From contig OZ244870.1 in the NCBI GenBank assembly GCA_965221205.1, positions 1,116,001 to 1,180,000 of the forward strand: a DNA stretch of 64,000 nucleotides, given 5' to 3'. This DNA is from CBDFMG01 sp965221205 [NCBI: bacterium]. Lineage in GTDB: Bacteria; SM23-31. Made by a program: the position numbers and the translations under genes. The notes under the pieces are model-generated. The model searched no databases. It had not been told where the DNA came from and saw only the letters and a list, made by a program, of their open reading frames with translations. This document shows positions 1 through 64,000 of this stretch, piece after piece; position 1 is the first letter of the stretch, and the number at the start of each line of letters is the position of its first letter.

Positions 1-1216
1 GACCGCTAAACCGCTCGCCTTCTTTCCCGGTTATCTTTGCCACTGCACTGGTCGGTGAAAGATTTCCGTAAAGAATTTGAATATGCCCCGTCGGTTTGAT
101 AGGATCACTGAATGAATACATAACTTTTTGATCCTCTGAAAGTGGTGCGGCAGATTCCAGGTTTTCGGCAAGTGTTTTTCCGGTGACTGTCATGCAGTCA
201 CCATGGAGCAATCCCTTTTCGAGCAGCATCTTCTGGACAGCCGGAACACCGCCTACTTTATGCAGATCTTCCATGAGGTATTGGCCGCTCGGTTTCAGGT
301 TAGCAAGAAAAGGTGTTGTGTCGCTGATTGCCTGAAAATCGTCAACCGTCAGCGGAATATCAACCGATTTGGCAATCGCAATCAGATGGAGGACCGCATT
401 GGTCGATCCTCCGAGAATCATAACTACTGTAATGGCATTCTCGAATGCTGCGCGCGTCATAATGTCGCGGGGTTTCAAGTCATGTTCAAGTAATGCCTTC
501 ATAGTCTGAGCGGCGTTCACCGTTTCATTCAGTTTTTCCTCGCTCTCGGCCGGATTGGATGAACTGTACGGCAGACTCATACCGAGGCTCTCGATAGCGG
601 ATGCCATCGTGTTTGCCGTGTACATTCCGCCACACGCTCCGGCACTGGGGCATGACCGCTTGAAAATCTCAGTCAACTGCTCACGATCGATTTTACCACT
701 GAAATACTCGCCATACGCCTGGAACGACGACACAATATCGAGATCTTTCCCATCGAGATGGCCCGGTTTAATGGTCCCGCCATAGATCATAAGTCCCGGA
801 CGGTTCATTCTGCCGAGTGCCATGAGACAGCCCGGCATATTCTTGTCGCAGCCAGGAATTGTAACAAGACCGTCGTACCACTGCGCATTGACAACCGTTT
901 CAATTGAATCTGCAATAATATCACGGGATTGGAGTGAATAATTCATACCCTCGGTTCCCATCGAAATACCATCGCTCACACCGATCGTATTGAATACAAG
1001 GCCGACCATATCGTTCTTCCAGACGGCTTTCTTGACTTGGGCGGCAAGACCGTTAAGGTGCATATTACAAGTATTTCCCTCATATCCCATACTGGCAATA
1101 CCGATCTGAGGTTTATTCATATCCTCTTCATTCAGTCCCACACCATAAAGCATAGCCTGTGATGCAGCCTGTGACAAACGCTGGGTTATCCGTTTGCTGT
1201 ATTTATTTAACTCCAT
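1..1216 (-). CDS. ilvD: Dihydroxy-acid dehydratase, C-terminus beyond window
   Basis: Reverse-strand translation from the ATG at 1214-1216 gives [19 protein letters not shown] and stays open to base 1, so the 3' part lies outside the window. Family landmarks are clear: a [14 protein letters not shown] segment with Fe-S type cysteines, a [15 protein letters not shown] segment, and [15 protein letters not shown]. The enzyme dehydrates 2,3-dihydroxy-isovalerate and -methylvalerate, the third common step to valine and isoleucine. A good ribosome site (GAGG) stands just upstream of the ATG. It is transcribed away from the ilvB series, with about 0.6 kb of AT-rich DNA between it and the candidate leader ORF. 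Identity is firm; only completeness is unknown. Confidence 0.96.
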
Positions 1217-1768
1217 TATTCACTCCTCAGTGATTACAACGATAAGGTATGATTTTTCTTAGATAACACGGATGGCAAAATTAATGAATAATATAGCCAA
1301 ATTAACCTAACCTTCAAAGATTTTATTTTTGAACATTCGGTTAAAATAGATATTGGTTTATTTATTTGAAACAAGGTGATATAATAATCTTGAATGTGTT
1401 GTGAGACTTTTAATTTTAGGTGGAAATAAACTCAATGATCTTTGTATGAAGTCTGACAAAGTATCGATGTTATTGCGAGAATAATTATTAGTATTGTAAA
1501 TAACTCTAACTGATGTATGGGAGAAATTGCCGTTTTCTGACTCGTTTTTATCAACGTTCGGGATCTTTCAGCATAAAATTTTTCATTGCACAGTACTTGC
1601 CAAACTTGCCAAATAAATCTTTACCGGCTTTATTTGTAGTGAGATATGTTCATTGCTTGATGGATATTCAACTATTATTATTGATATATTGATCAAAGTT
1701 TATAATTAAGAATCATGTTCGTAAGAAGCTATAACATCAGAAATAATACCAATTTAAATTAATTTTTC
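1217..1768. other. AT-rich divergent intergenic region
   Basis: This stretch separates ilvD from the ilvB series. I see no convincing ORF, RNA gene or strong hairpin in it. It must hold the ilvD promoter, but no box stands out. Confidence 0.5.
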
Positions 1769-1796
1769 TTGACATTCGTTAATTAATTTATAAATT
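1769..1796 (+). promoter_or_regulatory. Candidate promoter of the ilv-leu series
   Basis: A perfect TTGACA at 1769-1774 is followed after 16 bases by TAAATT at 1791-1796, with a nearby TATAAA in the same AT-rich stretch. Transcription starting near 1803 would give a leader RNA of about 330 bases that begins 40 bases before the leader ORF and ends at ilvB. The match is to a sigma-70 type consensus; if the host uses a Bacteroidota-type promoter this reading would be wrong. Confidence 0.45.
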
Positions 1797-1842
1797 AGAC
1801 CGAACATATCAAATAGAGAATCAATTCATTATTTCTACAGTA

Positions 1843-2010
1843 ATGATGATGAATCCTACACGAGTACAAGACATGCGATTACAAGCCTTGCGGAGCAACG
1901 CAAGCCCCGTTGACAGGAATCGTCTGTCTTCTGCTTTATTACTTGGTTTAGACCTAATTCTACTTGGCCTCCTTAGTATAGGAGTTGCTTCTGGGCTTAT
2001 TATCAGATAA
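1843..2010 (+). CDS. Candidate branched-chain leader peptide (55 aa)
   Basis: An ORF of 55 codons opens with three consecutive ATGs (1843, 1846, 1849; which is used is uncertain) and ends with TAA at 2008-2010, about 120 bases before ilvB. The first half is polar and basic. The last 29 residues contain 11 Leu, 4 Ile and 1 Val, including LLLGLDLILLGLL and a terminal LIIR. This composition and position match known ilv and leu leader peptides, where ribosome stalling on scarce charged tRNA controls a downstream terminator. It is longer than the roughly 30-residue enteric leader IlvL. The same composition could also form one membrane helix, so a small membrane protein is the main alternative. Confidence 0.55.
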   Translation: MMMNPTRVQDMRLQALRSNASPVDRNRLSSALLLGLDLILLGLLSIGVASGLIIR

Positions 2011-2089
2011 GACACTAGAGATCAATTCCTACAACCTTCAAACACAAATCCTTTTTTTCTTTAACATTTTTTCTTAGATTGTAGAATTG
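1969..2089 (+). promoter_or_regulatory. Attenuator-like alternating RNA pairings
   Basis: Four segments can pair in alternation. CTCCT (1969-1973) pairs with AGGAG (1980-1984). AGGAGTTG (1980-1987) can instead pair with CAATTCCT (2023-2030; 8 pairs, one G-U), enclosing a small CTTAT/ATAAG hairpin (1996-2011) that contains the leader stop codon. The same 2023-2034 segment can pair downstream with TTGTAGAATTG (2079-2089; 11 pairs, one bulged C). A run of seven T lies at 2052-2058. The 1:2, 2:3, 3:4 logic is that of amino acid attenuators, but I do not see a textbook GC-rich terminator directly followed by a U-tract, so the terminating conformation is not pinned down. Confidence 0.42.
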
Positions 2090-2130
2090 ACCTTTGTCAT
2101 GGTTATATATATTAAAGTGGGGTATGCCAG

Positions 2131-3900
2131 ATGAAAACAGCAGCAATTAAAAAAACAGGCTCTCGTAAAGCTAATCCACTGGATGATTTTAACGGTGCCG
2201 ATAAACAGGGTGAGTACAAAAAACTCTCCGGCGGGGAGATTTTCGTAGAATCACTCTTGGCTGAAGGTGTTGACACAGTATTCGGGTATCCCGGAGGCGT
2301 CGTCCTTGGTTTATACGATGTGCTTTTCAATCGTCCTGAGTTGCGGCATATCCTTGTCCGCCATGAGTGTGGTGGAACATTTGCCGCCGACGGATATGCG
2401 CGGGCAACGGGAAAACCGGGCGTTGTTCTCGTTACATCCGGACCGGGCGCAACGAATACGATTACCGGAATAACTTCCGCATTTATGGATTCTGTCCCGA
2501 TTGTCGTATTTACCGGACAGGTTGTATCGAGTATGATCGGCAATGATGCCTTTCAGGAAGCCGACATGATCGGATTGTCTAGGCCGATCACCAAGCATAG
2601 CTACCTCGTCAAAGATTCGAGTCAGCTCACACAGACTATTAAAGAGGCATTTTACATTGCAGTTTCTGGCAAACCAGGACCTGTTGTGATCGATATGCCG
2701 AAGGATATGCTGAATGACATTTGTGAGTATGTACAGCCCTCTCAGAAGATTGAAATCCGCGGTTATAATCCGAAGATTTTAGGAAATGTCCGTCAGATCA
2801 AGCGTGCTTCAAACCTCATAAAAAATGCGCAGCGGCCAGTGTTCTATGTCGGTGGCGGTGTCATTAATGCAAATGCCACCGAAGAATTGAAAGCAGTCAT
2901 CGAAAAAAGTTCTGTTCCGATTACGACAACCTTGCTCGGTCTTGGTGCTTTTCCCGAAAGTTCTCCGCTTGCACTGGGAATGCTCGGAATGCACGGAACA
3001 TGGTATGCGAATACGGCAGTCGATCAATGTGATCTGCTTATTGCGGTCGGAGCCAGGTTTGATGACAGAATTACCGGAAGGCTTGATAAATTTTCACAAG
3101 GATCGAAAAAAATTCACATTGACATCGATCCGTCTTGTATTGGTAAAAATGTTCCGGTTGATGTGCCGATTGTGGGCGATGCAAAGAAGATTTTGGCAAC
3201 GTTAGTCGATTACATTGAAAAACCGGATATAGCAGATTGGAAAGTAACGATTGACAAATGGAAAGAAGAGCATCCGCTTACATGTGACCAAACTGGTGAT
3301 GAAATCTTACCCCAGTATATGGTTAGAAAAATTTCAGAGGTGACAAAAGGTGAGGCAATCGTTGTAACCGATGTTGGCCAGCATCAGATGTGGACGGCCC
3401 AGCACTACACCTTTAATCATCCCCGGTCGCATATAACATCGGGCGGTTTGGGATCAATGGGCTTCGGATTCCCGGCAGCATTGGGGGCCGCAGTCGGCCG
3501 TCCTGACAGGACGGTTGTCTGCATTACCGGTGATGCAGGATTTCAGATGAGCATGTACGAACTGGCTACCGCCGTTCATTATAAAATACCAGTCATTATT
3601 GCAATAATGAACAACGGATACCTTGGTATGGTGAGGCAGTGGCAGGAGCTGTTCTTCGGCTGCCGTTACTCACATTCCGATCTCGATCAGAGCAATCCTG
3701 ATTTTGTGAAACTTGCCGAAAGCTTCGGAGCGGTCGGTATGCGAGTCTCAAAACCGGACGAACTGGAAGGTTTTCTGAAGAAAGCATTAAAAGTAAAAGA
3801 CAAGCCGGTTGTTCTCGATATCGTTGTGAAACGAGAAGAGAACTGTTATCCAATGATACCGGCGGGTGGTGCTGCGGCCGATATGGTTGAAAATGATTAG
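2131..3900 (+). CDS. ilvB: Acetolactate synthase, large catalytic subunit
   Basis: The 589-residue protein has the three-domain thiamine diphosphate enzyme layout. The N-terminal Pyr domain has GYPGG near 52 and the catalytic Glu79 in RHECGG. A central FAD/nucleotide-like domain follows. The C-terminal PP domain carries the ThDP/metal motif GDAGFQMS...NN, around 470-500. It condenses two pyruvates to acetolactate, or pyruvate with 2-oxobutyrate, opening valine/leucine and isoleucine synthesis. Residues 1-33 are a lysine-rich extension compared with enteric IlvI. The small subunit gene follows after 46 bases. Regulation is probably through the leader upstream. The stop is TAG. Confidence 0.96.
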   Translation: MKTAAIKKTGSRKANPLDDFNGADKQGEYKKLSGGEIFVESLLAEGVDTVFGYPGGVVLGLYDVLFNRPELRHILVRHECGGTFAADGYARATGKPGVVLVTSGPGATNTITGITSAFMDSVPIVVFTGQVVSSMIGNDAFQEADMIGLSRPITKHSYLVKDSSQLTQTIKEAFYIAVSGKPGPVVIDMPKDMLNDICEYVQPSQKIEIRGYNPKILGNVRQIKRASNLIKNAQRPVFYVGGGVINANATEELKAVIEKSSVPITTTLLGLGAFPESSPLALGMLGMHGTWYANTAVDQCDLLIAVGARFDDRITGRLDKFSQGSKKIHIDIDPSCIGKNVPVDVPIVGDAKKILATLVDYIEKPDIADWKVTIDKWKEEHPLTCDQTGDEILPQYMVRKISEVTKGEAIVVTDVGQHQMWTAQHYTFNHPRSHITSGGLGSMGFGFPAALGAAVGRPDRTVVCITGDAGFQMSMYELATAVHYKIPVIIAIMNNGYLGMVRQWQELFFGCRYSHSDLDQSNPDFVKLAESFGAVGMRVSKPDELEGFLKKALKVKDKPVVLDIVVKREENCYPMIPAGGAAADMVEND

Positions 3901-3946
3901 CGAATAAATTGACAGTTATACAATATGAAAATGTGGAGCGGACAAC

Positions 3947-4453
3947 GTGAAACATACAATATCATTATTAGTTGAGCAGCAGTTCAATGCCCTCGCCCGG
4001 ATAATCGGGATGTTTACCGGACGAGGTTTCGAAATTGACAGCATCTGTTTCGGTACTGCAGAAGAACCCGGAATCACCCGCGTAACATTGACAACATCGG
4101 GCGATGAGAGAATTATTGAGCAGATCACAAAACAGCTGCATAAACTCGTGGATGTCATCAAGGTTGTCGATTTGACCTACGAGCCTTATGTAGAGCGTGA
4201 GCTTGCGTTGATTAAGGTTTCCGCAAATCAGAAAAACCGCCTCGAGATCATGCAGGTTGTCGATGTGTTTCGGGGTACTATTATCGACATCAGTCAAAAT
4301 TCACTAACGATAGAAATAACCGGAAAAGCCGACAAAGTCAATGCGGCTACTAAAATGCTCGATCAGTTCGGACTCCTTGAAGTTGCACGTACCGGGAGTG
4401 TTGCATTGAAGAGAGAATATCAGGAAATGAAACTTAAAGAAAAAGCAGGATAA
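3947..4453 (+). CDS. ilvN: Acetolactate synthase, regulatory small subunit
   Basis: A GTG start at 3947 is the only start that gives the usual N-terminus (MKHTISLLVEQQFNALARI); nearby ATGs are in other frames. GGAGCGG serves as ribosome site. The 168-residue product has an N-terminal ACT domain (residues 1-75, with ALARIIGMFTGRGFEIDS and GITRVTL) and the C-terminal domain of the long IlvH-type small subunits. It binds the IlvB dimer and confers valine feedback. It sits between ilvB and ilvC, 19 bases before ilvC, as in many bacteria. Confidence 0.95.
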   Translation: MKHTISLLVEQQFNALARIIGMFTGRGFEIDSICFGTAEEPGITRVTLTTSGDERIIEQITKQLHKLVDVIKVVDLTYEPYVERELALIKVSANQKNRLEIMQVVDVFRGTIIDISQNSLTIEITGKADKVNAATKMLDQFGLLEVARTGSVALKREYQEMKLKEKAG

Positions 4454-4472
4454 ACAAGAGGAGTAACATAGT

Positions 4473-5471
4473 ATGAAATTGTATTACGAATCCGATGCAG
4501 ATTTAGGGATACTCGACGGAAAAACAACCGCTATAATCGGGTACGGAAGTCAGGGACACGCCCACGCACTGAATCTGAAAGACAGTGGTGCGAGTGTTGT
4601 TGTCAGTGATCTGAAGGGAACACCGAACTGGAAAAAAGCTGAAGAAGACGGCTGGAATATTATGGAAGTTGCCGAAGCTGCAAAACAGGCGGACATCATC
4701 TTGATTCTGGTGCCAGACCAATATCAGGCCGACCTGTTCGAAAACGAAATAAAACCGCACCTCGAACTTGGAAATTCTCTGGTGTTTGCGCACGGATTTA
4801 ATATCCATTACAAAGGAATTGACCCTCCTAAGGATATCGATGTCTACATGATTGCACCGAAAGGACCGGGACATCTGGTACGGCGTGTTTATCAGGAAGG
4901 TGGCGGTGTGCCGAGCCTGATCGCAATATATCAGGACTTTACCGGTGACGCAAAAAAGAAAGCGCTTGCCCATGCAAAAGGTATTGGCGCCACACGTGCC
5001 GGTGTGATCGAAACGACATTTAAAGAGGAAACAGAGACGGATTTATTCGGTGAGCAGACTGTCCTGTGCGGCGGTGTAACGGAGCTCGTCAAAGCCGGAT
5101 TTCAGACACTCGTCGACGCCGGATATCAGCCGGAAATCTGCTATTTCGAATGTCTTCATGAATTGAAACTTATCGTCGATCTTTTCTACGAAGGCGGCAT
5201 CACAGGCATGTATTATTCAGTAAGCGATACAGCTGAATACGGCGGAATGGCAAAGGGAACGGATGTTGTCAATGACGATACAAAAGCCCGCATGAAAGTA
5301 ATACTCGAAAAAGTTCAGAATGGTTCGTTTGCGAGAGAATGGATTAAGGAGAGTAAAGACGGCCTTCCGAATCTCAAAAAACTCCGTAAAGAGCACGATG
5401 AGCTTTTGATAGAAAAAGTTGGCAAAGAACTCAGACCCATGATGTCATGGATCAAAGATAAGGATAAATAG
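4473..5471 (+). CDS. ilvC: Ketol-acid reductoisomerase (NADP+)
   Basis: The 332-residue class I enzyme has the Rossmann motif [13 protein letters not shown] (residues 23-35), the PKGPGH segment, and the Mg-binding helix [10 protein letters not shown] near 185-195. It converts acetolactate and acetohydroxybutyrate to the dihydroxy acids that IlvD dehydrates. An AAGAGGAG ribosome site precedes the ATG. The next gene starts only 4 bases after its stop, so ilvC and cimA are surely cotranscribed. Confidence 0.97.
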
Positions 5472-5475
5472 AGTC

Positions 5476-7098
5476 ATGCCTGATAAAAAAATTGAATTAT
5501 TTGATACCACACTCCGTGACGGCACGCAGGGAGAACGGGTCTCTTTTTCTGTTGAAGATAAAATACACATCGCGCAACGGCTCGACGATTTCAGTATGGA
5601 TTTCATCGAAGGAGGCTGGCCGGGATCGAATCCACGAGATATTAATTTTTTCAAGAGTACCAAGAGCAAAAGCTTCAAACATGCGAAAATAGTGGCATTC
5701 GGAAGCACCCGGCACAAATCAAACCGTGCAGATAGCGATCCGAATCTCAAAGCGATGCTTGAAGCAGAAACTCCAGCAGTTTCGATTTTCGGAAAGTCAT
5801 GGCTTCTCCATGTCGAAACAGCGCTCAAAGTTGATCCGGAAGAGAATTTGAAGATGATTGAAGAGTCGGTCGGTTTCATCCGTTCTGAAGGCAGAGATGT
5901 TATCTATGACGCTGAGCATTTTTTTGACGGGTATAAATCGAATTCTGACTATGCGATCAAAACACTTGCTGCAGCCGAGCGTGGAGGAGCGTATGTCCTC
6001 GTGCTCTGTGATACAAATGGTGGTTCTTCGCCGTTTGAGATAGCGGATATAGTGGCAACGGTCAAAAAGAAACTTTCCACACCGCTCGGAATTCATACAC
6101 ATAACGATTCCGGTCTGGCTGTGGCTAACACGCTGTACGCGGTCGAAAACGGTGCAGTGCATGTTCAGGGTACGGTCAACGGATACGGAGAACGGTGCGG
6201 GAATGCAAACCTTTGCACAATCATACCGAATCTTCAGTTGAAAATGGGATATAAATGTGTTTCGGAGAAAAAAATGGCGAAACTGACATCGTTGTCGCGT
6301 TATGTTAGTGAGATCGCCAATATTACCCATGCGCGGAACCTCCCGTTTGTTGGAAAAAGCGCCTTCGCTCACAAAGGTGGTATACATGTGAGCGGTGTGA
6401 TGCGCGATTCGCGTACCTACGAACATATTGAGCCTGAAACAGTCGGAAACGAACGGAGAGTATTGGTATCAGATCTTTCAGGAAAGAGCAATATTCAGTT
6501 CAAATCGGGAGAGCTGGGCATCGATCTGTCGAAACATCAGGATAAAATTCCAAAGATTATTGAACATCTCAAAGAACTTGAACATGCTGGTTATTCATAC
6601 GAAGCGGCAGAAGGTTCGCTCGAATTGCTTGTCCGGCAGATTACCGGTGAATGGCGGAAATTTTTCGAATTGTGTGGATTCAGGATTCTGGTCGAAAAAG
6701 ACGAATCGGGTGAGCCCCGATCGGAAGCCACCATACGAATAAAGGTAGACGGCATCCCGGAGCACGTTGCAGCCGAAGGCAACGGACCGGTCCATGCGCT
6801 TGATTGCGCACTGCGGAAAACGCTCATTAATTTCTACCCTGAAATTCAAAATATGAGTCTTTTCGATTATAAAGTCCGTGTTCTGAACCAAAAAAGCGGC
6901 ACACAGTCCATCGTACGGGTACTCATCGAATTCAAAGCCGATACGCTTTCGTGGAGTACCGTCGGCGTCTCTGAAAATATAATCGAGGCAAGCTGGCAGG
7001 CTTTGACTGATGGATACTCTTATTTTCTGCTTAAGAACAAGGACATTCACTATACAAGAAAAGTGGGAAAAAAACAAAAAAATAAGGAAGTACACTAG
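5476..7098 (+). CDS. cimA: (R)-citramalate synthase
   Basis: The 540-residue protein begins with the LeuA-superfamily signature ([21 protein letters not shown]), followed by IEGGWPGSNPRD, which is typical of the citramalate branch rather than isopropylmalate synthase. HTHNDSGLAVANTL and NGYGERCGNANL carry metal-binding and substrate-binding residues of the TIM barrel. A C-terminal LeuA-type dimer/regulatory domain occupies roughly 395-525. It condenses pyruvate and acetyl-CoA to citramalate, which LeuC/LeuD and LeuB convert to 2-oxobutyrate, giving isoleucine without threonine. Its place between ilvC and leuA fits this exactly. Confidence 0.92.
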   Translation: MPDKKIELFDTTLRDGTQGERVSFSVEDKIHIAQRLDDFSMDFIEGGWPGSNPRDINFFKSTKSKSFKHAKIVAFGSTRHKSNRADSDPNLKAMLEAETPAVSIFGKSWLLHVETALKVDPEENLKMIEESVGFIRSEGRDVIYDAEHFFDGYKSNSDYAIKTLAAAERGGAYVLVLCDTNGGSSPFEIADIVATVKKKLSTPLGIHTHNDSGLAVANTLYAVENGAVHVQGTVNGYGERCGNANLCTIIPNLQLKMGYKCVSEKKMAKLTSLSRYVSEIANITHARNLPFVGKSAFAHKGGIHVSGVMRDSRTYEHIEPETVGNERRVLVSDLSGKSNIQFKSGELGIDLSKHQDKIPKIIEHLKELEHAGYSYEAAEGSLELLVRQITGEWRKFFELCGFRILVEKDESGEPRSEATIRIKVDGIPEHVAAEGNGPVHALDCALRKTLINFYPEIQNMSLFDYKVRVLNQKSGTQSIVRVLIEFKADTLSWSTVGVSENIIEASWQALTDGYSYFLLKNKDIHYTRKVGKKQKNKEVH

Positions 7099-7189
7099 AA
7101 CTCATCAGCCGGGAATACAAAGTCGAAACTATTTTTACACAATAAGTATTCAACATGATGAGCATCCACGCATGTAAGGGGTAGCAAAC

Positions 7190-8368
7190 ATGAAGGATAA
7201 AGTATTAATATTCGATACTACGTTGAGAGATGGCGAACAATCTCCCGGATTCAGTATGAATCTCGAAGAAAAAACCCGTCTTGCCCGGCAGTTGGAAAAA
7301 CTGAATGTCGATATTGTCGAAGCAGGATTTCCAATAGCATCCGATGGTGATTTTCAGGCAGTTCAGGAGGTTTCAAATACAGTAAGTACCTGTGCTGTTG
7401 CTGGATTAAGCAGAACAAAAAAGGGTGATATTGAGCGTGCATGGGAAGCACTGCAGCACGCGAAACATCCACGCATCCACACTTTTATCGCAACATCGGA
7501 TATCCATTTGAAATATAAATTGAGAAAATCCAGGGACGAAGTTATTAACAATGTCGGAGAGGGTGTCCGGCTGGCGAAGAGTCTCTGTGATGAGGTGGAG
7601 TATTCGGCAGAGGATGCCTCACGGAGTGACCGCGATTATCTGTGTCGAGTCCTTGAAACAGCGATAGAAGCCGGTGCCGATATTCTGAATATTCCCGACA
7701 CTGTTGGCTATACCACCCCGTGGGAGTACGGAAGCCTGATTAAATATATTACTGAAAACACAAAAGATATCGACAAAGCGATTATAAGCGTCCATTGCCA
7801 CAACGATCTCGGTCTTGCAGTCGCAAACTCCCTTGCAGGCGTCCAGAACGGAGCACGGCAAATCGAGTGTACCATGAATGGTATCGGCGAACGTGCGGGA
7901 AATGCTTCTCTCGAGGAACTCGTAATGGTCATGGAGACTCGGCAGCAGGAATTCGACTGCGGAACAGAAGTCAATGCGGGAGAAATTTTTCCAACGAGTG
8001 AGTTGCTTGCTGAAATCACCGGCATCGGTGTACAACCGAACAAGGCAATTGTCGGGAGCAATGCCTTTGCCCACGAAGCAGGAATACATCAGGACGGTGT
8101 GCTGAAAAATCCGTTGACGTATGAAATTATGACACCGCAGTCAGTCGGAGTTCCGAGCAACAAACTGGTAATAGGCAAGCACTCCGGAAGACATGCCATC
8201 AGTGCAAAATTGCAGGGAATGGGATTCAATCTGACAGACGAAATGCTGAATGTAATCTATAAAGAAGTGATGAAACTGTCAGATGCAAAAAAGATTGTGC
8301 ATGACGGAGAATTAAAAAATATTGCGACCGATGTTGTAATGGATAATAAAAAAACAATCGGAATGTAA
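7190..8368 (+). CDS. leuA: 2-isopropylmalate synthase, short form without regulatory domain
   Basis: The 392-residue protein has the full catalytic part: [17 protein letters not shown] at the N-terminus, the metal site [25 protein letters not shown], and the [15 protein letters not shown] and GKHSGRHA segments of the second subdomain. It stops near residue 392, where the usual protein of about 515 residues continues into the leucine-binding LeuA dimer domain. The frame closes normally and no homologous sequence follows in another frame, so this looks like a true short form. Feedback by leucine should therefore be weak or absent. A homocitrate-type function is possible, but the leuCDB neighbours favour leucine synthesis. 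Confidence 0.87.
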
Positions 8369-8622
8369 ATTATTCCTCTCTTGCATCACTATTACAACCG
8401 CATTAGATCGCTGAGGATATCAAGCGTATTGATCCATCAGTAACTATATTCAAGAACAACTTCGTCCAACTTATATACCACCAGAAACGTAACTTACATT
8501 TTGATTTTCTGCGTATAGTTCAGTATTTTAGTATGCTTTACTAATTGAAGTCCGGATGTGTTCTCCTGATTTTATTTCAGGGACTAGTAACGAAATGATT
8601 TTCAATCTATAAATATCGGAAT
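8369..8622. other. Intergenic spacer leuA-leuC
   Basis: Roughly 250 AT-rich bases without a credible ORF. No clear terminator is visible. It may contain a secondary promoter for leuCD, but I cannot identify one. Confidence 0.4.
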
Positions 8623-10026
8623 ATGAAAATGAGTAAGAATCTTTTCAACAAAGTGTGGGACCTCCATACGGTTATTAAGCTTGATTCTGGCCAGACGCAG
8701 CTTTTTGTCGGATTGCACCTCATCCATGAGGTGACATCACCGCAGGCATTTCAGATGCTCCGGGAACGCAATCTGGAAGTCCTCTATCCGGAGCGGACTT
8801 TTGCAACTGTCGATCATATTGTACCGACAACCTCGGTGAAGCGCCCCTATACCGACAGTCTTGCAGAAGAGATGATTGAGGCGATCGAATCAAATACAAA
8901 CGAATTCGGCATCCGGTTTTTCAGTGTTGAATCGGGAGAGCAGGGGATTGTCCACGTGATCGGGCCTGAACTGGGTTTGACCCAGCCGGGAATGATCGTG
9001 ACATGTGGCGATTCTCACACGGCAACTCATGGCGCGTTCGGTGCCATTGCATTCGGTATTGGGACATCACAAGTTCGTGATGTACTTGCAACCCAGTCGA
9101 TTATAATGAATAAAATGAAAGTCCGGAAAATCTCGGTAAACGGGACCCTTGGTAACGGCATCTATGCAAAAGATATTATTATTAAAATCATAGAGAAACT
9201 CGGAGTGAACGGCGGCATCGGCCATGCTTATGAATATGCTGGAACCGCAATTGATCAGCTCAACATGGAAGAGCGGATGACCATCTGCAATATGAGTATT
9301 GAAGGTGGTGCGCGCTGTGGCTATGTCAATCCCGACCAGACAACATTCGATTATATCAAAGGCAGAAAATATGCTCCGAAAGGTGAAGCATTCGATTCAG
9401 CCGTCTCATTCTGGGAATCGATTGCATCGGATTCGGATGCTCACTTCGATGCTGAAGTGACGTTCGATGCTGAAGAGATCGAACCGATGGTAACCTGGGG
9501 TATCAATCCGGGACAGGCTATTCCGGTATCACAGAAAATGCCGCGGCTCGACAATCTGGACATTAATGAGAGAGAGACTGCAGAGCTCGCCTATAAACAT
9601 ATGGGATTCGATGAAGGCCAAGCAATTAAGGGTGTCTCGATCGATGTTGCGTTTATCGGTTCGTGCACCAACAGCCGGATTTCCGATCTTCGGGAAGCCG
9701 CGAGAATAGTCGAGGGGAATAAAGTCAATCCAAATGTACAGGCGCTGGTTGTTCCGGGATCGATTAAAGTGAAAGAACAAGCTGTCGAAGAAGGCCTCGA
9801 CAAAATTTTTAGTGATGCCGGATTTGAATGGCGCGAAGCTGGTTGCTCCATGTGTTTAGCGATGAATCCCGACAAACTCCAGGGGCGTGAACTGAGCGCT
9901 TCGTCGTCAAATAGAAATTTTATCGGCCGGCAGGGATCGCCAGTCGGAAGAACACTGCTTATGAGTCCTGCTATGGTAGCAGCGGCAGCATTACAAGGTG
10001 AGGTAGTCGATGTCCGAGAGTTTTAA
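8623..10026 (+). CDS. leuC: 3-isopropylmalate dehydratase large subunit
   Basis: The 467-residue aconitase-family protein has [20 protein letters not shown], the first cluster cysteine in FIGSCTNSR, and the two further [4Fe-4S] cysteines in [12 protein letters not shown]. With LeuD it isomerises 2- to 3-isopropylmalate and very likely also citramalate to methylmalate for the CimA route. The ATG at 8623 gives MKMSKNLF; the ATG at 8629 is an equally good start and matches the usual N-terminus better. Its last 17 bases overlap leuD, which implies translational coupling. Confidence 0.96.
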
Positions 10027-10615
10027 AATTCCACAGGTTAAGGGAACGGCAGTTCCTGTTCGCGGTAACGATATTGATACCGACCGGATTATTCCGGCAC
10101 GGTATCTGAAATGTGTGACCTTTGATGGACTGGGTGAATTTGCATTCTATGATATCCGCTATGATGAGAATAAAAATCCAATGGATCACCCTTTTAATGA
10201 TGAACGTTATAAAGGGAGTTCTCTCCTTCTTGTCAATAAGAATTTCGGCTGCGGTTCATCCCGAGAACATGCTCCGCAAGCACTGCTCCGCTTCGGTATT
10301 AAAGCAATAATCGGAGAGAGTTTTGCCGAAATTTTCGTTGGAAATTGCACAACGCTCGGTGTTCCAGCGGTCACAGCAGCATATAATGAAATTGATAATC
10401 TGATGCAGTATATTGAATCGCATCCTGATACACAGGTTTCCCTCAATCTGGAAACGAAATTGGTCAGCTATGATAGTACAGAACTTTCGGTGGACTTGCC
10501 GGAACCGTCCCGTCTCGTGCTGGTTGAAGGAACATGGGATTCAACAGCACAGCTGATCGGTAATAAGGAACAAATTGCGGAAACCGCGGAAAAAATCCCA
10601 TACCTAAACTGGTAA
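10010..10615 (+). CDS. leuD: 3-isopropylmalate dehydratase small subunit
   Basis: A 201-residue swivel-domain protein with the signatures [18 protein letters not shown] and [15 protein letters not shown], which bind the substrate carboxylates in the LeuCD heterodimer. Its start lies inside the end of leuC. The C-terminal [13 protein letters not shown] is typical of full-length LeuD. Confidence 0.96.
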
Positions 10616-10662
10616 CAATATAGTTTTTCATAGTATAAGATTTATTAAATAAATTTTTCTTT

Positions 10663-10713
10663 ATGTCATTTCGACCGGAGTCCCGATTTCAATCGGGCAA
10701 GAGTGGAGAAATC
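10663..10713 (+). repeat. Intergenic palindromic repeat (CATTTCGACC type)
   Basis: Between leuD and leuB lies GTCATTTCGACCGGAGT, then a perfect hairpin CCCGAT-TTCA-ATCGGG (10682-10697), then a GAGTGGAGAAATCTC tail. This arrangement is familiar as a dispersed intergenic repeat in several FCB-group genomes. The hairpin lacks a T-run, so I do not call it a terminator. A diverged second copy lies at 13067. Confidence 0.6.
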
Positions 10714-10813
10714 TCAACAATAATGCTGCTTATTTTCGTTAAAAAACCTCTACTAAAAATTTAAAAATACAAAATACTACTCAACTTACACGATTGACAT
10801 TCGGAGGAAATGA

Positions 10814-11872
10814 ATGTATAAAATTGCAATTCTACCCGGTGACGGCACCGGACCGGAAGTGGTTGATGAAGCGGTCAAGGTTCTCGATGCTGTAGCACAA
10901 AAATTTAATTTTAAATATGAATCCGAATCATACGATTTTGGCGGTTACCGCTATTTGAGCACTGGTGAAATCCTGCCTGATTCAGCAGTCGATGAACTGC
11001 GGCAATATGATGCAATTCTGCTGGGTGCAATCGGCCATCCCGATGTAAAACCAGGAATTCTCGAGAAAGGAATTCTGCTCCGGCTCAGATTCGAGCTTGA
11101 CCAGTATATCAATCTCCGCCCGGTGAAGCTCTATCCCGGCGTCGAAACACCAATCAAGGACAAGGGTCCGGACGATATCGATTTTGTCGTTGTTCGTGAA
11201 AATACTGGCGGTCTTTACACCGGTGTCGGTGGAATTTCAATGATTGGTACAAAAGACGAAATCGCTGTCCAGTCGATGGTGTATAATAGATTTCAGGTCG
11301 ACCGCTGTCTCAAATATGCCTACGAATACACCAAAAAGCGGAAAAAAACCATGACGCTCGGCCTCTGCGGTAAGACAAATGTGCTGACTTATGTCTATGA
11401 TCTGTGGGAACGTGCTTTCCATGAGATGGGTGAAAAGGATTATCCTGACATCAAACGAGATTACTACCATGTGGATGCTGTCACTATGTGGATGGTTAAA
11501 AACCCTGAGTGGTTCGATGTAATTGTTACCGGCAATATGTTCGGTGATATCATTACCGATCTCGGTGCTATGGTGCAGGGTGGTATGGGAATCGCTGCCG
11601 GCGGCAATATTAATCCTGAAGGAGTTTCGATGTTCGAACCAATCGGCGGTTCTGCTCCCAAATACACCAGACAAAATATCATCAATCCACTTGCGGCAAT
11701 ATCATGTGTCGATATGATGCTCCGCCATCTCGGAGAAGATGGGGCAGGGAAAGCAGTTGAACAGGCCATTATGACAGTGACAAAAGATAAATTGAAAAGT
11801 CTTGCTGCCGGCCGTATGGGTTATTCGACGACTGAAGTCGGTGATCTGGTTGCCGAAATTGCCGTGCAATAA
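10814..11872 (+). CDS. leuB: 3-isopropylmalate dehydrogenase family
   Basis: A 352-residue beta-decarboxylating dehydrogenase: ILPGDGTGPEV at the N-terminus, the substrate-binding arginines in LRLRFELDQYINLRP (near 92-108), the metal/NAD region DAVTMWMVKNPEWFDVIVTGNMFGDI with catalytic Asp residues, and GGSAPKYTRQNI for the adenine loop. In context it oxidises 3-isopropylmalate and probably 3-methylmalate of the citramalate route. An AGGAGG-like site (CGGAGGAA) precedes the ATG. The nearly 200-base gap before it contains the hairpin repeat. Isocitrate or tartrate dehydrogenase activity cannot be excluded, but context favours LeuB. Confidence 0.88.
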   Translation: MYKIAILPGDGTGPEVVDEAVKVLDAVAQKFNFKYESESYDFGGYRYLSTGEILPDSAVDELRQYDAILLGAIGHPDVKPGILEKGILLRLRFELDQYINLRPVKLYPGVETPIKDKGPDDIDFVVVRENTGGLYTGVGGISMIGTKDEIAVQSMVYNRFQVDRCLKYAYEYTKKRKKTMTLGLCGKTNVLTYVYDLWERAFHEMGEKDYPDIKRDYYHVDAVTMWMVKNPEWFDVIVTGNMFGDIITDLGAMVQGGMGIAAGGNINPEGVSMFEPIGGSAPKYTRQNIINPLAAISCVDMMLRHLGEDGAGKAVEQAIMTVTKDKLKSLAAGRMGYSTTEVGDLVAEIAVQ

Positions 11873-11904
11873 ATCGTACTTTTAAAAGAGCAGGAGGTTC
11901 AAAA

Positions 11905-12888
11905 ATGCCTGACTGTAATACAATGAGCAATCCCTCACTGACACTGGAAGATTTTCACAATGCCCGTTCCCGGATATCGGAGAGTCTCCACTACACTCCC
12001 GTTCAGAGCGCAACATTGCTCGGCCGGGAAATGGGAATAGAACTTTTTCTCAAATGCGAAAATCTCCAAAAAACCGGTTCCTTCAAAGTGAGAGGAGTGC
12101 TGAATACCGTTCTCGGACTTGATTCTGGTGCCCGTGGCAATGGTGTTATCACTGTTTCTTCCGGAAACCATGCCCAAGCACTTGCATGGGCGGCACAGAA
12201 AGCAGAAATCTCCTGCACCGTCGTCATGCCTGATTATGCACAGCAGACTAAAATCGATGCAAGTAAGGGATACGGTGCCAAAGTCATTCTGCACGACAGC
12301 ATGATGACTCTCTTCGAACGGGCACACGCTATTGCCGAAGAGCGGAATCTCACTTTCATCCATCCGTTCGATGCAGAATCCGTCGTTGCCGGACACGGGA
12401 CTGCCGGTCTCGAAATTCTCGAGCAGGTCGATGATATCGACGTTATCGTTGTTGCTGTTGGTGGTGGCGGTTTAATATCCGGCATTGCTACAGCTGTTAA
12501 ACTCATCCATCCGAAAATAAAAATTTACGGTGTCGAGCCCGTCGGAGCAGATGCGATGCGCCGCAGTCTCGATGCCGGAAAAGCGGTGAAACTCGAACCT
12601 GTTGACACAATTGCCGACGGGCTCGCTGCCCCGCTTGCAGGAGAATTGAATTATGTTCTGGTTAAAGAGCATGTCGAGGATGTTGTCCTCATTCAAGACA
12701 GTGCAATCATTGAAGCAATGAACCTCCTGTTGACATGGTGCAAACTGCTTGCTGAACCCGCAGGTGCCGCGCCGCTTGCAGCACTCCGTTCCGGTGTCAT
12801 CCCCTTCAAAAAAAATGACAGAGTAGTCGTCGTTATAAGCGGCGGAAATATCGACGCAGATCGGCTTGCAACCTATCTATCTCAATGA
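11905..12888 (+). CDS. ilvA: Threonine dehydratase, short (no ACT domain)
   Basis: A 327-residue fold-type II PLP enzyme. The Schiff-base lysine is K61 in TGSFKVRG, the glycine-rich phosphate loop is VGGGGLISGIA, and SSGNHAQALAW contacts the substrate. There is no C-terminal ACT-like domain, so allosteric isoleucine inhibition of the biosynthetic type is unlikely; length and form resemble TdcB or serine racemase-like enzymes. Lying 33 bases after leuB behind a strong AGGAGG, it is most simply the second source of 2-oxobutyrate for isoleucine. A catabolic threonine/serine role remains possible. Confidence 0.82.
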   Translation: MPDCNTMSNPSLTLEDFHNARSRISESLHYTPVQSATLLGREMGIELFLKCENLQKTGSFKVRGVLNTVLGLDSGARGNGVITVSSGNHAQALAWAAQKAEISCTVVMPDYAQQTKIDASKGYGAKVILHDSMMTLFERAHAIAEERNLTFIHPFDAESVVAGHGTAGLEILEQVDDIDVIVVAVGGGGLISGIATAVKLIHPKIKIYGVEPVGADAMRRSLDAGKAVKLEPVDTIADGLAAPLAGELNYVLVKEHVEDVVLIQDSAIIEAMNLLLTWCKLLAEPAGAAPLAALRSGVIPFKKNDRVVVVISGGNIDADRLATYLSQ

Positions 12889-13234
12889 CTAGACACATCT
12901 TGTCCTGAATAATAACACAATCCCCATTCGGAATTTTAACTTGACTTCACTGTCTTAAATCCGTAAGTTCAACTTTATTTTTTTAATTCATGTATTACTT
13001 TTGCTCTCTTGAGTTTTCCTATTGAACCGCACATTATTATTGATTAATTAATATCGCAATGAAAAACATTTCGACCGAGGTTTCTGATTTTCTTAAGGAA
13101 AAATAGGGCATAAGCCATATTCCTTTTGCAAATAATCAGGATTATTTGTTAATGTAATCTCATTTTTATTAAAAATTATATCAAACTTTTCCAGAGATTT
13201 AATAAGGAAAAAAGCAGAATAAATAGGGATCGCT
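12889..13234. other. Intergenic region with diverged repeat copy
   Basis: AT-rich spacer of about 350 bases. At 13067-13090 it has a second copy of the CATTTCGACC repeat head (CATTTCGACCGAGGTTTCTG), lacking the internal palindrome of the copy at 10663. No ORF is convincing. Confidence 0.5.
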
Positions 13235-14836
13235 ATGCGAAATATTACATTGCTTTTTGTACCAGCATTATTGTCGATGTTAGTGCTTTTCCCGCATACA
13301 GTATTGAGCCAGAATCCTGCCCCGGATAGAGGACAGGATGAGGGCATTGGTCCATTTGAAACGCTCGTTGTCCGCGGTGCAATACTTATAGATGGAACCG
13401 GTGCACCACCGAGAGGTCCGGTAGATATTGTGATCAAACGCAACCGGATCGAAAGCATCTTAAGTGCCGGTACGCCCGGTATCCCTTTGGAAGATGGACG
13501 TGAACCACTTAATGCTGATTATGAACTCGATGCGGAAGGTATGTATATAATGCCGGGCTTTGTTAATCTGCATACTCATGCAGGAGGTCGGAAGGCGCCT
13601 GAAACCGAGTATGTCTATAAACTCTGGCTTGCGCACGGTATTACAACAGTGAGGGGGGTGGCTCTCGGAGGTATGGAATGGACGTTGAACGAGCGGGAAC
13701 GGAGTGCCCGAAACGAGATTTCTGCGCCGAGAATCGTTGCGTACCAACGTCCCGGGTCAGGCAATGAATGGAGTGAACGATCGATCCGGACTGGAGAAGA
13801 TGCGCGTGAGTGGGTCCGTTACGCTGCCCGAAAAGGTATCGACGGTATGAAACTTGTTGCCTTCAGGCCGGAAATAATGGCCGCGCTCCTTGATGAAGCA
13901 CAAAAATTAAAACTCGGCTCTACGGCCCATCTTGCTCAGACCGGTGTGGCACAGATGAATGCTCTCGATGCTGCGCGGCTCGGTCTCGGTTCGTTAACGC
14001 ATTTCTATGGACTCTTCGAAACGTTGTACAAAGACCATGACGTACAGCCCTGGCCGGCAGATATGAATTATAGTAACGAACAGTTCCGCTTCGCACAAGT
14101 TGCACGGCAGTGGGACCTTATTCATCCTCAGGGAAGCAAAGAGTGGGACGCTTTACTGCAGGAATTTCTTGATCTTGATTTTATTCTCGATCCGACAATG
14201 ACCGCCTATCTGGCGAACAGAGATCTCATGCGCGCCCGAAATGCCGATTGGCATAAGAGCTATACGCTGCCGTCTCTTTGGGAATTCTACGAACCGAACC
14301 GTACAGACCACGGGTCATACTGGTACTACTGGACAACTTCGGATGAGATCGCATGGAAGAGCTTCTTTCGTATTTGGATGTCATTCTTGGATGATTATAA
14401 AGACATGGGAGGCCGCGTAACAGTCAGCGAGGATGCGGCCTATCTCTACAGCCAATGGGGATTTGCGACAATAGAAGAAATGGAACTCCTGCAGGAAGCG
14501 GGTTTTCATCCTTTAGAAGTGATCCGGAGTGCAACAATGTATGGAGCGGAAGCAATATTTGAACCGAAAGGCAGGCCGATCGAATATGGAGTAGTCCGTG
14601 AAGGTCTTCTGGCGGATCTGGTTGTAATCGATGAAAATCCTCTCGCAAACTTGAAAGTCCTGTATGGTACGGGTTGGCTGCGATTAAACGATGATACACG
14701 AAAAGTCGAAAGGGTTGGGGGAATTAATTATACGATAAAAGACGGTATCCTTTATGATGCAAAACAGCTGCTTGCGGATGTTGAAGAAATGGTCAAAAAA
14801 GCGAAAGAAGAAATGATCAACGGACAGGTTCCTTAA
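13235..14836 (+). CDS. Secreted amidohydrolase (imidazolonepropionase-like)
   Basis: A 533-residue protein with an N-terminal signal peptide (hydrophobic residues 4-25, cleavage likely after VLSQ). The amidohydrolase fold shows all expected metal ligands: HTH in VNLHTHAGG, a candidate carboxylated Lys in GMKLVAF, His in STAHLAQ and SLTHFYG, and Asp in VSEDAAYLY. The C-terminal part has the usual ADLVVIDENPL segment. It should hydrolyse a cyclic amide or dipeptide-like substrate outside the cytoplasm; the substrate is not readable. It stands alone between the BCAA locus and the restriction genes. Confidence 0.8.
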   Translation: MRNITLLFVPALLSMLVLFPHTVLSQNPAPDRGQDEGIGPFETLVVRGAILIDGTGAPPRGPVDIVIKRNRIESILSAGTPGIPLEDGREPLNADYELDAEGMYIMPGFVNLHTHAGGRKAPETEYVYKLWLAHGITTVRGVALGGMEWTLNERERSARNEISAPRIVAYQRPGSGNEWSERSIRTGEDAREWVRYAARKGIDGMKLVAFRPEIMAALLDEAQKLKLGSTAHLAQTGVAQMNALDAARLGLGSLTHFYGLFETLYKDHDVQPWPADMNYSNEQFRFAQVARQWDLIHPQGSKEWDALLQEFLDLDFILDPTMTAYLANRDLMRARNADWHKSYTLPSLWEFYEPNRTDHGSYWYYWTTSDEIAWKSFFRIWMSFLDDYKDMGGRVTVSEDAAYLYSQWGFATIEEMELLQEAGFHPLEVIRSATMYGAEAIFEPKGRPIEYGVVREGLLADLVVIDENPLANLKVLYGTGWLRLNDDTRKVERVGGINYTIKDGILYDAKQLLADVEEMVKKAKEEMINGQVP

Positions 14837-15011
14837 CATACATTACTATAGGTGTATATATTTATTGTTGGTCTCGTGCGATTAAAATATCTGTATAATC
14901 TTTTACAATCACGCTATTTTATTTATTAAGTGTGCAATAATATTTATATTATTTGTAAATTTTAGTCGTGCTTAGACACTTTTTTGAAACCATAGCATAA
15001 TTTTTTTCAAT

Positions 15012-16298
15012 ATGAAAACTTCTCATAAAATAATTAATGGTGATTGTCGACAGATGAATTGTTTGTCCAACAAATCTGTTCATTTAGTCATTACATCGCC
15101 ACCTTATTGGCATTTAAAAGATTATGGCATAGAAAATCAAATTGGATTTCATGATAGTTATGAAAACTATATAAACAACTTAAATTTGGTTTGGAAAGAG
15201 TGCCACAGAGTTTTATATCCTGGTTGTCGACTTTGTGTAAATATTGGAGACCAATTTGCTCGTTCTGTATATTACGGTCGTTATAAAATCATCCCGATTA
15301 GAACAGAAATAATAAAATTTTGTGAAACAATAGGTTTCGATTACATGGGGGCTATTATTTGGCAGAAGGTGACCACAACCAATACGACTGGCGGAGCGAC
15401 TATAATGGGAAGTTATCCTTATCCTCGAAATGGAATATTAAAACTTGATTACGAGTTTATTCTTTTATTTAAAAAGCACGGCAAAGCACCGAAACCATTT
15501 GCTGAGCAAAAGAAATTATCTGAATTGAGCAAGGAAGAATGGAATACATATTTTTCAGGGCATTGGAATTTTTCAGGAGCAAAACAAAACAATCATCTTG
15601 CTATGTTTCCTGAAGAATTACCTGCTAGATTAATAAAAATGTTTGCTTTTATTGATGAAACAGTTTTAGATCCTTTCTTGGGGAGTGGAACAACTTCTCT
15701 TGCAGCGAAAAATTTAGGACGCAATTCAATCGGTTATGAAATCAATCAAGAATATATTCCTAAAATCAAAGAAAAACTCAACATGTTACAATTTGATATC
15801 GAAAAAACTGAATATATTTTCTTAAATGATAGTATAAAATCTGACTTGAATAAGGATATTAATGAACTTCCGTATATATTTAAAGACCCACTTAAATTAG
15901 ATAAAATTATTAATCCTAAAAAATCACAATTTGGTTCAAAAATTGATATAAACAGGAAAGAACGAGAAGAGTATTATTCAGTGAAAGAAATCATTAGTCC
16001 TGAGTTAATAAAACTTAATAATGATTTGACTATTCGTTTGCTTGGTGTAAAAAATAAAGAAAGTAAAAATGTGGAGGCTATTCAGTTTCTTTCTGATAAG
16101 ACTAAAGGGGAAAAGGTATTTTTAAAATACGATGATATAAAGTATGATAAAAATAGCAATTTGCTTTGTTATTTATATTTGAAAAATAAGACATTCATTA
16201 ATTCTCATTTAATAAAAGAAGGACTGGCAGAAGTTAATCAATCTGTAGATTTTAAATACAAAGACAAATTTCAAAAGTTGGCGATAAATAATGGCTAA
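15012..16298 (+). CDS. DNA methyltransferase with C-terminal SNase-like domain
   Basis: Residues 1-260 form a beta-class amino-methyltransferase: catalytic motif TSPPYW (28-33) precedes the AdoMet motif DPFLGSGTT (220-228). The SPPY form favours N4-cytosine (N6-adenine is possible). Residues 335-425 resemble a staphylococcal nuclease/OB domain: LTIRLLGV, then EAIQFLSDKTKGEKVFLKYDD, a hydrophobic strand, and FINSHLIKEGLAEV. The residues that correspond to the nuclease Asp/Arg are missing (VKNKE in place of VDTPE; no Arg before LLCY), so the domain is probably inactive and binds nucleic acid. The gene and its partner downstream are far richer in A+T than the flanks, suggesting acquisition by transfer. 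Confidence 0.85.
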   Translation: MKTSHKIINGDCRQMNCLSNKSVHLVITSPPYWHLKDYGIENQIGFHDSYENYINNLNLVWKECHRVLYPGCRLCVNIGDQFARSVYYGRYKIIPIRTEIIKFCETIGFDYMGAIIWQKVTTTNTTGGATIMGSYPYPRNGILKLDYEFILLFKKHGKAPKPFAEQKKLSELSKEEWNTYFSGHWNFSGAKQNNHLAMFPEELPARLIKMFAFIDETVLDPFLGSGTTSLAAKNLGRNSIGYEINQEYIPKIKEKLNMLQFDIEKTEYIFLNDSIKSDLNKDINELPYIFKDPLKLDKIINPKKSQFGSKIDINRKEREEYYSVKEIISPELIKLNNDLTIRLLGVKNKESKNVEAIQFLSDKTKGEKVFLKYDDIKYDKNSNLLCYLYLKNKTFINSHLIKEGLAEVNQSVDFKYKDKFQKLAINNG

Positions 16299-16316
16299 AT
16301 AATGGCTAAATAATGG
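16287..16316 (+). repeat. 11-bp tandem repeat over the methyltransferase stop
   Basis: The unit AATAATGGCTA is repeated almost perfectly (two full units and a partial third), spanning the TAA stop of the methyltransferase and the gap to the next gene. Because 11 is not a multiple of three, unit gain or loss would change which frame follows the stop. Slippage at this site could alter coupling of the two genes. Confidence 0.55.
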
Positions 16317-16331
16317 ATATTGAATAGCTCA

Positions 16332-16943
16332 ATGAACCGATTCCAATTGAATTTCAAACGGAATGTTGGTCCAACTTCTGAAAATATACGAATGTGTGCT
16401 CCAGCGACTATTGAAGAATGGCGAGAATATTATTTTGAAAACGTTAGACCTAAAGAGCATATTGAAGATCTTGGCAGGAAATTATATATTAAGATTACAG
16501 AAGTTATTTCAGCTGAAGTAGAAAAAATTACCGAACAGGATTGCATAAATTATATGATGCAATTAGTTATTGACCGGACATTCGATGGTTATATGACAGA
16601 AATTAAAACAATTTATGGCCAGCTTCAAAAACTACTTGGTATAAAAATCGAACCTGCGCCTGACGAGTGGGATAGACTGTACAACGTAGACTTCTGTATT
16701 AAAATTAATGAAAAGTTTGTCGGAATACAAATAAAACCAGTAAATCAAGGTATTCAGCTACCTCAGATATTTAAAGAAAAGGAGATTCAACGTAAATCTC
16801 ATGAAAAGTTTAAAGATCGATTTGGCGGCAAGGTATTTTATGTCTTTTCTTCTAAAAAAGAAGACAAAAAAGAAATTATTAATAAAGAAGTGGTTAGTGA
16901 GATATTACAAGAGATTGATCGATTAATATTAGATAACGATTAA
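16332..16943 (+). CDS. Probable type II restriction endonuclease, MjaI-like
   Basis: The ATG at 16332 is chosen over an upstream in-frame TTG (16320); it gives 203 residues. A helical N-terminal half (EEWREYYFENV and onwards) is followed by a PD-(D/E)XK-like core: Asp120 in YNVDFCI, a short hairpin, then Gln133 and Lys135 in GIQIKP. The Q-x-K variant of the E-x-K motif, the size, and the position right after a beta-class methyltransferase fit the MjaI family (CTAG-type specificity), but this assignment is from memory of the family. The composition is as AT-rich as the methyltransferase, so they form one transferred R-M unit. Confidence 0.62.
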   Translation: MNRFQLNFKRNVGPTSENIRMCAPATIEEWREYYFENVRPKEHIEDLGRKLYIKITEVISAEVEKITEQDCINYMMQLVIDRTFDGYMTEIKTIYGQLQKLLGIKIEPAPDEWDRLYNVDFCIKINEKFVGIQIKPVNQGIQLPQIFKEKEIQRKSHEKFKDRFGGKVFYVFSSKKEDKKEIINKEVVSEILQEIDRLILDND

Positions 16944-17064
16944 TTCCCTCTTGTTTAACCAAGTATACAATCACGTAACCTTTAGTTACGATAGCGATAC
17001 GTTAAAAATAACGTGAGAATCAAATCAAGAAAGTACTAAAAATTTCCATAAACCATGAGGATAT

Positions 17065-18435
17065 ATGACGACACAGAATAACCGCGGCGGTTGGAGTTCC
17101 AGTTTGGGATTTATCCTGGCATCGGCAGGTTCGGCAATTGGTCTTGGCAATATTTGGCGTTTCCCCTATATGGTTGGTCAGAATGGCGGCGCAGCATTTG
17201 TCGTAGTGTATCTCATCTGTATTTTCCTCATCGGCTTTCCTATTATGGTGGCAGAATTGACTCTCGGTAGGTCGGCACAAAAAAATCCGGTTGGTGTATT
17301 TAAAGAGCGGGCTGTTGGGACACCGTGGGAGTTTCTCGGTTACATCATGGTTGTGATCGTAATGGTTATTTTTTCGTGGTACAGTGTAGTTGCGGGATGG
17401 ATTATCGGCTATTTTTATAAAACTGTAGTCGGAACGTTTAGTAACCTCTCAGGCCCCGGTGAAACGCAGGATATTTTTACTCAATTTGTAGGAAATCCGG
17501 TACCGGTCATGCTGCTGACACTTCTCTTCATTGTAATGACCGGATACGTTGTACTCGGAGGAGTCAGAAGTGGCATCGAACGGTTGTCCCGTATCTTGAT
17601 GCCGGTATTGCTGGTCATATTAATCCTTCTTGCAATCCGGTCGATAACACTTCCAGGTGCATCCGAAGGAATTGCTTACTATTTGAAACCCGATTTTTCA
17701 AAACTGAACAGCAGTGTCATTGCGGCAGCTATGGGGCAGGCATTTTTATCGCTGAGTATTGGCGCTGGTTCCGTAATGACCTATGGCAGCTACCTTTCCA
17801 AACGTGATAATATTCCGATTTCATCATCCTGGGTCTGCTTTCTCAACACCAGCGTCTCTCTGCTGGCGGGATTTATTATACTACCGGCAGTTGCCGCACT
17901 GGGACAGGAGTACACCGCTGGTCCCGGATTAATCTTCCAGGTTCTCCCTTCTATTTTTGGTGTTATGCCGCTCGGACAACTTTTCGGAATCGGACTCTTT
18001 CTGCTCCTTATTATTGCGGCACTCACCTCAACAGTATCCATGCTCGAAGTACCCGTGGCTTATTTTGTTGATGAACGCAAGTGGACCAGAAAAAAAGCTG
18101 TTATATCCATGGTTGTACTTTCGTTTGTGATGAGTACACCCGCAGCACTATCTGCCGGTGCAAGTGATTTTTTCTCAAAACTGCCCGGTATCGGCATGGA
18201 TTATCTCTCCTTTGCCAGCGCAATTTCCGGTGATATTTTTATGGTCGTGAGTGCATTTCTGATGACTTTGTTTATCGGATATAAATGGACCATCAAAAAT
18301 GCAATTGGAGAGGTGACGCTGAACAATATCAACTTTCCTTTGAGTCAGATATGGGGATTTTTATTGCGCTTTGTAATTCCGGTTTTTGTACTAATCATCT
18401 TATGGTTTTCAATAAAAAACAATTTCTTTGCATAA
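17065..18435 (+). CDS. Sodium-dependent amino acid transporter, NSS/SNF family
   Basis: A 456-residue membrane protein with about 11-12 helices. The N-terminus has the family signature: ASAGSAIGLGNIWRFPY, the unwound TM1 region that binds Na+ and substrate, and NGGAAFVVVYL in TM2. SLSIGAGSVMTYGSYL in TM6 is the second substrate-binding helix. LeuT-type members import amino acids or related solutes with sodium. In context (M28 proteins, serine and threonine dehydratases) it may feed amino acids released outside the cell. Substrate cannot be assigned from sequence. Confidence 0.92.
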   Translation: MTTQNNRGGWSSSLGFILASAGSAIGLGNIWRFPYMVGQNGGAAFVVVYLICIFLIGFPIMVAELTLGRSAQKNPVGVFKERAVGTPWEFLGYIMVVIVMVIFSWYSVVAGWIIGYFYKTVVGTFSNLSGPGETQDIFTQFVGNPVPVMLLTLLFIVMTGYVVLGGVRSGIERLSRILMPVLLVILILLAIRSITLPGASEGIAYYLKPDFSKLNSSVIAAAMGQAFLSLSIGAGSVMTYGSYLSKRDNIPISSSWVCFLNTSVSLLAGFIILPAVAALGQEYTAGPGLIFQVLPSIFGVMPLGQLFGIGLFLLLIIAALTSTVSMLEVPVAYFVDERKWTRKKAVISMVVLSFVMSTPAALSAGASDFFSKLPGIGMDYLSFASAISGDIFMVVSAFLMTLFIGYKWTIKNAIGEVTLNNINFPLSQIWGFLLRFVIPVFVLIILWFSIKNNFFA

Positions 18436-18478
18436 GCTTTAATTATAAGATTAAATTCGAATATATGTATTTACTGTG

Positions 18479-19424
18479 ATGAACAGTATCGAAAATCTTT
18501 CTGTATTGAGAGGAGTGAGCAGTTCAATTCGGTTGTATATAGTGTGCTTATCGAGCTTTGCAGTTTTATCTTTATTTTCATGCAGCGAAAATTCTCCATT
18601 TGATTTTCTGACGTGGCAGGACATCGCTGCTTTGCCTGTATGCCGACTACCGAATTCAGTATGGTGACGGTGAATTACAGTTTGGAAATCTGCGTTTGCC
18701 GGAAACTTCCGGATTACATCCTCTTGTGGTTGTCATTCATGGTGGGTGCTGGCTCAACACGTTCGACCTTGAGCATGCCGGAAATCTCTGTGCGGTATTT
18801 TCCGAAGCAGGAATCGCGACTTGGAGTCCAGAATATCGGCGTGTTGGCGACATCGGTGGAGGATGGCCGGGGACCTTTGAAGATGTAGCTCAAGGTTTAG
18901 ACTATGTTCGGGAATTAGCAGAGATTTATCCGATCGATGTAAACCGGGTGATTACAGTCGGGCACTCTGCTGGCGGACATCTAGCACTCTGGTTGGCTGC
19001 ACGAGCAAATTTGTCTCAGGATAGTCCTCTCTATACACCGGAACCATACCGGATACAAGGAGTCGTTTCACTTGCAGGCATTACAGATATAAAAACATAC
19101 AGTGCCGGTCCGAACGACTGCAATCAAGCGGCTCTCCATCTGCTTGGTGGAACAGTTGCAGATGTAAAAGACCGATATGACCAGACAAATCCTCTTGATC
19201 TGCTTCCTTTCGGCATTACACAGCGATTGATTCACGGTTATCATGATGAAATAGTTTCTCCGGATCAAGCTCGAATGTATGTTGAGCGTGCTCAAAATGT
19301 CGGAGATGACGCTGAGAAATTATTATGATTGAAAATGCGGCTCATTTTGAATTCATTGCTCCTCACACTTCGGCGTTTTCAGTAGTAAAGCAAGTTGTGT
19401 TGGAATTGCTGAATATGGATTAGT
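18479..19424 (+). pseudogene. Lipoprotein alpha/beta hydrolase (esterase), two frameshifts
   Basis: An N-terminal lipoprotein signal (…LSLFSC) runs in one frame to about 18645. The natural continuation (ADYRIQYGDGELQFGNLRLP, then LVVVIHGGCW with the oxyanion HGG) is in another frame. The nucleophile elbow GHSAGGHLALW is intact, and the later HGYHDEIVSP carries a candidate Asp. Near 19318 a second shift separates the body from its own ending (ENAAHFEFIAP, which holds the catalytic His, to the TAG at 19424). The body therefore looks like a BD-FAE/carboxylesterase-type enzyme that has lost expression, unless both shifts are sequencing errors. Confidence 0.75.
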
Positions 19425-19497
19425 AACCATTTCTTTTCATAAACGCTTGATTCAATACTGCAATTATCCCACTTTATATAAGGTATAAACGTAACGG

Positions 19498-20448
19498 ATG
19501 TCTCATACTACCCGGAATAGAATGGTCCTCCATAAAGAAACACCTCTCATTGAATCCCTACAGCTTCGGAAACGTACCGGAAAAAAAGTGTTCTTAAAAA
19601 TGGAAAATCAGCAGCCGACCGGGTCGTTCAAAATCCGTGGTATAGGCCACTATTGCTCAGAGCTTGCACCATCAGGCGTGTCCCGGTTTATCTCCTCATC
19701 GGGCGGAAATGCCGGGTATGCTGTTGCTTATGCGGGAAATACATTGATGATAAACGTTACGGTAGCAGTACCCGAAACCACACCGCAATTCGTACAGGAC
19801 CGGATTCGTGAATGTGGCGCAGATGTTGAAATACATGGTTCGATCTGGGATGAAACAGACGAGTATGCAAAAAAATTGGCTCACAATCTTGATGGCGCGT
19901 ATATTTCTCCATTTGACCATCCTTCGATCTGGAACGGGCATGCTTCAATTATCGATGAGTTGGTACATCAAGCCGATAAACCAGATGTTGTGGTTCTCTC
20001 TGTCGGTGGGGGTGGTTTACTCTGCGGTGCGATTGAAGGTTTACAGCGGAATGACTGGAGCGATGTCCAGGTCATCGCTGTCGAAACTGAAGGCGCTGCT
20101 TCGTTTGCCGCATCGGTATCGGCCGGTACGCTTGTGACACTCGACCGAATTGATTCTATTGCTTCAAGTCTTGGAGCCAAACAGGTGACGTACAAATCAC
20201 TAGATTTCTACAATACACTCGACATTACACCCCATATTGTCTCCGACCGAGATACAGTCGAAGCCTGTCTTGCATTTCTGAATGATCACAATGTCCTGGT
20301 TGAGCCGGCTTGTGGCGCCGCATTGTCAGTTGTGTATTCAAATTCAAACGTGATCCGAGATGCACAGACGGTCATGATCATTGTCTGCGGCGGTATCGGT
20401 GTTACTCCGGAGAAACTCAGGGAGTGGGATGAATCACTCCCTTTATAA
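19498..20448 (+). CDS. L-serine dehydratase, PLP type (eukaryote SDS-like)
   Basis: A 316-residue fold-type II PLP enzyme with the Schiff-base Lys45 in PTGSFKIRG, the substrate loop SSSGGNAG (66-73), and the glycine-rich VGGGGLLCG. SSLGAKQVT and the ending VCGGIGVTPEKLREW are more like mammalian-type serine dehydratase/SDSL than IlvA. It would deaminate serine (or threonine) to pyruvate (or 2-oxobutyrate). It partners functionally with the amino acid transporter upstream. Its 3' end was partly copied in the duplication that produced the two lipoprotein genes downstream. Confidence 0.83.
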   Translation: MSHTTRNRMVLHKETPLIESLQLRKRTGKKVFLKMENQQPTGSFKIRGIGHYCSELAPSGVSRFISSSGGNAGYAVAYAGNTLMINVTVAVPETTPQFVQDRIRECGADVEIHGSIWDETDEYAKKLAHNLDGAYISPFDHPSIWNGHASIIDELVHQADKPDVVVLSVGGGGLLCGAIEGLQRNDWSDVQVIAVETEGAASFAASVSAGTLVTLDRIDSIASSLGAKQVTYKSLDFYNTLDITPHIVSDRDTVEACLAFLNDHNVLVEPACGAALSVVYSNSNVIRDAQTVMIIVCGGIGVTPEKLREWDESLPL

Positions 20449-20453
20449 GAATA

Positions 20454-21653
20454 TCAGTCTTCCATCCGTTTTATTGATACTACTTTCGGGAATATTGATC
20501 TTGTAATCCCCACCATCGGCACGGTAGTCAGCCAGACACGCTCTCCTTCAATAATTTTCATATCGATCTCATCAACCGATTGTACATCTTTCATTTCAGG
20601 TTTTATCTCGGTAATAATGCCGAAGAGTTCGGATTCCGGTGTAAAAACAGTACTGGTCATAAAACAGAGCGATTTTCCGGCATGTTCATTCTCATCAGAA
20701 ATGGTAAAAGCAATTTTAATTGCTTCACCGCCCGGTGCCTGAGACTCTGTAATAAATCGAACTGTTGCAGGATATCGGCCTTCCGGAGGGAAATAATTTT
20801 CTTCCTGCACTTTTACTTCTAATTGTATTTCCTCAATCAGAAATGTCTTTGCCCGATAGTTTCCGTCAGGAAGCACGGTCGGAATTGAGTACTGCGGATC
20901 GGTCAACAAGGCATACACAGTCGGATCGCCATCTCTCACTTTTTCTTTCGAGTTCAGCGGCCATTCGCTGCTGATTTGCTCAGCCCGTCCTGGGAGATTT
21001 TGTGCACTCAAAATCGATGTAATCGTCCAGTACATGTACTCGTCGATCTGACAGCCGTACCGGCATGATTCATCGTAGTAGTTATACCAGGAGCCATCGG
21101 GATACTGCTCGGGGGCATCCTTGAAATGTCCGCCTCTCGCTAAGTCCGCCGCCGCCGCCACTTTTGAGCCAGGTACGGGTGCAAATACCGATGGATATGC
21201 ATTGCCCCATCCGTGACGCGTCAAGAGGTGGAGAGTCTCTTCCCATAAACCGTCGAACGTGTTGTTTTCGATAGCATTCGGACGTGATTCATCAGCGAAA
21301 TTATCGTGATAGACACCGTCGGGAAACGCGTAATGCAAGTCCTCATGGATCGCTTCCCATTCGTCTCCGGAATCCTTCGTCATGACAAGTATAGCTTTTT
21401 TCTCGACCAGCGCATTCACAACACGCTGATCGTCAGGTATTCCGTCTTCATCATTGTCAAGATATTCTGCCAGAACATTCGCTGCATGCAGTAATTTTTC
21501 GTTGGGAGAGGTCGGAGTAGCATAGAGATGAATGCCAAATACATCCACCTGCTTCGTAAACACCGGGACTTCCAGTTGTTCTGTGCTAACTGTTGAGCAG
21601 CTAATCACCGCTAAATATGATAATCCTAACAGTGTGATCAATAATCTCTTCAT
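20454..21653 (-). CDS. Uncharacterised lipoprotein, copy 1 of tandem pair
   Basis: A 399-residue protein with a lipoprotein signal (MKRLLITLLGLSYLAVISC). An acidic loop DNDEDGIPDD near 65-75 resembles a calcium-binding EF-hand/dockerin loop. The centre has EETLHLLTRHGWGNAYP, a Glu/His arrangement that could bind metal but is not a standard HExxH. A cysteine pair is at ESCRYGC. I do not recognise the family. It is convergent with the serine dehydratase, 5 bases between stops, and is repeated at 21881-23080 with high similarity throughout. Secreted binding protein or metal-dependent enzyme are both open. Confidence 0.8.
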   Translation of the reverse strand: MKRLLITLLGLSYLAVISCSTVSTEQLEVPVFTKQVDVFGIHLYATPTSPNEKLLHAANVLAEYLDNDEDGIPDDQRVVNALVEKKAILVMTKDSGDEWEAIHEDLHYAFPDGVYHDNFADESRPNAIENNTFDGLWEETLHLLTRHGWGNAYPSVFAPVPGSKVAAAADLARGGHFKDAPEQYPDGSWYNYYDESCRYGCQIDEYMYWTITSILSAQNLPGRAEQISSEWPLNSKEKVRDGDPTVYALLTDPQYSIPTVLPDGNYRAKTFLIEEIQLEVKVQEENYFPPEGRYPATVRFITESQAPGGEAIKIAFTISDENEHAGKSLCFMTSTVFTPESELFGIITEIKPEMKDVQSVDEIDMKIIEGERVWLTTVPMVGITRSIFPKVVSIKRMED

Positions 21654-21770
21654 CGAAACCTCCGTAACTCAGCAATACGTTTTATCATCAAAACGGTATT
21701 ATTCACGTGTTATTCATAGCTATACAAAAATGATTTTTAATGCTAATCCGTGTACGAGAGTAAAACTTCA

Positions 21771-21890
21771 TCGGTCATTGCTGTCGGAAACATAAGGTGC
21801 TGCTTCGTTTGCGGCATCGGTATCGGTGTTACTCAGGAGAAACTCCGGGAGTGGGATGCATCACTCCCTTCATAAGAATATTAGTCTTCC
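21771..21890. repeat. Leftover of the duplicated serine dehydratase 3' end
   Basis: Between the two lipoprotein genes lies a scar. Bases 21771-21825 match the serine dehydratase around 20068-20122 (GGTCAT.GCTGTCG..., then CTGCTTCGTTTG.CGCATCGG). The sequence then jumps without a break to a match of 20400-20465 (TGTTACTC.GGAGAAACTC and onwards through the shared lipoprotein 3' ends). The two matched parts join within GGTATCGG, a string present at both donor positions. So the duplicated block originally carried the end of the dehydratase, which later lost about 280 bases at a microhomology. Confidence 0.8.
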
Positions 21891-23080
21891 ATCCGTACTA
21901 TTGATACTACTTTCGGAAATACCGATCCTGTAATCCCCACCATCGGTTCGGTAGTCAGCCAGACACGCTCTCCTTCAATGATAGTCATATCGATCTCGTC
22001 AACCGATTGCACATCTTTCATTTCAGGTATTATCTCGGTAATGATACTGAAGAGTTCGGATTCAAGTGTAAAAACAGTACTGGTCATAAAACAGAGCGAT
22101 TTTCCTGCATGTTCATTTTCATCGGTAATGGTAAAAGCAATTTTAATCGCTTCACCGCCTGGTGCCTGAGACTCTGTAATAAATCGAACTGTTGCAGGAT
22201 ATCGGCCTTCCGGAGGAAAATAATTTTCTTCCTGCACTTTTACTTCTAATTGAATTTCCTCAATCAGAAATGTCTTTGCCCGATAGTTTCCGTCAGGAAG
22301 CACGGTCGGAATTGAGTACTGCGGATCGGTCAACAGGGTGTACACACTCGGATCGCCATCTCTCACCTTATCCTTTGTGTTCAGCGGCCATTCGGCGTTA
22401 ATTCGCTCAGCCCGTCCAGGGAGATTTTGTGCACCCAAAATCGATGTAATCGTCCAGTACATATACTCGTCAATCTGACAGCCATACCGGCATGACGCAT
22501 CGTAATAATTATACCATGAGCCATCAGGATACTGCTCAGGAGCATCTTTGAAGTGTCCGCCTCTCGCTAAGTCCACCGCCGCCGCCACTTTTGAGCCAGG
22601 TACGGGTGCAAATACCGTTGGATATGCATTGCCCCATCCATGACGCGTTAAAAGATGGAGGATTTCTTCCCATGAACCGTCGAACACGCCGTCTTCGATA
22701 GCATTCGGACTTGTTTGGTTAGCGTAGTTGTTGTGATAGACAGCGTCGGGAAATGCGTAATTTAAATCCTCATGGATCGCTTCCCATTCGTCGCCGGAAT
22801 CCTTCGTCATGATGATAATAGCTTTTTTCTCGACCAGCGCATTCATAACATGCCGGTCATCGGGTACACCATCTTCATCATTATCAAGATATTCTGCCAG
22901 AACATTTGCTGCGTGTAGCAATTTTTCGTCGGGAGAAGTCGGAGTAGCATAGAGATGAATGCCAAACACATCTACCAGTTTCGTTAACACCGGGACTTCC
23001 GGGTTTTCCGAGCTGACTGTGGTGCAGCTCATCAACACCAAACATGACAATCCTAACAGTGCGATCAATAATCTCTTCAT
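21881..23080 (-). CDS. Uncharacterised lipoprotein, copy 2 of tandem pair
   Basis: Same 399-residue length and layout as the gene at 20454: lipobox LVLMSC, DNDEDGVPDD loop, EEILHLLTRHGWGNAYP centre, SCRYGC, and an almost unchanged C-terminal half. Substitutions are scattered and mostly conservative, and the frame is fully kept, so both copies seem to be under selection. The upstream regions also match (AACTCAGCAAT..GTTTTATCATC at 21665 and 23092), so the promoter was duplicated too. Function unknown. Confidence 0.8.
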   Translation of the reverse strand: MKRLLIALLGLSCLVLMSCTTVSSENPEVPVLTKLVDVFGIHLYATPTSPDEKLLHAANVLAEYLDNDEDGVPDDRHVMNALVEKKAIIIMTKDSGDEWEAIHEDLNYAFPDAVYHNNYANQTSPNAIEDGVFDGSWEEILHLLTRHGWGNAYPTVFAPVPGSKVAAAVDLARGGHFKDAPEQYPDGSWYNYYDASCRYGCQIDEYMYWTITSILGAQNLPGRAERINAEWPLNTKDKVRDGDPSVYTLLTDPQYSIPTVLPDGNYRAKTFLIEEIQLEVKVQEENYFPPEGRYPATVRFITESQAPGGEAIKIAFTITDENEHAGKSLCFMTSTVFTLESELFSIITEIIPEMKDVQSVDEIDMTIIEGERVWLTTEPMVGITGSVFPKVVSIVRMED

Positions 23081-23211
23081 CGAGACCTCCCTAACTCAGC
23101 AATTTGTTTTATCATCAAAACGGTATCTTTCACTTGCCATTAGTAGTTATACAAAAATGATTGCTGATGCTAATCCGTGTACGAGAGTAAAACTCCAGCA
23201 AAAAACAATTA

Positions 23212-24285
23212 TCACTCAAGAACCTTTGCCATATTCCAAAGTGACGAGTTGTGAAAATCGGCCACAAAGCTGCCGGGCGGGACCAGTTCATCGCATGTAG
23301 TGCGGGCCTCATCACTGAGTGACATGTCTAATACCGGCAGAAGGTTCTCCAGATGTTTAATGGTCCTGCACCCTATGAGGGGAGCCGTAATTCCCGGCTG
23401 GTCTTTTACCCACAACAGCGCCAGTTGTGCGGCAGGAATTCCAACTCTGTCTGCAAGTTTCAAAAACTCTTTGCTGACTGCGATCCCTCTCTCGCTGATA
23501 CGTTTTGTATAAAAGCCTCCCCGTTTGACCGCACGTGAATCTTTCGGAAAGTCGCTTGTGCTTTTATATCGACCAGCCAATATTCCCATTGCAAGAGGAC
23601 TCCAGGTAATGAGTCCGACTCCATACTTTTGAGCAATCGGTATGAGTTCATTCTCGATGCGGCGGTCAAGTAAATTATACGGTGGCTGCTCTGTTGCAAT
23701 GCGAACATAATCCTTCAATTCACTGAACATGATAGCTTCCATCACTACCCAGGCGGGATGCGTTGAAAAGCCGATATACCGAATCTTACCCTGCCGGACA
23801 AGATCAGTCAATGCATTGAGTGTTTCATCGATTGGTATATTCGGTGTAAACCGGTGGAGCTGGAATAGATCGATATAATCTGTCTGGAGACGCTTCAGGG
23901 CTTGTTCACAAACCCGGATAATATTTGAACGTGAATGACCGAATTCATTCGGGCCGATTTTGTCGAGAACCATATCCGGGCGTATATTGAATGTCGATTT
24001 ATATTCATCGAGTGATACACCAATTCGCTTTCTTCCGTGGTCAACTTTCGTTGCAATAAAAACCCGGTGCCGCAATTTGTTTTCTTTGAGCGTTCTACCG
24101 ATTATTCGCTCACTTTCGCCCTCACAATAGGTATCTCCTGTATCCAGTAAATTAATACCCGCGTCGAGTGCACAGTTAATAATCTTGTTTGCTTCTTTTT
24201 CAGATGTGGCATCTCCGAAATTATCGCTTCCGAGTCCCATTGGAGAAACATTTATTCCTGTCCGTCCTAATTGTCTGTATTCCAT
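23212..24285 (-). CDS. Aldo/keto reductase
   Basis: A 357-residue TIM-barrel oxidoreductase starting MEYRQLGRTGINVSPMGLG. The AKR tetrad is visible: Asp in NLLDTGDTY, Tyr in DTYCEGESE, Lys in FIATKVDHG and His in LFQLHRF. The NADPH-binding part has WSPLAMGILAGRY and PLIGCRTIKHLENLL. It resembles the Kv-beta/AKR12-14 type. The substrate is not evident. It lies upstream of the lipoprotein pair on the same strand and downstream of the M28 series. Confidence 0.9.
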   Translation of the reverse strand: MEYRQLGRTGINVSPMGLGSDNFGDATSEKEANKIINCALDAGINLLDTGDTYCEGESERIIGRTLKENKLRHRVFIATKVDHGRKRIGVSLDEYKSTFNIRPDMVLDKIGPNEFGHSRSNIIRVCEQALKRLQTDYIDLFQLHRFTPNIPIDETLNALTDLVRQGKIRYIGFSTHPAWVVMEAIMFSELKDYVRIATEQPPYNLLDRRIENELIPIAQKYGVGLITWSPLAMGILAGRYKSTSDFPKDSRAVKRGGFYTKRISERGIAVSKEFLKLADRVGIPAAQLALLWVKDQPGITAPLIGCRTIKHLENLLPVLDMSLSDEARTTCDELVPPGSFVADFHNSSLWNMAKVLE

Positions 24286-24373
24286 CTTACATCTTTCGTA
24301 GTAACATAGTTTATCAATAACTATTGTTCATCATTTAATTATTATAATTCAAGATATATCAATATATATTTCA

Positions 24374-25909
24374 TTACCATGGCAATGGAGCAACACGAGG
24401 CAGTTTTTCATCCCGCATAGCTGCATGATATACGAATGTTGCAAGTATAACCGTATTTGCCATGAGGTCTTCGGGTACAAGACGGTCAAATACGTCCATG
24501 TTGGAGTGGTACCTGCGACCGTCCATTCTATCCTGTAGAAAATAATACCCCGGAAGTCCTACCTCATCATATGCCTCATGTGCCATTCCCGTAGAAAAAA
24601 GATGTCTCATTCCCAGGTTGTAAAGCGGCTTCATCCATTCGGTAAAGATTGACCGGGTCATTTCATTACCCATAATGTTCAGACCTTTTATTCTGGCAGC
24701 GCCGTTATCGATGTTAAAATATGCCGATAGATTATGATAATCTGGTTTATATTCCTTTTTAGCAAGGTTGGCAAAATTATTTCGGACATGACTCCGGTTG
24801 CCGTATAAACCCATTTCATGTCCACCCCAGAGTCCAATTCGTAGTGTTCTCCGCGGTTTGATACCGAGTGCCTTGAAGATACGAACTACTTCCATTGAAA
24901 CAATAGTACCGGCGCCATCATCAGTTGCACCTGTCCCGACGGGCTCCGACTGAAGATGTCCGCCTACTACAACTAATTCATCTGCCAGGTCTGTACCGGG
25001 AATCTCTGCGACAACATTATAATCATTCGGATCGTCTCTGGGGAAATCCACTTTAATATCAATTTCCAATTCCACTGGGATCCCTTTTTCAAGAATACGT
25101 ACAATCCTGTTGTAATGTTCCGCTGCCATAATAATCTCTCTGATGGGTGGCGGAGCATCCGTATTCCACATTTGATTTGTCATAGCATATCCCCCTACCG
25201 CAGTATCGACTGTGCCGAAATCATTTTTCCCATCCGTTCGGGCAACCATATAGGCACCTGCTGCGAACAACATGTCGATTTTCTGCTCCTGCGAAAGCCC
25301 GGCATTACGGCGTCTGCGCTCGCGAACAACAGGAGGGCCGACGGGAGTTTTCGCCATTTCGTCCAATTCTTCTTCGGTATATGGTTGTGTCATCGGCTCA
25401 AAGTGCGGTGTGATTACCTGTTTCGCCTGCATAAAAACAATTTTATCCCGAATAGTATTCCGGTATGTATCAAGGTCCGATTCGGTGTTAATTTCATCAA
25501 GATTAATATGTATTGCCTCTGCCTCTATTTTTCCGTCTGTTCCGGCAGACCAAGCAGCAGGATACGCTATGATAGGCATATATTGGGGGGCAATCATGTG
25601 GATGGATGTGTATAAATTTTCCCAGCCTACACCAAATTCGAACGGTTCCAGCCGCACATTTGAGAGTCCATACTCTTCCAGTTTTTCTTTCGCCCATTGT
25701 GCAGCAGCATTATAACCGGATGATTTCGAGTTCCGGGGCCCATACACATCAGTTATCCAGCTGGCATTCTCCATCACTTCAGAGCGTTCAAATGCTTCGT
25801 CCATGATCTTATCGACGACATCCCAGTGGACCGGTTCCTGTGCAAAGACAGTTGAAGTTACAGCAACTGTTAAAAACAATGCTACCATGTATCTGTAATA
25901 ATTACTCAT
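24374..25909 (-). CDS. Secreted M28-type protein, catalytic residues replaced (paralogue 1)
   Basis: 511 residues with a signal peptide ending near FAQ. The N-terminal region VVDKIMDEAF..S.VMENASWITDVYGPRN is that of secreted M28 peptidases. A PA-like insert fills about 110-260. The M28 core follows. Metal ligands are present: H318, D330, E365, D401, H468. The residue two after the first His is Gln (HLQ, not HxD), and the usual catalytic Glu before E365 is His364 (GGHEMG in place of GEEQG). Hydrolysis by the standard mechanism is therefore doubtful; zinc binding may persist. It is the last gene of a minus-strand series of related genes, ending AMRDEKLPRVAPLPW like its paralogues. Confidence 0.85.
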   Translation of the reverse strand: MSNYYRYMVALFLTVAVTSTVFAQEPVHWDVVDKIMDEAFERSEVMENASWITDVYGPRNSKSSGYNAAAQWAKEKLEEYGLSNVRLEPFEFGVGWENLYTSIHMIAPQYMPIIAYPAAWSAGTDGKIEAEAIHINLDEINTESDLDTYRNTIRDKIVFMQAKQVITPHFEPMTQPYTEEELDEMAKTPVGPPVVRERRRRNAGLSQEQKIDMLFAAGAYMVARTDGKNDFGTVDTAVGGYAMTNQMWNTDAPPPIREIIMAAEHYNRIVRILEKGIPVELEIDIKVDFPRDDPNDYNVVAEIPGTDLADELVVVGGHLQSEPVGTGATDDGAGTIVSMEVVRIFKALGIKPRRTLRIGLWGGHEMGLYGNRSHVRNNFANLAKKEYKPDYHNLSAYFNIDNGAARIKGLNIMGNEMTRSIFTEWMKPLYNLGMRHLFSTGMAHEAYDEVGLPGYYFLQDRMDGRRYHSNMDVFDRLVPEDLMANTVILATFVYHAAMRDEKLPRVAPLPW

Positions 25910-25941
25910 AATATTTCTCTCCTCTCAAGTTGAATATTTTC

Positions 25942-27567
25942 TTACCATAGTTTTTCAATTTCATCGGTGAGACCGGTCATCTCCCACCGCACTAACGACA
26001 TGGGGATCATTCCCAAAGCCCTGAAATCATCGACAAATTCACCAAGAACAAAATCATCACCACGGACTTTTGCTGCATCTTCTATCAAACTCATCATCTG
26101 TATTTTCCCGAGAACCATTCCCATATGCCAACCGGGAGCACGAAGTGTCGTCTTCATCTCAAACCAGACTTCATGACCTCCATCGATCATCCAGTTGTAT
26201 GGTGTTTCTTCGTAGCAAAACTGGAGCGCATCGGCCAGGTCAAATTCATTGTTATGCATTTTCAGATCGGCCAGACCACGCACAGCCCGGAAGGCTTTCG
26301 CGATTAAATTGACCTCCTCTCCACGTGGACGGTCTTCATAAATTCCGGAATGCAGAAAAATTTCTTCGAGTCCGAAAGCCATACCCTCATTCCGAATCAT
26401 ATCGATATCATAGAGCCTGGTGGTTCCCCGTATCGGTCGTCCGTCACGCTGATGTATTAATTCATCCAGATGGTGACCAAGGTTATTATGTGCCACTTCG
26501 GCAATCATATCACGGTCTCTGCACTGTTGAAAAAAGTCCTGTTTGTCTTCCGATCCAGGTGCATTCCACCATTCTCCCGGATTGTTCGTTGTCATATAGT
26601 CCGGTATGGTGAACAAACCTTCATCCTCGATGAATTGAAACATATACTGTTCATCATTTCGCCATCGCCGCTGGTACTCTTCAGGAGATGAAACTAACTG
26701 AAGGGGAGGCAGATTGCGGTTTCTGTGCTCAACAATTTTAAGCGCCCCGACTGAGTGTTCATATTCTCGCTCGAGGCTTGCGTACAGTTCATCCCAGGTA
26801 TAGGGAACAAGATGCACATTTTTGAGCCACCAGTTATAGTTTTCTTTTCCGATTCCCGCTGGAGTGGTCATTGAATTAATGTTCGCTTCGATCCATTTAC
26901 CGTAATCCTCCACTGCGGCAATTGCCAGTTCAATTTCTGAGAGCATTTCGGGATGGTGTTCCGTCAATTGTTTGCCGAGGTTTTCATACAGTTTTATTTC
27001 TCTTTCAAGAAAATGCAGAGCAATGAGAGCGAAATCCCCAGCTGCTTCGGTGAGATTCCCCTTTGCCTGTTCAAGCAGTTCAGGAGCAGCCCGAAGCTGT
27101 GCTCTGAAATTCGCAGCTTCTTCTTCAGACATTGGCAGTTCGGAAATTCTTGGTCTTCCATAAGCCGTCGGTCCGGCACCTCCCATAGAAAATAAGTAGA
27201 ATACAGGATCCCGCGACCACGGCCTGCGTATTGTATGGTCGAATTCCAGACCGTTCATTTCTGCACGCACTACGTGGTAATCCACTTGCTGCAAAACAGG
27301 CCAGTCACTTAAATTAATCGCCGCAAGTCGTTGCTGATATTCCTGTATTCTGCTGAACTGTTCCCTCAGTGCTGAAGCAGTGTAGTCGGGAACACTATTG
27401 ATTTCTTTCGGTCTCTCAAATTCTCGAAATTCCTGAAAAAGTGCAATGAGATCATCATATGAATTCAATTCTGTCATGTCGGTTCTGCTACTCTCCGAAG
27501 TACACGACACGAAGAGGAGGATAAAAAGATACATGCAAACTCGTATTTTCAAATAATGTCTGTTCAT
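25942..27567 (-). CDS. DUF885-type lipoprotein with altered metal motif
   Basis: The ATG at 27567 is preferred to one at 27588 because TTGGAG stands just before it. The product has a lipoprotein signal (LFILLFVSC) and the DUF885 layout: a long helical N-terminal part and then the region normally carrying HExxPGHH, here AHNNLGHHLDEL with the Glu absent and the spacing one shorter. EGMAFGLEEI corresponds to the EGWALYAE helix. The fold is recognisable but peptidase activity is doubtful, which parallels the M28 neighbours. It sits inside the M28 series, 32 bases from paralogue 1. Confidence 0.75.
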   Translation of the reverse strand: MNRHYLKIRVCMYLFILLFVSCTSESSRTDMTELNSYDDLIALFQEFREFERPKEINSVPDYTASALREQFSRIQEYQQRLAAINLSDWPVLQQVDYHVVRAEMNGLEFDHTIRRPWSRDPVFYLFSMGGAGPTAYGRPRISELPMSEEEAANFRAQLRAAPELLEQAKGNLTEAAGDFALIALHFLEREIKLYENLGKQLTEHHPEMLSEIELAIAAVEDYGKWIEANINSMTTPAGIGKENYNWWLKNVHLVPYTWDELYASLEREYEHSVGALKIVEHRNRNLPPLQLVSSPEEYQRRWRNDEQYMFQFIEDEGLFTIPDYMTTNNPGEWWNAPGSEDKQDFFQQCRDRDMIAEVAHNNLGHHLDELIHQRDGRPIRGTTRLYDIDMIRNEGMAFGLEEIFLHSGIYEDRPRGEEVNLIAKAFRAVRGLADLKMHNNEFDLADALQFCYEETPYNWMIDGGHEVWFEMKTTLRAPGWHMGMVLGKIQMMSLIEDAAKVRGDDFVLGEFVDDFRALGMIPMSLVRWEMTGLTDEIEKLW

Positions 27568-27625
27568 AATATTCTCCAAATATTTCATCGATTACTTCAC
27601 AGTTGAATAGTTTTATATGATTTCA

Positions 27626-29215
27626 CTACCACGGTAATTGAGCAACACGGGGAAGTTTTTCATCACGCATTGCAGCATGATACACAAACGTTGCAATAAT
27701 GGCAACATTGGTCATCGTGTTTTCCGGAATAGCGCGATCTAACATGTCCATATTAGTGTGGGCATTCGTTTCCATATCATTTCTATCCTGATAAAAATAA
27801 AATCCCGGCAATCCGACTTCAGCGTACGCTTCATGGTAACCAGGATTACCGCCGATAGGCATTCCGCCGGGTATCAGATGTGACATACCCAGGCTGTGTA
27901 ACGGCTTCATCCATTCGGTAAAAATTGACCGTATCTCTTCATTCCCCATGACCGATACAGCCCGTATCTTACCGGTTCCATGATCTGAATCAAAGTACGC
28001 TGAAAGATTATGATAATCCCTTTTATATTCTTTAGTAGTCGGATCCGCAAAGTTTTTGCGGACATGACTCCGGTTACCTGCTAATCCAGCGCCATCATGT
28101 CCACCCCAGAGTCCCATCCGAACGGTTCGCCGTGGTTTAAGCCCTAATTTTTTAAAAATCCGTGCAACTTCCATAGCAGAAGCTGCACCGACTGCGTTAT
28201 CAGTCGCACCGGTACCGACAGGCACAGACTGAAGGTGACCACCAAATACAACTATTTCATGCGGTAGATCAGTGCCGGGAATCTCGGCAATAACGTTATG
28301 GTCATTCGGATTACCCCTGAAAAAGTTTGTCCGGACTTCGATCTCCATTTCGACAGGAATTTCCTTATTCAATATTCGAATGATCCGGTTATATTGTTCC
28401 ACTGCCAAGACAAGCTCTGTAGGCTGTGGAAGTGCACCCTCTTTCCACAGTCCTGATGCTCTATCATATCTACTGAGCGCAACTGTTCCGAAATCATGTT
28501 GGCCGTCCGGGTGTGCAATAGCAACGGCACCCTCAGCAAATACAAAATCGATGATTTGTTGGCGCGTCAGTCTGTTTTCACTAAGATTGGGTCTCGTCCG
28601 CCCTTGTCTTTGTAATTCAATATCCAACACAGATATTTCCGGAGCAATGGGTATTTTCGCCATTGCATCGAGTTGCTCTTTTGTAAATATTGTTGCTATT
28701 GGTTCAAAATGGGGTGAGAGTTTGTGTTCCGGTCTTATAAATATGATTGTGTTCTTTAATTTTCCTCGGTATTGTTTCAAATCTGTTCCAGAAACAAGTT
28801 CGTCAAAGTTGATATACATGGCATTGGCCCGGATTTTTCCATCTGTTCCGGACGACCACGGAGCAGGATAGGCAATAAGCGGCATATACTGGGGAGCCAT
28901 CATGTGTACTGAGGTGTAACCAATATTCCAACCGGCACCGAATTCGTACGGCTCAAGTCTGGCATTCGTGAGACCATTCTCTTTGAGTCTGTCTCGAGCC
29001 CATTCCGCAGCCGCACGGTATGAAGGTGTCTTCACATTTCGAGGTCCGTATACATCAGCCAGCCAGCTGGCATTGTCCATAACTTGAGAATTATTAAAAG
29101 CTTCTTCCATTATTTTATCTACGACATCCCAATAGACCGGTTCCTGTGCGAAAGCTGATAACGTTAAGAGAACAATTAACAACATTACGACGATATTGTG
29201 ATAAAGAGTGCACAT
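27626..29215 (-). CDS. Secreted M28-type protein, catalytic residues replaced (paralogue 2)
   Basis: 529 residues with a signal peptide (…LSAFAQ). Ligand segments are GGHLQS, GATDN, GGHDGAGLAGNRSHV, YFDSDHG and AHTNMD. It differs from paralogue 1 in having His-Asp where the family has Glu-Glu, so the bridging ligand is Asp. An insertion (GGMPIGGNPGYHEAY) precedes the last domain part. It is strikingly close to the gene at 41866 (same length, same HD form and insertion), so those two share a recent ancestor. Expected in the periplasm or outside the cell. Confidence 0.85.
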   Translation of the reverse strand: MCTLYHNIVVMLLIVLLTLSAFAQEPVYWDVVDKIMEEAFNNSQVMDNASWLADVYGPRNVKTPSYRAAAEWARDRLKENGLTNARLEPYEFGAGWNIGYTSVHMMAPQYMPLIAYPAPWSSGTDGKIRANAMYINFDELVSGTDLKQYRGKLKNTIIFIRPEHKLSPHFEPIATIFTKEQLDAMAKIPIAPEISVLDIELQRQGRTRPNLSENRLTRQQIIDFVFAEGAVAIAHPDGQHDFGTVALSRYDRASGLWKEGALPQPTELVLAVEQYNRIIRILNKEIPVEMEIEVRTNFFRGNPNDHNVIAEIPGTDLPHEIVVFGGHLQSVPVGTGATDNAVGAASAMEVARIFKKLGLKPRRTVRMGLWGGHDGAGLAGNRSHVRKNFADPTTKEYKRDYHNLSAYFDSDHGTGKIRAVSVMGNEEIRSIFTEWMKPLHSLGMSHLIPGGMPIGGNPGYHEAYAEVGLPGFYFYQDRNDMETNAHTNMDMLDRAIPENTMTNVAIIATFVYHAAMRDEKLPRVAQLPW

Positions 29216-29248
29216 TGTATTCCTTATATTGTATGTTGAAGAGTTACT

Positions 29249-30799
29249 TTACCATGGCAGCGGTGCAACTCTGGGAAGTTTCTCATCACGCATAGCAGTA
29301 TGATACACAAACGATGTCAGGACAACTGAAGCTTGCATCAAGCCTTCCGGAACAAGCCTCTCATAGGTATCCATATTACTGTGTGAATTCATGTCGTCGA
29401 TCTCTTTTCGGTCATGGTCAAAATAAAAGCCCAGCAGACCGACTTCCCTGTATGCTTCATGTTGGCTTCCTGACGTAAACAGATGTGTCATACCCAAGTT
29501 TTTCAGCGGCTTCATCCACTCGGTAAATATTGATCTGAGAAGTTCATTTCCCATAATGGAAACACCCCGTATCCTGCCGGTTCCAATATCGATATTGTAA
29601 TATGCAGAGAGGTTATCATAATCCTTTTTGTATTTTTTCGTTACCGGATCAGCAAAGTTTTCCCGGACATGAGCACGGTTCCCGATCGTACCCATTTCAT
29701 GACCTCCCCAGAATCCTACTCGGATCGTTCGTCTTGGTTTGACTCCGATCGCCATAAGAGTTCGTGCTGCTTCAAGTGTAGCCACGACACCCGCACCATT
29801 ATCAATAGCACCCGTACCAGCAGGATTCGCCTGCAAGTGCCCCCCAAAAAGAACTATTTCATTCGCCAGGTCAGTACCGGGAATTTCTGCTATGACATTG
29901 AAATCGTTTGGACCATCACTGTTAAAAGAGACTCGCACTTCAAGTTCTATTTCAACAGGAATACCTTTTTCCAAAATTCGCATTATCCTGTTGTAGTGTT
30001 CAGCAATCATGATCAATTCTGTTGGATTCGGTTGCGCCCCCTGTTCCCATGGCCGTGTTTCCATCGTATATCGTCTATTCTCAACTCTGACAGATCCATA
30101 ACTGCTTTGTCCGTCTGTACGAACAATTGCCACTGCACCTTCACCAAACACAAAGTCGATAATCTGCTGTCTCGATAGCCTATCATCTTCCGACCTTCGA
30201 CCGCGGTGCACTTGTGTGACACGGGGTCCAACAGAAATTTTCGACATTTCATCAAGCTGTTCATCGGATAATCTCTCATTAAGCGGAGTAAATCTGTGTG
30301 TGATCTCCTGTTTCGGCGTGGTGAATATGATAGCGTTGTGCAGATTACCCCGATACTGTTCCAGATCAGATTCTGAAGCAATCTCATCGAAATTTACATA
30401 GACGATCGGGCCACGAACTTTTCCATTAGTACCCTCGGACCACAATGCGGGATATGCGACGATCTGCATGTACCGAGGGGACATCATGTGAACAGAAGTG
30501 TAGTTGTTATCCCAGCCAATACCAAATTCATACGGTTCCAAATGTGCGTTTGGAACACCATAATCATCCAATTTTTCTTTTACCCATTCAGCTGCAGCAA
30601 AATAACTTGGCGTTTTTGCGCCCCGCGGTCCAAAGACGTCGGTCAGCCAGCTGGCATTTTCCATGACTTCGTTATTTGCAAACGATTCATCCATAATCTT
30701 CTGCACAACATCGTAGTATACTTTTTCCTGTGCATTGGTGGAGACTGCTGCAATAAGCAGTATAATTAATCCAGCTACACATATACATTGAGCTTTCAT
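29249..30799 (-). CDS. Secreted M28-type protein, catalytic residues replaced (paralogue 3)
   Basis: 516 residues; signal peptide ends near TNAQ. Key segments are GGHLQANPAGTGAIDNGAG, GGHEMGTIGNRAHV, YYNIDIG and SHSNMD. As in the other copies, the HxD aspartate is Gln and the general-base Glu is His. AGGAGGTG lies upstream of the start. The 30-40 base spacing to neighbouring paralogues suggests one transcript. Confidence 0.85.
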   Translation of the reverse strand: MKAQCICVAGLIILLIAAVSTNAQEKVYYDVVQKIMDESFANNEVMENASWLTDVFGPRGAKTPSYFAAAEWVKEKLDDYGVPNAHLEPYEFGIGWDNNYTSVHMMSPRYMQIVAYPALWSEGTNGKVRGPIVYVNFDEIASESDLEQYRGNLHNAIIFTTPKQEITHRFTPLNERLSDEQLDEMSKISVGPRVTQVHRGRRSEDDRLSRQQIIDFVFGEGAVAIVRTDGQSSYGSVRVENRRYTMETRPWEQGAQPNPTELIMIAEHYNRIMRILEKGIPVEIELEVRVSFNSDGPNDFNVIAEIPGTDLANEIVLFGGHLQANPAGTGAIDNGAGVVATLEAARTLMAIGVKPRRTIRVGFWGGHEMGTIGNRAHVRENFADPVTKKYKKDYDNLSAYYNIDIGTGRIRGVSIMGNELLRSIFTEWMKPLKNLGMTHLFTSGSQHEAYREVGLLGFYFDHDRKEIDDMNSHSNMDTYERLVPEGLMQASVVLTSFVYHTAMRDEKLPRVAPLPW

Positions 30800-30841
30800 A
30801 GTACTATTTACACCTCCTGCTATAAAATCAAATGAAATTCC

Positions 30842-32404
30842 TTATCGTACCGGCATTGGTGCAATGCGGGGAAGTTTTTCATCACGCATTGCGGCATGGT
30901 ATGCTAAACTTGCCATGACAACTGCGGACTGCATCATGTCCTCCGGTATAAGGCGGTCATATACATCCATGTTGGTATGAGCGTTTCTGTTATCTAAATT
31001 AAATAATTCCTGCAGAAAGGAAAACCCTGGCAGACCGACTGCCGAAAACCTGCGATCTTCAGAGCCTACTACTTCCGGTATGAGATGGGTCATCCCGAGA
31101 CGATGCAGCGGTTTCAACCATTCGGTGAAGATAGAACGCACCTGTTCATTTCCCTGAAGAAAAATTCCGCGAAACCTACCGGTACCATGGTCGGTGTTAA
31201 AATAAACGGATAATTGAGAGTGCTCCGGTTTATATATCTGTGTTTCCGGATCACCGAAGTGGGCGAGTACATAATTCCGCGAACCGAAATTGCCCATCTC
31301 ATGCGCACCCCAGAGCCCAATGCGAATAGTCCGCCGGGGTTCCACTCCGATTGCTTTGAGAATTCGTAATGCTTCCATACAAACGGCAACACCGGCGACA
31401 TCATCTATTGCACCGGTACCGGCCGGATCAGCCTGAAGATGTGCTCCGAACATTGCCACCTCATTAGCAAGGTCTGTTCCCGGAAGCTCAGCAACGACAT
31501 TGTAATCAGTGAAATCGTCATCGATAAAATTCACCCGTATTTCAACTTCCATTTCAACGGGAATTCCTTTTTTCATTATTCTGAGTATCCGGTTATAATG
31601 CTCAGCTAGTACAACCAGCTCTGTAATAGGAGGAAGAGGATTCTTTTCCCATAAACGATTTTCCAGAGCATATCCTTCGACACCCGCATCGACAACACCA
31701 TATCCATTCGTTTGACCATCATGATGTGCAATTGCTAAAGCTCCCTCTGCAAACACAAAAGCGATTTTCTCATTGTTTGTCAGTCTGTTTTCGTCATCTA
31801 TGCGTCCTCGCCGTGCACCGGAATCGCCGGGGCCGATGTGGATTTTTGCCATTTCATCAAGCTGTTCCTCTGTAAATCTATCTGCTATGTGATCAAAATG
31901 GGGTGAGACACTCAGTTCCGGTGTAGTAAATACAATTTTGTTTATTAGTTTTCCACGGTATGGTTCAAGATCGGCTTTGGTATTGATCTCATCAAAGTTG
32001 ACAAAAATTACCGGTTCCCTGATTTTTCCATCTGTTCCGGCAGACCATGGAGCCGGATACGCTATCATCGGCATATACTGAGGTGACATCATATGCACCG
32101 ACGCATACTCTTTCTCCCAGCCTATACCGAACTCAAACGGTTCAAGAGCAACATTCGATAAGCCGAACTCCTCTAATCGATCTTTAGTCCAATCTGCGGC
32201 TGCACGATATGATGATGAATTTGCGTTCCGCGGCCCAAAAACATCGGTCAACCAGCTTGCAGTTTCCATAACACGCGAATTTTCGAAACCTTCAATTATG
32301 ATCTTATCGACAGCATTCCAGTACACTTTTTCTTGAGCAAATGCGGAATGTGCAGTGAGAAGAAGCAACAATAAACCTGTACTTACAGTGCGTTGTAACT
32401 TCAT
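30842..32404 (-). CDS. Secreted M28-type protein, catalytic residues replaced (paralogue 4)
   Basis: An open frame reaches 32509, but that would overlap the upstream gene and lack a signal peptide. The ATG at 32404 follows AGGGG and gives MKLQRTVSTGLLLLLLTAHS, a good signal, for 520 residues. The most diverged of the series: GAHLQADPAGTGAIDDVAG, GAHEMGNFGSRNYV, YFNTDHG, AHTNMD. The sequence before the last domain part (IPEVVGSEDRRF) lacks the HEAY segment seen in the other copies. Confidence 0.85.
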   Translation of the reverse strand: MKLQRTVSTGLLLLLLTAHSAFAQEKVYWNAVDKIIIEGFENSRVMETASWLTDVFGPRNANSSSYRAAADWTKDRLEEFGLSNVALEPFEFGIGWEKEYASVHMMSPQYMPMIAYPAPWSAGTDGKIREPVIFVNFDEINTKADLEPYRGKLINKIVFTTPELSVSPHFDHIADRFTEEQLDEMAKIHIGPGDSGARRGRIDDENRLTNNEKIAFVFAEGALAIAHHDGQTNGYGVVDAGVEGYALENRLWEKNPLPPITELVVLAEHYNRILRIMKKGIPVEMEVEIRVNFIDDDFTDYNVVAELPGTDLANEVAMFGAHLQADPAGTGAIDDVAGVAVCMEALRILKAIGVEPRRTIRIGLWGAHEMGNFGSRNYVLAHFGDPETQIYKPEHSQLSVYFNTDHGTGRFRGIFLQGNEQVRSIFTEWLKPLHRLGMTHLIPEVVGSEDRRFSAVGLPGFSFLQELFNLDNRNAHTNMDVYDRLIPEDMMQSAVVMASLAYHAAMRDEKLPRIAPMPVR

Positions 32405-32438
32405 TAGTACGCCCCTATAAATTATTTGATATAATATG

Positions 32439-33986
32439 TTACCAGGGTCTTGGTGCGAACCGGGGAAGTCTTTCATCACGCATGGCGGCGTGATATGCGA
32501 ACGTCGCAATTATGACAGCGTTTGCTATGAGATCTTCCTCTACAAGACGGTCATAGGCATCCATATTGGAATGGTATTGGCGGCTATCCATTCTGTCCTG
32601 TATAAAATAGTAACTCGGCAGGCCAACTGCATCATATGCTTCATGGACCATTCCATACGGGATAAGATGAGTCATGCCGAGATTATGGAGCGGCTTCATC
32701 CATTCTGTGAATATGGCACGAAGTCGTTCATTACCCTGAATAGGAACACCACGTATCCTGCCGCTGCCATGGTCGATATTAAAATATGCGGAAAGGTTAT
32801 CGTAATCTTTTTTGTATTCCTTTGTTTCCGGATCGGCAAAGTGTTTTCGAACATGAGCCCGGTTTCCGAATACACCCATTTCATGCCCGCCAAAGATAGC
32901 TATCCGTATAGTCCGGCGGGGTTGGATTCCGAGAGCCTTAAGAATACGTACAGCTTCCATGCAGACAACGACACCCGCAGCATCATCGGCAGCGCCGCCT
33001 CCAGCTGGGTTTGCCTGAAGATGCCCGCCCAAGAGAACAATTTCTTCTGCAAGGTCGGTACCCGGAATTTCGGCAACTACATTGTAATCTGTCAGGTCAT
33101 CCCGGTTAAATGAGACTTTTAGCTCAAGTTCAATCTCGACTGGAATATCTTTCTCCAGAATACGCATGATCCGATTATACTGTTCAGTTGACATAACCAG
33201 TTCGGTAGGAGGGGAGGGAGCGTCCACTTCCCACAATCTGTTATCTAGAGTATAACGGTTGTTCTCTACAGCAACAGTCCCGAAATCATTTCTACCGTCC
33301 ATCCGCACAATAGCTGCCGCGCCTTCGCCAAATACAAAATCGAGAATTTTCTGCCGTGAAAGCCTTTCCGGACGGGAACGCCTGTTTCGCTCATCTGTAA
33401 TCCGGGGACCGATAGGAATTTTCGCCATCTCATCGAGCTGTTCTTTGGTATAGCGTGTTGCGGGTGGATCAAAGTGAGGTGTTAATGTTCGTTTAGGTTC
33501 TGTTAAGACGACTGCATTGCGAAGTTTTCCACGGTATAGCCGGAGGTCTACTTCCGATGCTATATCTCCAAAATTAATGTAAACTGCCCGCCCTTTGACC
33601 TTGCCGTTGGTTCCGGCAGACCACGTCGCGGGATAAGCAATAATTGGCATGTACTGAGGAGACATCATATGGACCGAAATATATTCATTCACATAGCCAA
33701 CCCCGAACTCATACGGTTCCAACTCAGCATTCGATAACCCATATTCCTGTAACCGCTCTTTCACCCATTCAGCCGATGCAATGTATCCAGGTGATTTTGC
33801 ATTCCTCGGTGCAAATACATCCACAATCCAACTTGCATTCTCCATGACGTCGGAGTTTTTGAAAGCTTCATCCATGATCTTGTCGACAACATCCCAGTGG
33901 ACAGGTTCCTGTGCATGAACAGAAAACACTGACGTAAACAGCAACATTAATACTAATACTCCAGCGCAAATACATTTTGACTTCAT
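32439..33986 (-). CDS. Secreted M28-type protein, catalytic residues replaced (paralogue 5)
   Basis: The ATG at 33986 follows a strong GGAGGG; an upstream in-frame ATG at 34007 is less likely. The 515-residue product has a signal peptide (…VFSVHAQ) and GGHLQANPAGGGAADDAAG, FGGHEMGVFGNRAHV, YFNIDHG and YHSNMD. This is the first gene of the minus-strand series 33986 to 24374. The candidate promoter motif at 34012-34037 sits 25 bases upstream of it. Confidence 0.86.
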   Translation of the reverse strand: MKSKCICAGVLVLMLLFTSVFSVHAQEPVHWDVVDKIMDEAFKNSDVMENASWIVDVFAPRNAKSPGYIASAEWVKERLQEYGLSNAELEPYEFGVGYVNEYISVHMMSPQYMPIIAYPATWSAGTNGKVKGRAVYINFGDIASEVDLRLYRGKLRNAVVLTEPKRTLTPHFDPPATRYTKEQLDEMAKIPIGPRITDERNRRSRPERLSRQKILDFVFGEGAAAIVRMDGRNDFGTVAVENNRYTLDNRLWEVDAPSPPTELVMSTEQYNRIMRILEKDIPVEIELELKVSFNRDDLTDYNVVAEIPGTDLAEEIVLLGGHLQANPAGGGAADDAAGVVVCMEAVRILKALGIQPRRTIRIAIFGGHEMGVFGNRAHVRKHFADPETKEYKKDYDNLSAYFNIDHGSGRIRGVPIQGNERLRAIFTEWMKPLHNLGMTHLIPYGMVHEAYDAVGLPSYYFIQDRMDSRQYHSNMDAYDRLVEEDLIANAVIIATFAYHAAMRDERLPRFAPRPW

Positions 33987-34011
33987 AGAAAAACCCTCCT
34001 GAAACAATGTA

Positions 34012-34037
34012 CATATTTAAATTATTTCGGACACCAC
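34012..34037 (-). promoter_or_regulatory. Recurrent TGTCCRA-N13-GTAyA motif, minus-strand copy
   Basis: On the minus strand this reads TGTCCGAA, 13 bases, then GTACA. It ends about 25 bases before the first M28 gene of the series. Copies with the same spacing lie at 50323, 54342, 56809 and 63056, all in front of secreted-protein genes or remnants. The spacing and position suggest a promoter. Confidence 0.4.
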
Positions 34038-34367
34038 ATCTTTAATAGTACCTAATAGTACCTTTTGAATATTGATTTTACAAGTGTTTTTTCTTCCTCT
34101 CCATGCAGATTCGATAAATATAAGAATTCATAGCCGTGAGGTTGATTGAAAAACCTCAAAGATGAATAACCGGGGTTCTATATTTTACTTCATTATCATT
34201 TTATACAGATTGTTATTCTCACTAAAATTTTGTATATTACTACCGTAGTTTTTGAAAGGTTGTTCACAAGCAGTCAAAGACGAATCCTGGAGTAGGATAC
34301 TGTTCGCCGGAACATGTTCCTGATCCGGGTTTTTGTATTTTGTCTACACTGTTTATTGGAAGTTGTG
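34038..34367. other. Intergenic region between divergent genes
   Basis: Roughly 330 AT-rich bases upstream of the UPF0316 remnant. AATAGTACCT occurs twice in direct succession (34050-34070). No gene is evident. Confidence 0.35.
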
Positions 34368-34918
34368 ATGGAAACATCATGGTTTTTTTCGTGGATAGTT
34401 GTACCATTTTTGATTGTTATTACTCGTGTTCTCGATGTGTCGTTTGGTACGCTGCGTATCATATACTTAGCACAGCGACGCAAAATAATTGTTCCGATAC
34501 TCGGATTTGTAGAAGTATTAATATGGCTTATTGTAATCAGCCAGGTCATGCAAAACCTGACGAATCCGGTCTACTATATTGCCTATGCTTTGGGATTTGT
34601 CATCGGCAATTACATCGGGATCAGTCTTGAGGAAATGCTTGCAATAGGCAATCTCATGGTCAGAGTCGTGACACGGATCGACGATACGAGATTGATTACC
34701 ACGCTCCGGAACCACAACTACAAGGTAACAATTGTCGACGCAGAGGGATTGATGGGACCGGTAAAAATCCTCTTCACTAATCATCCGTTGAAAAGACAAA
34801 GACGGAGTCCTCTGAAGAAGTGCAGAAAGCGCAGGAAGACGGCATATCACGGAATGGTCTCCGCTCGAAACAGCGCTATTACCGCTGGACCTTCTTCCGC
34901 CGCCGTAAGGGGAAGTAG
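34368..34918 (+). pseudogene. UPF0316 (DUF5698/DUF2179) membrane protein, internal loss
   Basis: From the ATG at 34368, three membrane helices of the DUF5698 part are clear (ITRVLDVSFGTLRII, PILGFVEVLIWLIVISQVMQNL, YALGFVIGNYIGISLEE). The DUF2179 domain starts (YKVTIVDAEGLMGPVKILFT) and then breaks off: about 35 residues of the domain are missing. The plausible C-terminal tail (KTKTESSEEVQKAQEDG to a basic FFRRRKGK end at 34918) is in another frame. The open frame itself runs on as low-quality sequence to 34943. Function of the family is unknown; this copy is probably inactive. Confidence 0.68.
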
Positions 34919-35158
34919 GGATGCGTATCTTTATCTTCTTTAATAATCAGATTGAGATTAAATTAGGCGATTGATTTCCAACGGGAAGTCCCAGTTTATC
35001 CAGATAGTTCACACCAATGTGTTTGAGGTCACGTTCTGCTATAAATCTGCGATACAGTCCAGTCGGCAAAGATTATAATAGCGTCCTCTATAAGGATTGC
35101 CCTATGCTGGTGCCGAATTTCTCTCTTATCAAGATTTGAACGTAGTGTTGATTATAAT

Positions 35159-36040
35159 CTACTCTACATCCTTCACACATCGAAAACCGGTATCTGCATA
35201 AGTGTTCGACTGAACATCGCTCGTGCGCCTTGAGCAGCGCATCAATCCCGGTCTTCCGTCCCAGGAGTTACCGCGCATCACCTTTCGTTCATTTGGAACA
35301 TCGTTTATAGGATTCTTTTTCGGGCTCCTGCTGTAGTATTCTGCATCGAAGTAGTCGGCACACCATTCCCAGGCATTACCGGACATGTCGTACAACCCAA
35401 AAGAGTTGGGCACAAAGGAACCAACGGGAGCGGTGAAAATGTATCCGTCATCATATCCTTCGGTATAGGACCATGTGACGACCTTTATCAGATTTTCGTC
35501 GGCAACATTGGCCACGACCTCCTGCCCCAAGGGTTCGTTGCCCCACGCGTATCTGTAGCCTTTTGCCCCACCTCGGGCGGCGTATTCCCATTCGGCCTCG
35601 GTGGGCAAGCGTTTTCCAGCCCATTGGGCATATGCATCTGCATCGTTCCAACTCAGGTTCGTCACCGGATGATTGTTTTTCTCTGTTTGATGCAGATTAC
35701 CCATCTGGTCGAACCTCCAGTTAATCTCCGGGCTCTTCTCCCAGCCGTCCCCTTCCCATACATAACCACCATCATTTTTTTCGGCATCAGTGACATAGTT
35801 TGTGGCATCCACAAATTCACTAAATTCTTCTAAAGTGACTTCATGGATATCCATATAAAACGCATCTAATTCCACTTCATGAACCGGTTTCTCCATGTCC
35901 TGCCCGTTGGCGTCACCCATCATAAACGATCCGGCGGGAATTAAAACCATACCGGAATGTGTTGTTTGTGATGTCTGACAATTGAGAATGAGAACCAGTG
36001 CCATGATACCTATCAACGCAACTGAAAAGAGTGTTTTCAT
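35159..36040 (-). CDS. SUMF1/FGE-fold lipoprotein
   Basis: 293 residues with a lipoprotein signal (VLILNC). The FGE-sulfatase domain is complete: VLIPAGSFMMGD, MDIHEVTLEEFSEF, HPVTNLSWNDADAYAQWAGKRLPTEAEWEYAARGG, NSFGLYDMSGNAWEWCADY, VMRGNSW and GFRC. Only one of the two active-site cysteines of formylglycine-generating enzymes is present (MRCSRRT); the partner is replaced. It is therefore more likely a sugar/ligand-binding or structural member than a sulfatase-activating enzyme. No sulfatase gene is nearby. Confidence 0.88.
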   Translation of the reverse strand: MKTLFSVALIGIMALVLILNCQTSQTTHSGMVLIPAGSFMMGDANGQDMEKPVHEVELDAFYMDIHEVTLEEFSEFVDATNYVTDAEKNDGGYVWEGDGWEKSPEINWRFDQMGNLHQTEKNNHPVTNLSWNDADAYAQWAGKRLPTEAEWEYAARGGAKGYRYAWGNEPLGQEVVANVADENLIKVVTWSYTEGYDDGYIFTAPVGSFVPNSFGLYDMSGNAWEWCADYFDAEYYSRSPKKNPINDVPNERKVMRGNSWDGRPGLMRCSRRTSDVQSNTYADTGFRCVKDVE

Positions 36041-36215
36041 TGTTGTATCTCCTCAATGATTAATATGAAATACGATTAGCTATATATTAACCGCTCTAAT
36101 GTCATCCAGTAATTCTTCAGTGAATGGTCTGAATTTCTGTGCATCTGATATACTTATTGTGAATTAGTCCAGGATTAAGAAAGAAAAAATCTGTTATTGT
36201 TGATTAGAGCGAAGA

Positions 36216-36640
36216 CTAATCGAGAGAAATGAATATACAATTTGAAATAGTTAAGTCAGGAAATGTAAATATTGAATACACCAAGGTAATGAAATCCGAT
36301 CGCGTTATTGGCTCAATTTTTTGTTTCGCGAGCACTTTCGGTGGCGATTTGTGCCCATTTCTAGAGCAAACTGTTATTGTCCACCACTTCTTCGGGAGAA
36401 CTTCGAAGTACGGCATTTTACCGTGCTGCGAAGACCCTGCATTAGTGAAATCCTGATGGTTTTTGTCACCGACTTTAAAGAATAACTTTGCCTTCGAATT
36501 TACCAGTGCGAACATGAGGCTGTTCTCGAAAATACCGTAGCCGCCGAACATCTTCTTATTCGTTACTGCACCAAGTGGTGCAAGAATATCAACAACGTGT
36601 CAGCACAGACTACCCGCTTCCTCAGTTAGTTTATTACCTT
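36216..36640 (-). pseudogene. TfoX N-terminal domain protein, interrupted
   Basis: Residues VVDILAPLGAVTNKKMFGGYGIFENSLMFALV and LFFKVGDKNHQDF match the TfoX/Sxy N-terminal fold. The natural N-terminal segment (GIKGNKLTEEAGSLC) is in the same frame but ends at a TGA near 36598. Translation could restart at the MFGGYG ATG (36551), losing the first helix. The C-terminal 50 residues do not look like the family, which suggests a second lesion near 36390. Small stand-alone TfoX-N proteins are common and of unclear role; this one is probably broken. Confidence 0.6.
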
Positions 36641-37073
36641 TTATTCCCAAATCAACATTTCTCCTTAAATTAAATACACCCAAAATTTAGTAGTGATATT
36701 GTATGTTTGGTATGTACGAGCCTCATCCTAAGCTAATAACCGACTCGTAAGATAAACAAAAATAAATTTTAATCAAATATTTAATCATGTTTTAGATGTT
36801 TTATACATTCCTCCCAAACCGTTCTTTACAATGTGTAAAAAACAGTATTGGAAAAGGAATTCTTTTCTTATTCTTGTTGTTGTAAAAGCTTAGAAAGAAT
36901 ATATCAATAACGGGTAATAAAAAAATTCCTTAAAAAGATAGTTGAATCTCTTAGATTTTAATTACGTTGGCTGATGTTTTCTGACAATATACAATCAGCA
37001 TAAGAAAAAACTTGGAAATTGTTAAATATTTATAAAAATTAATGATTCCAAAAATGCATTTATAAGGCGCACA
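36641..37073. other. AT-rich intergenic region before cfa
   Basis: No ORF or RNA gene is convincing. At 36974-36998 a stretch GATGTTTTCTGACAATATAC loosely recalls the recurrent motif seen at 54342, but the spacing differs by two bases. Confidence 0.35.
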
Positions 37074-38180
37074 ATGAAAAATAAAGTTGTAGACTTCCTT
37101 GCACATGCCGGAATTTGTGTGAACGGCAGAGATCCTTGGGATATTGTTATTCGAAACGAATCATTCTATACGAGAGTGCTGGCGAGCGGTTCGCTGGCAT
37201 TAGGTGAATCATATATGGATGGTTGGTGGGATTGCGATGCTATCGACAAATTTTTTCATAAAATTTCCTTAGCCAGACTCAATCTAAAGATCACTGATAA
37301 GAAACGGTATTTATTTACTTATCTCAAAGCTAAGGCGCTGAATTTTCAGCGTAAATCAAAAGCATTTCATAGTGGGCAATTCCATTATGATATTGGGAAT
37401 GGCCTCTTTTCCAAGATGCTTGGTGAAAGGATGATTTATAGCTGTGCCTATTGGGTGGGAGCTAAGAGTCTTGATGAAGCACAAGAAGCAAAACTGGAAC
37501 TCATTTGTAAAAAACTCGGTCTGGAGTCGGGGATGAAAATTCTCGACATCGGCTGCGGATGGGGAGGATTAGCTCGCTATGCAGCCAGCAAATACGGAGT
37601 GCATGTCACAGGAGTAACGGTGTCTGAAAAACAAAAAGCTATGGGAGAAGAAAAGTGTGCTGGTCTTCCGGTTGAGTTACTTTACAAAGATTATCGGGAT
37701 ATAAACGGCACATTTGACCGGATCGTATCAGTTGGAATGTTCGAACATGTCGGATACAAAAATTACAGAACATTCATGAAAATTACCAAACAGCTTCTTA
37801 AACCGGACGGCCTTTTTCTTCTGCATACTATAGGCGGGAATTTATCTGATCCGTCTAATGATCCCTAGACGAACAGGTATATATTTCCTAATTCAAAAAT
37901 ACCATCATTGCAGGAAATCACCAAAGCAATTGAAGGTCTTTTTATTACAGAAGATTTGCATAATATTGGCGTTCATTATGATAAAACCCTAATGGCCTGG
38001 TATAAAAATTTTAAAGATAACGGGGATTCACTTAAAAATAAGTACGATGAACGCTTTAAACGCATGTGGTCATATTACCTGTTGAGCTGTGCAGGGGCTT
38101 TTTGGGCTCGACATAATCATGTATGGCAATTAGTGCTTTCTCACGATGGCATACCGGGAGGTTATACTAGCTTTCGATGA
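37074..38180 (+). pseudogene. cfa: Cyclopropane-fatty-acyl-phospholipid synthase with in-frame TAG
   Basis: The N-terminal part has GSLALGESYMDGWWDC, typical of Cfa. The AdoMet motif MKILDIGCGWGGLARYAA and the MFEHVGYKNY segment follow. At 37866-37868 an in-frame TAG interrupts NDP*TNRYIFPN, exactly where the family has a conserved Trp (DPW), so a single TGG to TAG change explains it. Downstream the same frame stays open and conserved (EDLHNIGVHYDKTLMAWYKNF, ERFKRMWSYYLLSCAGAFWARHNHVWQLV) to 38180. The enzyme would add a methylene to membrane lipid double bonds using AdoMet. As it stands, the product is cut at 264 of about 368 residues. Confidence 0.82.
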
Positions 38181-38207
38181 AATACGTAAATATTTCAAAG
38201 CTTTATA

Positions 38208-39538
38208 TTATCGTACCAGAGCAATTTGTTCCGTTGAGGGAATGAACCATTTGATTCCATCTTCGGTCAAAAGCACGTTCTCTTCAAAATCCATCACCAT
38301 TTTTCTGCCGCCCCATTCGGGCATTGGATAGTAAACGAAGAATTCAAGAGAATGGAGCTGGTTAAGTTTAAGTACAAGGTTGCTGCAATATGGCTGCTCT
38401 TCATCGATCCAAACGGCAGGTCCGAATCCGTGGCCCTGCTCTCCGACAGTATGTCATCCAATATTGATCTCAATATTTTGGCTGTCTGAAACGTAGTCTT
38501 CGAGACGACAGATCTCATATCCAAGTTCTCGCAGTTTATCATATATAACATTCAGTGTCTCAAGCCCTGTACGGCCCGGTTTTGTGAGTTTATGTGACAA
38601 TTCCCGCACTTTCAACCTATGATCCCAGATTTTTTGTATTGTCTCCGGTATTCCGGTTTCTCCTTCACGGAGCACATATGCCCACCGTTCGATGTCGGTG
38701 CTATAATCGCCCATTATTTGGCTTATCCCAGCCAACAAGGTCTCCCCGTTGGATGACTAAATCTCGTGGTCCTCGAGTTGGTGTTCTGACAAGCGGGTTG
38801 CCGTCGTTGTCTGTCGGCATATGCGTAGTATATCCACGGGCTATCAATTGATCCGCCATCCAAAAGCTCAAGTCGCCCAATGTCGTCACTCCCGATACAA
38901 TAACCTCCATTGAATAAAGCTCTCTCAACTAGCTCTCTGGTTAATTCTATCGACTTTCTGAATAGTGAAATTTCACTTCCTACTTTGATCGAACGAAAGT
39001 CGCTGACGAGATCCTCCGACGAGACAAGCCGTGCCGCATATTTCTCACCGAGAGTCTTGAGGAGAGCCAAATAATTGGTATGGGAAAGCCCATCAGCAGT
39101 TCCAAGATTGGCGGGCATATTGACCGCAATGTTTTTTGGATCGCGCTCTTCAACGAACTTCCTCAAATTTTCTGTCACTCCAAAGATGTCGTAAAGCTTG
39201 GGACTGCCGCCGGTACCTAAGGCAGCTCGTTCGATTCTGTCACCGCCGCGGTGGGCAAACACTAAATAAGCCAGATTTTCTCCAAGATACCACTTATCCG
39301 AAGCGCCGCCGCCAACGTCTGAAGCAAGAAGCGGGTCAAGACGCTTATACTTCTGCACTATAATCAACATGTCGATGTTATTTTCCCACATCGCTTTGGG
39401 CAGCACAATATCGAGCTTTTCCATGCGAATCAGATTCTTCATTTCCCAGCGGGCTTTTGCTTCCTGAGCGTGAGCAGGGTATCCTTGGACAAAGAAAAGA
39501 CCAGAAAATAGCATGAGTAATGGCCATGATTTACGCAT
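38208..39538 (-). pseudogene. M24-like secreted protein, frameshifted
   Basis: A signal peptide (LLMLFSGLFFVQGYPAHAQ) and LDIVLPKAMWENNIDMLIIV open the gene in one frame, extending through DRIERAALG, RKFVEERDPKNIAVNMP and LVSSEDLVSDFRS. Near 38930 the match moves to another frame (GVTTLGDLSFWMADQLIARG), then to a third (YVLREGETGIPETIQ), and ends with VGEQGHGFGPAVW and an IPSTEQIALVR end at 38208. A truncated head might still be made. Same family as 51332 and 52797. The M24 fold is that of methionine/Xaa-Pro aminopeptidases. Confidence 0.78.
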
Positions 39539-39540
39539 AA

Positions 39541-39780
39541 AATGTTTGTATTGGATTTGCTTTACTATTTATTCTAACGTGTAGCTCTTTGTGGCCAATG
39601 CGCTTTTTGATCACACTTCGATGGTAAGTACGACTCGGAAACTTTGCAATAAATATCACAAAAACCTTGAGCAATTACAAGTAATATATCCGGTTTTAAG
39701 ACAAAGTATTTCTCTACGCCGCTCAATGCTTAGAGTATACAGTTTCACCAGTCGAGTTTTCTTTAAACTATTCCCAGAAA
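39541..39780. other. Intergenic region, nothing recognised
   Basis: About 240 bases between the M24-like remnant and the symporter, AT-rich, without a supported ORF. Confidence 0.35.
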
Positions 39781-41532
39781 CTACCATACAAACAATAATT
39801 TTGTTACAAACCAGGTAGTGAAAACAAGTAAAAAACATGCTCCGACTATTTTTATAAAACCTGGAAAGTACCATTTTAAATTTGGTTCGTTGCGAAGCTC
39901 AATTGTGCTATCCGTTCCAAATATTTTATCTTTGCTATCCTCTGCATATATTTTTTCCACCTCAGTCACGCTCATTTCTTCCTGACCATCAGACATAAGA
40001 CCTGCGTCAATTAAAGCGGGCAATTTGATTCCTGCATTAACCAGCCGCTCTTCACGTCCAACCGGTGTGTTTAATATAACGTGGAAACGTTTAACCTTGA
40101 GGGCATCGGCTGGTTTTCCGATCAAAGTCCCAACGACCATACAAAATAACGCCACACTAGTAGAAATGAACACCGTCTGCTCAAATGCCGGATTAATTGC
40201 ATCAACAAACCCCAAATTCGACTGAATCATATTGGTGACCACAACCGATATATAGGTAACGATCCCACCACTTAATGAAAGCCACATACCGGTGCAATTG
40301 GCTCGCTGCCAGATCACTCCGAAATAGATTGATATTCCAAGAAACGAAAGCAGCGTTAATGTCAGCTTTACATAGTCTTCAATCGATGAAAGGTTGTGTG
40401 TCGAAAGCGCCGCAATAATTATTGAGATTACTGCCCAAATACGTGCAACGTTGAGATAATGTTTCAGTTTTTTGCCAGGCCGAATTGTCTTCCTGTAGAG
40501 GTAATCTACTCCGATTGCGGAAGAGGTTGTGGCAAAGGTGTCCGCTGAAGACATTGCCGCAGCAAAAAAACTTGCAACAAGGAGTCCCAAAACACCAACC
40601 GGTAATATTTCCCCCATGACAATACCCCAGGCTAACTCAGGGTCATCCAGTCCGGGCCGATAAATTGCGAATAGAATACCATAGATAGCAAACAACAACG
40701 TGATTAATCGTTTCCAGAGATGTCCCCATGCACATTGGGTCGCGGCTTTTTCGTTCTTTGAAACCGAGATCCAGTTAAATATCCATGGTGCTGCAATGCC
40801 GCCAACGAGAGCAGAGAGATTTAGCGCTAGCACAGTCCAGATGGTCATCCGTTCTGGGTCAACTAAATTCCAGATTTCAGGATGAGCAGCACTGTAATTC
40901 ATCAAGGAATTCCAGCCTCCTGCATTGATCCATAAAAATGGCAACATAATGAAACTCAGAACAAAAAGACACATTAATCCCTGAAGAATGTCGGTCAATA
41001 ACGCAGACATCATCCCTCCGGAAAATACATATGAACCAACAATGACAGTGATAATCCAGACACAATGCTGTGGTTGTAAAGTGGTCAACCCGGCCAATAC
41101 TTTTGCTATGGCTAACAGAATCATCCCAATAAATAAAATGCAGATGATCGTTGCAACAACTGAATACAGTGAGGAGACATATCTGTCGTATCGCATCTCA
41201 AGAAACTCAGATATGTTATAGACCCTCGACCTGCGGAAATAAGTGGAAAATAAGTAATAAATAGGAGTTGCAAAAAGGAAACTCCACCAGTACCAGACCC
41301 CAGAAAGTCCGCTTTTATAGGCCTGTCCTCCTACGACAACTGCCTCGTTACCCGCAATCGCTGAAGCGAAGACGAAAATAAAGGACACAAGAGCACCCCA
41401 TTTACCACCTGCTACAAAAAAGTCACCCAGGCTCTTAGTTCGTTTTACTCCTTGAAAAATGCCAATGTATAGTACAATACCGAAATATACTATAACTATA
41501 GTAAAATCAAACCAATGTATGCCCAGTATCAT
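39781..41532 (-). CDS. Sodium:solute symporter (SSS family)
   Basis: 583 residues with about 13-14 predicted membrane helices. SSS hallmarks include the N-terminal TIVIVYFGIVLYIGIFQG, DFFVAGGKWG, ASAIAGNEAVVVGGQAYKSG, FFAAAMSSADTFATTSSAIGVDYLYR (the Na2-site region), and a long cytoplasmic tail before a final helix. It would import a solute (sugar, amino acid or organic acid) with Na+. Unlike its broken neighbours it is intact, so it is presumably still in use. Confidence 0.9.
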   Translation of the reverse strand: MILGIHWFDFTIVIVYFGIVLYIGIFQGVKRTKSLGDFFVAGGKWGALVSFIFVFASAIAGNEAVVVGGQAYKSGLSGVWYWWSFLFATPIYYLFSTYFRRSRVYNISEFLEMRYDRYVSSLYSVVATIICILFIGMILLAIAKVLAGLTTLQPQHCVWIITVIVGSYVFSGGMMSALLTDILQGLMCLFVLSFIMLPFLWINAGGWNSLMNYSAAHPEIWNLVDPERMTIWTVLALNLSALVGGIAAPWIFNWISVSKNEKAATQCAWGHLWKRLITLLFAIYGILFAIYRPGLDDPELAWGIVMGEILPVGVLGLLVASFFAAAMSSADTFATTSSAIGVDYLYRKTIRPGKKLKHYLNVARIWAVISIIIAALSTHNLSSIEDYVKLTLTLLSFLGISIYFGVIWQRANCTGMWLSLSGGIVTYISVVVTNMIQSNLGFVDAINPAFEQTVFISTSVALFCMVVGTLIGKPADALKVKRFHVILNTPVGREERLVNAGIKLPALIDAGLMSDGQEEMSVTEVEKIYAEDSKDKIFGTDSTIELRNEPNLKWYFPGFIKIVGACFLLVFTTWFVTKLLFVW

Positions 41533-41865
41533 ATCAAGTCTTCACTATTTTTATATCATTCATTCAATACAATATGTGAATCTAAATTTAGAGATTTGTT
41601 CCTTTTCCAATTCTGTAAGTAAATTTATCCGGAAATAATTTCTATTATCTGATATTCCCTATATCAGTATTCTGAAAGAGATTGACATGGATTTTATTGT
41701 AAAATAATGCTTTTTCAATATATGATGTACTTGGTTAGATGGTTTTGAAAGGTATGATTTAAATATTAAGTATGGCTACTACAAGTACATTTAACCTCTC
41801 GGACAAGAACGATTTTGAACCTTTTCTATAGTGATCTAATACCCTTCATTACCTTTATCGCTACA
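41533..41865. other. Intergenic region, nothing recognised
   Basis: AT-rich spacer between the symporter start and the end of the next M28 gene. It should hold the symporter promoter. I see no distinctive element. Confidence 0.35.
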
Positions 41866-43455
41866 TTACCACGGCAAAGGAGCGACACGGGGGAGTTTTT
41901 CATCACGCATTGCCGCATGATAGACAAACGATGCAAGGATGACCACATTTGTCATCGTGTTTTTAGGAACAAGACGGTCAAACATATCCATATTAGTGTG
42001 GGCATTCGTTTCCATATCTAATCTGTCCTGATAAAAATAAAAACCCGGCAGTCCAACTTCAGCATACGCATCATGGTAGCCCATATTGCCACCGATAGAC
42101 ATTCCGCCAGGAATCAGATGTGCCATTCCCAAGCTATGTAACGGTTTCATCCACTCGGTAAAAATTGACCGAATCTCTTCATTACCCATGACAGATACAG
42201 CCCGTATCTTACCGGTACCATGATCCACATTAAAGTATGCAGATAGATTATGATAATCCTTTCTGTATTCCTTTGTCGTCGGATCGGCAAAGTTTTTCCG
42301 GACATGACTCCGGTTACCCGCTAATTCTGCTCCATCATGACCACCCCAGAAGCCAACACGAATGGACCGTCGGGGTTGAAGGCCTAATTTTTTGAAGATA
42401 CGCGCAACTTCCATTGCAGTAGCTACACCGGCTGCATTATCAGTTGCGCCGGTACCCACAGGTACAGATTGAAGATGACCGCCGAATACAACTATTTCAT
42501 GGGCCAAATCAGTACCAGGGATCTCGGCAACAACATTATGGTCGTTTGGATCACCTCTGAAAAAGTTTGTTCTGATTTCGATCTCCATTTCGACAGGAAT
42601 GCCCTTATTTAGTATCCGAATGATCCGGTTATATTGTTCCACTGCCAAGACAAGTTCCGTGGGCTGGGGCGGCGCATCCTCTTTCCACAGTCCCGATGCT
42701 CTATCGTATCTACTGACTGCAACGGTTCCGAAATCATGTCGGCCGTCCGGGTGTGCAATTGCAACAGCACCTTCGGCAAATACAAAATCGATAATTTGCT
42801 GGCTCGTAAGTCTGCTTTCACCGGGATTGGGCCTTGTACGCTCCTGTCGGCGCAAATACAGATACAGAACTGAGACTTTGGGAGTTATGGGGATTTTCGC
42901 CATCTCGTCAAGCTGCTTTTCCTTGAATTTCGTCGCTATTGGTTCAAAACGGGGTGAGAGTTTCTGTTCTGGCCTTATGAAAATGATAGCATTTCGTAAT
43001 TTCCCCTGGTATTGTTTCAGATTTGCTTCTGTAGCAAGTTCGTCAAAATTCATATAAATAGCATGTGCCCGGATCTTTCCACTTGTTCCGAACGACCATG
43101 GTGCAGGATAGGCAATAACCGGCATATATTGGGGGGCTATCATGTGTACTGAGGTGTATCCAATATTCCAACCGACACCGAATTCATATGGTTCAAGTCT
43201 GGCATTTGTGAGGCCATACTCCTTGAGCTGGTCTCTCGCCCATTCTGCAGCTGCACGATACGATGGTGTCTTTACATTTCGCGGTCCAAATACATCGGCC
43301 AGCCAACTGACATTCTCAATGACCTGAGAATTTTCAAACGCCTCTTCCATTATCCTCTCAACAACATCCCAGTAGATCGGTTCCTGCGCCGGTGCAGAAG
43401 ATACAAACGCAAGCAATATCAATAAACCTATCAAACAAATATATTTAGCTTTCAT
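41866..43455 (-). CDS. Secreted M28-type protein, catalytic residues replaced (paralogue 6)
   Basis: 529 residues; signal peptide …VSSAPAQ; TAGGAG ribosome site. Segments GGHLQSVPVGTGATDNAAG, FWGGHDGAELAGNRSHV, YFNVDHG and AHTNMD. It is the closest relative of paralogue 2 (27626): same length, same His-Asp form, same insertion with GGMSIGGNMGYHDAY. It lies about 8 kb away from the main series and alone, which implies a dispersed duplication or loss of the sequence between. One of the few intact genes in this decayed part. Confidence 0.86.
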   Translation of the reverse strand: MKAKYICLIGLLILLAFVSSAPAQEPIYWDVVERIMEEAFENSQVIENVSWLADVFGPRNVKTPSYRAAAEWARDQLKEYGLTNARLEPYEFGVGWNIGYTSVHMIAPQYMPVIAYPAPWSFGTSGKIRAHAIYMNFDELATEANLKQYQGKLRNAIIFIRPEQKLSPRFEPIATKFKEKQLDEMAKIPITPKVSVLYLYLRRQERTRPNPGESRLTSQQIIDFVFAEGAVAIAHPDGRHDFGTVAVSRYDRASGLWKEDAPPQPTELVLAVEQYNRIIRILNKGIPVEMEIEIRTNFFRGDPNDHNVVAEIPGTDLAHEIVVFGGHLQSVPVGTGATDNAAGVATAMEVARIFKKLGLQPRRSIRVGFWGGHDGAELAGNRSHVRKNFADPTTKEYRKDYHNLSAYFNVDHGTGKIRAVSVMGNEEIRSIFTEWMKPLHSLGMAHLIPGGMSIGGNMGYHDAYAEVGLPGFYFYQDRLDMETNAHTNMDMFDRLVPKNTMTNVVILASFVYHAAMRDEKLPRVAPLPW

Positions 43456-43699
43456 TGTACAACTCCTATTTCAGTAAACATACCGAGTTGATCGATCCCA
43501 AATGACAAACTGTTTTCACTCCGTCCCGGAGCCACTACAAGGATTTTTACTCCCCGGGTTGTAGATTTTAGGACCTAAATAAATGTCTAACTTATTAAGA
43601 TTCCTATTTGTAATTCTAAAAAAGTTAGAAATATTTCTGGAGTAATCGCTTAGAAATTGAAACTTACTATAAATCTTGGTAATTAGGTCAAAAGCGGAC
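43456..43699. other. Intergenic region, nothing recognised
   Basis: AT-rich stretch between the M28 gene and the transposase remnant. A CCCGGAGCC...CCCCGGG stretch (43528-43559) is the only GC-rich spot. No ORF is supported. Confidence 0.3.
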
Positions 43700-44401
43700 T
43701 AACGTGAATTTTGATTAAAGGATGGAATAGATTTTGGTTTCTGTAATTGTATCTCTGTTCCATTTCCTTGCGGTATACCAGGCAATGATTTTTGCTAACA
43801 CCATGGTACTGTAAGCGTCTTTCTTGTGCACATGACCAGAACCCCTCAAGGCCGTTACTATGACGACGTCCCGTGATGCACTATGTGTTATGATCGACCG
43901 TACGCTGTTTACCAAAAAACTGCAGCGATGTATACGAACGGAACGGAGCAGTGGAGAAGATGCTCCCTTGCTCAGCGGTGTCCCTGATCTCGTTCATCAA
44001 GCGGCAAGTCATATCGTAGTAAATAGCTTCCCGTGACGTTCCACCGTGCCGAAAACCTTTATTGTACCGGCACTGCCGCGACCGCTGGTTCCCGTACGTT
44101 TCCAACCAAAGCAGCTTGCATCACATTCTATCTTGCCGGAAAGTCTTCTCACTTCCTGACACAAAAAATTATAAACCTCCTGTCGATAAAGCATCTATGT
44201 GCCTCGCACCGTCGTGGCGCCAAAACCAAGACCCCTGGCAGCTTTATTGGCAGGTATCTCCAAAGAAACATAATGCAGTAGAGCAAGATCGTCCTTGAGC
44301 CGCTTCGGGCTCTCTTTACAAGAACATCCATTACATGTAAAACGATTATCACGCAAATGGTACAAACGATTCCCAGAACAAAAAGGAACATAATGTACCA
44401 A
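43700..44401 (-). pseudogene. IS1595-type transposase remnant A
   Basis: Pieces of an ISXO2/IS1595 transposase lie in different frames. A ribbon-like C-x2-C piece and linker is followed by KIECDASCFGWKRTGTSGRGSAGTIKVFG (the first catalytic-Asp region and GG/GWKR motif). A later frame has HSNGLEGFWSCAQERRLQYHGVSKNHCLVYRKEMEQRYNYRN, matching the family's HTNTIEGFW...SxKH...RYN ending. At least two frameshifts separate them. The element is dead. No terminal repeats could be set. Confidence 0.72.
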
Positions 44402-44470
44402 TAATCAATAACTAGTGACTTTTTCTTCCATTCTAAGTATACTGTAACACTTGATCCGAAAATAACCTAA

Positions 44471-44992
44471 TTACCTAAATTTATTATTTAGTTTCATCGC
44501 ATTTTCATGCCGTTTCGCAATAAATTCAACTTGCCAGACTTTAATCGCGGCATCCAGTTCATACGATCTTTGACGGTGTGCAATTTCTACAGCATTAATA
44601 TAGTCTTTATCCTGCATGATTGTCTTATATGCTTCAATAATACGGGCTTTGCCAGCTTCAGAAGCAGGTTTAAACTTTAATTCATCACGTAAGGCAAAAG
44701 CATCATCGACAACTTCATTCGTCATATTATATTCTTTAATCCCACTCATAGCCAACGGAATTGATTTGTTTTCAAGAGCCTTAACAAGAAATAACTTTCC
44801 GTGCTCAATAGCTGTTTTCTTACTTTTATCAACGGTAAATCTTGTAAATATCTCGTACCCTTTTTTGAACGCAATCGCCGCATTTAATTCATCGTTTTCC
44901 AACAATGCATTTATGATATGCTTTGCTCGATTCGACAAGAGAAGTAAACTCATCAAAAGGTAGCGGGGTAACAAACAGATTAAATGAGTCAC
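44471..44992 (-). pseudogene. Helical-repeat protein fragment, frameshifted N-terminus
   Basis: About 150 residues rich in alternating charged and hydrophobic positions (AKHIINALLENDELNAAIAFKKG, KSKKTAIEHGKLFLVKALENK, AEIAHRQRSYELDA-like turns), as in alpha-solenoid repeats. The first 20 codons of the open frame are not in keeping; the natural upstream part (SFNLFVTPLPFDEFTSLVESS) is in a neighbouring frame. I do not recognise the family. It probably belonged with the similar remnant just upstream. Confidence 0.45.
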
Positions 44993-45011
44993 GTATTATG
45001 AACTTGGCGGA

Positions 45012-45774
45012 TTAAAGGTTATTGCTTTTAAGATAGGAATTATGGGCACTAACAGCTATAGTATAGAACCGCCGTACAAAATCTTTCAAAAAGCTGTTAT
45101 TGAACGGCTGAGCATTCAATTTGTTTGCTTCTGCAAATTCTTTCATAAGCTGGAGCTTGCCATGGTCAAATGATGGCGTTATAAATTTCTCGGCAAGTTC
45201 GATAACAAGATTTTCAGCATCTTTTCCGGAAAACTCTCCAAATTATAGTATCATTCAATAATTTGAATTCATCGATAAGTTTATGGATCATTATCAACTT
45301 CACCGTTTTTGATGAATTCATTACATGTCTTGATGACAGCCGACATTATCCCGTCTTTCGAGAGATTAAACGTTTTTCCTAAACGTGCTGCACTATAAAA
45401 ATCTTCTTCACTAATAATCTTGTTAAAAGCTACCATGGTCATACTAATCAATGATTCTTTTCTCAATTTGTATTTCTGTACTATTTTAAGCGCTTCTTCA
45501 ACGTTTTCCTCATCTAAATATTTTTCAAACGCAGAAAGTCCTGATCTGAGAATGAATACTTATCTGCTACGTACAACGCCACATCAAACGGTTCAGTTTC
45601 TTTAAGCACTGCAAATGCTTCTTTTGCATGTAAATTGACAACGTTATCAGGTATCATTTTATCAGTTTGCAGTGCAATTGCTTCTTCGACCTTGCCATTG
45701 AGCAACAGTTCTCGGAGTTGCTGCCCTACATCATCGAATTGCCCATCTCGTTGAATATTTTCACTTGTATTGGA
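45012..45774 (-). pseudogene. Helical-repeat protein, three or more frames
   Basis: From an ATG near 45774 (MSNTSENIQRDGQF) the protein runs through LRELLLNGKVEEAIALQTDKM and DVALYVADKYSFSDQDF. It continues in another frame as GLSAFEKYLDEENVEEALKIVQKYKLRKE, then ISEEDFYSAARLGKTFNLS. A third frame gives DAENLVIELAEKFITPSFDHGKLQLMKEFAEANKL and ends at SAHNSYLKSNNL (45012). Joined, this is one alpha-helical repeat protein of about 250 residues with at least two indels. Function unknown. Confidence 0.55.
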
Positions 45775-45792
45775 CATAGTCATGCGTCCCAC

Positions 45793-46608
45793 TATTGAAT
45801 CTTTACTAAAGGATATTACCCTAAACTGGTATCCCCCATCTCAGTCATCTTAAAAAGATTAATTGGATTCTTGTTTAAAGGTGAAGCGAAGTTAAATTTG
45901 TGATATAGTTTCTTGTAATACCCTGTTTTTTGGGAGTTTCCATGATTGGGAGTTTCCATGATAAGGTAAGCATTTTACATTCGCAAGTGTTTTTTTATCT
46001 CAACATAAAATTGAGATAACCGTTCCAACTGAAAATCCACGTATCTATAGACATAAAAAATAAGACGGCGGAAGCTATGGATGACACACAGATATAGAAT
46101 CCGTTTATCGGATGGTTGTAAAGCAAACTATTTATCAACTTACAACAATGAATCAGTTCATAATAACTTGGACAGATTATCAAACAGCTTCCAACACCGC
46201 AATATCATGATTATTTATCTCAAATCTCATAAACGCCTTAAAAAGCAAAGTGAGAAACCCGGATATATCAATTTTAAAGATGATTAAATGTATTATTCTA
46301 AAATCTATAGAGAATTCTTTTAATTCTGAAGTATTATTACATGGATTTCCATTCATATCAACGAAAATAAATCCCACTAAGAACTGGTGACATACAATTT
46401 GTGTACATCGATATCGTCCATATGTAGTGTAAATTCAAGATTAATCAGCTCACATACAAATTCTGCACAGAGTTTTACGTAGCGTAAGGTATAGAATTTA
46501 CACTTATAAAATACGAGTGTTCGCAGATCGAGTTGAAACTATTGCTAATCGAGCCCTTATCTGAAAACCAAAAAGATGATTGATATATTTCTATAAATAC
46601 TTTAAAAT
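45793..46608. other. Long AT-rich region without recognised genes
   Basis: About 800 bases between the helical-repeat remnant and the SDR remnant. A direct duplication GGGAGTTTCCATGAT occurs in tandem at 45934-45961. The open frames here are short and have no family character. It may be eroded coding sequence. Confidence 0.4.
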
Positions 46609-47362
46609 TAAACCTTTAACTTCAACATATTTCCTATACCAAAAGCATTGTAGATCCAAGAAGTGATCTGTTCGAATTGGTCGTTATAGCCCTTGACATG
46701 GTCGCCCATTCCCATTTTATCAACGACTGTACGGAAACTGCGCTGACCTGCTGGTGTATTGATCAGATCGGAAACAGCATCCGCTACATTTTGTTGATTT
46801 TACTCTTTGTTAGTCGGTTAGTTGCGAATGCTTTTTCAAAGTTAGTGAAAAACTCCATAGGTTCTCTAGTAAAATCACCATAACTGGAATCTCGGGTTGA
46901 ATCACTTGATTTCATAAGTCTGTCCATAAATGAAGTGGGATAACCATCTGGTTCAACAATGCACGAATCTATGCCAATACCCGAATCGCGCATGTGAGGA
47001 AGAATCGCTCGGTTAACTCTCTGTACTCCAAACACATTGATATTGAACAGGTTTTGCCAGTCTTCAGGAGTGAAGATTTCCTGCAAGTCGATGACGCTAA
47101 CATCTGCGTTGTTGACTACCACATCAATACCGCCGGCCATTTCAATGGCATTTTCCACGCCATGGTTAACACTAATGTCGTTGGTTACATCAATTTCCAC
47201 GGTATGAGCTCCGACTTCTTTTAATTCTTCAGCTACCGTTTTGTTTTTACTCTCTGCCCCTCTCATTGAGGCGACAACTGTGTGCCCGCTCTTAAGTAAT
47301 GTAAGCGTGATTAATTTTACAAATCCGCTACTGGCACCAGTGATAAGTATTTTTTTGGACAT
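46609..47362 (-). pseudogene. Short-chain dehydrogenase with deleted active site
   Basis: The N-terminus is a normal SDR: ILITGASSGFVKLITLTLL (TGxxxGxG, with the last Gly changed to V), NNADVS and NVFGVQRVNRAILPHMR. The sequence then jumps from MRDSGIG to GIDSCIVEPDGYPT, losing about 45 residues that should contain the catalytic Ser and YxxxK. After 46800 the natural C-terminus (QNVADAVSDLINTPAGQRSFRTVVDKMG to GNMLKLKV) is in another frame. The protein cannot be a working oxidoreductase. Confidence 0.82.
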
Positions 47363-47446
47363 TTTTTTCTCCTTGGATTTATCAGGTTGTTACGTGTGTA
47401 GTTTGTGTTTAGTTTAATGTTTGGCTCTTAATTATCTTTGGAGTAT

Positions 47447-48026
47447 TTAGCTCTTCAATAACTTGAAAGCGTGCGTCCAGCGATTTTCTCGGAAACCTGG
47501 TATACACCAAAGAATACACAGCGGCTCGATCGCGCAGGCAGCTTCGGCTTTACCTATATCTTCAACAAATAAACATGGTGGGTTTAGATTCAAAATCCGG
47601 ATCAACCATAAAATGACTCCCAACACAGCTAAACACTTTAACAAAATTTGCCTCGGGTGCTTGCACCTGAAGTTGTTCCATTAAAGAACCATCAAAGTTG
47701 GTAAAAAACTTCAATACTCCATTAACCGGTTCTGTATTCGCAATTGGATTTGTCGCGTCGATTACGGTTTTGTTAGTTAGATTGTGGATGCCCGCAAGTT
47801 TGACTGCGTTTTCCGCTACCGTTCCTTTTGTAGCAAGAACAATAATCTCGCCGAATACCGCAGTTTCGCCAAATGTTCCGATCTTCAGATTTCCGCTGAT
47901 CTCTGTTTTCCATTCAACCAGTTTACCCGGCTCACGTGACTCTGCCATCACCTCATATCTATATTTACTAAAACCAGCAGCCAGCGCTTTTCCGACGACA
48001 CCAGAACCTATGATTCCAATTTTCAA
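47447..48026 (-). pseudogene. NAD(P)-binding oxidoreductase, F420/NADP reductase-like, broken
   Basis: MKIGIIGSGVVGKALAAGF and SREPGKLVEW (Rossmann fold with an NADP-type SRxP loop), ATNPI and KVFSCVGSHFMVDPDF are those of the NADPH-dependent F420 reductase/coenzyme-F420-like family. After KPTMFIC the frame closes at once. The expected ending (EDIGKAEAACAIEPLCILWCIPGFRENRWTHAF) follows in another frame after a loss of about 20 residues. It neighbours the SDR remnant on the same strand, perhaps a former operon. Confidence 0.8.
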
Positions 48027-48256
48027 TAAATTCTCCTAATTTATATTTTGTTGTACATACAATAGTTGAAATAAAAAAATTATTCGAGTTTTATTACTGT
48101 TTCATAAATTTTTGATGTAAGTTTAGAAGCTTCTTCCTTACCCATAATATTTGTATACCTGTTGTATAAATTCATCCAAACTTCTTTAATTTTAACGTGA
48201 TTATCCCCTTGACGTACGAGAACTCCGTCCTTATATTGGGGGTAAGGACCTTCGAT
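48027..48256. other. Spacer before IS1595-type remnant B
   Basis: About 230 AT-rich bases that should contain the left end of the transposon; terminal repeats were not identified. Confidence 0.3.
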
Positions 48257-49177
48257 ATGGCAAAAAATCTCTCGATTTTAGACTTCTTCAAAACTTTTCC
48301 GGATGACGATTCTTGTCTTGAACACCTTATGCTCAGACGCTTTGGCAATCCATTGGCATATCCGAAGTGCGGTAAAGTAAGGATGCTTCGCCAAGCTGAA
48401 GAAACTCCCAGCCATGGTGAGAACGCCTTTCGAGCGAAGCAGAATACTGCTTCAAAAGTGGTACTATGCCATGTACTTGTTCAGCACCTCCCGTCACGGC
48501 GTTCTCGCGAAAGGAGCTGCAACGCCAGTTGGGTGTTACCTACAAGACAGCGTGGTGCATGAGCCATGAACTGCGCAAACATATGGCCAAGGTGGTGGAC
48601 GGTGAGAGGCCGCTGGGCGGGATCGTCGAAGCCGACGAGAAGCGTGGGCGCGGCGCACCCGACAAGACTGGTGTTCGGGATGCTTGAGCGAGATGGTGAC
48701 GTGATGGTGAGAGTAGTGCTAGACGTGCGCAAGCGGATTCTTCAACCGGTCGTGGCCGGAAACGTTGAACATAGGAGCATCGTACACACTGACGAATTGC
48801 GATCCTATGGAAGGGGGTTGAACAAGGCGGGTTATGCCCATAAGACGGTCAACCATGGGACAGGTGAATATTTGGATGGCAACTGCCACGTCAACAGCCT
48901 TGAGGGGTTTTGGGTTCGTCTGAAACTGTCGATCTTGAGGACGCATGTTCACGTGTCTCGGCAGCATCTTCAGAAGTATGTGAAAGAGTTTGAGTATCGA
49001 TATAACCTTCGGAAGACTCCTCATTTGATGTTTGGCGCTTTGCTCGCCAGACTCGCGCAGACGCCTGCGGACCATAGAAGCGAACATTCTATCAAAACGC
49101 TTCCAGTTGCCGTTACTCAGATGCTCTTTAGCGAAACGATACAATTTCCCGGATTTCCGAGGTTCCCCAAGGCTTAG
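48257..49177 (+). pseudogene. IS1595-type transposase remnant B, frameshifted
   Basis: The head MAKNLSILDFFKTFPDDDSCLEHLMLRRFG and a damaged zinc ribbon (YPKCGK) are in one frame. RKELQRQLGVTYKTAWCMSHELRKHM and GIVEADEKRGRGAPDKTGV (first catalytic Asp) are in a second. VFGMLERDGDVMVRVV, HTDELRSYGRGLNKAGYAHKTVNH and NSLEGFWVRLKLSI..HVHVSRQHLQKYVKEFEYRYNLR are in a third. GC is clearly higher than the flanks. A -1/+1 error near 48500 and another near 48670 would explain the breaks. Different lineage from remnants A and C. Confidence 0.82.
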
Positions 49178-49391
49178 GTAGCGACCGCGTGCCATTTTAT
49201 TCTTCTTCGATTTTCGCCAATATAGTCTTCTTGCCATGTCGCAACTCCCACCGGCTTTCACCCAAGTAGTCTTGCCTTCTTGACAATGAAGATCATTGAT
49301 GAAATTGAGGCGATTTCAGTCTCGCGAATCGCCAATGCCTCTATGTTTTCAATGTCCCAACGGAGGGCGAGCTTCATGATCGTTGCGCGCG

Positions 49392-49873
49392 TCATCTGTG
49401 ATCATTGCCGCGCTGTCTCCTTCCATAAGGCCATCTTTGGCTCTTCTGAAAGCCCTCAACTGCGTCCAGCAGCGCGTCTGGTCTCACGGGAGCGTAATCT
49501 GGCAAATGACACACGTTAGTTTCTGCCGCCAGTCGCCAAAGGTTGTGCTGTAACGCTGCTGAGTCTTTTGGGGTGCTCTCTGAATCAATCCATCTCAGAA
49601 CGGCATATTTCGCGTTTACAAGATACTTTCCGACTTGGGGCTTCCAGGCCTGATCGTCAATCGCACTGAGTCTGTGGCGGAGCCACGTCTTCTCAGCGAA
49701 CTCGCTTCGATGTCTTCCAACACCATCACTGTTTCGATGTTGGAATCGATTGAACTCAGAAGCTCTAGATCCAACCGCTCGCACGCCAGTATAAAATAGC
49801 GCGTTGCGGTGAAGACGCGTGATGCTGACCCTTCACTGCGCTTGAAATCAATTTGGAATGGGAAATCTGACAT
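49392..49873 (-). pseudogene. Uncharacterised protein, single frameshift, GC-rich
   Basis: MSDFPFQIDFKRSEGSASRVFTATRYFILACERLD and SSIDSNIETVMVLEDIEAS run from the ATG at 49873. Near 49690 the sense moves to another frame: KTWLRHRLSAIDDQAWKPQVGKYLVNAKYAVLRWID and PVRPDALLDAVEGFQKSQ. Joined, it resembles a small conserved bacterial protein of unknown function that I have seen near mobile elements. A second possible start with AGGAGG at 50053 (MVVHIGRQLNDEL, closing after 13 codons) may be its true N-terminus with another shift. GC is well above the surroundings, as for transposase B beside it. Confidence 0.55.
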
Positions 49874-50053
49874 AGCCGGTTCCGGCTTGTGAGTAGTAAG
49901 TGCCACCTCGACCACGCCTAAGACTCCATTCTGACATAGTCGGGAATACTGGATATTCCGCCGGATACGTTGAGTTGTTGGCCGCGCTGCAACTGCAAAC
50001 ACTGCTCATAATTCATCATTGAGTTGGCGTCCAATATGAACAACCATCGTTGT

Positions 50054-50548
50054 GCCTCCTATTTTGATGCTTCGTTATTATCCGTGCTAATGCATTCGCT
50101 GAATAGTATAAACAGCTACAATATTTGGAATCTTTTCGTTCCATTGTTGTGTAAGATAACAAAAAATATTTGTATATGCAAACAATATAGGACTTTCAAA
50201 TAACTATAATAATTTAATAGACGTGGTTAGAATTGCTTGTAGAATGTATTTGAAAACTTAAATATCAGATAATTAAAAACACTTGCAAAAACTAAAAGCA
50301 TCTCTTAATTTTTAGCTAATCCTGTCCGAATTGTTTTGACGACGTACAATAATCAGCAAATAAATATCTTTTCAGTTAATTATCTTATTATTTGGAAGTT
50401 AAATCGATGAACATAATACAAAAAGCACATGTTCCCTCCTTAAATTCTGCTGTATTTAGTGTTTAAGAGCACATATGCTCAGAGTTATCAGATACAAACC
50501 GTACAGGATGTAAAAAATATTCTTCCTTAATGGGGCCAAGTTAAGATC
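50054..50548. other. Intergenic region with recurrent upstream motif
   Basis: AT-rich. At 50323-50347 it holds TGTCCGAA-N13-GTACA, and the 25 bases before (ATCTCTTAATTTTTAGC) also match the copy at 56785. It lies about 200 bases before the M24-like fragment. Confidence 0.45.
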
Positions 50549-50758
50549 ATGGACTGGGTTTTGAAATTGAAACTGGAAACTGTACTTCCTGAGGTGTTGA
50601 GACGTGGAAGGGTTGACATGTGGGTAGTACGGAATAATGAAGGACCTTCATATCATTCACTACTCCCCGGCGATGATGAAGGATTTGTTAAAAGCAGGCC
50701 CCATTATCTCGTATCTTACGACTGCGGCGAATTGATAACCTTGCGGATATTATCATAA
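50549..50758 (+). pseudogene. N-terminal fragment of an M24-like gene
   Basis: LKLKLETVLPEVLRRGRVDMWVVRNNEG corresponds to the LDLILPGVMRDNNVDMWIHV segment of the intact gene at 51332, and the frame ends after 69 codons. A few more family-like residues (CNPQKIGIRW) follow in the next bases, then similarity fades. The signal peptide is missing or not recognisable. A remnant of a further paralogue. Confidence 0.6.
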
Positions 50759-51331
50759 TATGCAACCCGCAAAAAATCGGAATACGGTGGCAGGCAGAGT
50801 TTTATCTGAATCAGGTAGCAAGATATGGTAGTAATTGCACCATTTATATTAATTAAAAATGTGAAGTTCCTGTTTCTATATTCCGGCAGGATGTATCTTA
50901 CAGACTCATATCACAAAAAGATGTGGTTCTATCTACCAATCGAACGGATTAATTTAATTCGCTGAAGTTTAATAATTCATACAGCTCCAAGAGCAGATAA
51001 TCCTTGTAAAGTCATAATGCATTCCGTATTATTCATACTCATAGCACCGATTTATTCTGGCAACATACTTCAAACCTCAATTCGTAAAATTAATTCACTA
51101 TTTACCGTTATTTCTCTTTTATTAATGAGAAATAGTATGCATAAGAAAATGGAGTATCCTTATCATTTAATTCTGCTAGTAACTCCGGAGGCAAATGATT
51201 AGTCTCTAAAAAAATAGTGCAAAAATTGCAGTATGAAAATTACACTCCGTACATCCCGGATGCAGAAAACACTATCATAAAGTATATGCATACTTTAAAT
51301 ATTAATCCAAATAATATAAAAGGCAAAAATT
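50759..51331. other. Eroded region between M24-like copies
   Basis: About 570 AT-rich bases; probably the decayed rest of the fragment upstream. No intact gene, RNA or clear promoter seen. Confidence 0.35.
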
Positions 51332-52762
51332 ATGCTATTGCGAGTTATGGTATATTTAATATCTGTGATGTTCATAGTTCCTGTTATATATGCCCAGCCG
51401 GGTGTCCATACCGCAAAGAGCGGTTCTGATGTTCTCCGATTGATACGGAATGAAAAACTTGATCTTATCCTTCCGGGAGTTATGCGTGACAATAATGTGG
51501 ATATGTGGATTCATGTCACACGTGCGGGAAATCCTGACCCATTGGCTGAGAATTTTGGATTGACGTCAGGTTGTCTAATTTTTACTGACCTGGGTGATAG
51601 GATTGAGCGGGCTGTGTTTGGTTCAGCAGGAGCTGTTGAAAATATTGACATACGCGGCTCCAATAAAATTGCTATGGCTATCGCGGGATATAAGTATCGA
51701 ACTCAAGACTTCTCAGTTTATGACGAATTGAGAGAGTTTGTTGAAGAGCGTGACCCGCGGACGATTGCAGTCAATACATCTGATTGGCTCGCGGTAGCAG
51801 ACGGCATATCATATTCTCAATATGTAAAATTGGAAAAAATCTTAGGACTGAGATATTCAGCAAGAATTATCTCTGCAGAAAATGTTATCACCGATTTCAG
51901 AGTGCGAAGGATTCTAAGAGAAATTGCTGCCTTTACAAATGCTACAGAAATTCATCGTCGAATCCTTGAGCGCGCATTATCTCGTGAAGTAATTAAACCG
52001 GGTGTAACAACTTTGGAAGATGTTGGTTGGTGGGTAAAGGAGCAGTTTTATAAGAGAGATTTAATAAATGGTTATAGTATTGAGGTAGATATCCCCCGGG
52101 TACTCTATTCAGCAAAATCAAAACGTATTGATCCACCTGATGTCAGGTGGTGGATCCATCATAAAAAATATGTATTACGGCGTGGTGATTTTTTTACGTT
52201 TAAAGTTGGTGTACGCTATCTTGACTACTTCTCTACAGATTTTAAACGTAATGCTTACATTGTGCAGGAAGGGGAAACACGTATTCCTGAGAGTATTCAA
52301 AATTCCTTTGACAAGGCACTGGAAGCTCGTGAGATTATTCGAAAAAATATAATAGTTGACAGAACCGCCGGGAAAACGCTGGAAGTAATAGTTTCTGCAT
52401 TGGAAGATGCTGATTATATACAAGTACATTTTAACGATATTGGTACTGACGGCTATATGGAGATACAGAAAGCACTTGCTGATACCAAGAAATCAGGATT
52501 TTTTATCGATCTTAATAGCGAAGTTTACAGCACTGGCGGCTTGGTTACTCTCGGACCTTCTATGGCGCAGTTTCGTCAGGACCGGGCACATTTGAGAATA
52601 CAGGAAAATTATCTGTTTTCATTTGAATTTCAGATACATACCAATCTTCCAGAAAGACCAGGTTTCCCTATTTCCATTAATATAGAAGGAAACCACGTCG
52701 TATCCAGCCGGGGAGTAGAATTTCTTCATCCACCAAATGAGAATATTATACTGATTCATTGA
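51332..52762 (+). CDS. Secreted M24-like (Xaa-Pro aminopeptidase fold) protein, intact
   Basis: 476 residues with a signal peptide (…FIVPVIYAQ). The creatinase/prolidase N-terminal domain (LILPGVMRDNNVDMWIHV, GDRIERAVFG, VEERDPRTIAVNTSDW) is followed by a pita-bread domain: GVTTLEDVGWWV, RRGDFFTFKVGVRYLDYFSTDFKRNAYIV, and an ending with ENYLFSFEFQI and NIEGNHVVSSRGVEFL. The first metal Asp position is Lys (FKVG), the second (STD) is kept, and no clear GHG His is seen, so catalysis is doubtful. It is the only full-length member among four copies here. Confidence 0.8.
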   Translation: MLLRVMVYLISVMFIVPVIYAQPGVHTAKSGSDVLRLIRNEKLDLILPGVMRDNNVDMWIHVTRAGNPDPLAENFGLTSGCLIFTDLGDRIERAVFGSAGAVENIDIRGSNKIAMAIAGYKYRTQDFSVYDELREFVEERDPRTIAVNTSDWLAVADGISYSQYVKLEKILGLRYSARIISAENVITDFRVRRILREIAAFTNATEIHRRILERALSREVIKPGVTTLEDVGWWVKEQFYKRDLINGYSIEVDIPRVLYSAKSKRIDPPDVRWWIHHKKYVLRRGDFFTFKVGVRYLDYFSTDFKRNAYIVQEGETRIPESIQNSFDKALEAREIIRKNIIVDRTAGKTLEVIVSALEDADYIQVHFNDIGTDGYMEIQKALADTKKSGFFIDLNSEVYSTGGLVTLGPSMAQFRQDRAHLRIQENYLFSFEFQIHTNLPERPGFPISINIEGNHVVSSRGVEFLHPPNENIILIH

Positions 52763-52796
52763 ACTTAGAGCAAACAGCAATGAAGGAAACTCAAAT

Positions 52797-54263
52797 ATGT
52801 TTATTCGAAATGTTTTATGTGCGATCTTTTTTTGTCCTTATCGCTGAATTTTTGTAGTTCAAAAACTGCTGAATCAGTATCGACTGATATGGCTATGACC
52901 AATGTTCAGACTCAGGAAGAGGACGAATTAAAGGAACTGCAGAATCAGATTCGCCGGGACAAGTTTGACCTTATACTACCTCAAATCATGCGGGAATACG
53001 ATATCGACATGTGGATTCATGTAATGAGAGAAGAGGTTTTTCATTCCTTTGGTTACTATATAGCTTCTGGTTTTTATGCAGAATTGGGCAGCAACTCCGG
53101 TGTTTTCGTTTTTACGAATCGTGGTGGTGATAGGATTGAACGGGCGGTTCTCGGTCGTCGATGGAGAAATCCGGAACCCCGAGTGCAAAACGCTAATGAT
53201 GTGGTTGAAGAAAGTGGGACTTACGACATAATTGGCGAAACAGTTGATCGGATACAAATCATGACGGAGCACAATAATCCGGGAGGCCCAGAAACAGAAT
53301 ATGATCACCGATTTGATGGCATCGGAGAGGCTGTAAATTACATGGAAAAACTGGGACACCACGTTGGCGCACCTACAAACGACGGCATTTAGTATACAGA
53401 TTATCTCCTATTGACTAAAGAACTCGGTAATAAATATGCCGAGAGACTGGTTTCATCTGAGTATATGATGTACGACCATATTTCGGGACCGGTAAAGAGC
53501 GAACTTGTAAATGTATAAGAAAATACGTAAGTGGGTCGACGAAAATTTAGAGAGAGAATTTTCTCAAATCGAACTAGGTGTAACCAAATTGAGAGATGTT
53601 GGTGCTACTGTCTTGGACAAGAGCCCTGGAGACGGATTTAACACGAAGTGCGGAATTACAAGAAGAGGTGATCGTGTATTCCAGAGAGGCGACTTCTTTC
53701 GAATCGGACATGGTACTGAGGCAGAGTACGACCTACGGGGTATCGAACACACGTGGCAATTCGGGAACTTCTTCGAGCTCAAAACAGAATACGGATACGT
53801 GCTCCGTAAATGGAGAAGTGGGACCACCTTCACAGCTCAAAAAATTCTTGGCAGGTGCTATGAATATCCGTCAGATTTTGGAAGATAACATCAAGGTGGG
53901 TCGTACCGGGAGTGAAACGTTGAAAATCCTCAAGCCAAAACTTGCAGAAGCAGGATTTATTGTTAACGATAGACAACAATATTACAAAGATCTGGATTCC
54001 TGAAAGAATCCAGGTATCTATCGACTTACATGCGGTGGGTAAAGGAACGTATGCCCCTTAGGATTGGTACTTACTGTCCGGATTGGCATCACGATATGAC
54101 ACTTCAACTCTATCACCACTTTGTTATGGAAATGTTTATTTATATGCCGGTCGATGATAGGGAGAACTTTTGGAATTTGTGGTTTCATGACAGTGCGTAT
54201 ATCACCGAACGTGGTGTCGAGTATTTTTTTCCACCGCCCAGTGAGATCCGTCTCATTCACTGA
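52797..54263 (+). pseudogene. M24-like lipoprotein, multiple frameshifts
   Basis: From the ATG at 52797 the signal starts MFIRNVLCAIFF, shifts in a run of seven T, and continues LSLSLNFCSS (lipobox). The body runs DKFDLILPQIMREYDIDMWIHV, DRIERAVLG to 53392. A TAG follows, then KELGNKYAERLVSSEYMMYDH and ELGVTKLRDVGATVL in other frames, QRGDFFRIGHGTEAEYDLRG, and QILEDNIKVGRTGSETLKILK. The end MTLQLYHHFVMEMFIYMPVDD and TERGVEYFFPPPSEIRLIH closes at 54263. At least four lesions. It follows the intact copy directly and was likely a tandem duplicate. Confidence 0.8.
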
Positions 54264-54361
54264 TGATTCGCAAATCGTATAGACTGATGAGTGAGAATCA
54301 CTTGTGATAGCCAAATGCTTGCTATGCTATTCAAATCAAATGTCCAAAATGTTCTGACGAC
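54262..54361 (+). promoter_or_regulatory. Shared upstream element, copy before BNR gene
   Basis: Two blocks recur here and before the TRAP gene. Block A (54262-54305) is GATGATTCGCAAATCGTA..., ending ATCACTTG; the other copy is at 56728-56770. Block B (54342-54361) is GTCCAAAATGTTCTGACGAC; other copies are at 56809, 63056 and 50323. Block B ends 43 bases before the BNR gene start. Confidence 0.45.
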
Positions 54362-54403
54362 TTATATTTTTCTCATCTTAACTAAATCTCAGGAACATGT
54401 GTT

Positions 54404-56666
54404 ATGACATTAAATAAAATAATCCGGGTTTTGTTTGTTTTAATGTTACCATACTTCTTCTTAAACTCATCGGAATTATTTGGACAACAACTTCCTCAAG
54501 AATTATTGGAATTCTTTCATTACCGTTCGATCGGTCCGACGCGACAAGGAGGCAGAATCGTTGATTTTGCAGTCCCTCTTCAGCAAAGCAACACATTTTA
54601 TACAGCAACGGCAAATGGAGGAAGAACTTGGGAAAAGTCACTCAGCGCTATGCAAAATGGAAGGGATATCGGTGCAGTTGACCTTGTCATGGACCCCTAA
54701 AATCCTACAATTCTCTACGCATCAAGTTACGACAGGATTGCTAAACCATGGACGTTTTATGAAGGCTGGTCGGGGGGCGGAATTCACAAAACTACTGACG
54801 GAGGAAAATCCTGGACTAAGCTATTTAATGGTCTTCCAAGTGAAAATGTTGGTAGAATCGGATTAACGATCTCTCCTCAAAATCCTGATATCCTCTATGC
54901 TTACATCTTGGAAGACAGGAATTCAGACGGCAGGTACGAGAACAGAATTTACCGTTGACAGTGGCAGGACATGGAACCGTGTATTCGAGTACGGTGGAAA
55001 TCATCATGCACTTTGGATCGATCCAAGAGATAAAAATCATATATTATCCGGTTACGATTACGGCCTGGCTATAACATACGATGGTGGTAAAAATTGGTAC
55101 CACTCTGATGAACTGCCGCTTGTGCAGATCTATGAGATCGGTGTTGACATGGCATATCTCTATAATGTGTACGGAGGAGCACAAGATTTTGGAACTTTTA
55201 AAGGGCCAAACACAAAAAAAGGACGATTCCCGATCCGGTTTGAAGATTGAGAACATATACTCGGCGGAGACGGCTATTATAGTCAGGTCGATCCAAGCAA
55301 TAACCACTGGCTTTATGCAGAATTCCAGAACGGTGGCCTCTCAAAAATTGACATGCAAAGCGGTAAAAGGAAACGCATTCGCTATACAGGCAACCCTGAA
55401 CTCCGTTTCAATTTCAGTGCACCTATTCTCATTTCTCCTCATAATAGCAATGTTATATATCATGGAGCGAATGTGATTCTTCGCTCTTCTTTTCGAGATG
55501 AAAATTGGGAGGAGATAAGTCACGACCTCACGAAAAACGATCCCGATCTCAGGAATATCGGACCGCTTGCTCACAACACGATTACAACACTTGCTGAGTC
55601 ACCTGCTCGACCGGGAGTTATCTGGGTCGGGACGGATGACAGTAATGTTCAGCTGACCACTGATGGTGGAGAAACATGGACGAATTTGAATAATCGAATC
55701 ACCGGAAATCCGGGATACTGGGTCAGTAGAGTGTTGTATCGCATCATGATGCTGGTACGGCATATGTGACCTATACCGGACGGAGACAGGACGATTTTTG
55801 ACCGTTTGTATATAAGACTTCTGATTTTGGTCAAACTTGGGATTCTATATCGAACAATCTTCCCGATGACGAACCTGTTAACGTTATCCGGGGAGATCAT
55901 AGAAATTCCAATCTTCTTTTCCTCGGAACCGAAAAAGCTGTCTATGTATCCATCGACGGCAGTGAAAATTGGACAAAAATACAAAATAGCATGCCGACAA
56001 CAGGTGTGCAGGACTTAGTTGTCCACCCACACGCAAAAATGATCTCATTGTCGGCTCACACAGCAGAGGAATCTTTATTACCGATATTTCACCACTGCAA
56101 GAACTAACTCCAGATGTTATTGGAAAAAATGTTCACTTTTTCGACATTGAATCGAAAACATAGTGGATTATGACAAATCAAAAAGCGGTCAGCGCACAAA
56201 GTTATTCCGGTGAGAACGAACCACACAGAGTCGTGATTAATTATTACTTAAAAAAATCTATTCGCACTAATGTTTCAATAATCTATTTACGATGGTTTGA
56301 ATTTAATCAATGAGCTGACAGGTCCTGGTGAGGCTGGTCTTAACAGTGTCGAATAGAGTATGACAAAACGGAAACGGAATAGAACACCTGAGAAAATCGC
56401 AAGCTATGACCAGCAGGTTGCCAGTGCAAGATTAAATTATTGGTTTGATTACTATGATCCGGTCGACTCTTATGGTGATGCAGACGAAGAAGTAGACAAA
56501 TATGGCCGTTCTCTCAGCACACATGTACACATTGAGCCAGACTACGCAGCCGTGAGCATATACTGTACGGGTATCCCCCGGAGTTTTTACAGTCAAACTT
56601 TCTGCGGGTGGTGAGGAACATTTCAAAGAAGCGGTTATACTAAAAGATCATTGGTACGATAGATAA
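54404..56666 (+). pseudogene. Secreted BNR/sortilin-type beta-propeller protein, decayed
   Basis: A signal peptide (…SSELFGQ) and YRSIGPTRQGGRIVDFAV begin the typical N-terminus of secreted BNR/VPS10-like glycosyl-hydrolase-annotated proteins. Right after (FYTATANGG) several repeats are missing. DLVMDP is followed by TAA at 54698. Later frames keep Asp-box repeats (TTDGGKSWTKLF, DSGRTWNRVFEYGG, TYDGGKNW, TTDGGETWTNL, TSDFGQTWDSI) and the C-terminal PGVFTVKLSAGGEEHFKEAVILKDHW to 56666. Nonsense codons, frameshifts and internal loss are all present. Function of the intact family is not established; it is often next to peptidases. Confidence 0.78.
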
Positions 56667-56727
56667 AATCTGTTTTAATTGTTCATTATATGTTCAAGCA
56701 ATAAAAGCTCAATACAAATTCTAATTG

Positions 56728-56831
56728 GATGGTTCGCAAATCGTACAACCCGAGGAGTAAATATCACTTGAAAAAGTTAAATGTATCTCTTATATTTATG
56801 ACAATACTATCCAACTTGTTCTAACGACGTA
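56728..56831 (+). promoter_or_regulatory. Shared upstream element, copy before TRAP gene
   Basis: Block A (GATGGTTCGCAAATCGTA..., ending ATCACTTG, 56728-56770) and block B (TATCCAACTTGTTCTAACGACGTAC, 56807-56831) repeat the arrangement before the BNR gene, with the same order and near-identical spacing. It ends about 110 bases before the dctP-like ATG. Confidence 0.45.
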
Positions 56832-56943
56832 CCCTTTCCGAATAGTTACACAACGCGATGAAACAAATTGATAATTTGAATTAGCATCAATTTTCAACAC
56901 AAATTCAAATTGTGTTCTAATTGAAGATAAAACTGAGAGTATA

Positions 56944-57954
56944 ATGAAATTCCGATATATCATTTTTTGTATTGTACCATTGTTTATCCTCACTTTCTGC
57001 AGTAGAGAAAGTGTCGAGGATCAGGCAACTGACACAACAACAGCCGATACGATTTTTCTGAAGGTTGGGATAAACAGTAGTTTAAGTCACCCATACGCTA
57101 AAGGAATGGAAAAATTCAAAGAAGTCCTCGAAACAGAAACGAATGGTACTGTCCATGTAAATATTTTTCCAAATGGTCAGCTCGGCAGTGAAGAAGATCA
57201 AGTTAATGGAATTAGACTCGGAACAATTGATGCTACAGTAGTTGCCGCAGGTAACTTGGCACCTTTTGTTTCAGAAATTGAGCTGTTCAACCTTCCTTTC
57301 ATATTTAATGATCTGGAACATTTTTACCGTGTTCTTGACGGTCCTGTTGGTAAATGGGTTGGAAAAATCATCGAAAGGAAAACGAACAGCGTATTCTTAA
57401 ATTATTTGACTTTTGGAACACGGAATACATGGAATGCAACAAGACCAATCATCACACCCAAAGATTTTAATGGTCTGAAAATCAGAGTTATGAGAAGCCC
57501 AATTTTACTCGATTCTTTTAATGCATTTGGAGCTCAAGCAACCAATATGTCATGGGGCGAATTTTATTCAGCGCTTCAACAAGGAGTTCTTGATGGTGGA
57601 GAAACCAGTGTAGTAGATTTGTATTTTGAAAATTTCTATGAAGTTACAAAGTATGTTTCATTAACAAATCATCTCATTGGAGCTGCTCCGTTCTTTTTTA
57701 ATCAGAAGAAGTATGATGAGCTTCCACCGAATGTTCAGATTGCGATTTTAAAAGCAGGAAAGTATGCGGCAATCACCGCTCGTGAGGTAGAAGAAAGCTT
57801 AACCGAGGAAGCCTATGCAAAGTTGAATGGTATCGGAATAGAGTTCAACGTTGTAGATATAGAGCCTTTTCGACAAAAGATTCAACCTATTTATGAAAAA
57901 TATGCCGAACAACTTGGTGGAATGGAGGTTATTGAGCAAATTAGTAAGCAGTAA
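56944..57954 (+). CDS. TRAP transporter substrate-binding lipoprotein (DctP family)
   Basis: 336 residues with a lipoprotein signal (FILTFC). DctP/TAXI-type features: VNIFPNGQLGSEEDQVNGIRLGTIDATVV, ELFNLPFIF, GTRNTWNATRPI, LKIRVMRSPILLDSFNAFGAQATNMSWGEFYSALQQGVLDGGE (with the substrate Arg in RVM) and a C-terminal VIEQISKQ. It would bind an organic or amino acid for a DctQM permease, but no dctQ or dctM is in the window, so it is an orphan here. Intact within a decayed neighbourhood. Confidence 0.9.
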   Translation: MKFRYIIFCIVPLFILTFCSRESVEDQATDTTTADTIFLKVGINSSLSHPYAKGMEKFKEVLETETNGTVHVNIFPNGQLGSEEDQVNGIRLGTIDATVVAAGNLAPFVSEIELFNLPFIFNDLEHFYRVLDGPVGKWVGKIIERKTNSVFLNYLTFGTRNTWNATRPIITPKDFNGLKIRVMRSPILLDSFNAFGAQATNMSWGEFYSALQQGVLDGGETSVVDLYFENFYEVTKYVSLTNHLIGAAPFFFNQKKYDELPPNVQIAILKAGKYAAITAREVEESLTEEAYAKLNGIGIEFNVVDIEPFRQKIQPIYEKYAEQLGGMEVIEQISKQ

Positions 57955-58357
57955 AGGTTATTTCTCTGACTCCAATTCAAAAACTGAAATATATTCTTGG
58001 AATAATCTGTATCAGTTAAGAATAATTTGGATTGATTTTGACGTACAATTAAGAAACAGTTTTGATTTGGTTAGAGATTTCGGATTAGCAGGATTTCTCA
58101 GTGATTATATAGTAAAAGCAAGATTCAACTTTTTCAGCTAAGAAACTTCCCACCAACCAAGCCTGCTCTTACTCAAAATTTTATATGGCCTAATTCTTCA
58201 TCACTTTTTGCTCTTTATAACAGTTTTTAATACCTTTTAATTTTGGGATTAATATACTTATTTACACTATTAATGAGATGTTCTTCTTATATCTTTAATT
58301 CGTTTAATCAAATATTCCATTCCTCAAGCGTTTCCGAGTAATGATGCCAGTTCAAAT
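57955..58357. other. Intergenic region, nothing recognised
   Basis: About 400 AT-rich bases after the TRAP gene. Frames are open but without family character. No permease gene starts here. Confidence 0.35.
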
Positions 58358-58603
58358 TCAAAAGATTTTTTCTGCTTCCATTAATTGACTGACAATTTTT
58401 TTCTGCCTAATCATTCTTGTTCTCAGGCTGCGAGTTTTTCTCACCATTTGGATAATCTGAGGGGGTGGAAATAGTACTGTAGCGTTTTTCATTGCGTCAG
58501 CGAGGTTGCCACATACTGCTGATGAGTCCATACGAGCCACATCTGCTCTTGTGTCTTCACGGTAATAAAAGCTAGCATCGGCACTTATTTTATACTTCGG
58601 CAT
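58358..58603 (-). CDS. Small hypothetical protein downstream of SDH-type protease
   Basis: The ATG at 58601-58603 overlaps the protease stop (TAATG) and has GGAGG before it, which decides this start over the longer frame from 58621. The 81-residue product (MPKYKISADASFYYREDTRAD...) is mixed, with a basic middle (KTRSLRTRMIRQKK). No family recognised. The coupling implies it is translated with the protease gene. Confidence 0.5.
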   Translation of the reverse strand: MPKYKISADASFYYREDTRADVARMDSSAVCGNLADAMKNATVLFPPPQIIQMVRKTRSLRTRMIRQKKIVSQLMEAEKIF

Positions 58604-59611
58604 TATTTCAATTTCCTCCAACCGTCAAAGGTTCGTTCGTCATGAATTCCATCTTGTGGCCCGGCGTTAGTTGATATCTGTATTCGCTTGCAGGATCCTT
58701 CCGATACAAAACCATAGCACCCTCCGTCCGCTCCTTCTACGAGAGCACGAGTAATAGTGTACTGGACCAACTTATTTGTAGCTTTACCATTAAGTGTAGC
58801 CTGTGGTACATAAGGCTCAAGCAGATTGAGTTCTTCGGCGTAGCTTAGATGAATTTTTCTTAACAGCCCGTAGAGTGCGTCAGATGGCTTTTCAATGCTG
58901 AGTCCTAAATCCATAGCTTCTCTTCGGTTGATCGTATAGTCGTGACTTCCCGAATCTGCGCAGAGGAAGTCAATGATCGATTTGACTTTTTTTCTATCGC
59001 CAACTTGTCGTCGTAACAACTTTTCAGCCAAGAACCGGATTTGTGTTTGTGTCCTGAATATTTCGCCAAGAACCAATGGGTGAATATGGCTGGTCAAGTC
59101 CAGAAGAACAGATGCAAGTGCCTGCTCTCCTCGAATTTTTAGCTCCTCGCGGGCTGCGTCTAAATAGCCACGAACATTTTCAACACTCACCGGGACTTGC
59201 TTGGATTGGCCGCCAATCGTTGCTTGTGGGTTTAGTGGGTTGTTTACGCTCGGATCTATGGGGCCTAGAGCTGCTTGCTTTGTCATGATTACCCGATCTG
59301 CACCGATAGAGATCAACGTACCCGCACTAAGTGCTTTCAGCGGGATCATAACCTCAAACTCGTCACAAAACATACGTACAAGATTCACTAATCGCCATGC
59401 CGCTAAAGTTTGTCCTCCGTCAGTGTGAAGAATCAGGGAGATACGCTGAGTCGGTCCTATCTTTTCGAGGAGGTCGACGAATGGAACGATGCAATCCTGG
59501 GCAATGTGTGTTTCCATTGCCTTGACGGTCACTTGTTATGAACGACAGCACTTTGGTTTGTCTGTCTTGTTCGATGGAGTGATAGAGTTTTTTGCGTTCA
59601 GAATAATTCAT
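58603..59611 (-). pseudogene. SDH-type serine protease (ClpP/SppA fold), frameshift near start
   Basis: MNYSERKKLYHSIEQDRQTKVLSFITSDRQG starts at 59611. After about 30 codons the match moves to the frame with METHIAQDCIVPFVDLLEKIG, so one base has been gained or lost near 59519. The body has HTDGGQTLAAWRLVNLV, IPLKALSAGTLISIGADRVIMT (nucleophile Ser in SAG) and LGPIDPSVNNP, as in the serine dehydrogenase proteinase family of membrane-associated ClpP-like enzymes. A restart at an internal GTG or ATG could give a nearly full body (309 codons from 59532). Often found in defence or mobile islands, here beside IS elements. Confidence 0.72.
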
Positions 59612-59738
59612 CGGGTTTAGCGCGTGCAAAGCCTACAATCGCGTAGTCTTTATTCTTTGGGTGTTTCAAGTATATAAGGCCCTTACTTTTACCATACTCA
59701 TAGTGGGAATAGGTTTTTACAAGTTGTATTGTCTAGTT
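59604..59738 (-). pseudogene. C-terminal fragment upstream of the protease
   Basis: An open stretch QLVKTYSHYEYGKSKGLIYL and KHPKNKDYAIVGFARAKPDELF ends with TGA at 59604, overlapping the protease start (ATGA-type overlap). It has no start codon of its own and may be the tail of the frameshifted small gene next to it. Confidence 0.4.
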
Positions 59739-59740
59739 TC

Positions 59741-59952
59741 TTACCGGTCATGACCCCATCGAGCACTGGCCGCTTTTTTTGCGATTTCCGAACGTCTATC
59801 TTTGCTCAATGATTTAGCCCGAGATTCGTTCCGTGAGGCTCCGGTATTGAACTCTCAAAATAGACGTTTCGATTAGGCAAATTACTGTCAAGAACCCAAC
59901 CCTTATATTCCAGTGCTCTATCTACTCTGTATCGTACATCCATTTCCGACAT
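59741..59952 (-). pseudogene. Small hypothetical gene, frameshifted
   Basis: From the ATG at 59952, MSEMDVRYRVDRALEYKGWVLDSNLPNRN is read. Near 59830 the sense moves to a second frame giving ESRAKSLSKDRRSEIAKKAASARWGHDR, ending at 59741. The EIAKKAASARW ending is common in short conserved proteins of mobile DNA. Function unknown. Confidence 0.45.
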
Positions 59953-60045
59953 TCAGTTTATCTCCATCTCGATTGCTCAACACTATGTTTTACCTCCCTA
60001 TGATGAACTCCCGACAGTCCCCATATTGTGGTATCAAGAGGGCGG

Positions 60046-60162
60046 CTACTTTTTCTTTGATTTTATTACAACCTGCTTCGGTAAGTCCTTGGATTTAACC
60101 CTTATAATCCTGTTTAAAGCTTCCAAAAACCCCATTTCTTTAGAAAATATTCGTTTTGTCAT
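60046..60162 (-). CDS. Very small basic ORF (38 aa)
   Basis: MTKRIFSKEMGFLEALNRII followed by a lysine-rich tail to TAG at 60046. Same strand and direction as the small genes that lead to the SDH-type protease. Could be a real small protein of that cassette or chance. Confidence 0.3.
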   Translation of the reverse strand: MTKRIFSKEMGFLEALNRIIRVKSKDLPKQVVIKSKKK

Positions 60163-60232
60163 TGAATGAGCCCCTTTGTTTTATTCCGAAATTGTTCATA
60201 CTCTTTATTTGTATATATACAAGTCTAAACAA

Positions 60233-60955
60233 TTATAAGTTCCTTGTCAGTTCTTTATAAGACAATTTCTTCCCTCCGGTCCGTGAAAGAATCATGTTAA
60301 ACATAGCGGAATGATTGCTTCTGTTATTATATCTGAATGTCTGCTCGTTAATATACCTCTGAAGGTGCTTTGGGGTTACAAAATGATGTATTCCATAAAT
60401 AGACCGCTTCATTATAGCCCAAAACCCCTCAATGGTGTTTGTATGAACATCTCCCCGGGCATACTCATTCTTGCTATGATTAATACTTTCATGATCATAG
60501 AGCCTATTCAATTTCTTATAAGCATGCCACTCATCAGAAATAACCCGTGAACCGATATTGACATGCTCCAGTAACTTCTGCTCAACGGTACTTCTGTCAA
60601 CGTGGGCAACTTGTTCAGCTTTTACCCTGCCAGTTTCCCTTTCAACCATGCCAACTACTGGCTCCTTTGTCTTGAGACTCCTGCCCTGAGTTTTATCTGT
60701 TTTCTTATTTCTATGTTTGTTCTTTTCCTTCCCTCCAATATAAGTATCATCTATTTCAACAATTCCTTTCATAGGAGCTGAGAAATTTTCATTTTTTACG
60801 GCTTCCCGTATCCTCTGAAGCATATAATAAGCAGTCTTCTGAGTAACCTTCATATCTCTTGCCAGTTGGTAAGAACTCATACTTTTTTTGTGAGTAGTTA
60901 ATAGATATATCGAGAGGAACCACTTACGAAGAGGTATCTTTGACCTTGCCCCCAA
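60233..60955 (-). pseudogene. IS1595-type transposase C, 5' end cut by IS3
   Basis: SKIPLRKWFLSIYLLTTHKKSMSSYQLARDMKVTQKTAYYMLQRI, GIVEIDDTYIGGKEKNKHRNKK (Asp), ISDEWHAYKKL (second Asp), and RGDVHTNTIEGFWAIMKRSIYGIHHFVTPKHLQRYINEQTFRYNNR give the full catalytic core in one frame. The N-terminal zinc ribbon that should precede SKIPLRKW is absent because the IS3 element begins there; the first four residues of the open frame are read from IS3 DNA. A C-terminal tail is complete. The missing 5' part is not found on the other side of the IS3 element. Confidence 0.85.
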
Positions 60956-61015
60956 AAGTTGATCCAGATAGTATATTAGTACAGGGATTAGATTGAAAAG
61001 AAAGGAGCAAGATCA

Positions 61016-61303
61016 ATGGCACGTAGAATTCACACATCAGAACAAATTATCCACAAGCTTCGAGAGGCAGAAGTACTGCTCGCTCAAGGTCAGTCGGTTC
61101 AACAAGCTGCTCGCCAGATTGAGGTTACAGAGCAGACCTATTATCGTTGGCGAAAGGAGTATGGTGGTCTTCGGGTGAATCAGGCGAAACGATTGAAAGC
61201 GTTAGAGAGAGAGAATATTCGCCTGAAACGCCTGGTTGCCGAGAAAGAGTTGGATATTCAAATCCTCAATGAGACTCTGGCGGTTGATGCAAAAAACTTC
61301 TGA
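61016..61303 (+). CDS. IS3 transposase OrfA
   Basis: 95 residues: helix-turn-helix of the HTH_8 type (RIHTSEQIIHKLREAEVLLAQGQSVQQAARQIEVTEQTYYRWRKEYGGL) and a leucine-zipper-like tail (LKALERENIRLKRLVAEKELDIQIL). It binds the element ends and forms the N-terminal part of the OrfAB fusion. AAAGGAGC lies before the start. Confidence 0.92.
   Translation: MARRIHTSEQIIHKLREAEVLLAQGQSVQQAARQIEVTEQTYYRWRKEYGGLRVNQAKRLKALERENIRLKRLVAEKELDIQILNETLAVDAKNF
61291..61297 (+). promoter_or_regulatory. Programmed -1 frameshift site of IS3
   Basis: A AAA AAC immediately before the OrfA ending (phe-stop). A -1 slip changes GCA-AAA-AAC to the frame AAA-AAA-CTT-CTG and opens KKLLSPAKRREVVQHL, the natural lead into OrfB. 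This heptamer is the standard slip sequence of the IS3 family. Confidence 0.8.
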
Positions 61304-61323
61304 GCCCGGCGAAGCGACGGGAG

Positions 61324-62166
61324 GTGGTGCAGCATCTTTGCACGACTCTCGAGATCTCGCAGCGCCGGGCCTGTAGTGTGTTGGGAGTACCGCGCAGCAC
61401 TCATCAATATCGCCCGATTTCTCCTGCGGATGAACCGGTGTTCGTGCAACGTATGGTCGAGTTGGCCACGCAGTATGGTCGGTATGGTTATCGACGAATT
61501 ACCGCACTGTTACAGCCAGAAGGCTTCAAGGTCAATCATAAGAGAGTGGAGCGTTTGTGGCGTCGAGAAGGATTAAAAGTTCCCCGGAGGCAACCGAAGC
61601 GCAAACGGTTATGGCTCAATGACGGTTCGTGTATTCGGCTGCGACCTGCGTACCGGGATCATGTCTGGAGTTATGACTTCATGCAAGCACGAACCCGAGA
61701 GGGAAGGAGCTATCGTTTGTTAACAATATTAGATGAATACAGTCGGGAGTGTCAGGCAATTGTGGTAGGCAGGAGGCTGACTCACAATGACGTCATAGAA
61801 CATCTTGCAACACTGTTCGTGCAGCGAGGAGTTCCGGTTCACCTGAGAAGTGATAATGGCACAGAGTTCACTGCTCAAGCGGTCCGGACATGGCTCATGC
61901 GCCTGGGAGTAAAAACATTGTATATTGAACCAGGCAGTCCATGGGAGAACGGGTATATTGAGTCGTTCAATGGCAAACTGCGTGATGAAGTGCTCAACCG
62001 GGAAATCTTCGATACCTTACACGAAGCAAAAGTGCTTGTGGAACGCTGGCGAAATGAGTATAATCATAAGAGACCGCATAGTGCCCTCAGATACCGGCCA
62101 CCCGCCCCCGCGAGGCCGTTATACCACCGGATTCGGTCTCAAGGCCAATGGATAATACAACAATGA
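61324..62166 (+). CDS. IS3 transposase OrfB (rve integrase)
   Basis: 280 residues in this frame, which also extends back to the slippery site. HTH_21 region (YGRYGYRRITALLQPEGFKVNHKRVERLWRREGLKVP), then the DDE core: Asp in DHVWSYDFMQARTREG, Asp in HLRSDNGTEFTAQAV, Glu in GSPWENGYIESFNGKLRDEVLN, and the ending EWRNEYNHKRPHSAL-like (RWRNEYNHKRPHSALRYRPP). Frame intact, so the element may still be active. Confidence 0.93.
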   Translation: MVQHLCTTLEISQRRACSVLGVPRSTHQYRPISPADEPVFVQRMVELATQYGRYGYRRITALLQPEGFKVNHKRVERLWRREGLKVPRRQPKRKRLWLNDGSCIRLRPAYRDHVWSYDFMQARTREGRSYRLLTILDEYSRECQAIVVGRRLTHNDVIEHLATLFVQRGVPVHLRSDNGTEFTAQAVRTWLMRLGVKTLYIEPGSPWENGYIESFNGKLRDEVLNREIFDTLHEAKVLVERWRNEYNHKRPHSALRYRPPAPARPLYHRIRSQGQWIIQQ

Positions 62167-62221
62167 ATATATCGATGAATTGACTAACTTAAAAAGTGGC
62201 CCAAACATTAGGGGCAGGTCA

Positions 62222-62856
62222 CATTGAAACGATGGATATAATGCGCTCTATTCAGCCGGACATCATGATTAACAACCGGCTGGGTGTCGGTACTGTTGAC
62301 TATTTTACACCGGAAATGTTCATCCCTTCGCCGGAAGAAGCCAAAGCGCTTGGTAATTTCGAAACCTGCATAACAATCAACAATATATGGTTTCATAATA
62401 AGAATGAAACAAACTGGAAGATCCCGAAAGAAATTGTCTGGGAAGATGACTAACGGAGAGATCGATCCGGTTGATGCGCACATCCTCACAGGAGCCGGGA
62501 GACGGATTCACACGTACGGTGAATCTATCTTCGGTACTCAGGCAAGTCCGGTTCCCCACCCGGAGTGGGGTCGTATTACGATGCTCACCCTGCCCAACGG
62601 AAATACCTGTTTGTATCTTCATGTTTTTATTTGGTCGGAAACAGCCTGACATGACCGGTGGGGTGATGAGCTGATTGTTGAAGGTTTAAGCAACCGTCCT
62701 GTACAGACATATGCCATGTCTACTATTCCGCAAAGGAATTTTAATGCTTCCCGCAGAGGCAATTCAATAGTAATAGAGCTTACCGGAAAAGCTCCAGACA
62801 TATCCACGAGTGTGCTTGTGCTCGATGTGGAAGGTCCGGTCGGAACATCAAATTAA
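62222..62856 (+). pseudogene. GH29 alpha-L-fucosidase C-terminal remnant
   Basis: MDIMRSIQPDIMINNRLGVGTVDYFTPEMFIPSP and FETCITINNIWFHNKNETNWK match the latter half of the GH29 catalytic domain. The N-terminal part is lost at the IS3 right end. After WED an internal gap removes about 25 residues (where the family has the GGNYLLNIGP region). VDAHILTGAGRRIHTYGESIFGT and WGRITML follow in another frame, then an in-frame TGA near 62648, and the C-terminal beta domain DELIVEGLSNRPV to VEGPVGTSN at 62856. A dead gene; it once cleaved fucosyl residues from glycans. Confidence 0.82.
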
Positions 62857-63055
62857 AAATGAAAGATTAAAAAACAGCCTCAATTCCATACGGGTTAGGC
62901 TGTATAGCAATAAACCCTCCTTATATGTGCAAATAAAGTTTTAATCGTTGTCTATATTATATTGGAGGAGAGTTACCTGGATTACTACCTTTCGGAGGAG
63001 GTGCGAAAATAAGATTTGGATAAACCAAATCTATCCCTTAGTTTTTAACCGAAAG

Positions 63056-63079
63056 TGTCCAACATGTTCTGATGATGTA
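63056..63079 (+). promoter_or_regulatory. Recurrent upstream motif before M28 paralogue 7
   Basis: TGTCCAACATGTTCTGATGATGTAAA, the block B motif, ends about 22 bases before the ATG of the M28 gene, close to the 25-base distance seen for the minus-strand copy before paralogue 5. The leading ATCCCTTAGTTTTTA also matches the copies at 50298 and 56785. Confidence 0.45.
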
Positions 63080-63100
63080 AACTCAATCAGGAATTACACA

Positions 63101-64000
63101 ATGAAAACTCCATATAATTTTATAGCAAGTCTATATTTGTTGCTTATAATAGTATGTTCTGTATCTGCACAAGAGCCGGTCTACTGGGATATTGTGAATA
63201 AAATCATGGATGAAGCATTCGAACATTCCCAGATAATGGAGAACGCCAGCTGGCTCACTGACGTATTTGGCCCCCGGCATGTGAAAACGCCTGCATATTT
63301 TGAAGCCGCAGAATGGGCAAAAAATAAATTAGAAGAATATGGTCTCGCAAATGCACGTCTGGAGCCGTACGAGTTTGGGATTGGTTGGGAGAATAAATAT
63401 ACTTCTGTCCACATGATGGCTCCCCAGTATATGCCGATCATCGCCTATCCTGCACCGTGGTCTGCCGGCACGGATGGAAAAGTACGGGGGCAGGTTGTTT
63501 ACATTAATTTTGATGACATCACCTCTGAATTGGATTTGGAACAATACCGCGGAAAATTACAAAATTCTATTATTTTCACAAGACCGATACAGAAGTTGTC
63601 GCCACATTATGAATCATTAGCAACGAAATTTACGGATGATCAGCTTGATGAGATGGCGAAGATTCCCATTGGCCCCCGGGCCGCTGAAGAGCGGCGTGCA
63701 CAAAGACTCGGTAAAAAGAGACTTTCCCGAAAGCAGATCATTGAATTTGTATTAAACGAAGGTGCACGGGCAATTGTCCGCACTGATGGGAGAAGAGACT
63801 TCGGCACCGTCGAAGCCGGAGTTGTTGGCTTTACTTTAGAAACCAGTCCGTGGGAGGAAAACTCCCCGCCTAATCCAACGGAGTTGGTCATTGCAGCAGA
63901 ACAATATAACAGGATACTGCGCATACTGGAAAAGAGCATTCCCGTTGAGATGGAAGTTGAGCTCAGGGTAAATTTTGTCAGAGGGAATTCAAACGATTAC
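63101..64000 (+). CDS. Secreted M28-type protein, 3' end beyond window (paralogue 7)
   Basis: The ATG at 63101 gives a signal peptide (…VCSVSAQ) and 300 codons to the window edge. VVDKIMDEAF-like NKIMDEAFEHSQIMENASWLTDVFGPRHVKTP, YTSVHMMAPQYMPIIAYPAPWSAGTDGK, DQLDEMAKIPIGPR and AEQYNRILRILEKSIPVEMEVELRV match the N-terminal and PA-like parts of the other paralogues. The metal-binding core lies outside the window, so its catalytic residues cannot be read. Confidence 0.87.
   Translation, partial: MKTPYNFIASLYLLLIIVCSVSAQEPVYWDIVNKIMDEAFEHSQIMENASWLTDVFGPRHVKTPAYFEAAEWAKNKLEEYGLANARLEPYEFGIGWENKYTSVHMMAPQYMPIIAYPAPWSAGTDGKVRGQVVYINFDDITSELDLEQYRGKLQNSIIFTRPIQKLSPHYESLATKFTDDQLDEMAKIPIGPRAAEERRAQRLGKKRLSRKQIIEFVLNEGARAIVRTDGRRDFGTVEAGVVGFTLETSPWEENSPPNPTELVIAAEQYNRILRILEKSIPVEMEVELRVNFVRGNSNDY

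What the first reader, a model, noticed from the sequence alone, without database searches (positions are those of the whole stretch)
24374..43455. M28 paralogue family with both catalytic carboxylates replaced
Six complete M28-type proteins retain all five metal ligands (in paralogue 1: H318, D330, E365, D401, H468). Every one has Gln in place of the conserved Asp two residues after the first His (HLQ), and His in place of the general-base Glu (GGHE or GGHD instead of GEE). Known secreted M28 relatives carry HxD and EE. The double change fixed across an expanding, intact, secreted family suggests selection for a new role: zinc-dependent binding, a different reaction, or His as base. The neighbouring DUF885 protein likewise lacks its HExxH Glu.
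Basis: partly seen in the sequence, partly recalled or inferred. Interest (0 to 1): 0.75.

Follow-up and report, generated by a model that had tools for sequence, protein, structure and literature searches.

The report
Peptidase family with rewritten catalytic centre
A bacterial genome fragment carries a run of related secreted zinc-peptidase-like proteins that kept the metal-binding residues but replaced three otherwise unvarying acidic residues of the catalytic centre, including the acid-base glutamate (now histidine), pointing to an enzyme that nature has re-engineered rather than one that is merely broken.

Summary
Observation confirmed. Six complete M28-family proteins have HLQ for HxD and G[GA]H[ED] for EE, keeping five metal-ligand positions (two use Asp at ligand 365). 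Alignment puts the His on Glu151 of the Vibrio (Aeromonas) aminopeptidase. Of 132 family members whose motif I read (the six included), 115 are D/E/E and 17 have His (15 Q, 1 D, 1 E at the partner position). The 17 form one clade (100/99) under purifying selection (dN/dS 0.09-0.14 in the three unsaturated pairs). L001 has His with the Asp kept, so the changes are separable. New: the Asp of the [ST]DH motif (115 of 115 canonical rows) is also gone in all 17, with Q456, S371 and Y374 mostly changed. PDB 2anp carries the same Glu-to-His change; its paper's title calls it functional, so inactivity does not follow. Best reading: a metal hydrolase using His as base, with a remodelled substrate site. 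A metal-dependent binding protein remains open. The DUF885 neighbour also lacks its HE glutamate, but intact DUF885 copies occur in three His-type genomes.

The parts
24374..25909 (-). M28-like paralogue 1: H318, Q320, D330, H364, E365, D401, H468
   Evidence: Pfam M28 1.7e-21; alignment
27626..29215 (-). M28-like paralogue, HLQ / GGHD plus one-residue insertion
29249..30799 (-). M28-like paralogue, HLQ / GGHE
30842..32404 (-). M28-like paralogue, HLQ / GAHE, GSED instead of [ST]DH (ORF open to 32509; start taken at the ATG before the signal-like peptide)
32439..34007 (-). M28-like paralogue, HLQ / GGHE (TTG start in ORF list; an in-frame ATG lies a few codons inside)
41866..43455 (-). M28-like paralogue, HLQ / GGHD plus one-residue insertion; 82% identical to the 27626 copy
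62945..64000 (+). Seventh paralogue, N-terminal part only, cut by the window end before the catalytic motifs; 53-61% identical to the six
25942..27588 (-). DUF885 protein inside the same tight gene run (gaps of 32 and 37 bases); HNNLGHH where most relatives have HExxGH
23212..24285 (-). Aldo/keto reductase, last gene of the run (gap 88 bases); role unknown
38723..39538 (-). M24-like gene, N-terminal piece (no Pfam match of its own; label from alignment with relatives, one of which matches M24); the rest continues in other frames, so broken or mis-sequenced

Best explanation
A clade of secreted M28-fold proteins in which the catalytic centre has been rebuilt around an intact metal site. The general-base Glu became His (H364), which I propose still activates the metal-bound water, as the same change appears to do in the engineered model aminopeptidase. 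The Asp that partners the metal-ligand His became Gln, and the [ST]DH loop became mostly GMxHEAY or a like sequence, giving a less acidic site and probably a different substrate. Shown here: homology, positions, retained ligands, one clade, selection, concerted changes. Inferred: secretion (from N-termini by eye), metal content, direction of change, that His is the base, and any change of substrate.
For: All five ligand positions kept in 17 of 17 His-type rows (365 is Asp in 6). H364 is invariant in 17 rows of 46-93% pairwise identity, whereas a dead site would be free to vary. dN/dS by NG86 0.088-0.139 (YN00 0.112-0.184) in the three pairs with dS below 1. One clade, 100/99. 2anp, aligned with His exactly at H364, is cited as 'functional E151H aminopeptidase' (title in the reference list of PMC3426542). 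In the same paper's own enzyme AaaA, the mutant E147A, at the residue matched to SGAP's base E131, kept 46% activity (passages), so the base Glu is not always indispensable. In the clan-MH enzyme PfTET3, His63 is hydrogen-bonded to Asp65 and to the base Glu207 (PMC4745047, passages), so coupled changes at 320 and 364 make sense. Peptidase-like genes (M24-like, M14, S15, DUF885) lie near several His-type genes.
Against: No activity or metal data. Canonical base-Glu mutants of GCPII are titled 'inactive' in the PDB (E424A, E424M). My recollection, from no call, is that E151H is about 2000-fold slower than wild type. Loss of the [ST]DH Asp too goes beyond what 2anp tests. H364 is one of 92 invariant columns of 516, so its invariance is not exceptional. 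The structure model was poor (mean pLDDT 60.1) and below 50 at 319-328, 362-370, 441-446 and 461-471, so geometry is untested.
Confidence: 0.48

Rival explanations
1. Metal-dependent pseudopeptidase: the proteins bind zinc and a peptide or other ligand but do not cleave it, serving as secreted binding or capture proteins.
For: Three carboxylates invariant in 115 canonical rows are lost. Base-Glu substitutions inactivate GCPII (PDB titles), and fungal Ecm14, where Glu became Lys, shows no activity (PMC11266112, passages). Transferrin receptor is among the fold matches; that it is a non-catalytic M28 relative is recalled.
Against: The base position is always His rather than a mixture of inert residues, and all ligand positions persist in 17 of 17 rows. 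2anp is cited as functional.
Confidence: 0.25
2. A different reaction on the M28 di-metal site (for example non-peptide amide or ester cleavage, transfer or cyclisation), with His as an acid-base or nucleophile-activating group and the remodelled [ST]DH loop as a new substrate pocket.
For: Concerted replacement of D320, E364, T442/D443, Q456, S371 and Y374, plus D226, W248, E258 and H436 fixed in the clade and rare outside it. That M28 also contains glutaminyl cyclases is recalled.
Against: No direct evidence of any reaction. Several neighbours are peptidase-like.
Confidence: 0.22
3. Relaxed drift of redundant paralogues after loss of function.
For: Multi-copy arrays; DUF885 and M24 neighbours in the window are also altered or broken. 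The number of family-conserved columns lost, 9 of 61, is like that of a canonical sister clade, 8 of 63, which includes G403 beside ligand D401 changed to Trp in 17 of 17.
Against: Low dN/dS in the pairs with usable silent sites, intact frames in all six window copies, ligands fixed. None of the control clade's losses falls on D320, E364, T442, D443 or Q456.
Confidence: 0.05

Closest known systems
M28 peptidase 3iib (Shewanella amazonensis), best solved relative
   Same: Best sequence hit (5.5e-26; the N-terminal part aligns only weakly) and best fold hit (E 1.4e-21, TM 0.50-0.57 with a weak model)
   Different: Has HLD and AEE at the motif positions and keeps the Asp of the GGPD loop; His-type proteins with Gln have none of these three acids
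Vibrio (Aeromonas) proteolyticus aminopeptidase E151H, PDB 2anp
   Same: His at the base position, aligned AAHE over GGHE
   Different: Engineered single change; keeps HLD
Canonical relatives found here (for example L002, L005, L015)
   Same: Same full-length family; L002 44% and L005 40% identical to paralogue 1; L002 is the sister lineage
   Different: HxD and EE in all 115 rows read; at the loop, Asp in 115, Thr or Ser in 114 and His in 113 of 115
DppA D-aminopeptidase (M55)
   Same: Recalled, from no call: natural His at the place corresponding to Glu151 with like metal ligands
   Different: Different fold and clan (recalled)

Membership tests
M28 homology family (Pfam PF04389) | Profile match above curated cut-off | tested here: met
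   67-77 bits against cut-off 21.3 for all six
M28 homology family (Pfam PF04389) | Five metal ligands H, D, E, D, H | tested here: met
   Present in all six; Asp instead of Glu at 365 in two
Catalytically canonical M28 peptidase (clan MH motif HXD + D + XEE + D/E + H, PMC7804941, passages) | General-base Glu, first E of EE | tested here: not met
   His in six of six; 115 of 115 canonical relatives have Glu
Catalytically canonical M28 peptidase | Asp of HxD | tested here: not met
   Gln in six of six
Catalytically canonical M28 peptidase | Asp of the [ST]DH loop, shared with SGAP, 2ek8 and 6hc6 | tested here: not met
   No Asp at that column in 17 of 17 His-type rows
Catalytically canonical M28 peptidase | Peptidase activity | not testable with these tools
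   Needs assay
Pseudopeptidase | No catalytic activity | not testable with these tools
   Needs assay
DUF885 (PF05960), neighbour | HExxGH Glu | tested here: not met
   HNNLGHH; 17 of 23 rows have HE, 6 including the window lack it

The most novel reading that the evidence does not exclude
A naturally evolved M28-fold enzyme class that swapped its Glu-centred acid-base chemistry for a His-centred one, in steps (Glu to His first, then Asp to Gln and remodelling of the [ST]DH loop), and now acts on a substrate or by a reaction unlike that of M28 peptidases.
Probability: 0.38. Interest if true: 0.75.

Novelty: new variant of a known kind. Interest (0 to 1): 0.55.

Why it matters
In GCPII, changing the general-base Glu gives mutants titled inactive in the PDB. 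A natural clade with His in its place, an existing engineered counterpart (2anp), a canonical sister (L002) and an intermediate (L001) makes it directly testable how a metallohydrolase can change its catalytic base. It also warns that annotation as 'M28 peptidase' can hide altered centres in expansions of secreted peptidases.

Tried and rejected
Linked loss of catalytic Glu in M28 and DUF885: rejected as unsupported. Five DUF885 relatives besides the window lack the Glu, with differing letters, and the His-type genomes G001, G048 and G166 each hold at least one DUF885 with HE (other copies in those genomes were not read, and no DUF885 tree was built). Viral origin: one scan of viral contigs with a single protein found nothing. 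Structure-based geometry: AlphaFold on 11 sequences gave mean pLDDT 60.1 and low confidence at the active site, so only its fold match was used. Naming the source organism: no genome is held; a window HMGL-like protein is at best 63% identical among the matches listed from 396 genomes of the phylum of G001, so left open. Labels of L003 (Dehalococcoidia, genome G002) and L004 (Alphaproteobacteria, genome G003): among 60 relatives of G002 only G002 itself matched, and among 96 relatives of G003 only G003 and G425, whose copy is canonical. In the two phyla only G002 and G802 of 301, and G003 of 299, passed 1e-120; the G802 copy (L088) is canonical. Misbinning or transfer is likely, not shown. Literature: the listings of searches showed no paper on natural Glu-to-His M28 proteins, though none of these searches asked for exactly that; search 81 for the Ser228 work listed nothing useful. 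The count of lost conserved columns is not by itself higher than in a control clade; the argument rests on which columns.

Full report
What is there. On the minus strand between 24374 and 34007 lie five M28-like genes, with a DUF885 gene between the last two and an aldo/keto reductase behind them; gaps between successive genes are 32-42 bases, then 88 before the reductase (from coordinates, taking the ATG at 32404 for the 30842 gene). This looks like one operon, though no transcript data exist. A sixth copy is at 41866-43455, and the first part of a seventh at 62945-64000 on the other strand. N-termini are hydrophobic and end in AQE-type sites, read by eye as secretion signals; no predictor was run.

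Are these the catalytic positions? Yes. phmmer of residues 300-385 of paralogue 1 aligns HLQ with HLD of 3iib, 1cp7 and 1amp, and GGHE with AAEE of 1amp. Counting along the printed 1amp alignment gives H97, D99, E151 and E152. The same search shows chain 2anp with AAHE at this place, the only letter that differs from 1amp in the stretch printed, and it scores 39.8 against 36.1 bits. A reference list in PMC3426542 names the source: Bzymek et al. 2005, 'functional E151H aminopeptidase' (the paper is not held, and I saw its title only; that 2anp is the entry of that paper is recalled).

How wide is it? A scan of genome contigs gave five loci: L001 HLD/GVHE, L002 HLD/GGEE, L005 HLD/GAEE, L003 and L004 HLQ/GGHE. 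Profile searches of 396 genomes of the phylum of G001 (the Aminicenantes MAG of L001) found the family at E 1e-90 or better in 187 (at most three candidates per genome were scored, so copies can be missed). At E 1e-150 or better, the His type is in four of 94 genomes of the order of G001 (G001, G166, G566, G567) and in two of nine of the order of G048 (G048, G094); the letters were read. I read the motif in the window's six, in the loci returned, and in 80 further matches chosen from the top of the list (all 80 were read). After removing copies of the same gene (including L024, whose tail is identical to L019 of another genome) and the incomplete seventh paralogue, 132 rows remained: 115 D/E/E, 9 Q/H/E, 6 Q/H/D, 1 D/H/E (L001) and 1 E/H/E (L012, genome G048); H318, D330, D401 and H468 are the same in all 132. 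One His-type row, L049, is cut by its contig end.

History. A maximum-likelihood tree of 52 rows, with the HLQ and GGH columns left out, puts the 17 His rows on one side of a branch (100/99; 100% of 200 bootstrap trees), next to L002. Fewest changes: one at 364, three at 320. That Glu came first is inferred from its spread in M28; the tree has no outgroup. L001, which still has the Asp, sits near the base but its exact place is weak (81/32), so 'His first' is likely, not proven. dN/dS was tried for eight pairs: by NG86 0.088, 0.125 and 0.139 in the three with dS below 1; 0.086, 0.166 and 0.060 in three with dS 1.8, 2.0 and 4.6, which are near or past saturation; two gave no value.

In canonical relatives the loop before the last ligand reads G[ST]DH (Asp in 115 of 115; Thr in 110, Ser in 4; His in 113), a motif shared with SGAP, 2ek8 and 6hc6, and partly with 3iib (GGPD). 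In the 17 His-type rows the Asp is never present at that column; the His of the motif is kept in 14 and the commonest form is GMxHEAY, while L001 and the 30842 paralogue read GSED. Gln456 (114 of 115) is Tyr in 14 of 17, Ser371 (111 of 115) is Asn in 14, Tyr374 (113 of 115) is His in 15. Positions 371 and 374 would lie on the same face of the helix as 364 (inference from spacing; helix 366-378 in a weak model). Fixed in the clade and rare outside: D226, W248, E258 and H436. As a control, a canonical sister clade of 17 rows also lost 8 of 63 conserved columns, against 9 of 61 here. Six of its eight changes are mild (I to L twice, G to A, E to Q, E to D, F to Y); two are not, P453 to Gln in 11 and G403 to Trp in all 17, the latter two residues from ligand D401. 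So the number is ordinary, and active-site-near change is not unique to the His clade; what is particular here is the loss of three carboxylates that are otherwise invariant.

How it may work. In PfTET3 of the same clan the paper reports hydrogen bonds from His63 to Asp65 and to the base Glu207 (PMC4745047, passages). If the homologous residues behave alike, D320, H318 and E364 belong to one relay, and here that relay is mostly Gln-His-His. I propose that H364 takes the proton from the metal-bound water, that Gln320 tunes the relay, and that the rebuilt loop holds a new substrate. The alternative that the site only binds a ligand cannot be excluded: base mutants of GCPII are titled inactive, and pseudoenzymes occur in several metallopeptidase families (PMC11266112, passages). 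On the other side, the E147A mutant of the M28 enzyme AaaA kept 46% activity (PMC3426542, passages), which its authors explain by a neighbouring Glu.

Neighbourhood. Genes near His-type copies elsewhere include M24-like genes (L044, L062, L066, L067; Pfam M24 was matched by the copy in L003, which is the same contig as L066, and not by L044 or the window piece; the others were not scanned and are named by alignment), an M14 carboxypeptidase (L003), an S15 peptidase and a DUF885 protein (L043), and relatives of the window's duplicated 20454/21881 proteins (L043, L064; by sequence reading). The DUF885 of the window lacks its Glu (HNNLGHH), and so do L078, L083, L084, L086 and L087, while 17 of 23 rows keep HE.

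Verdict. A real variant of M28 with a rewritten catalytic centre, in one clade and under selection. Whether it is an enzyme with a His base, another enzyme, or a binding protein needs the bench.

Noticed in passing
25942-27588: DUF885 protein inside the M28 gene run has HNNLGHH in place of HExxGH; the Glu is also absent in DUF885 relatives L078, L083, L084, L086 and L087.
   Followed up: yes
37600-39600: M24-like gene split over three frames (broken or mis-sequenced); M24-like genes recur beside His-type M28 genes in L044, L062, L066 and L067.
   Followed up: partly
20454-21653 and 21881-23080: Two near-copies of a lipoprotein-like protein with no Pfam match (DNDEDG and WEE[IT]LHLLTRHGWG stretches); relatives lie near His-type M28 genes in L043 and L064.
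   Followed up: partly
62945-64000: N-terminal part of a seventh M28 paralogue, cut by the window end.
   Followed up: yes
L003 and L004 (L066, L067): Two MAGs labelled Dehalococcoidia and Alphaproteobacteria share a syntenic block of closely similar genes around a His-type M28, with several M24-like copies; misbinning or gene transfer.
   Followed up: partly
44000-60000: Few ORFs of 150 aa or more compared with the rest of the window; perhaps decayed or small-gene region.
   Followed up: no
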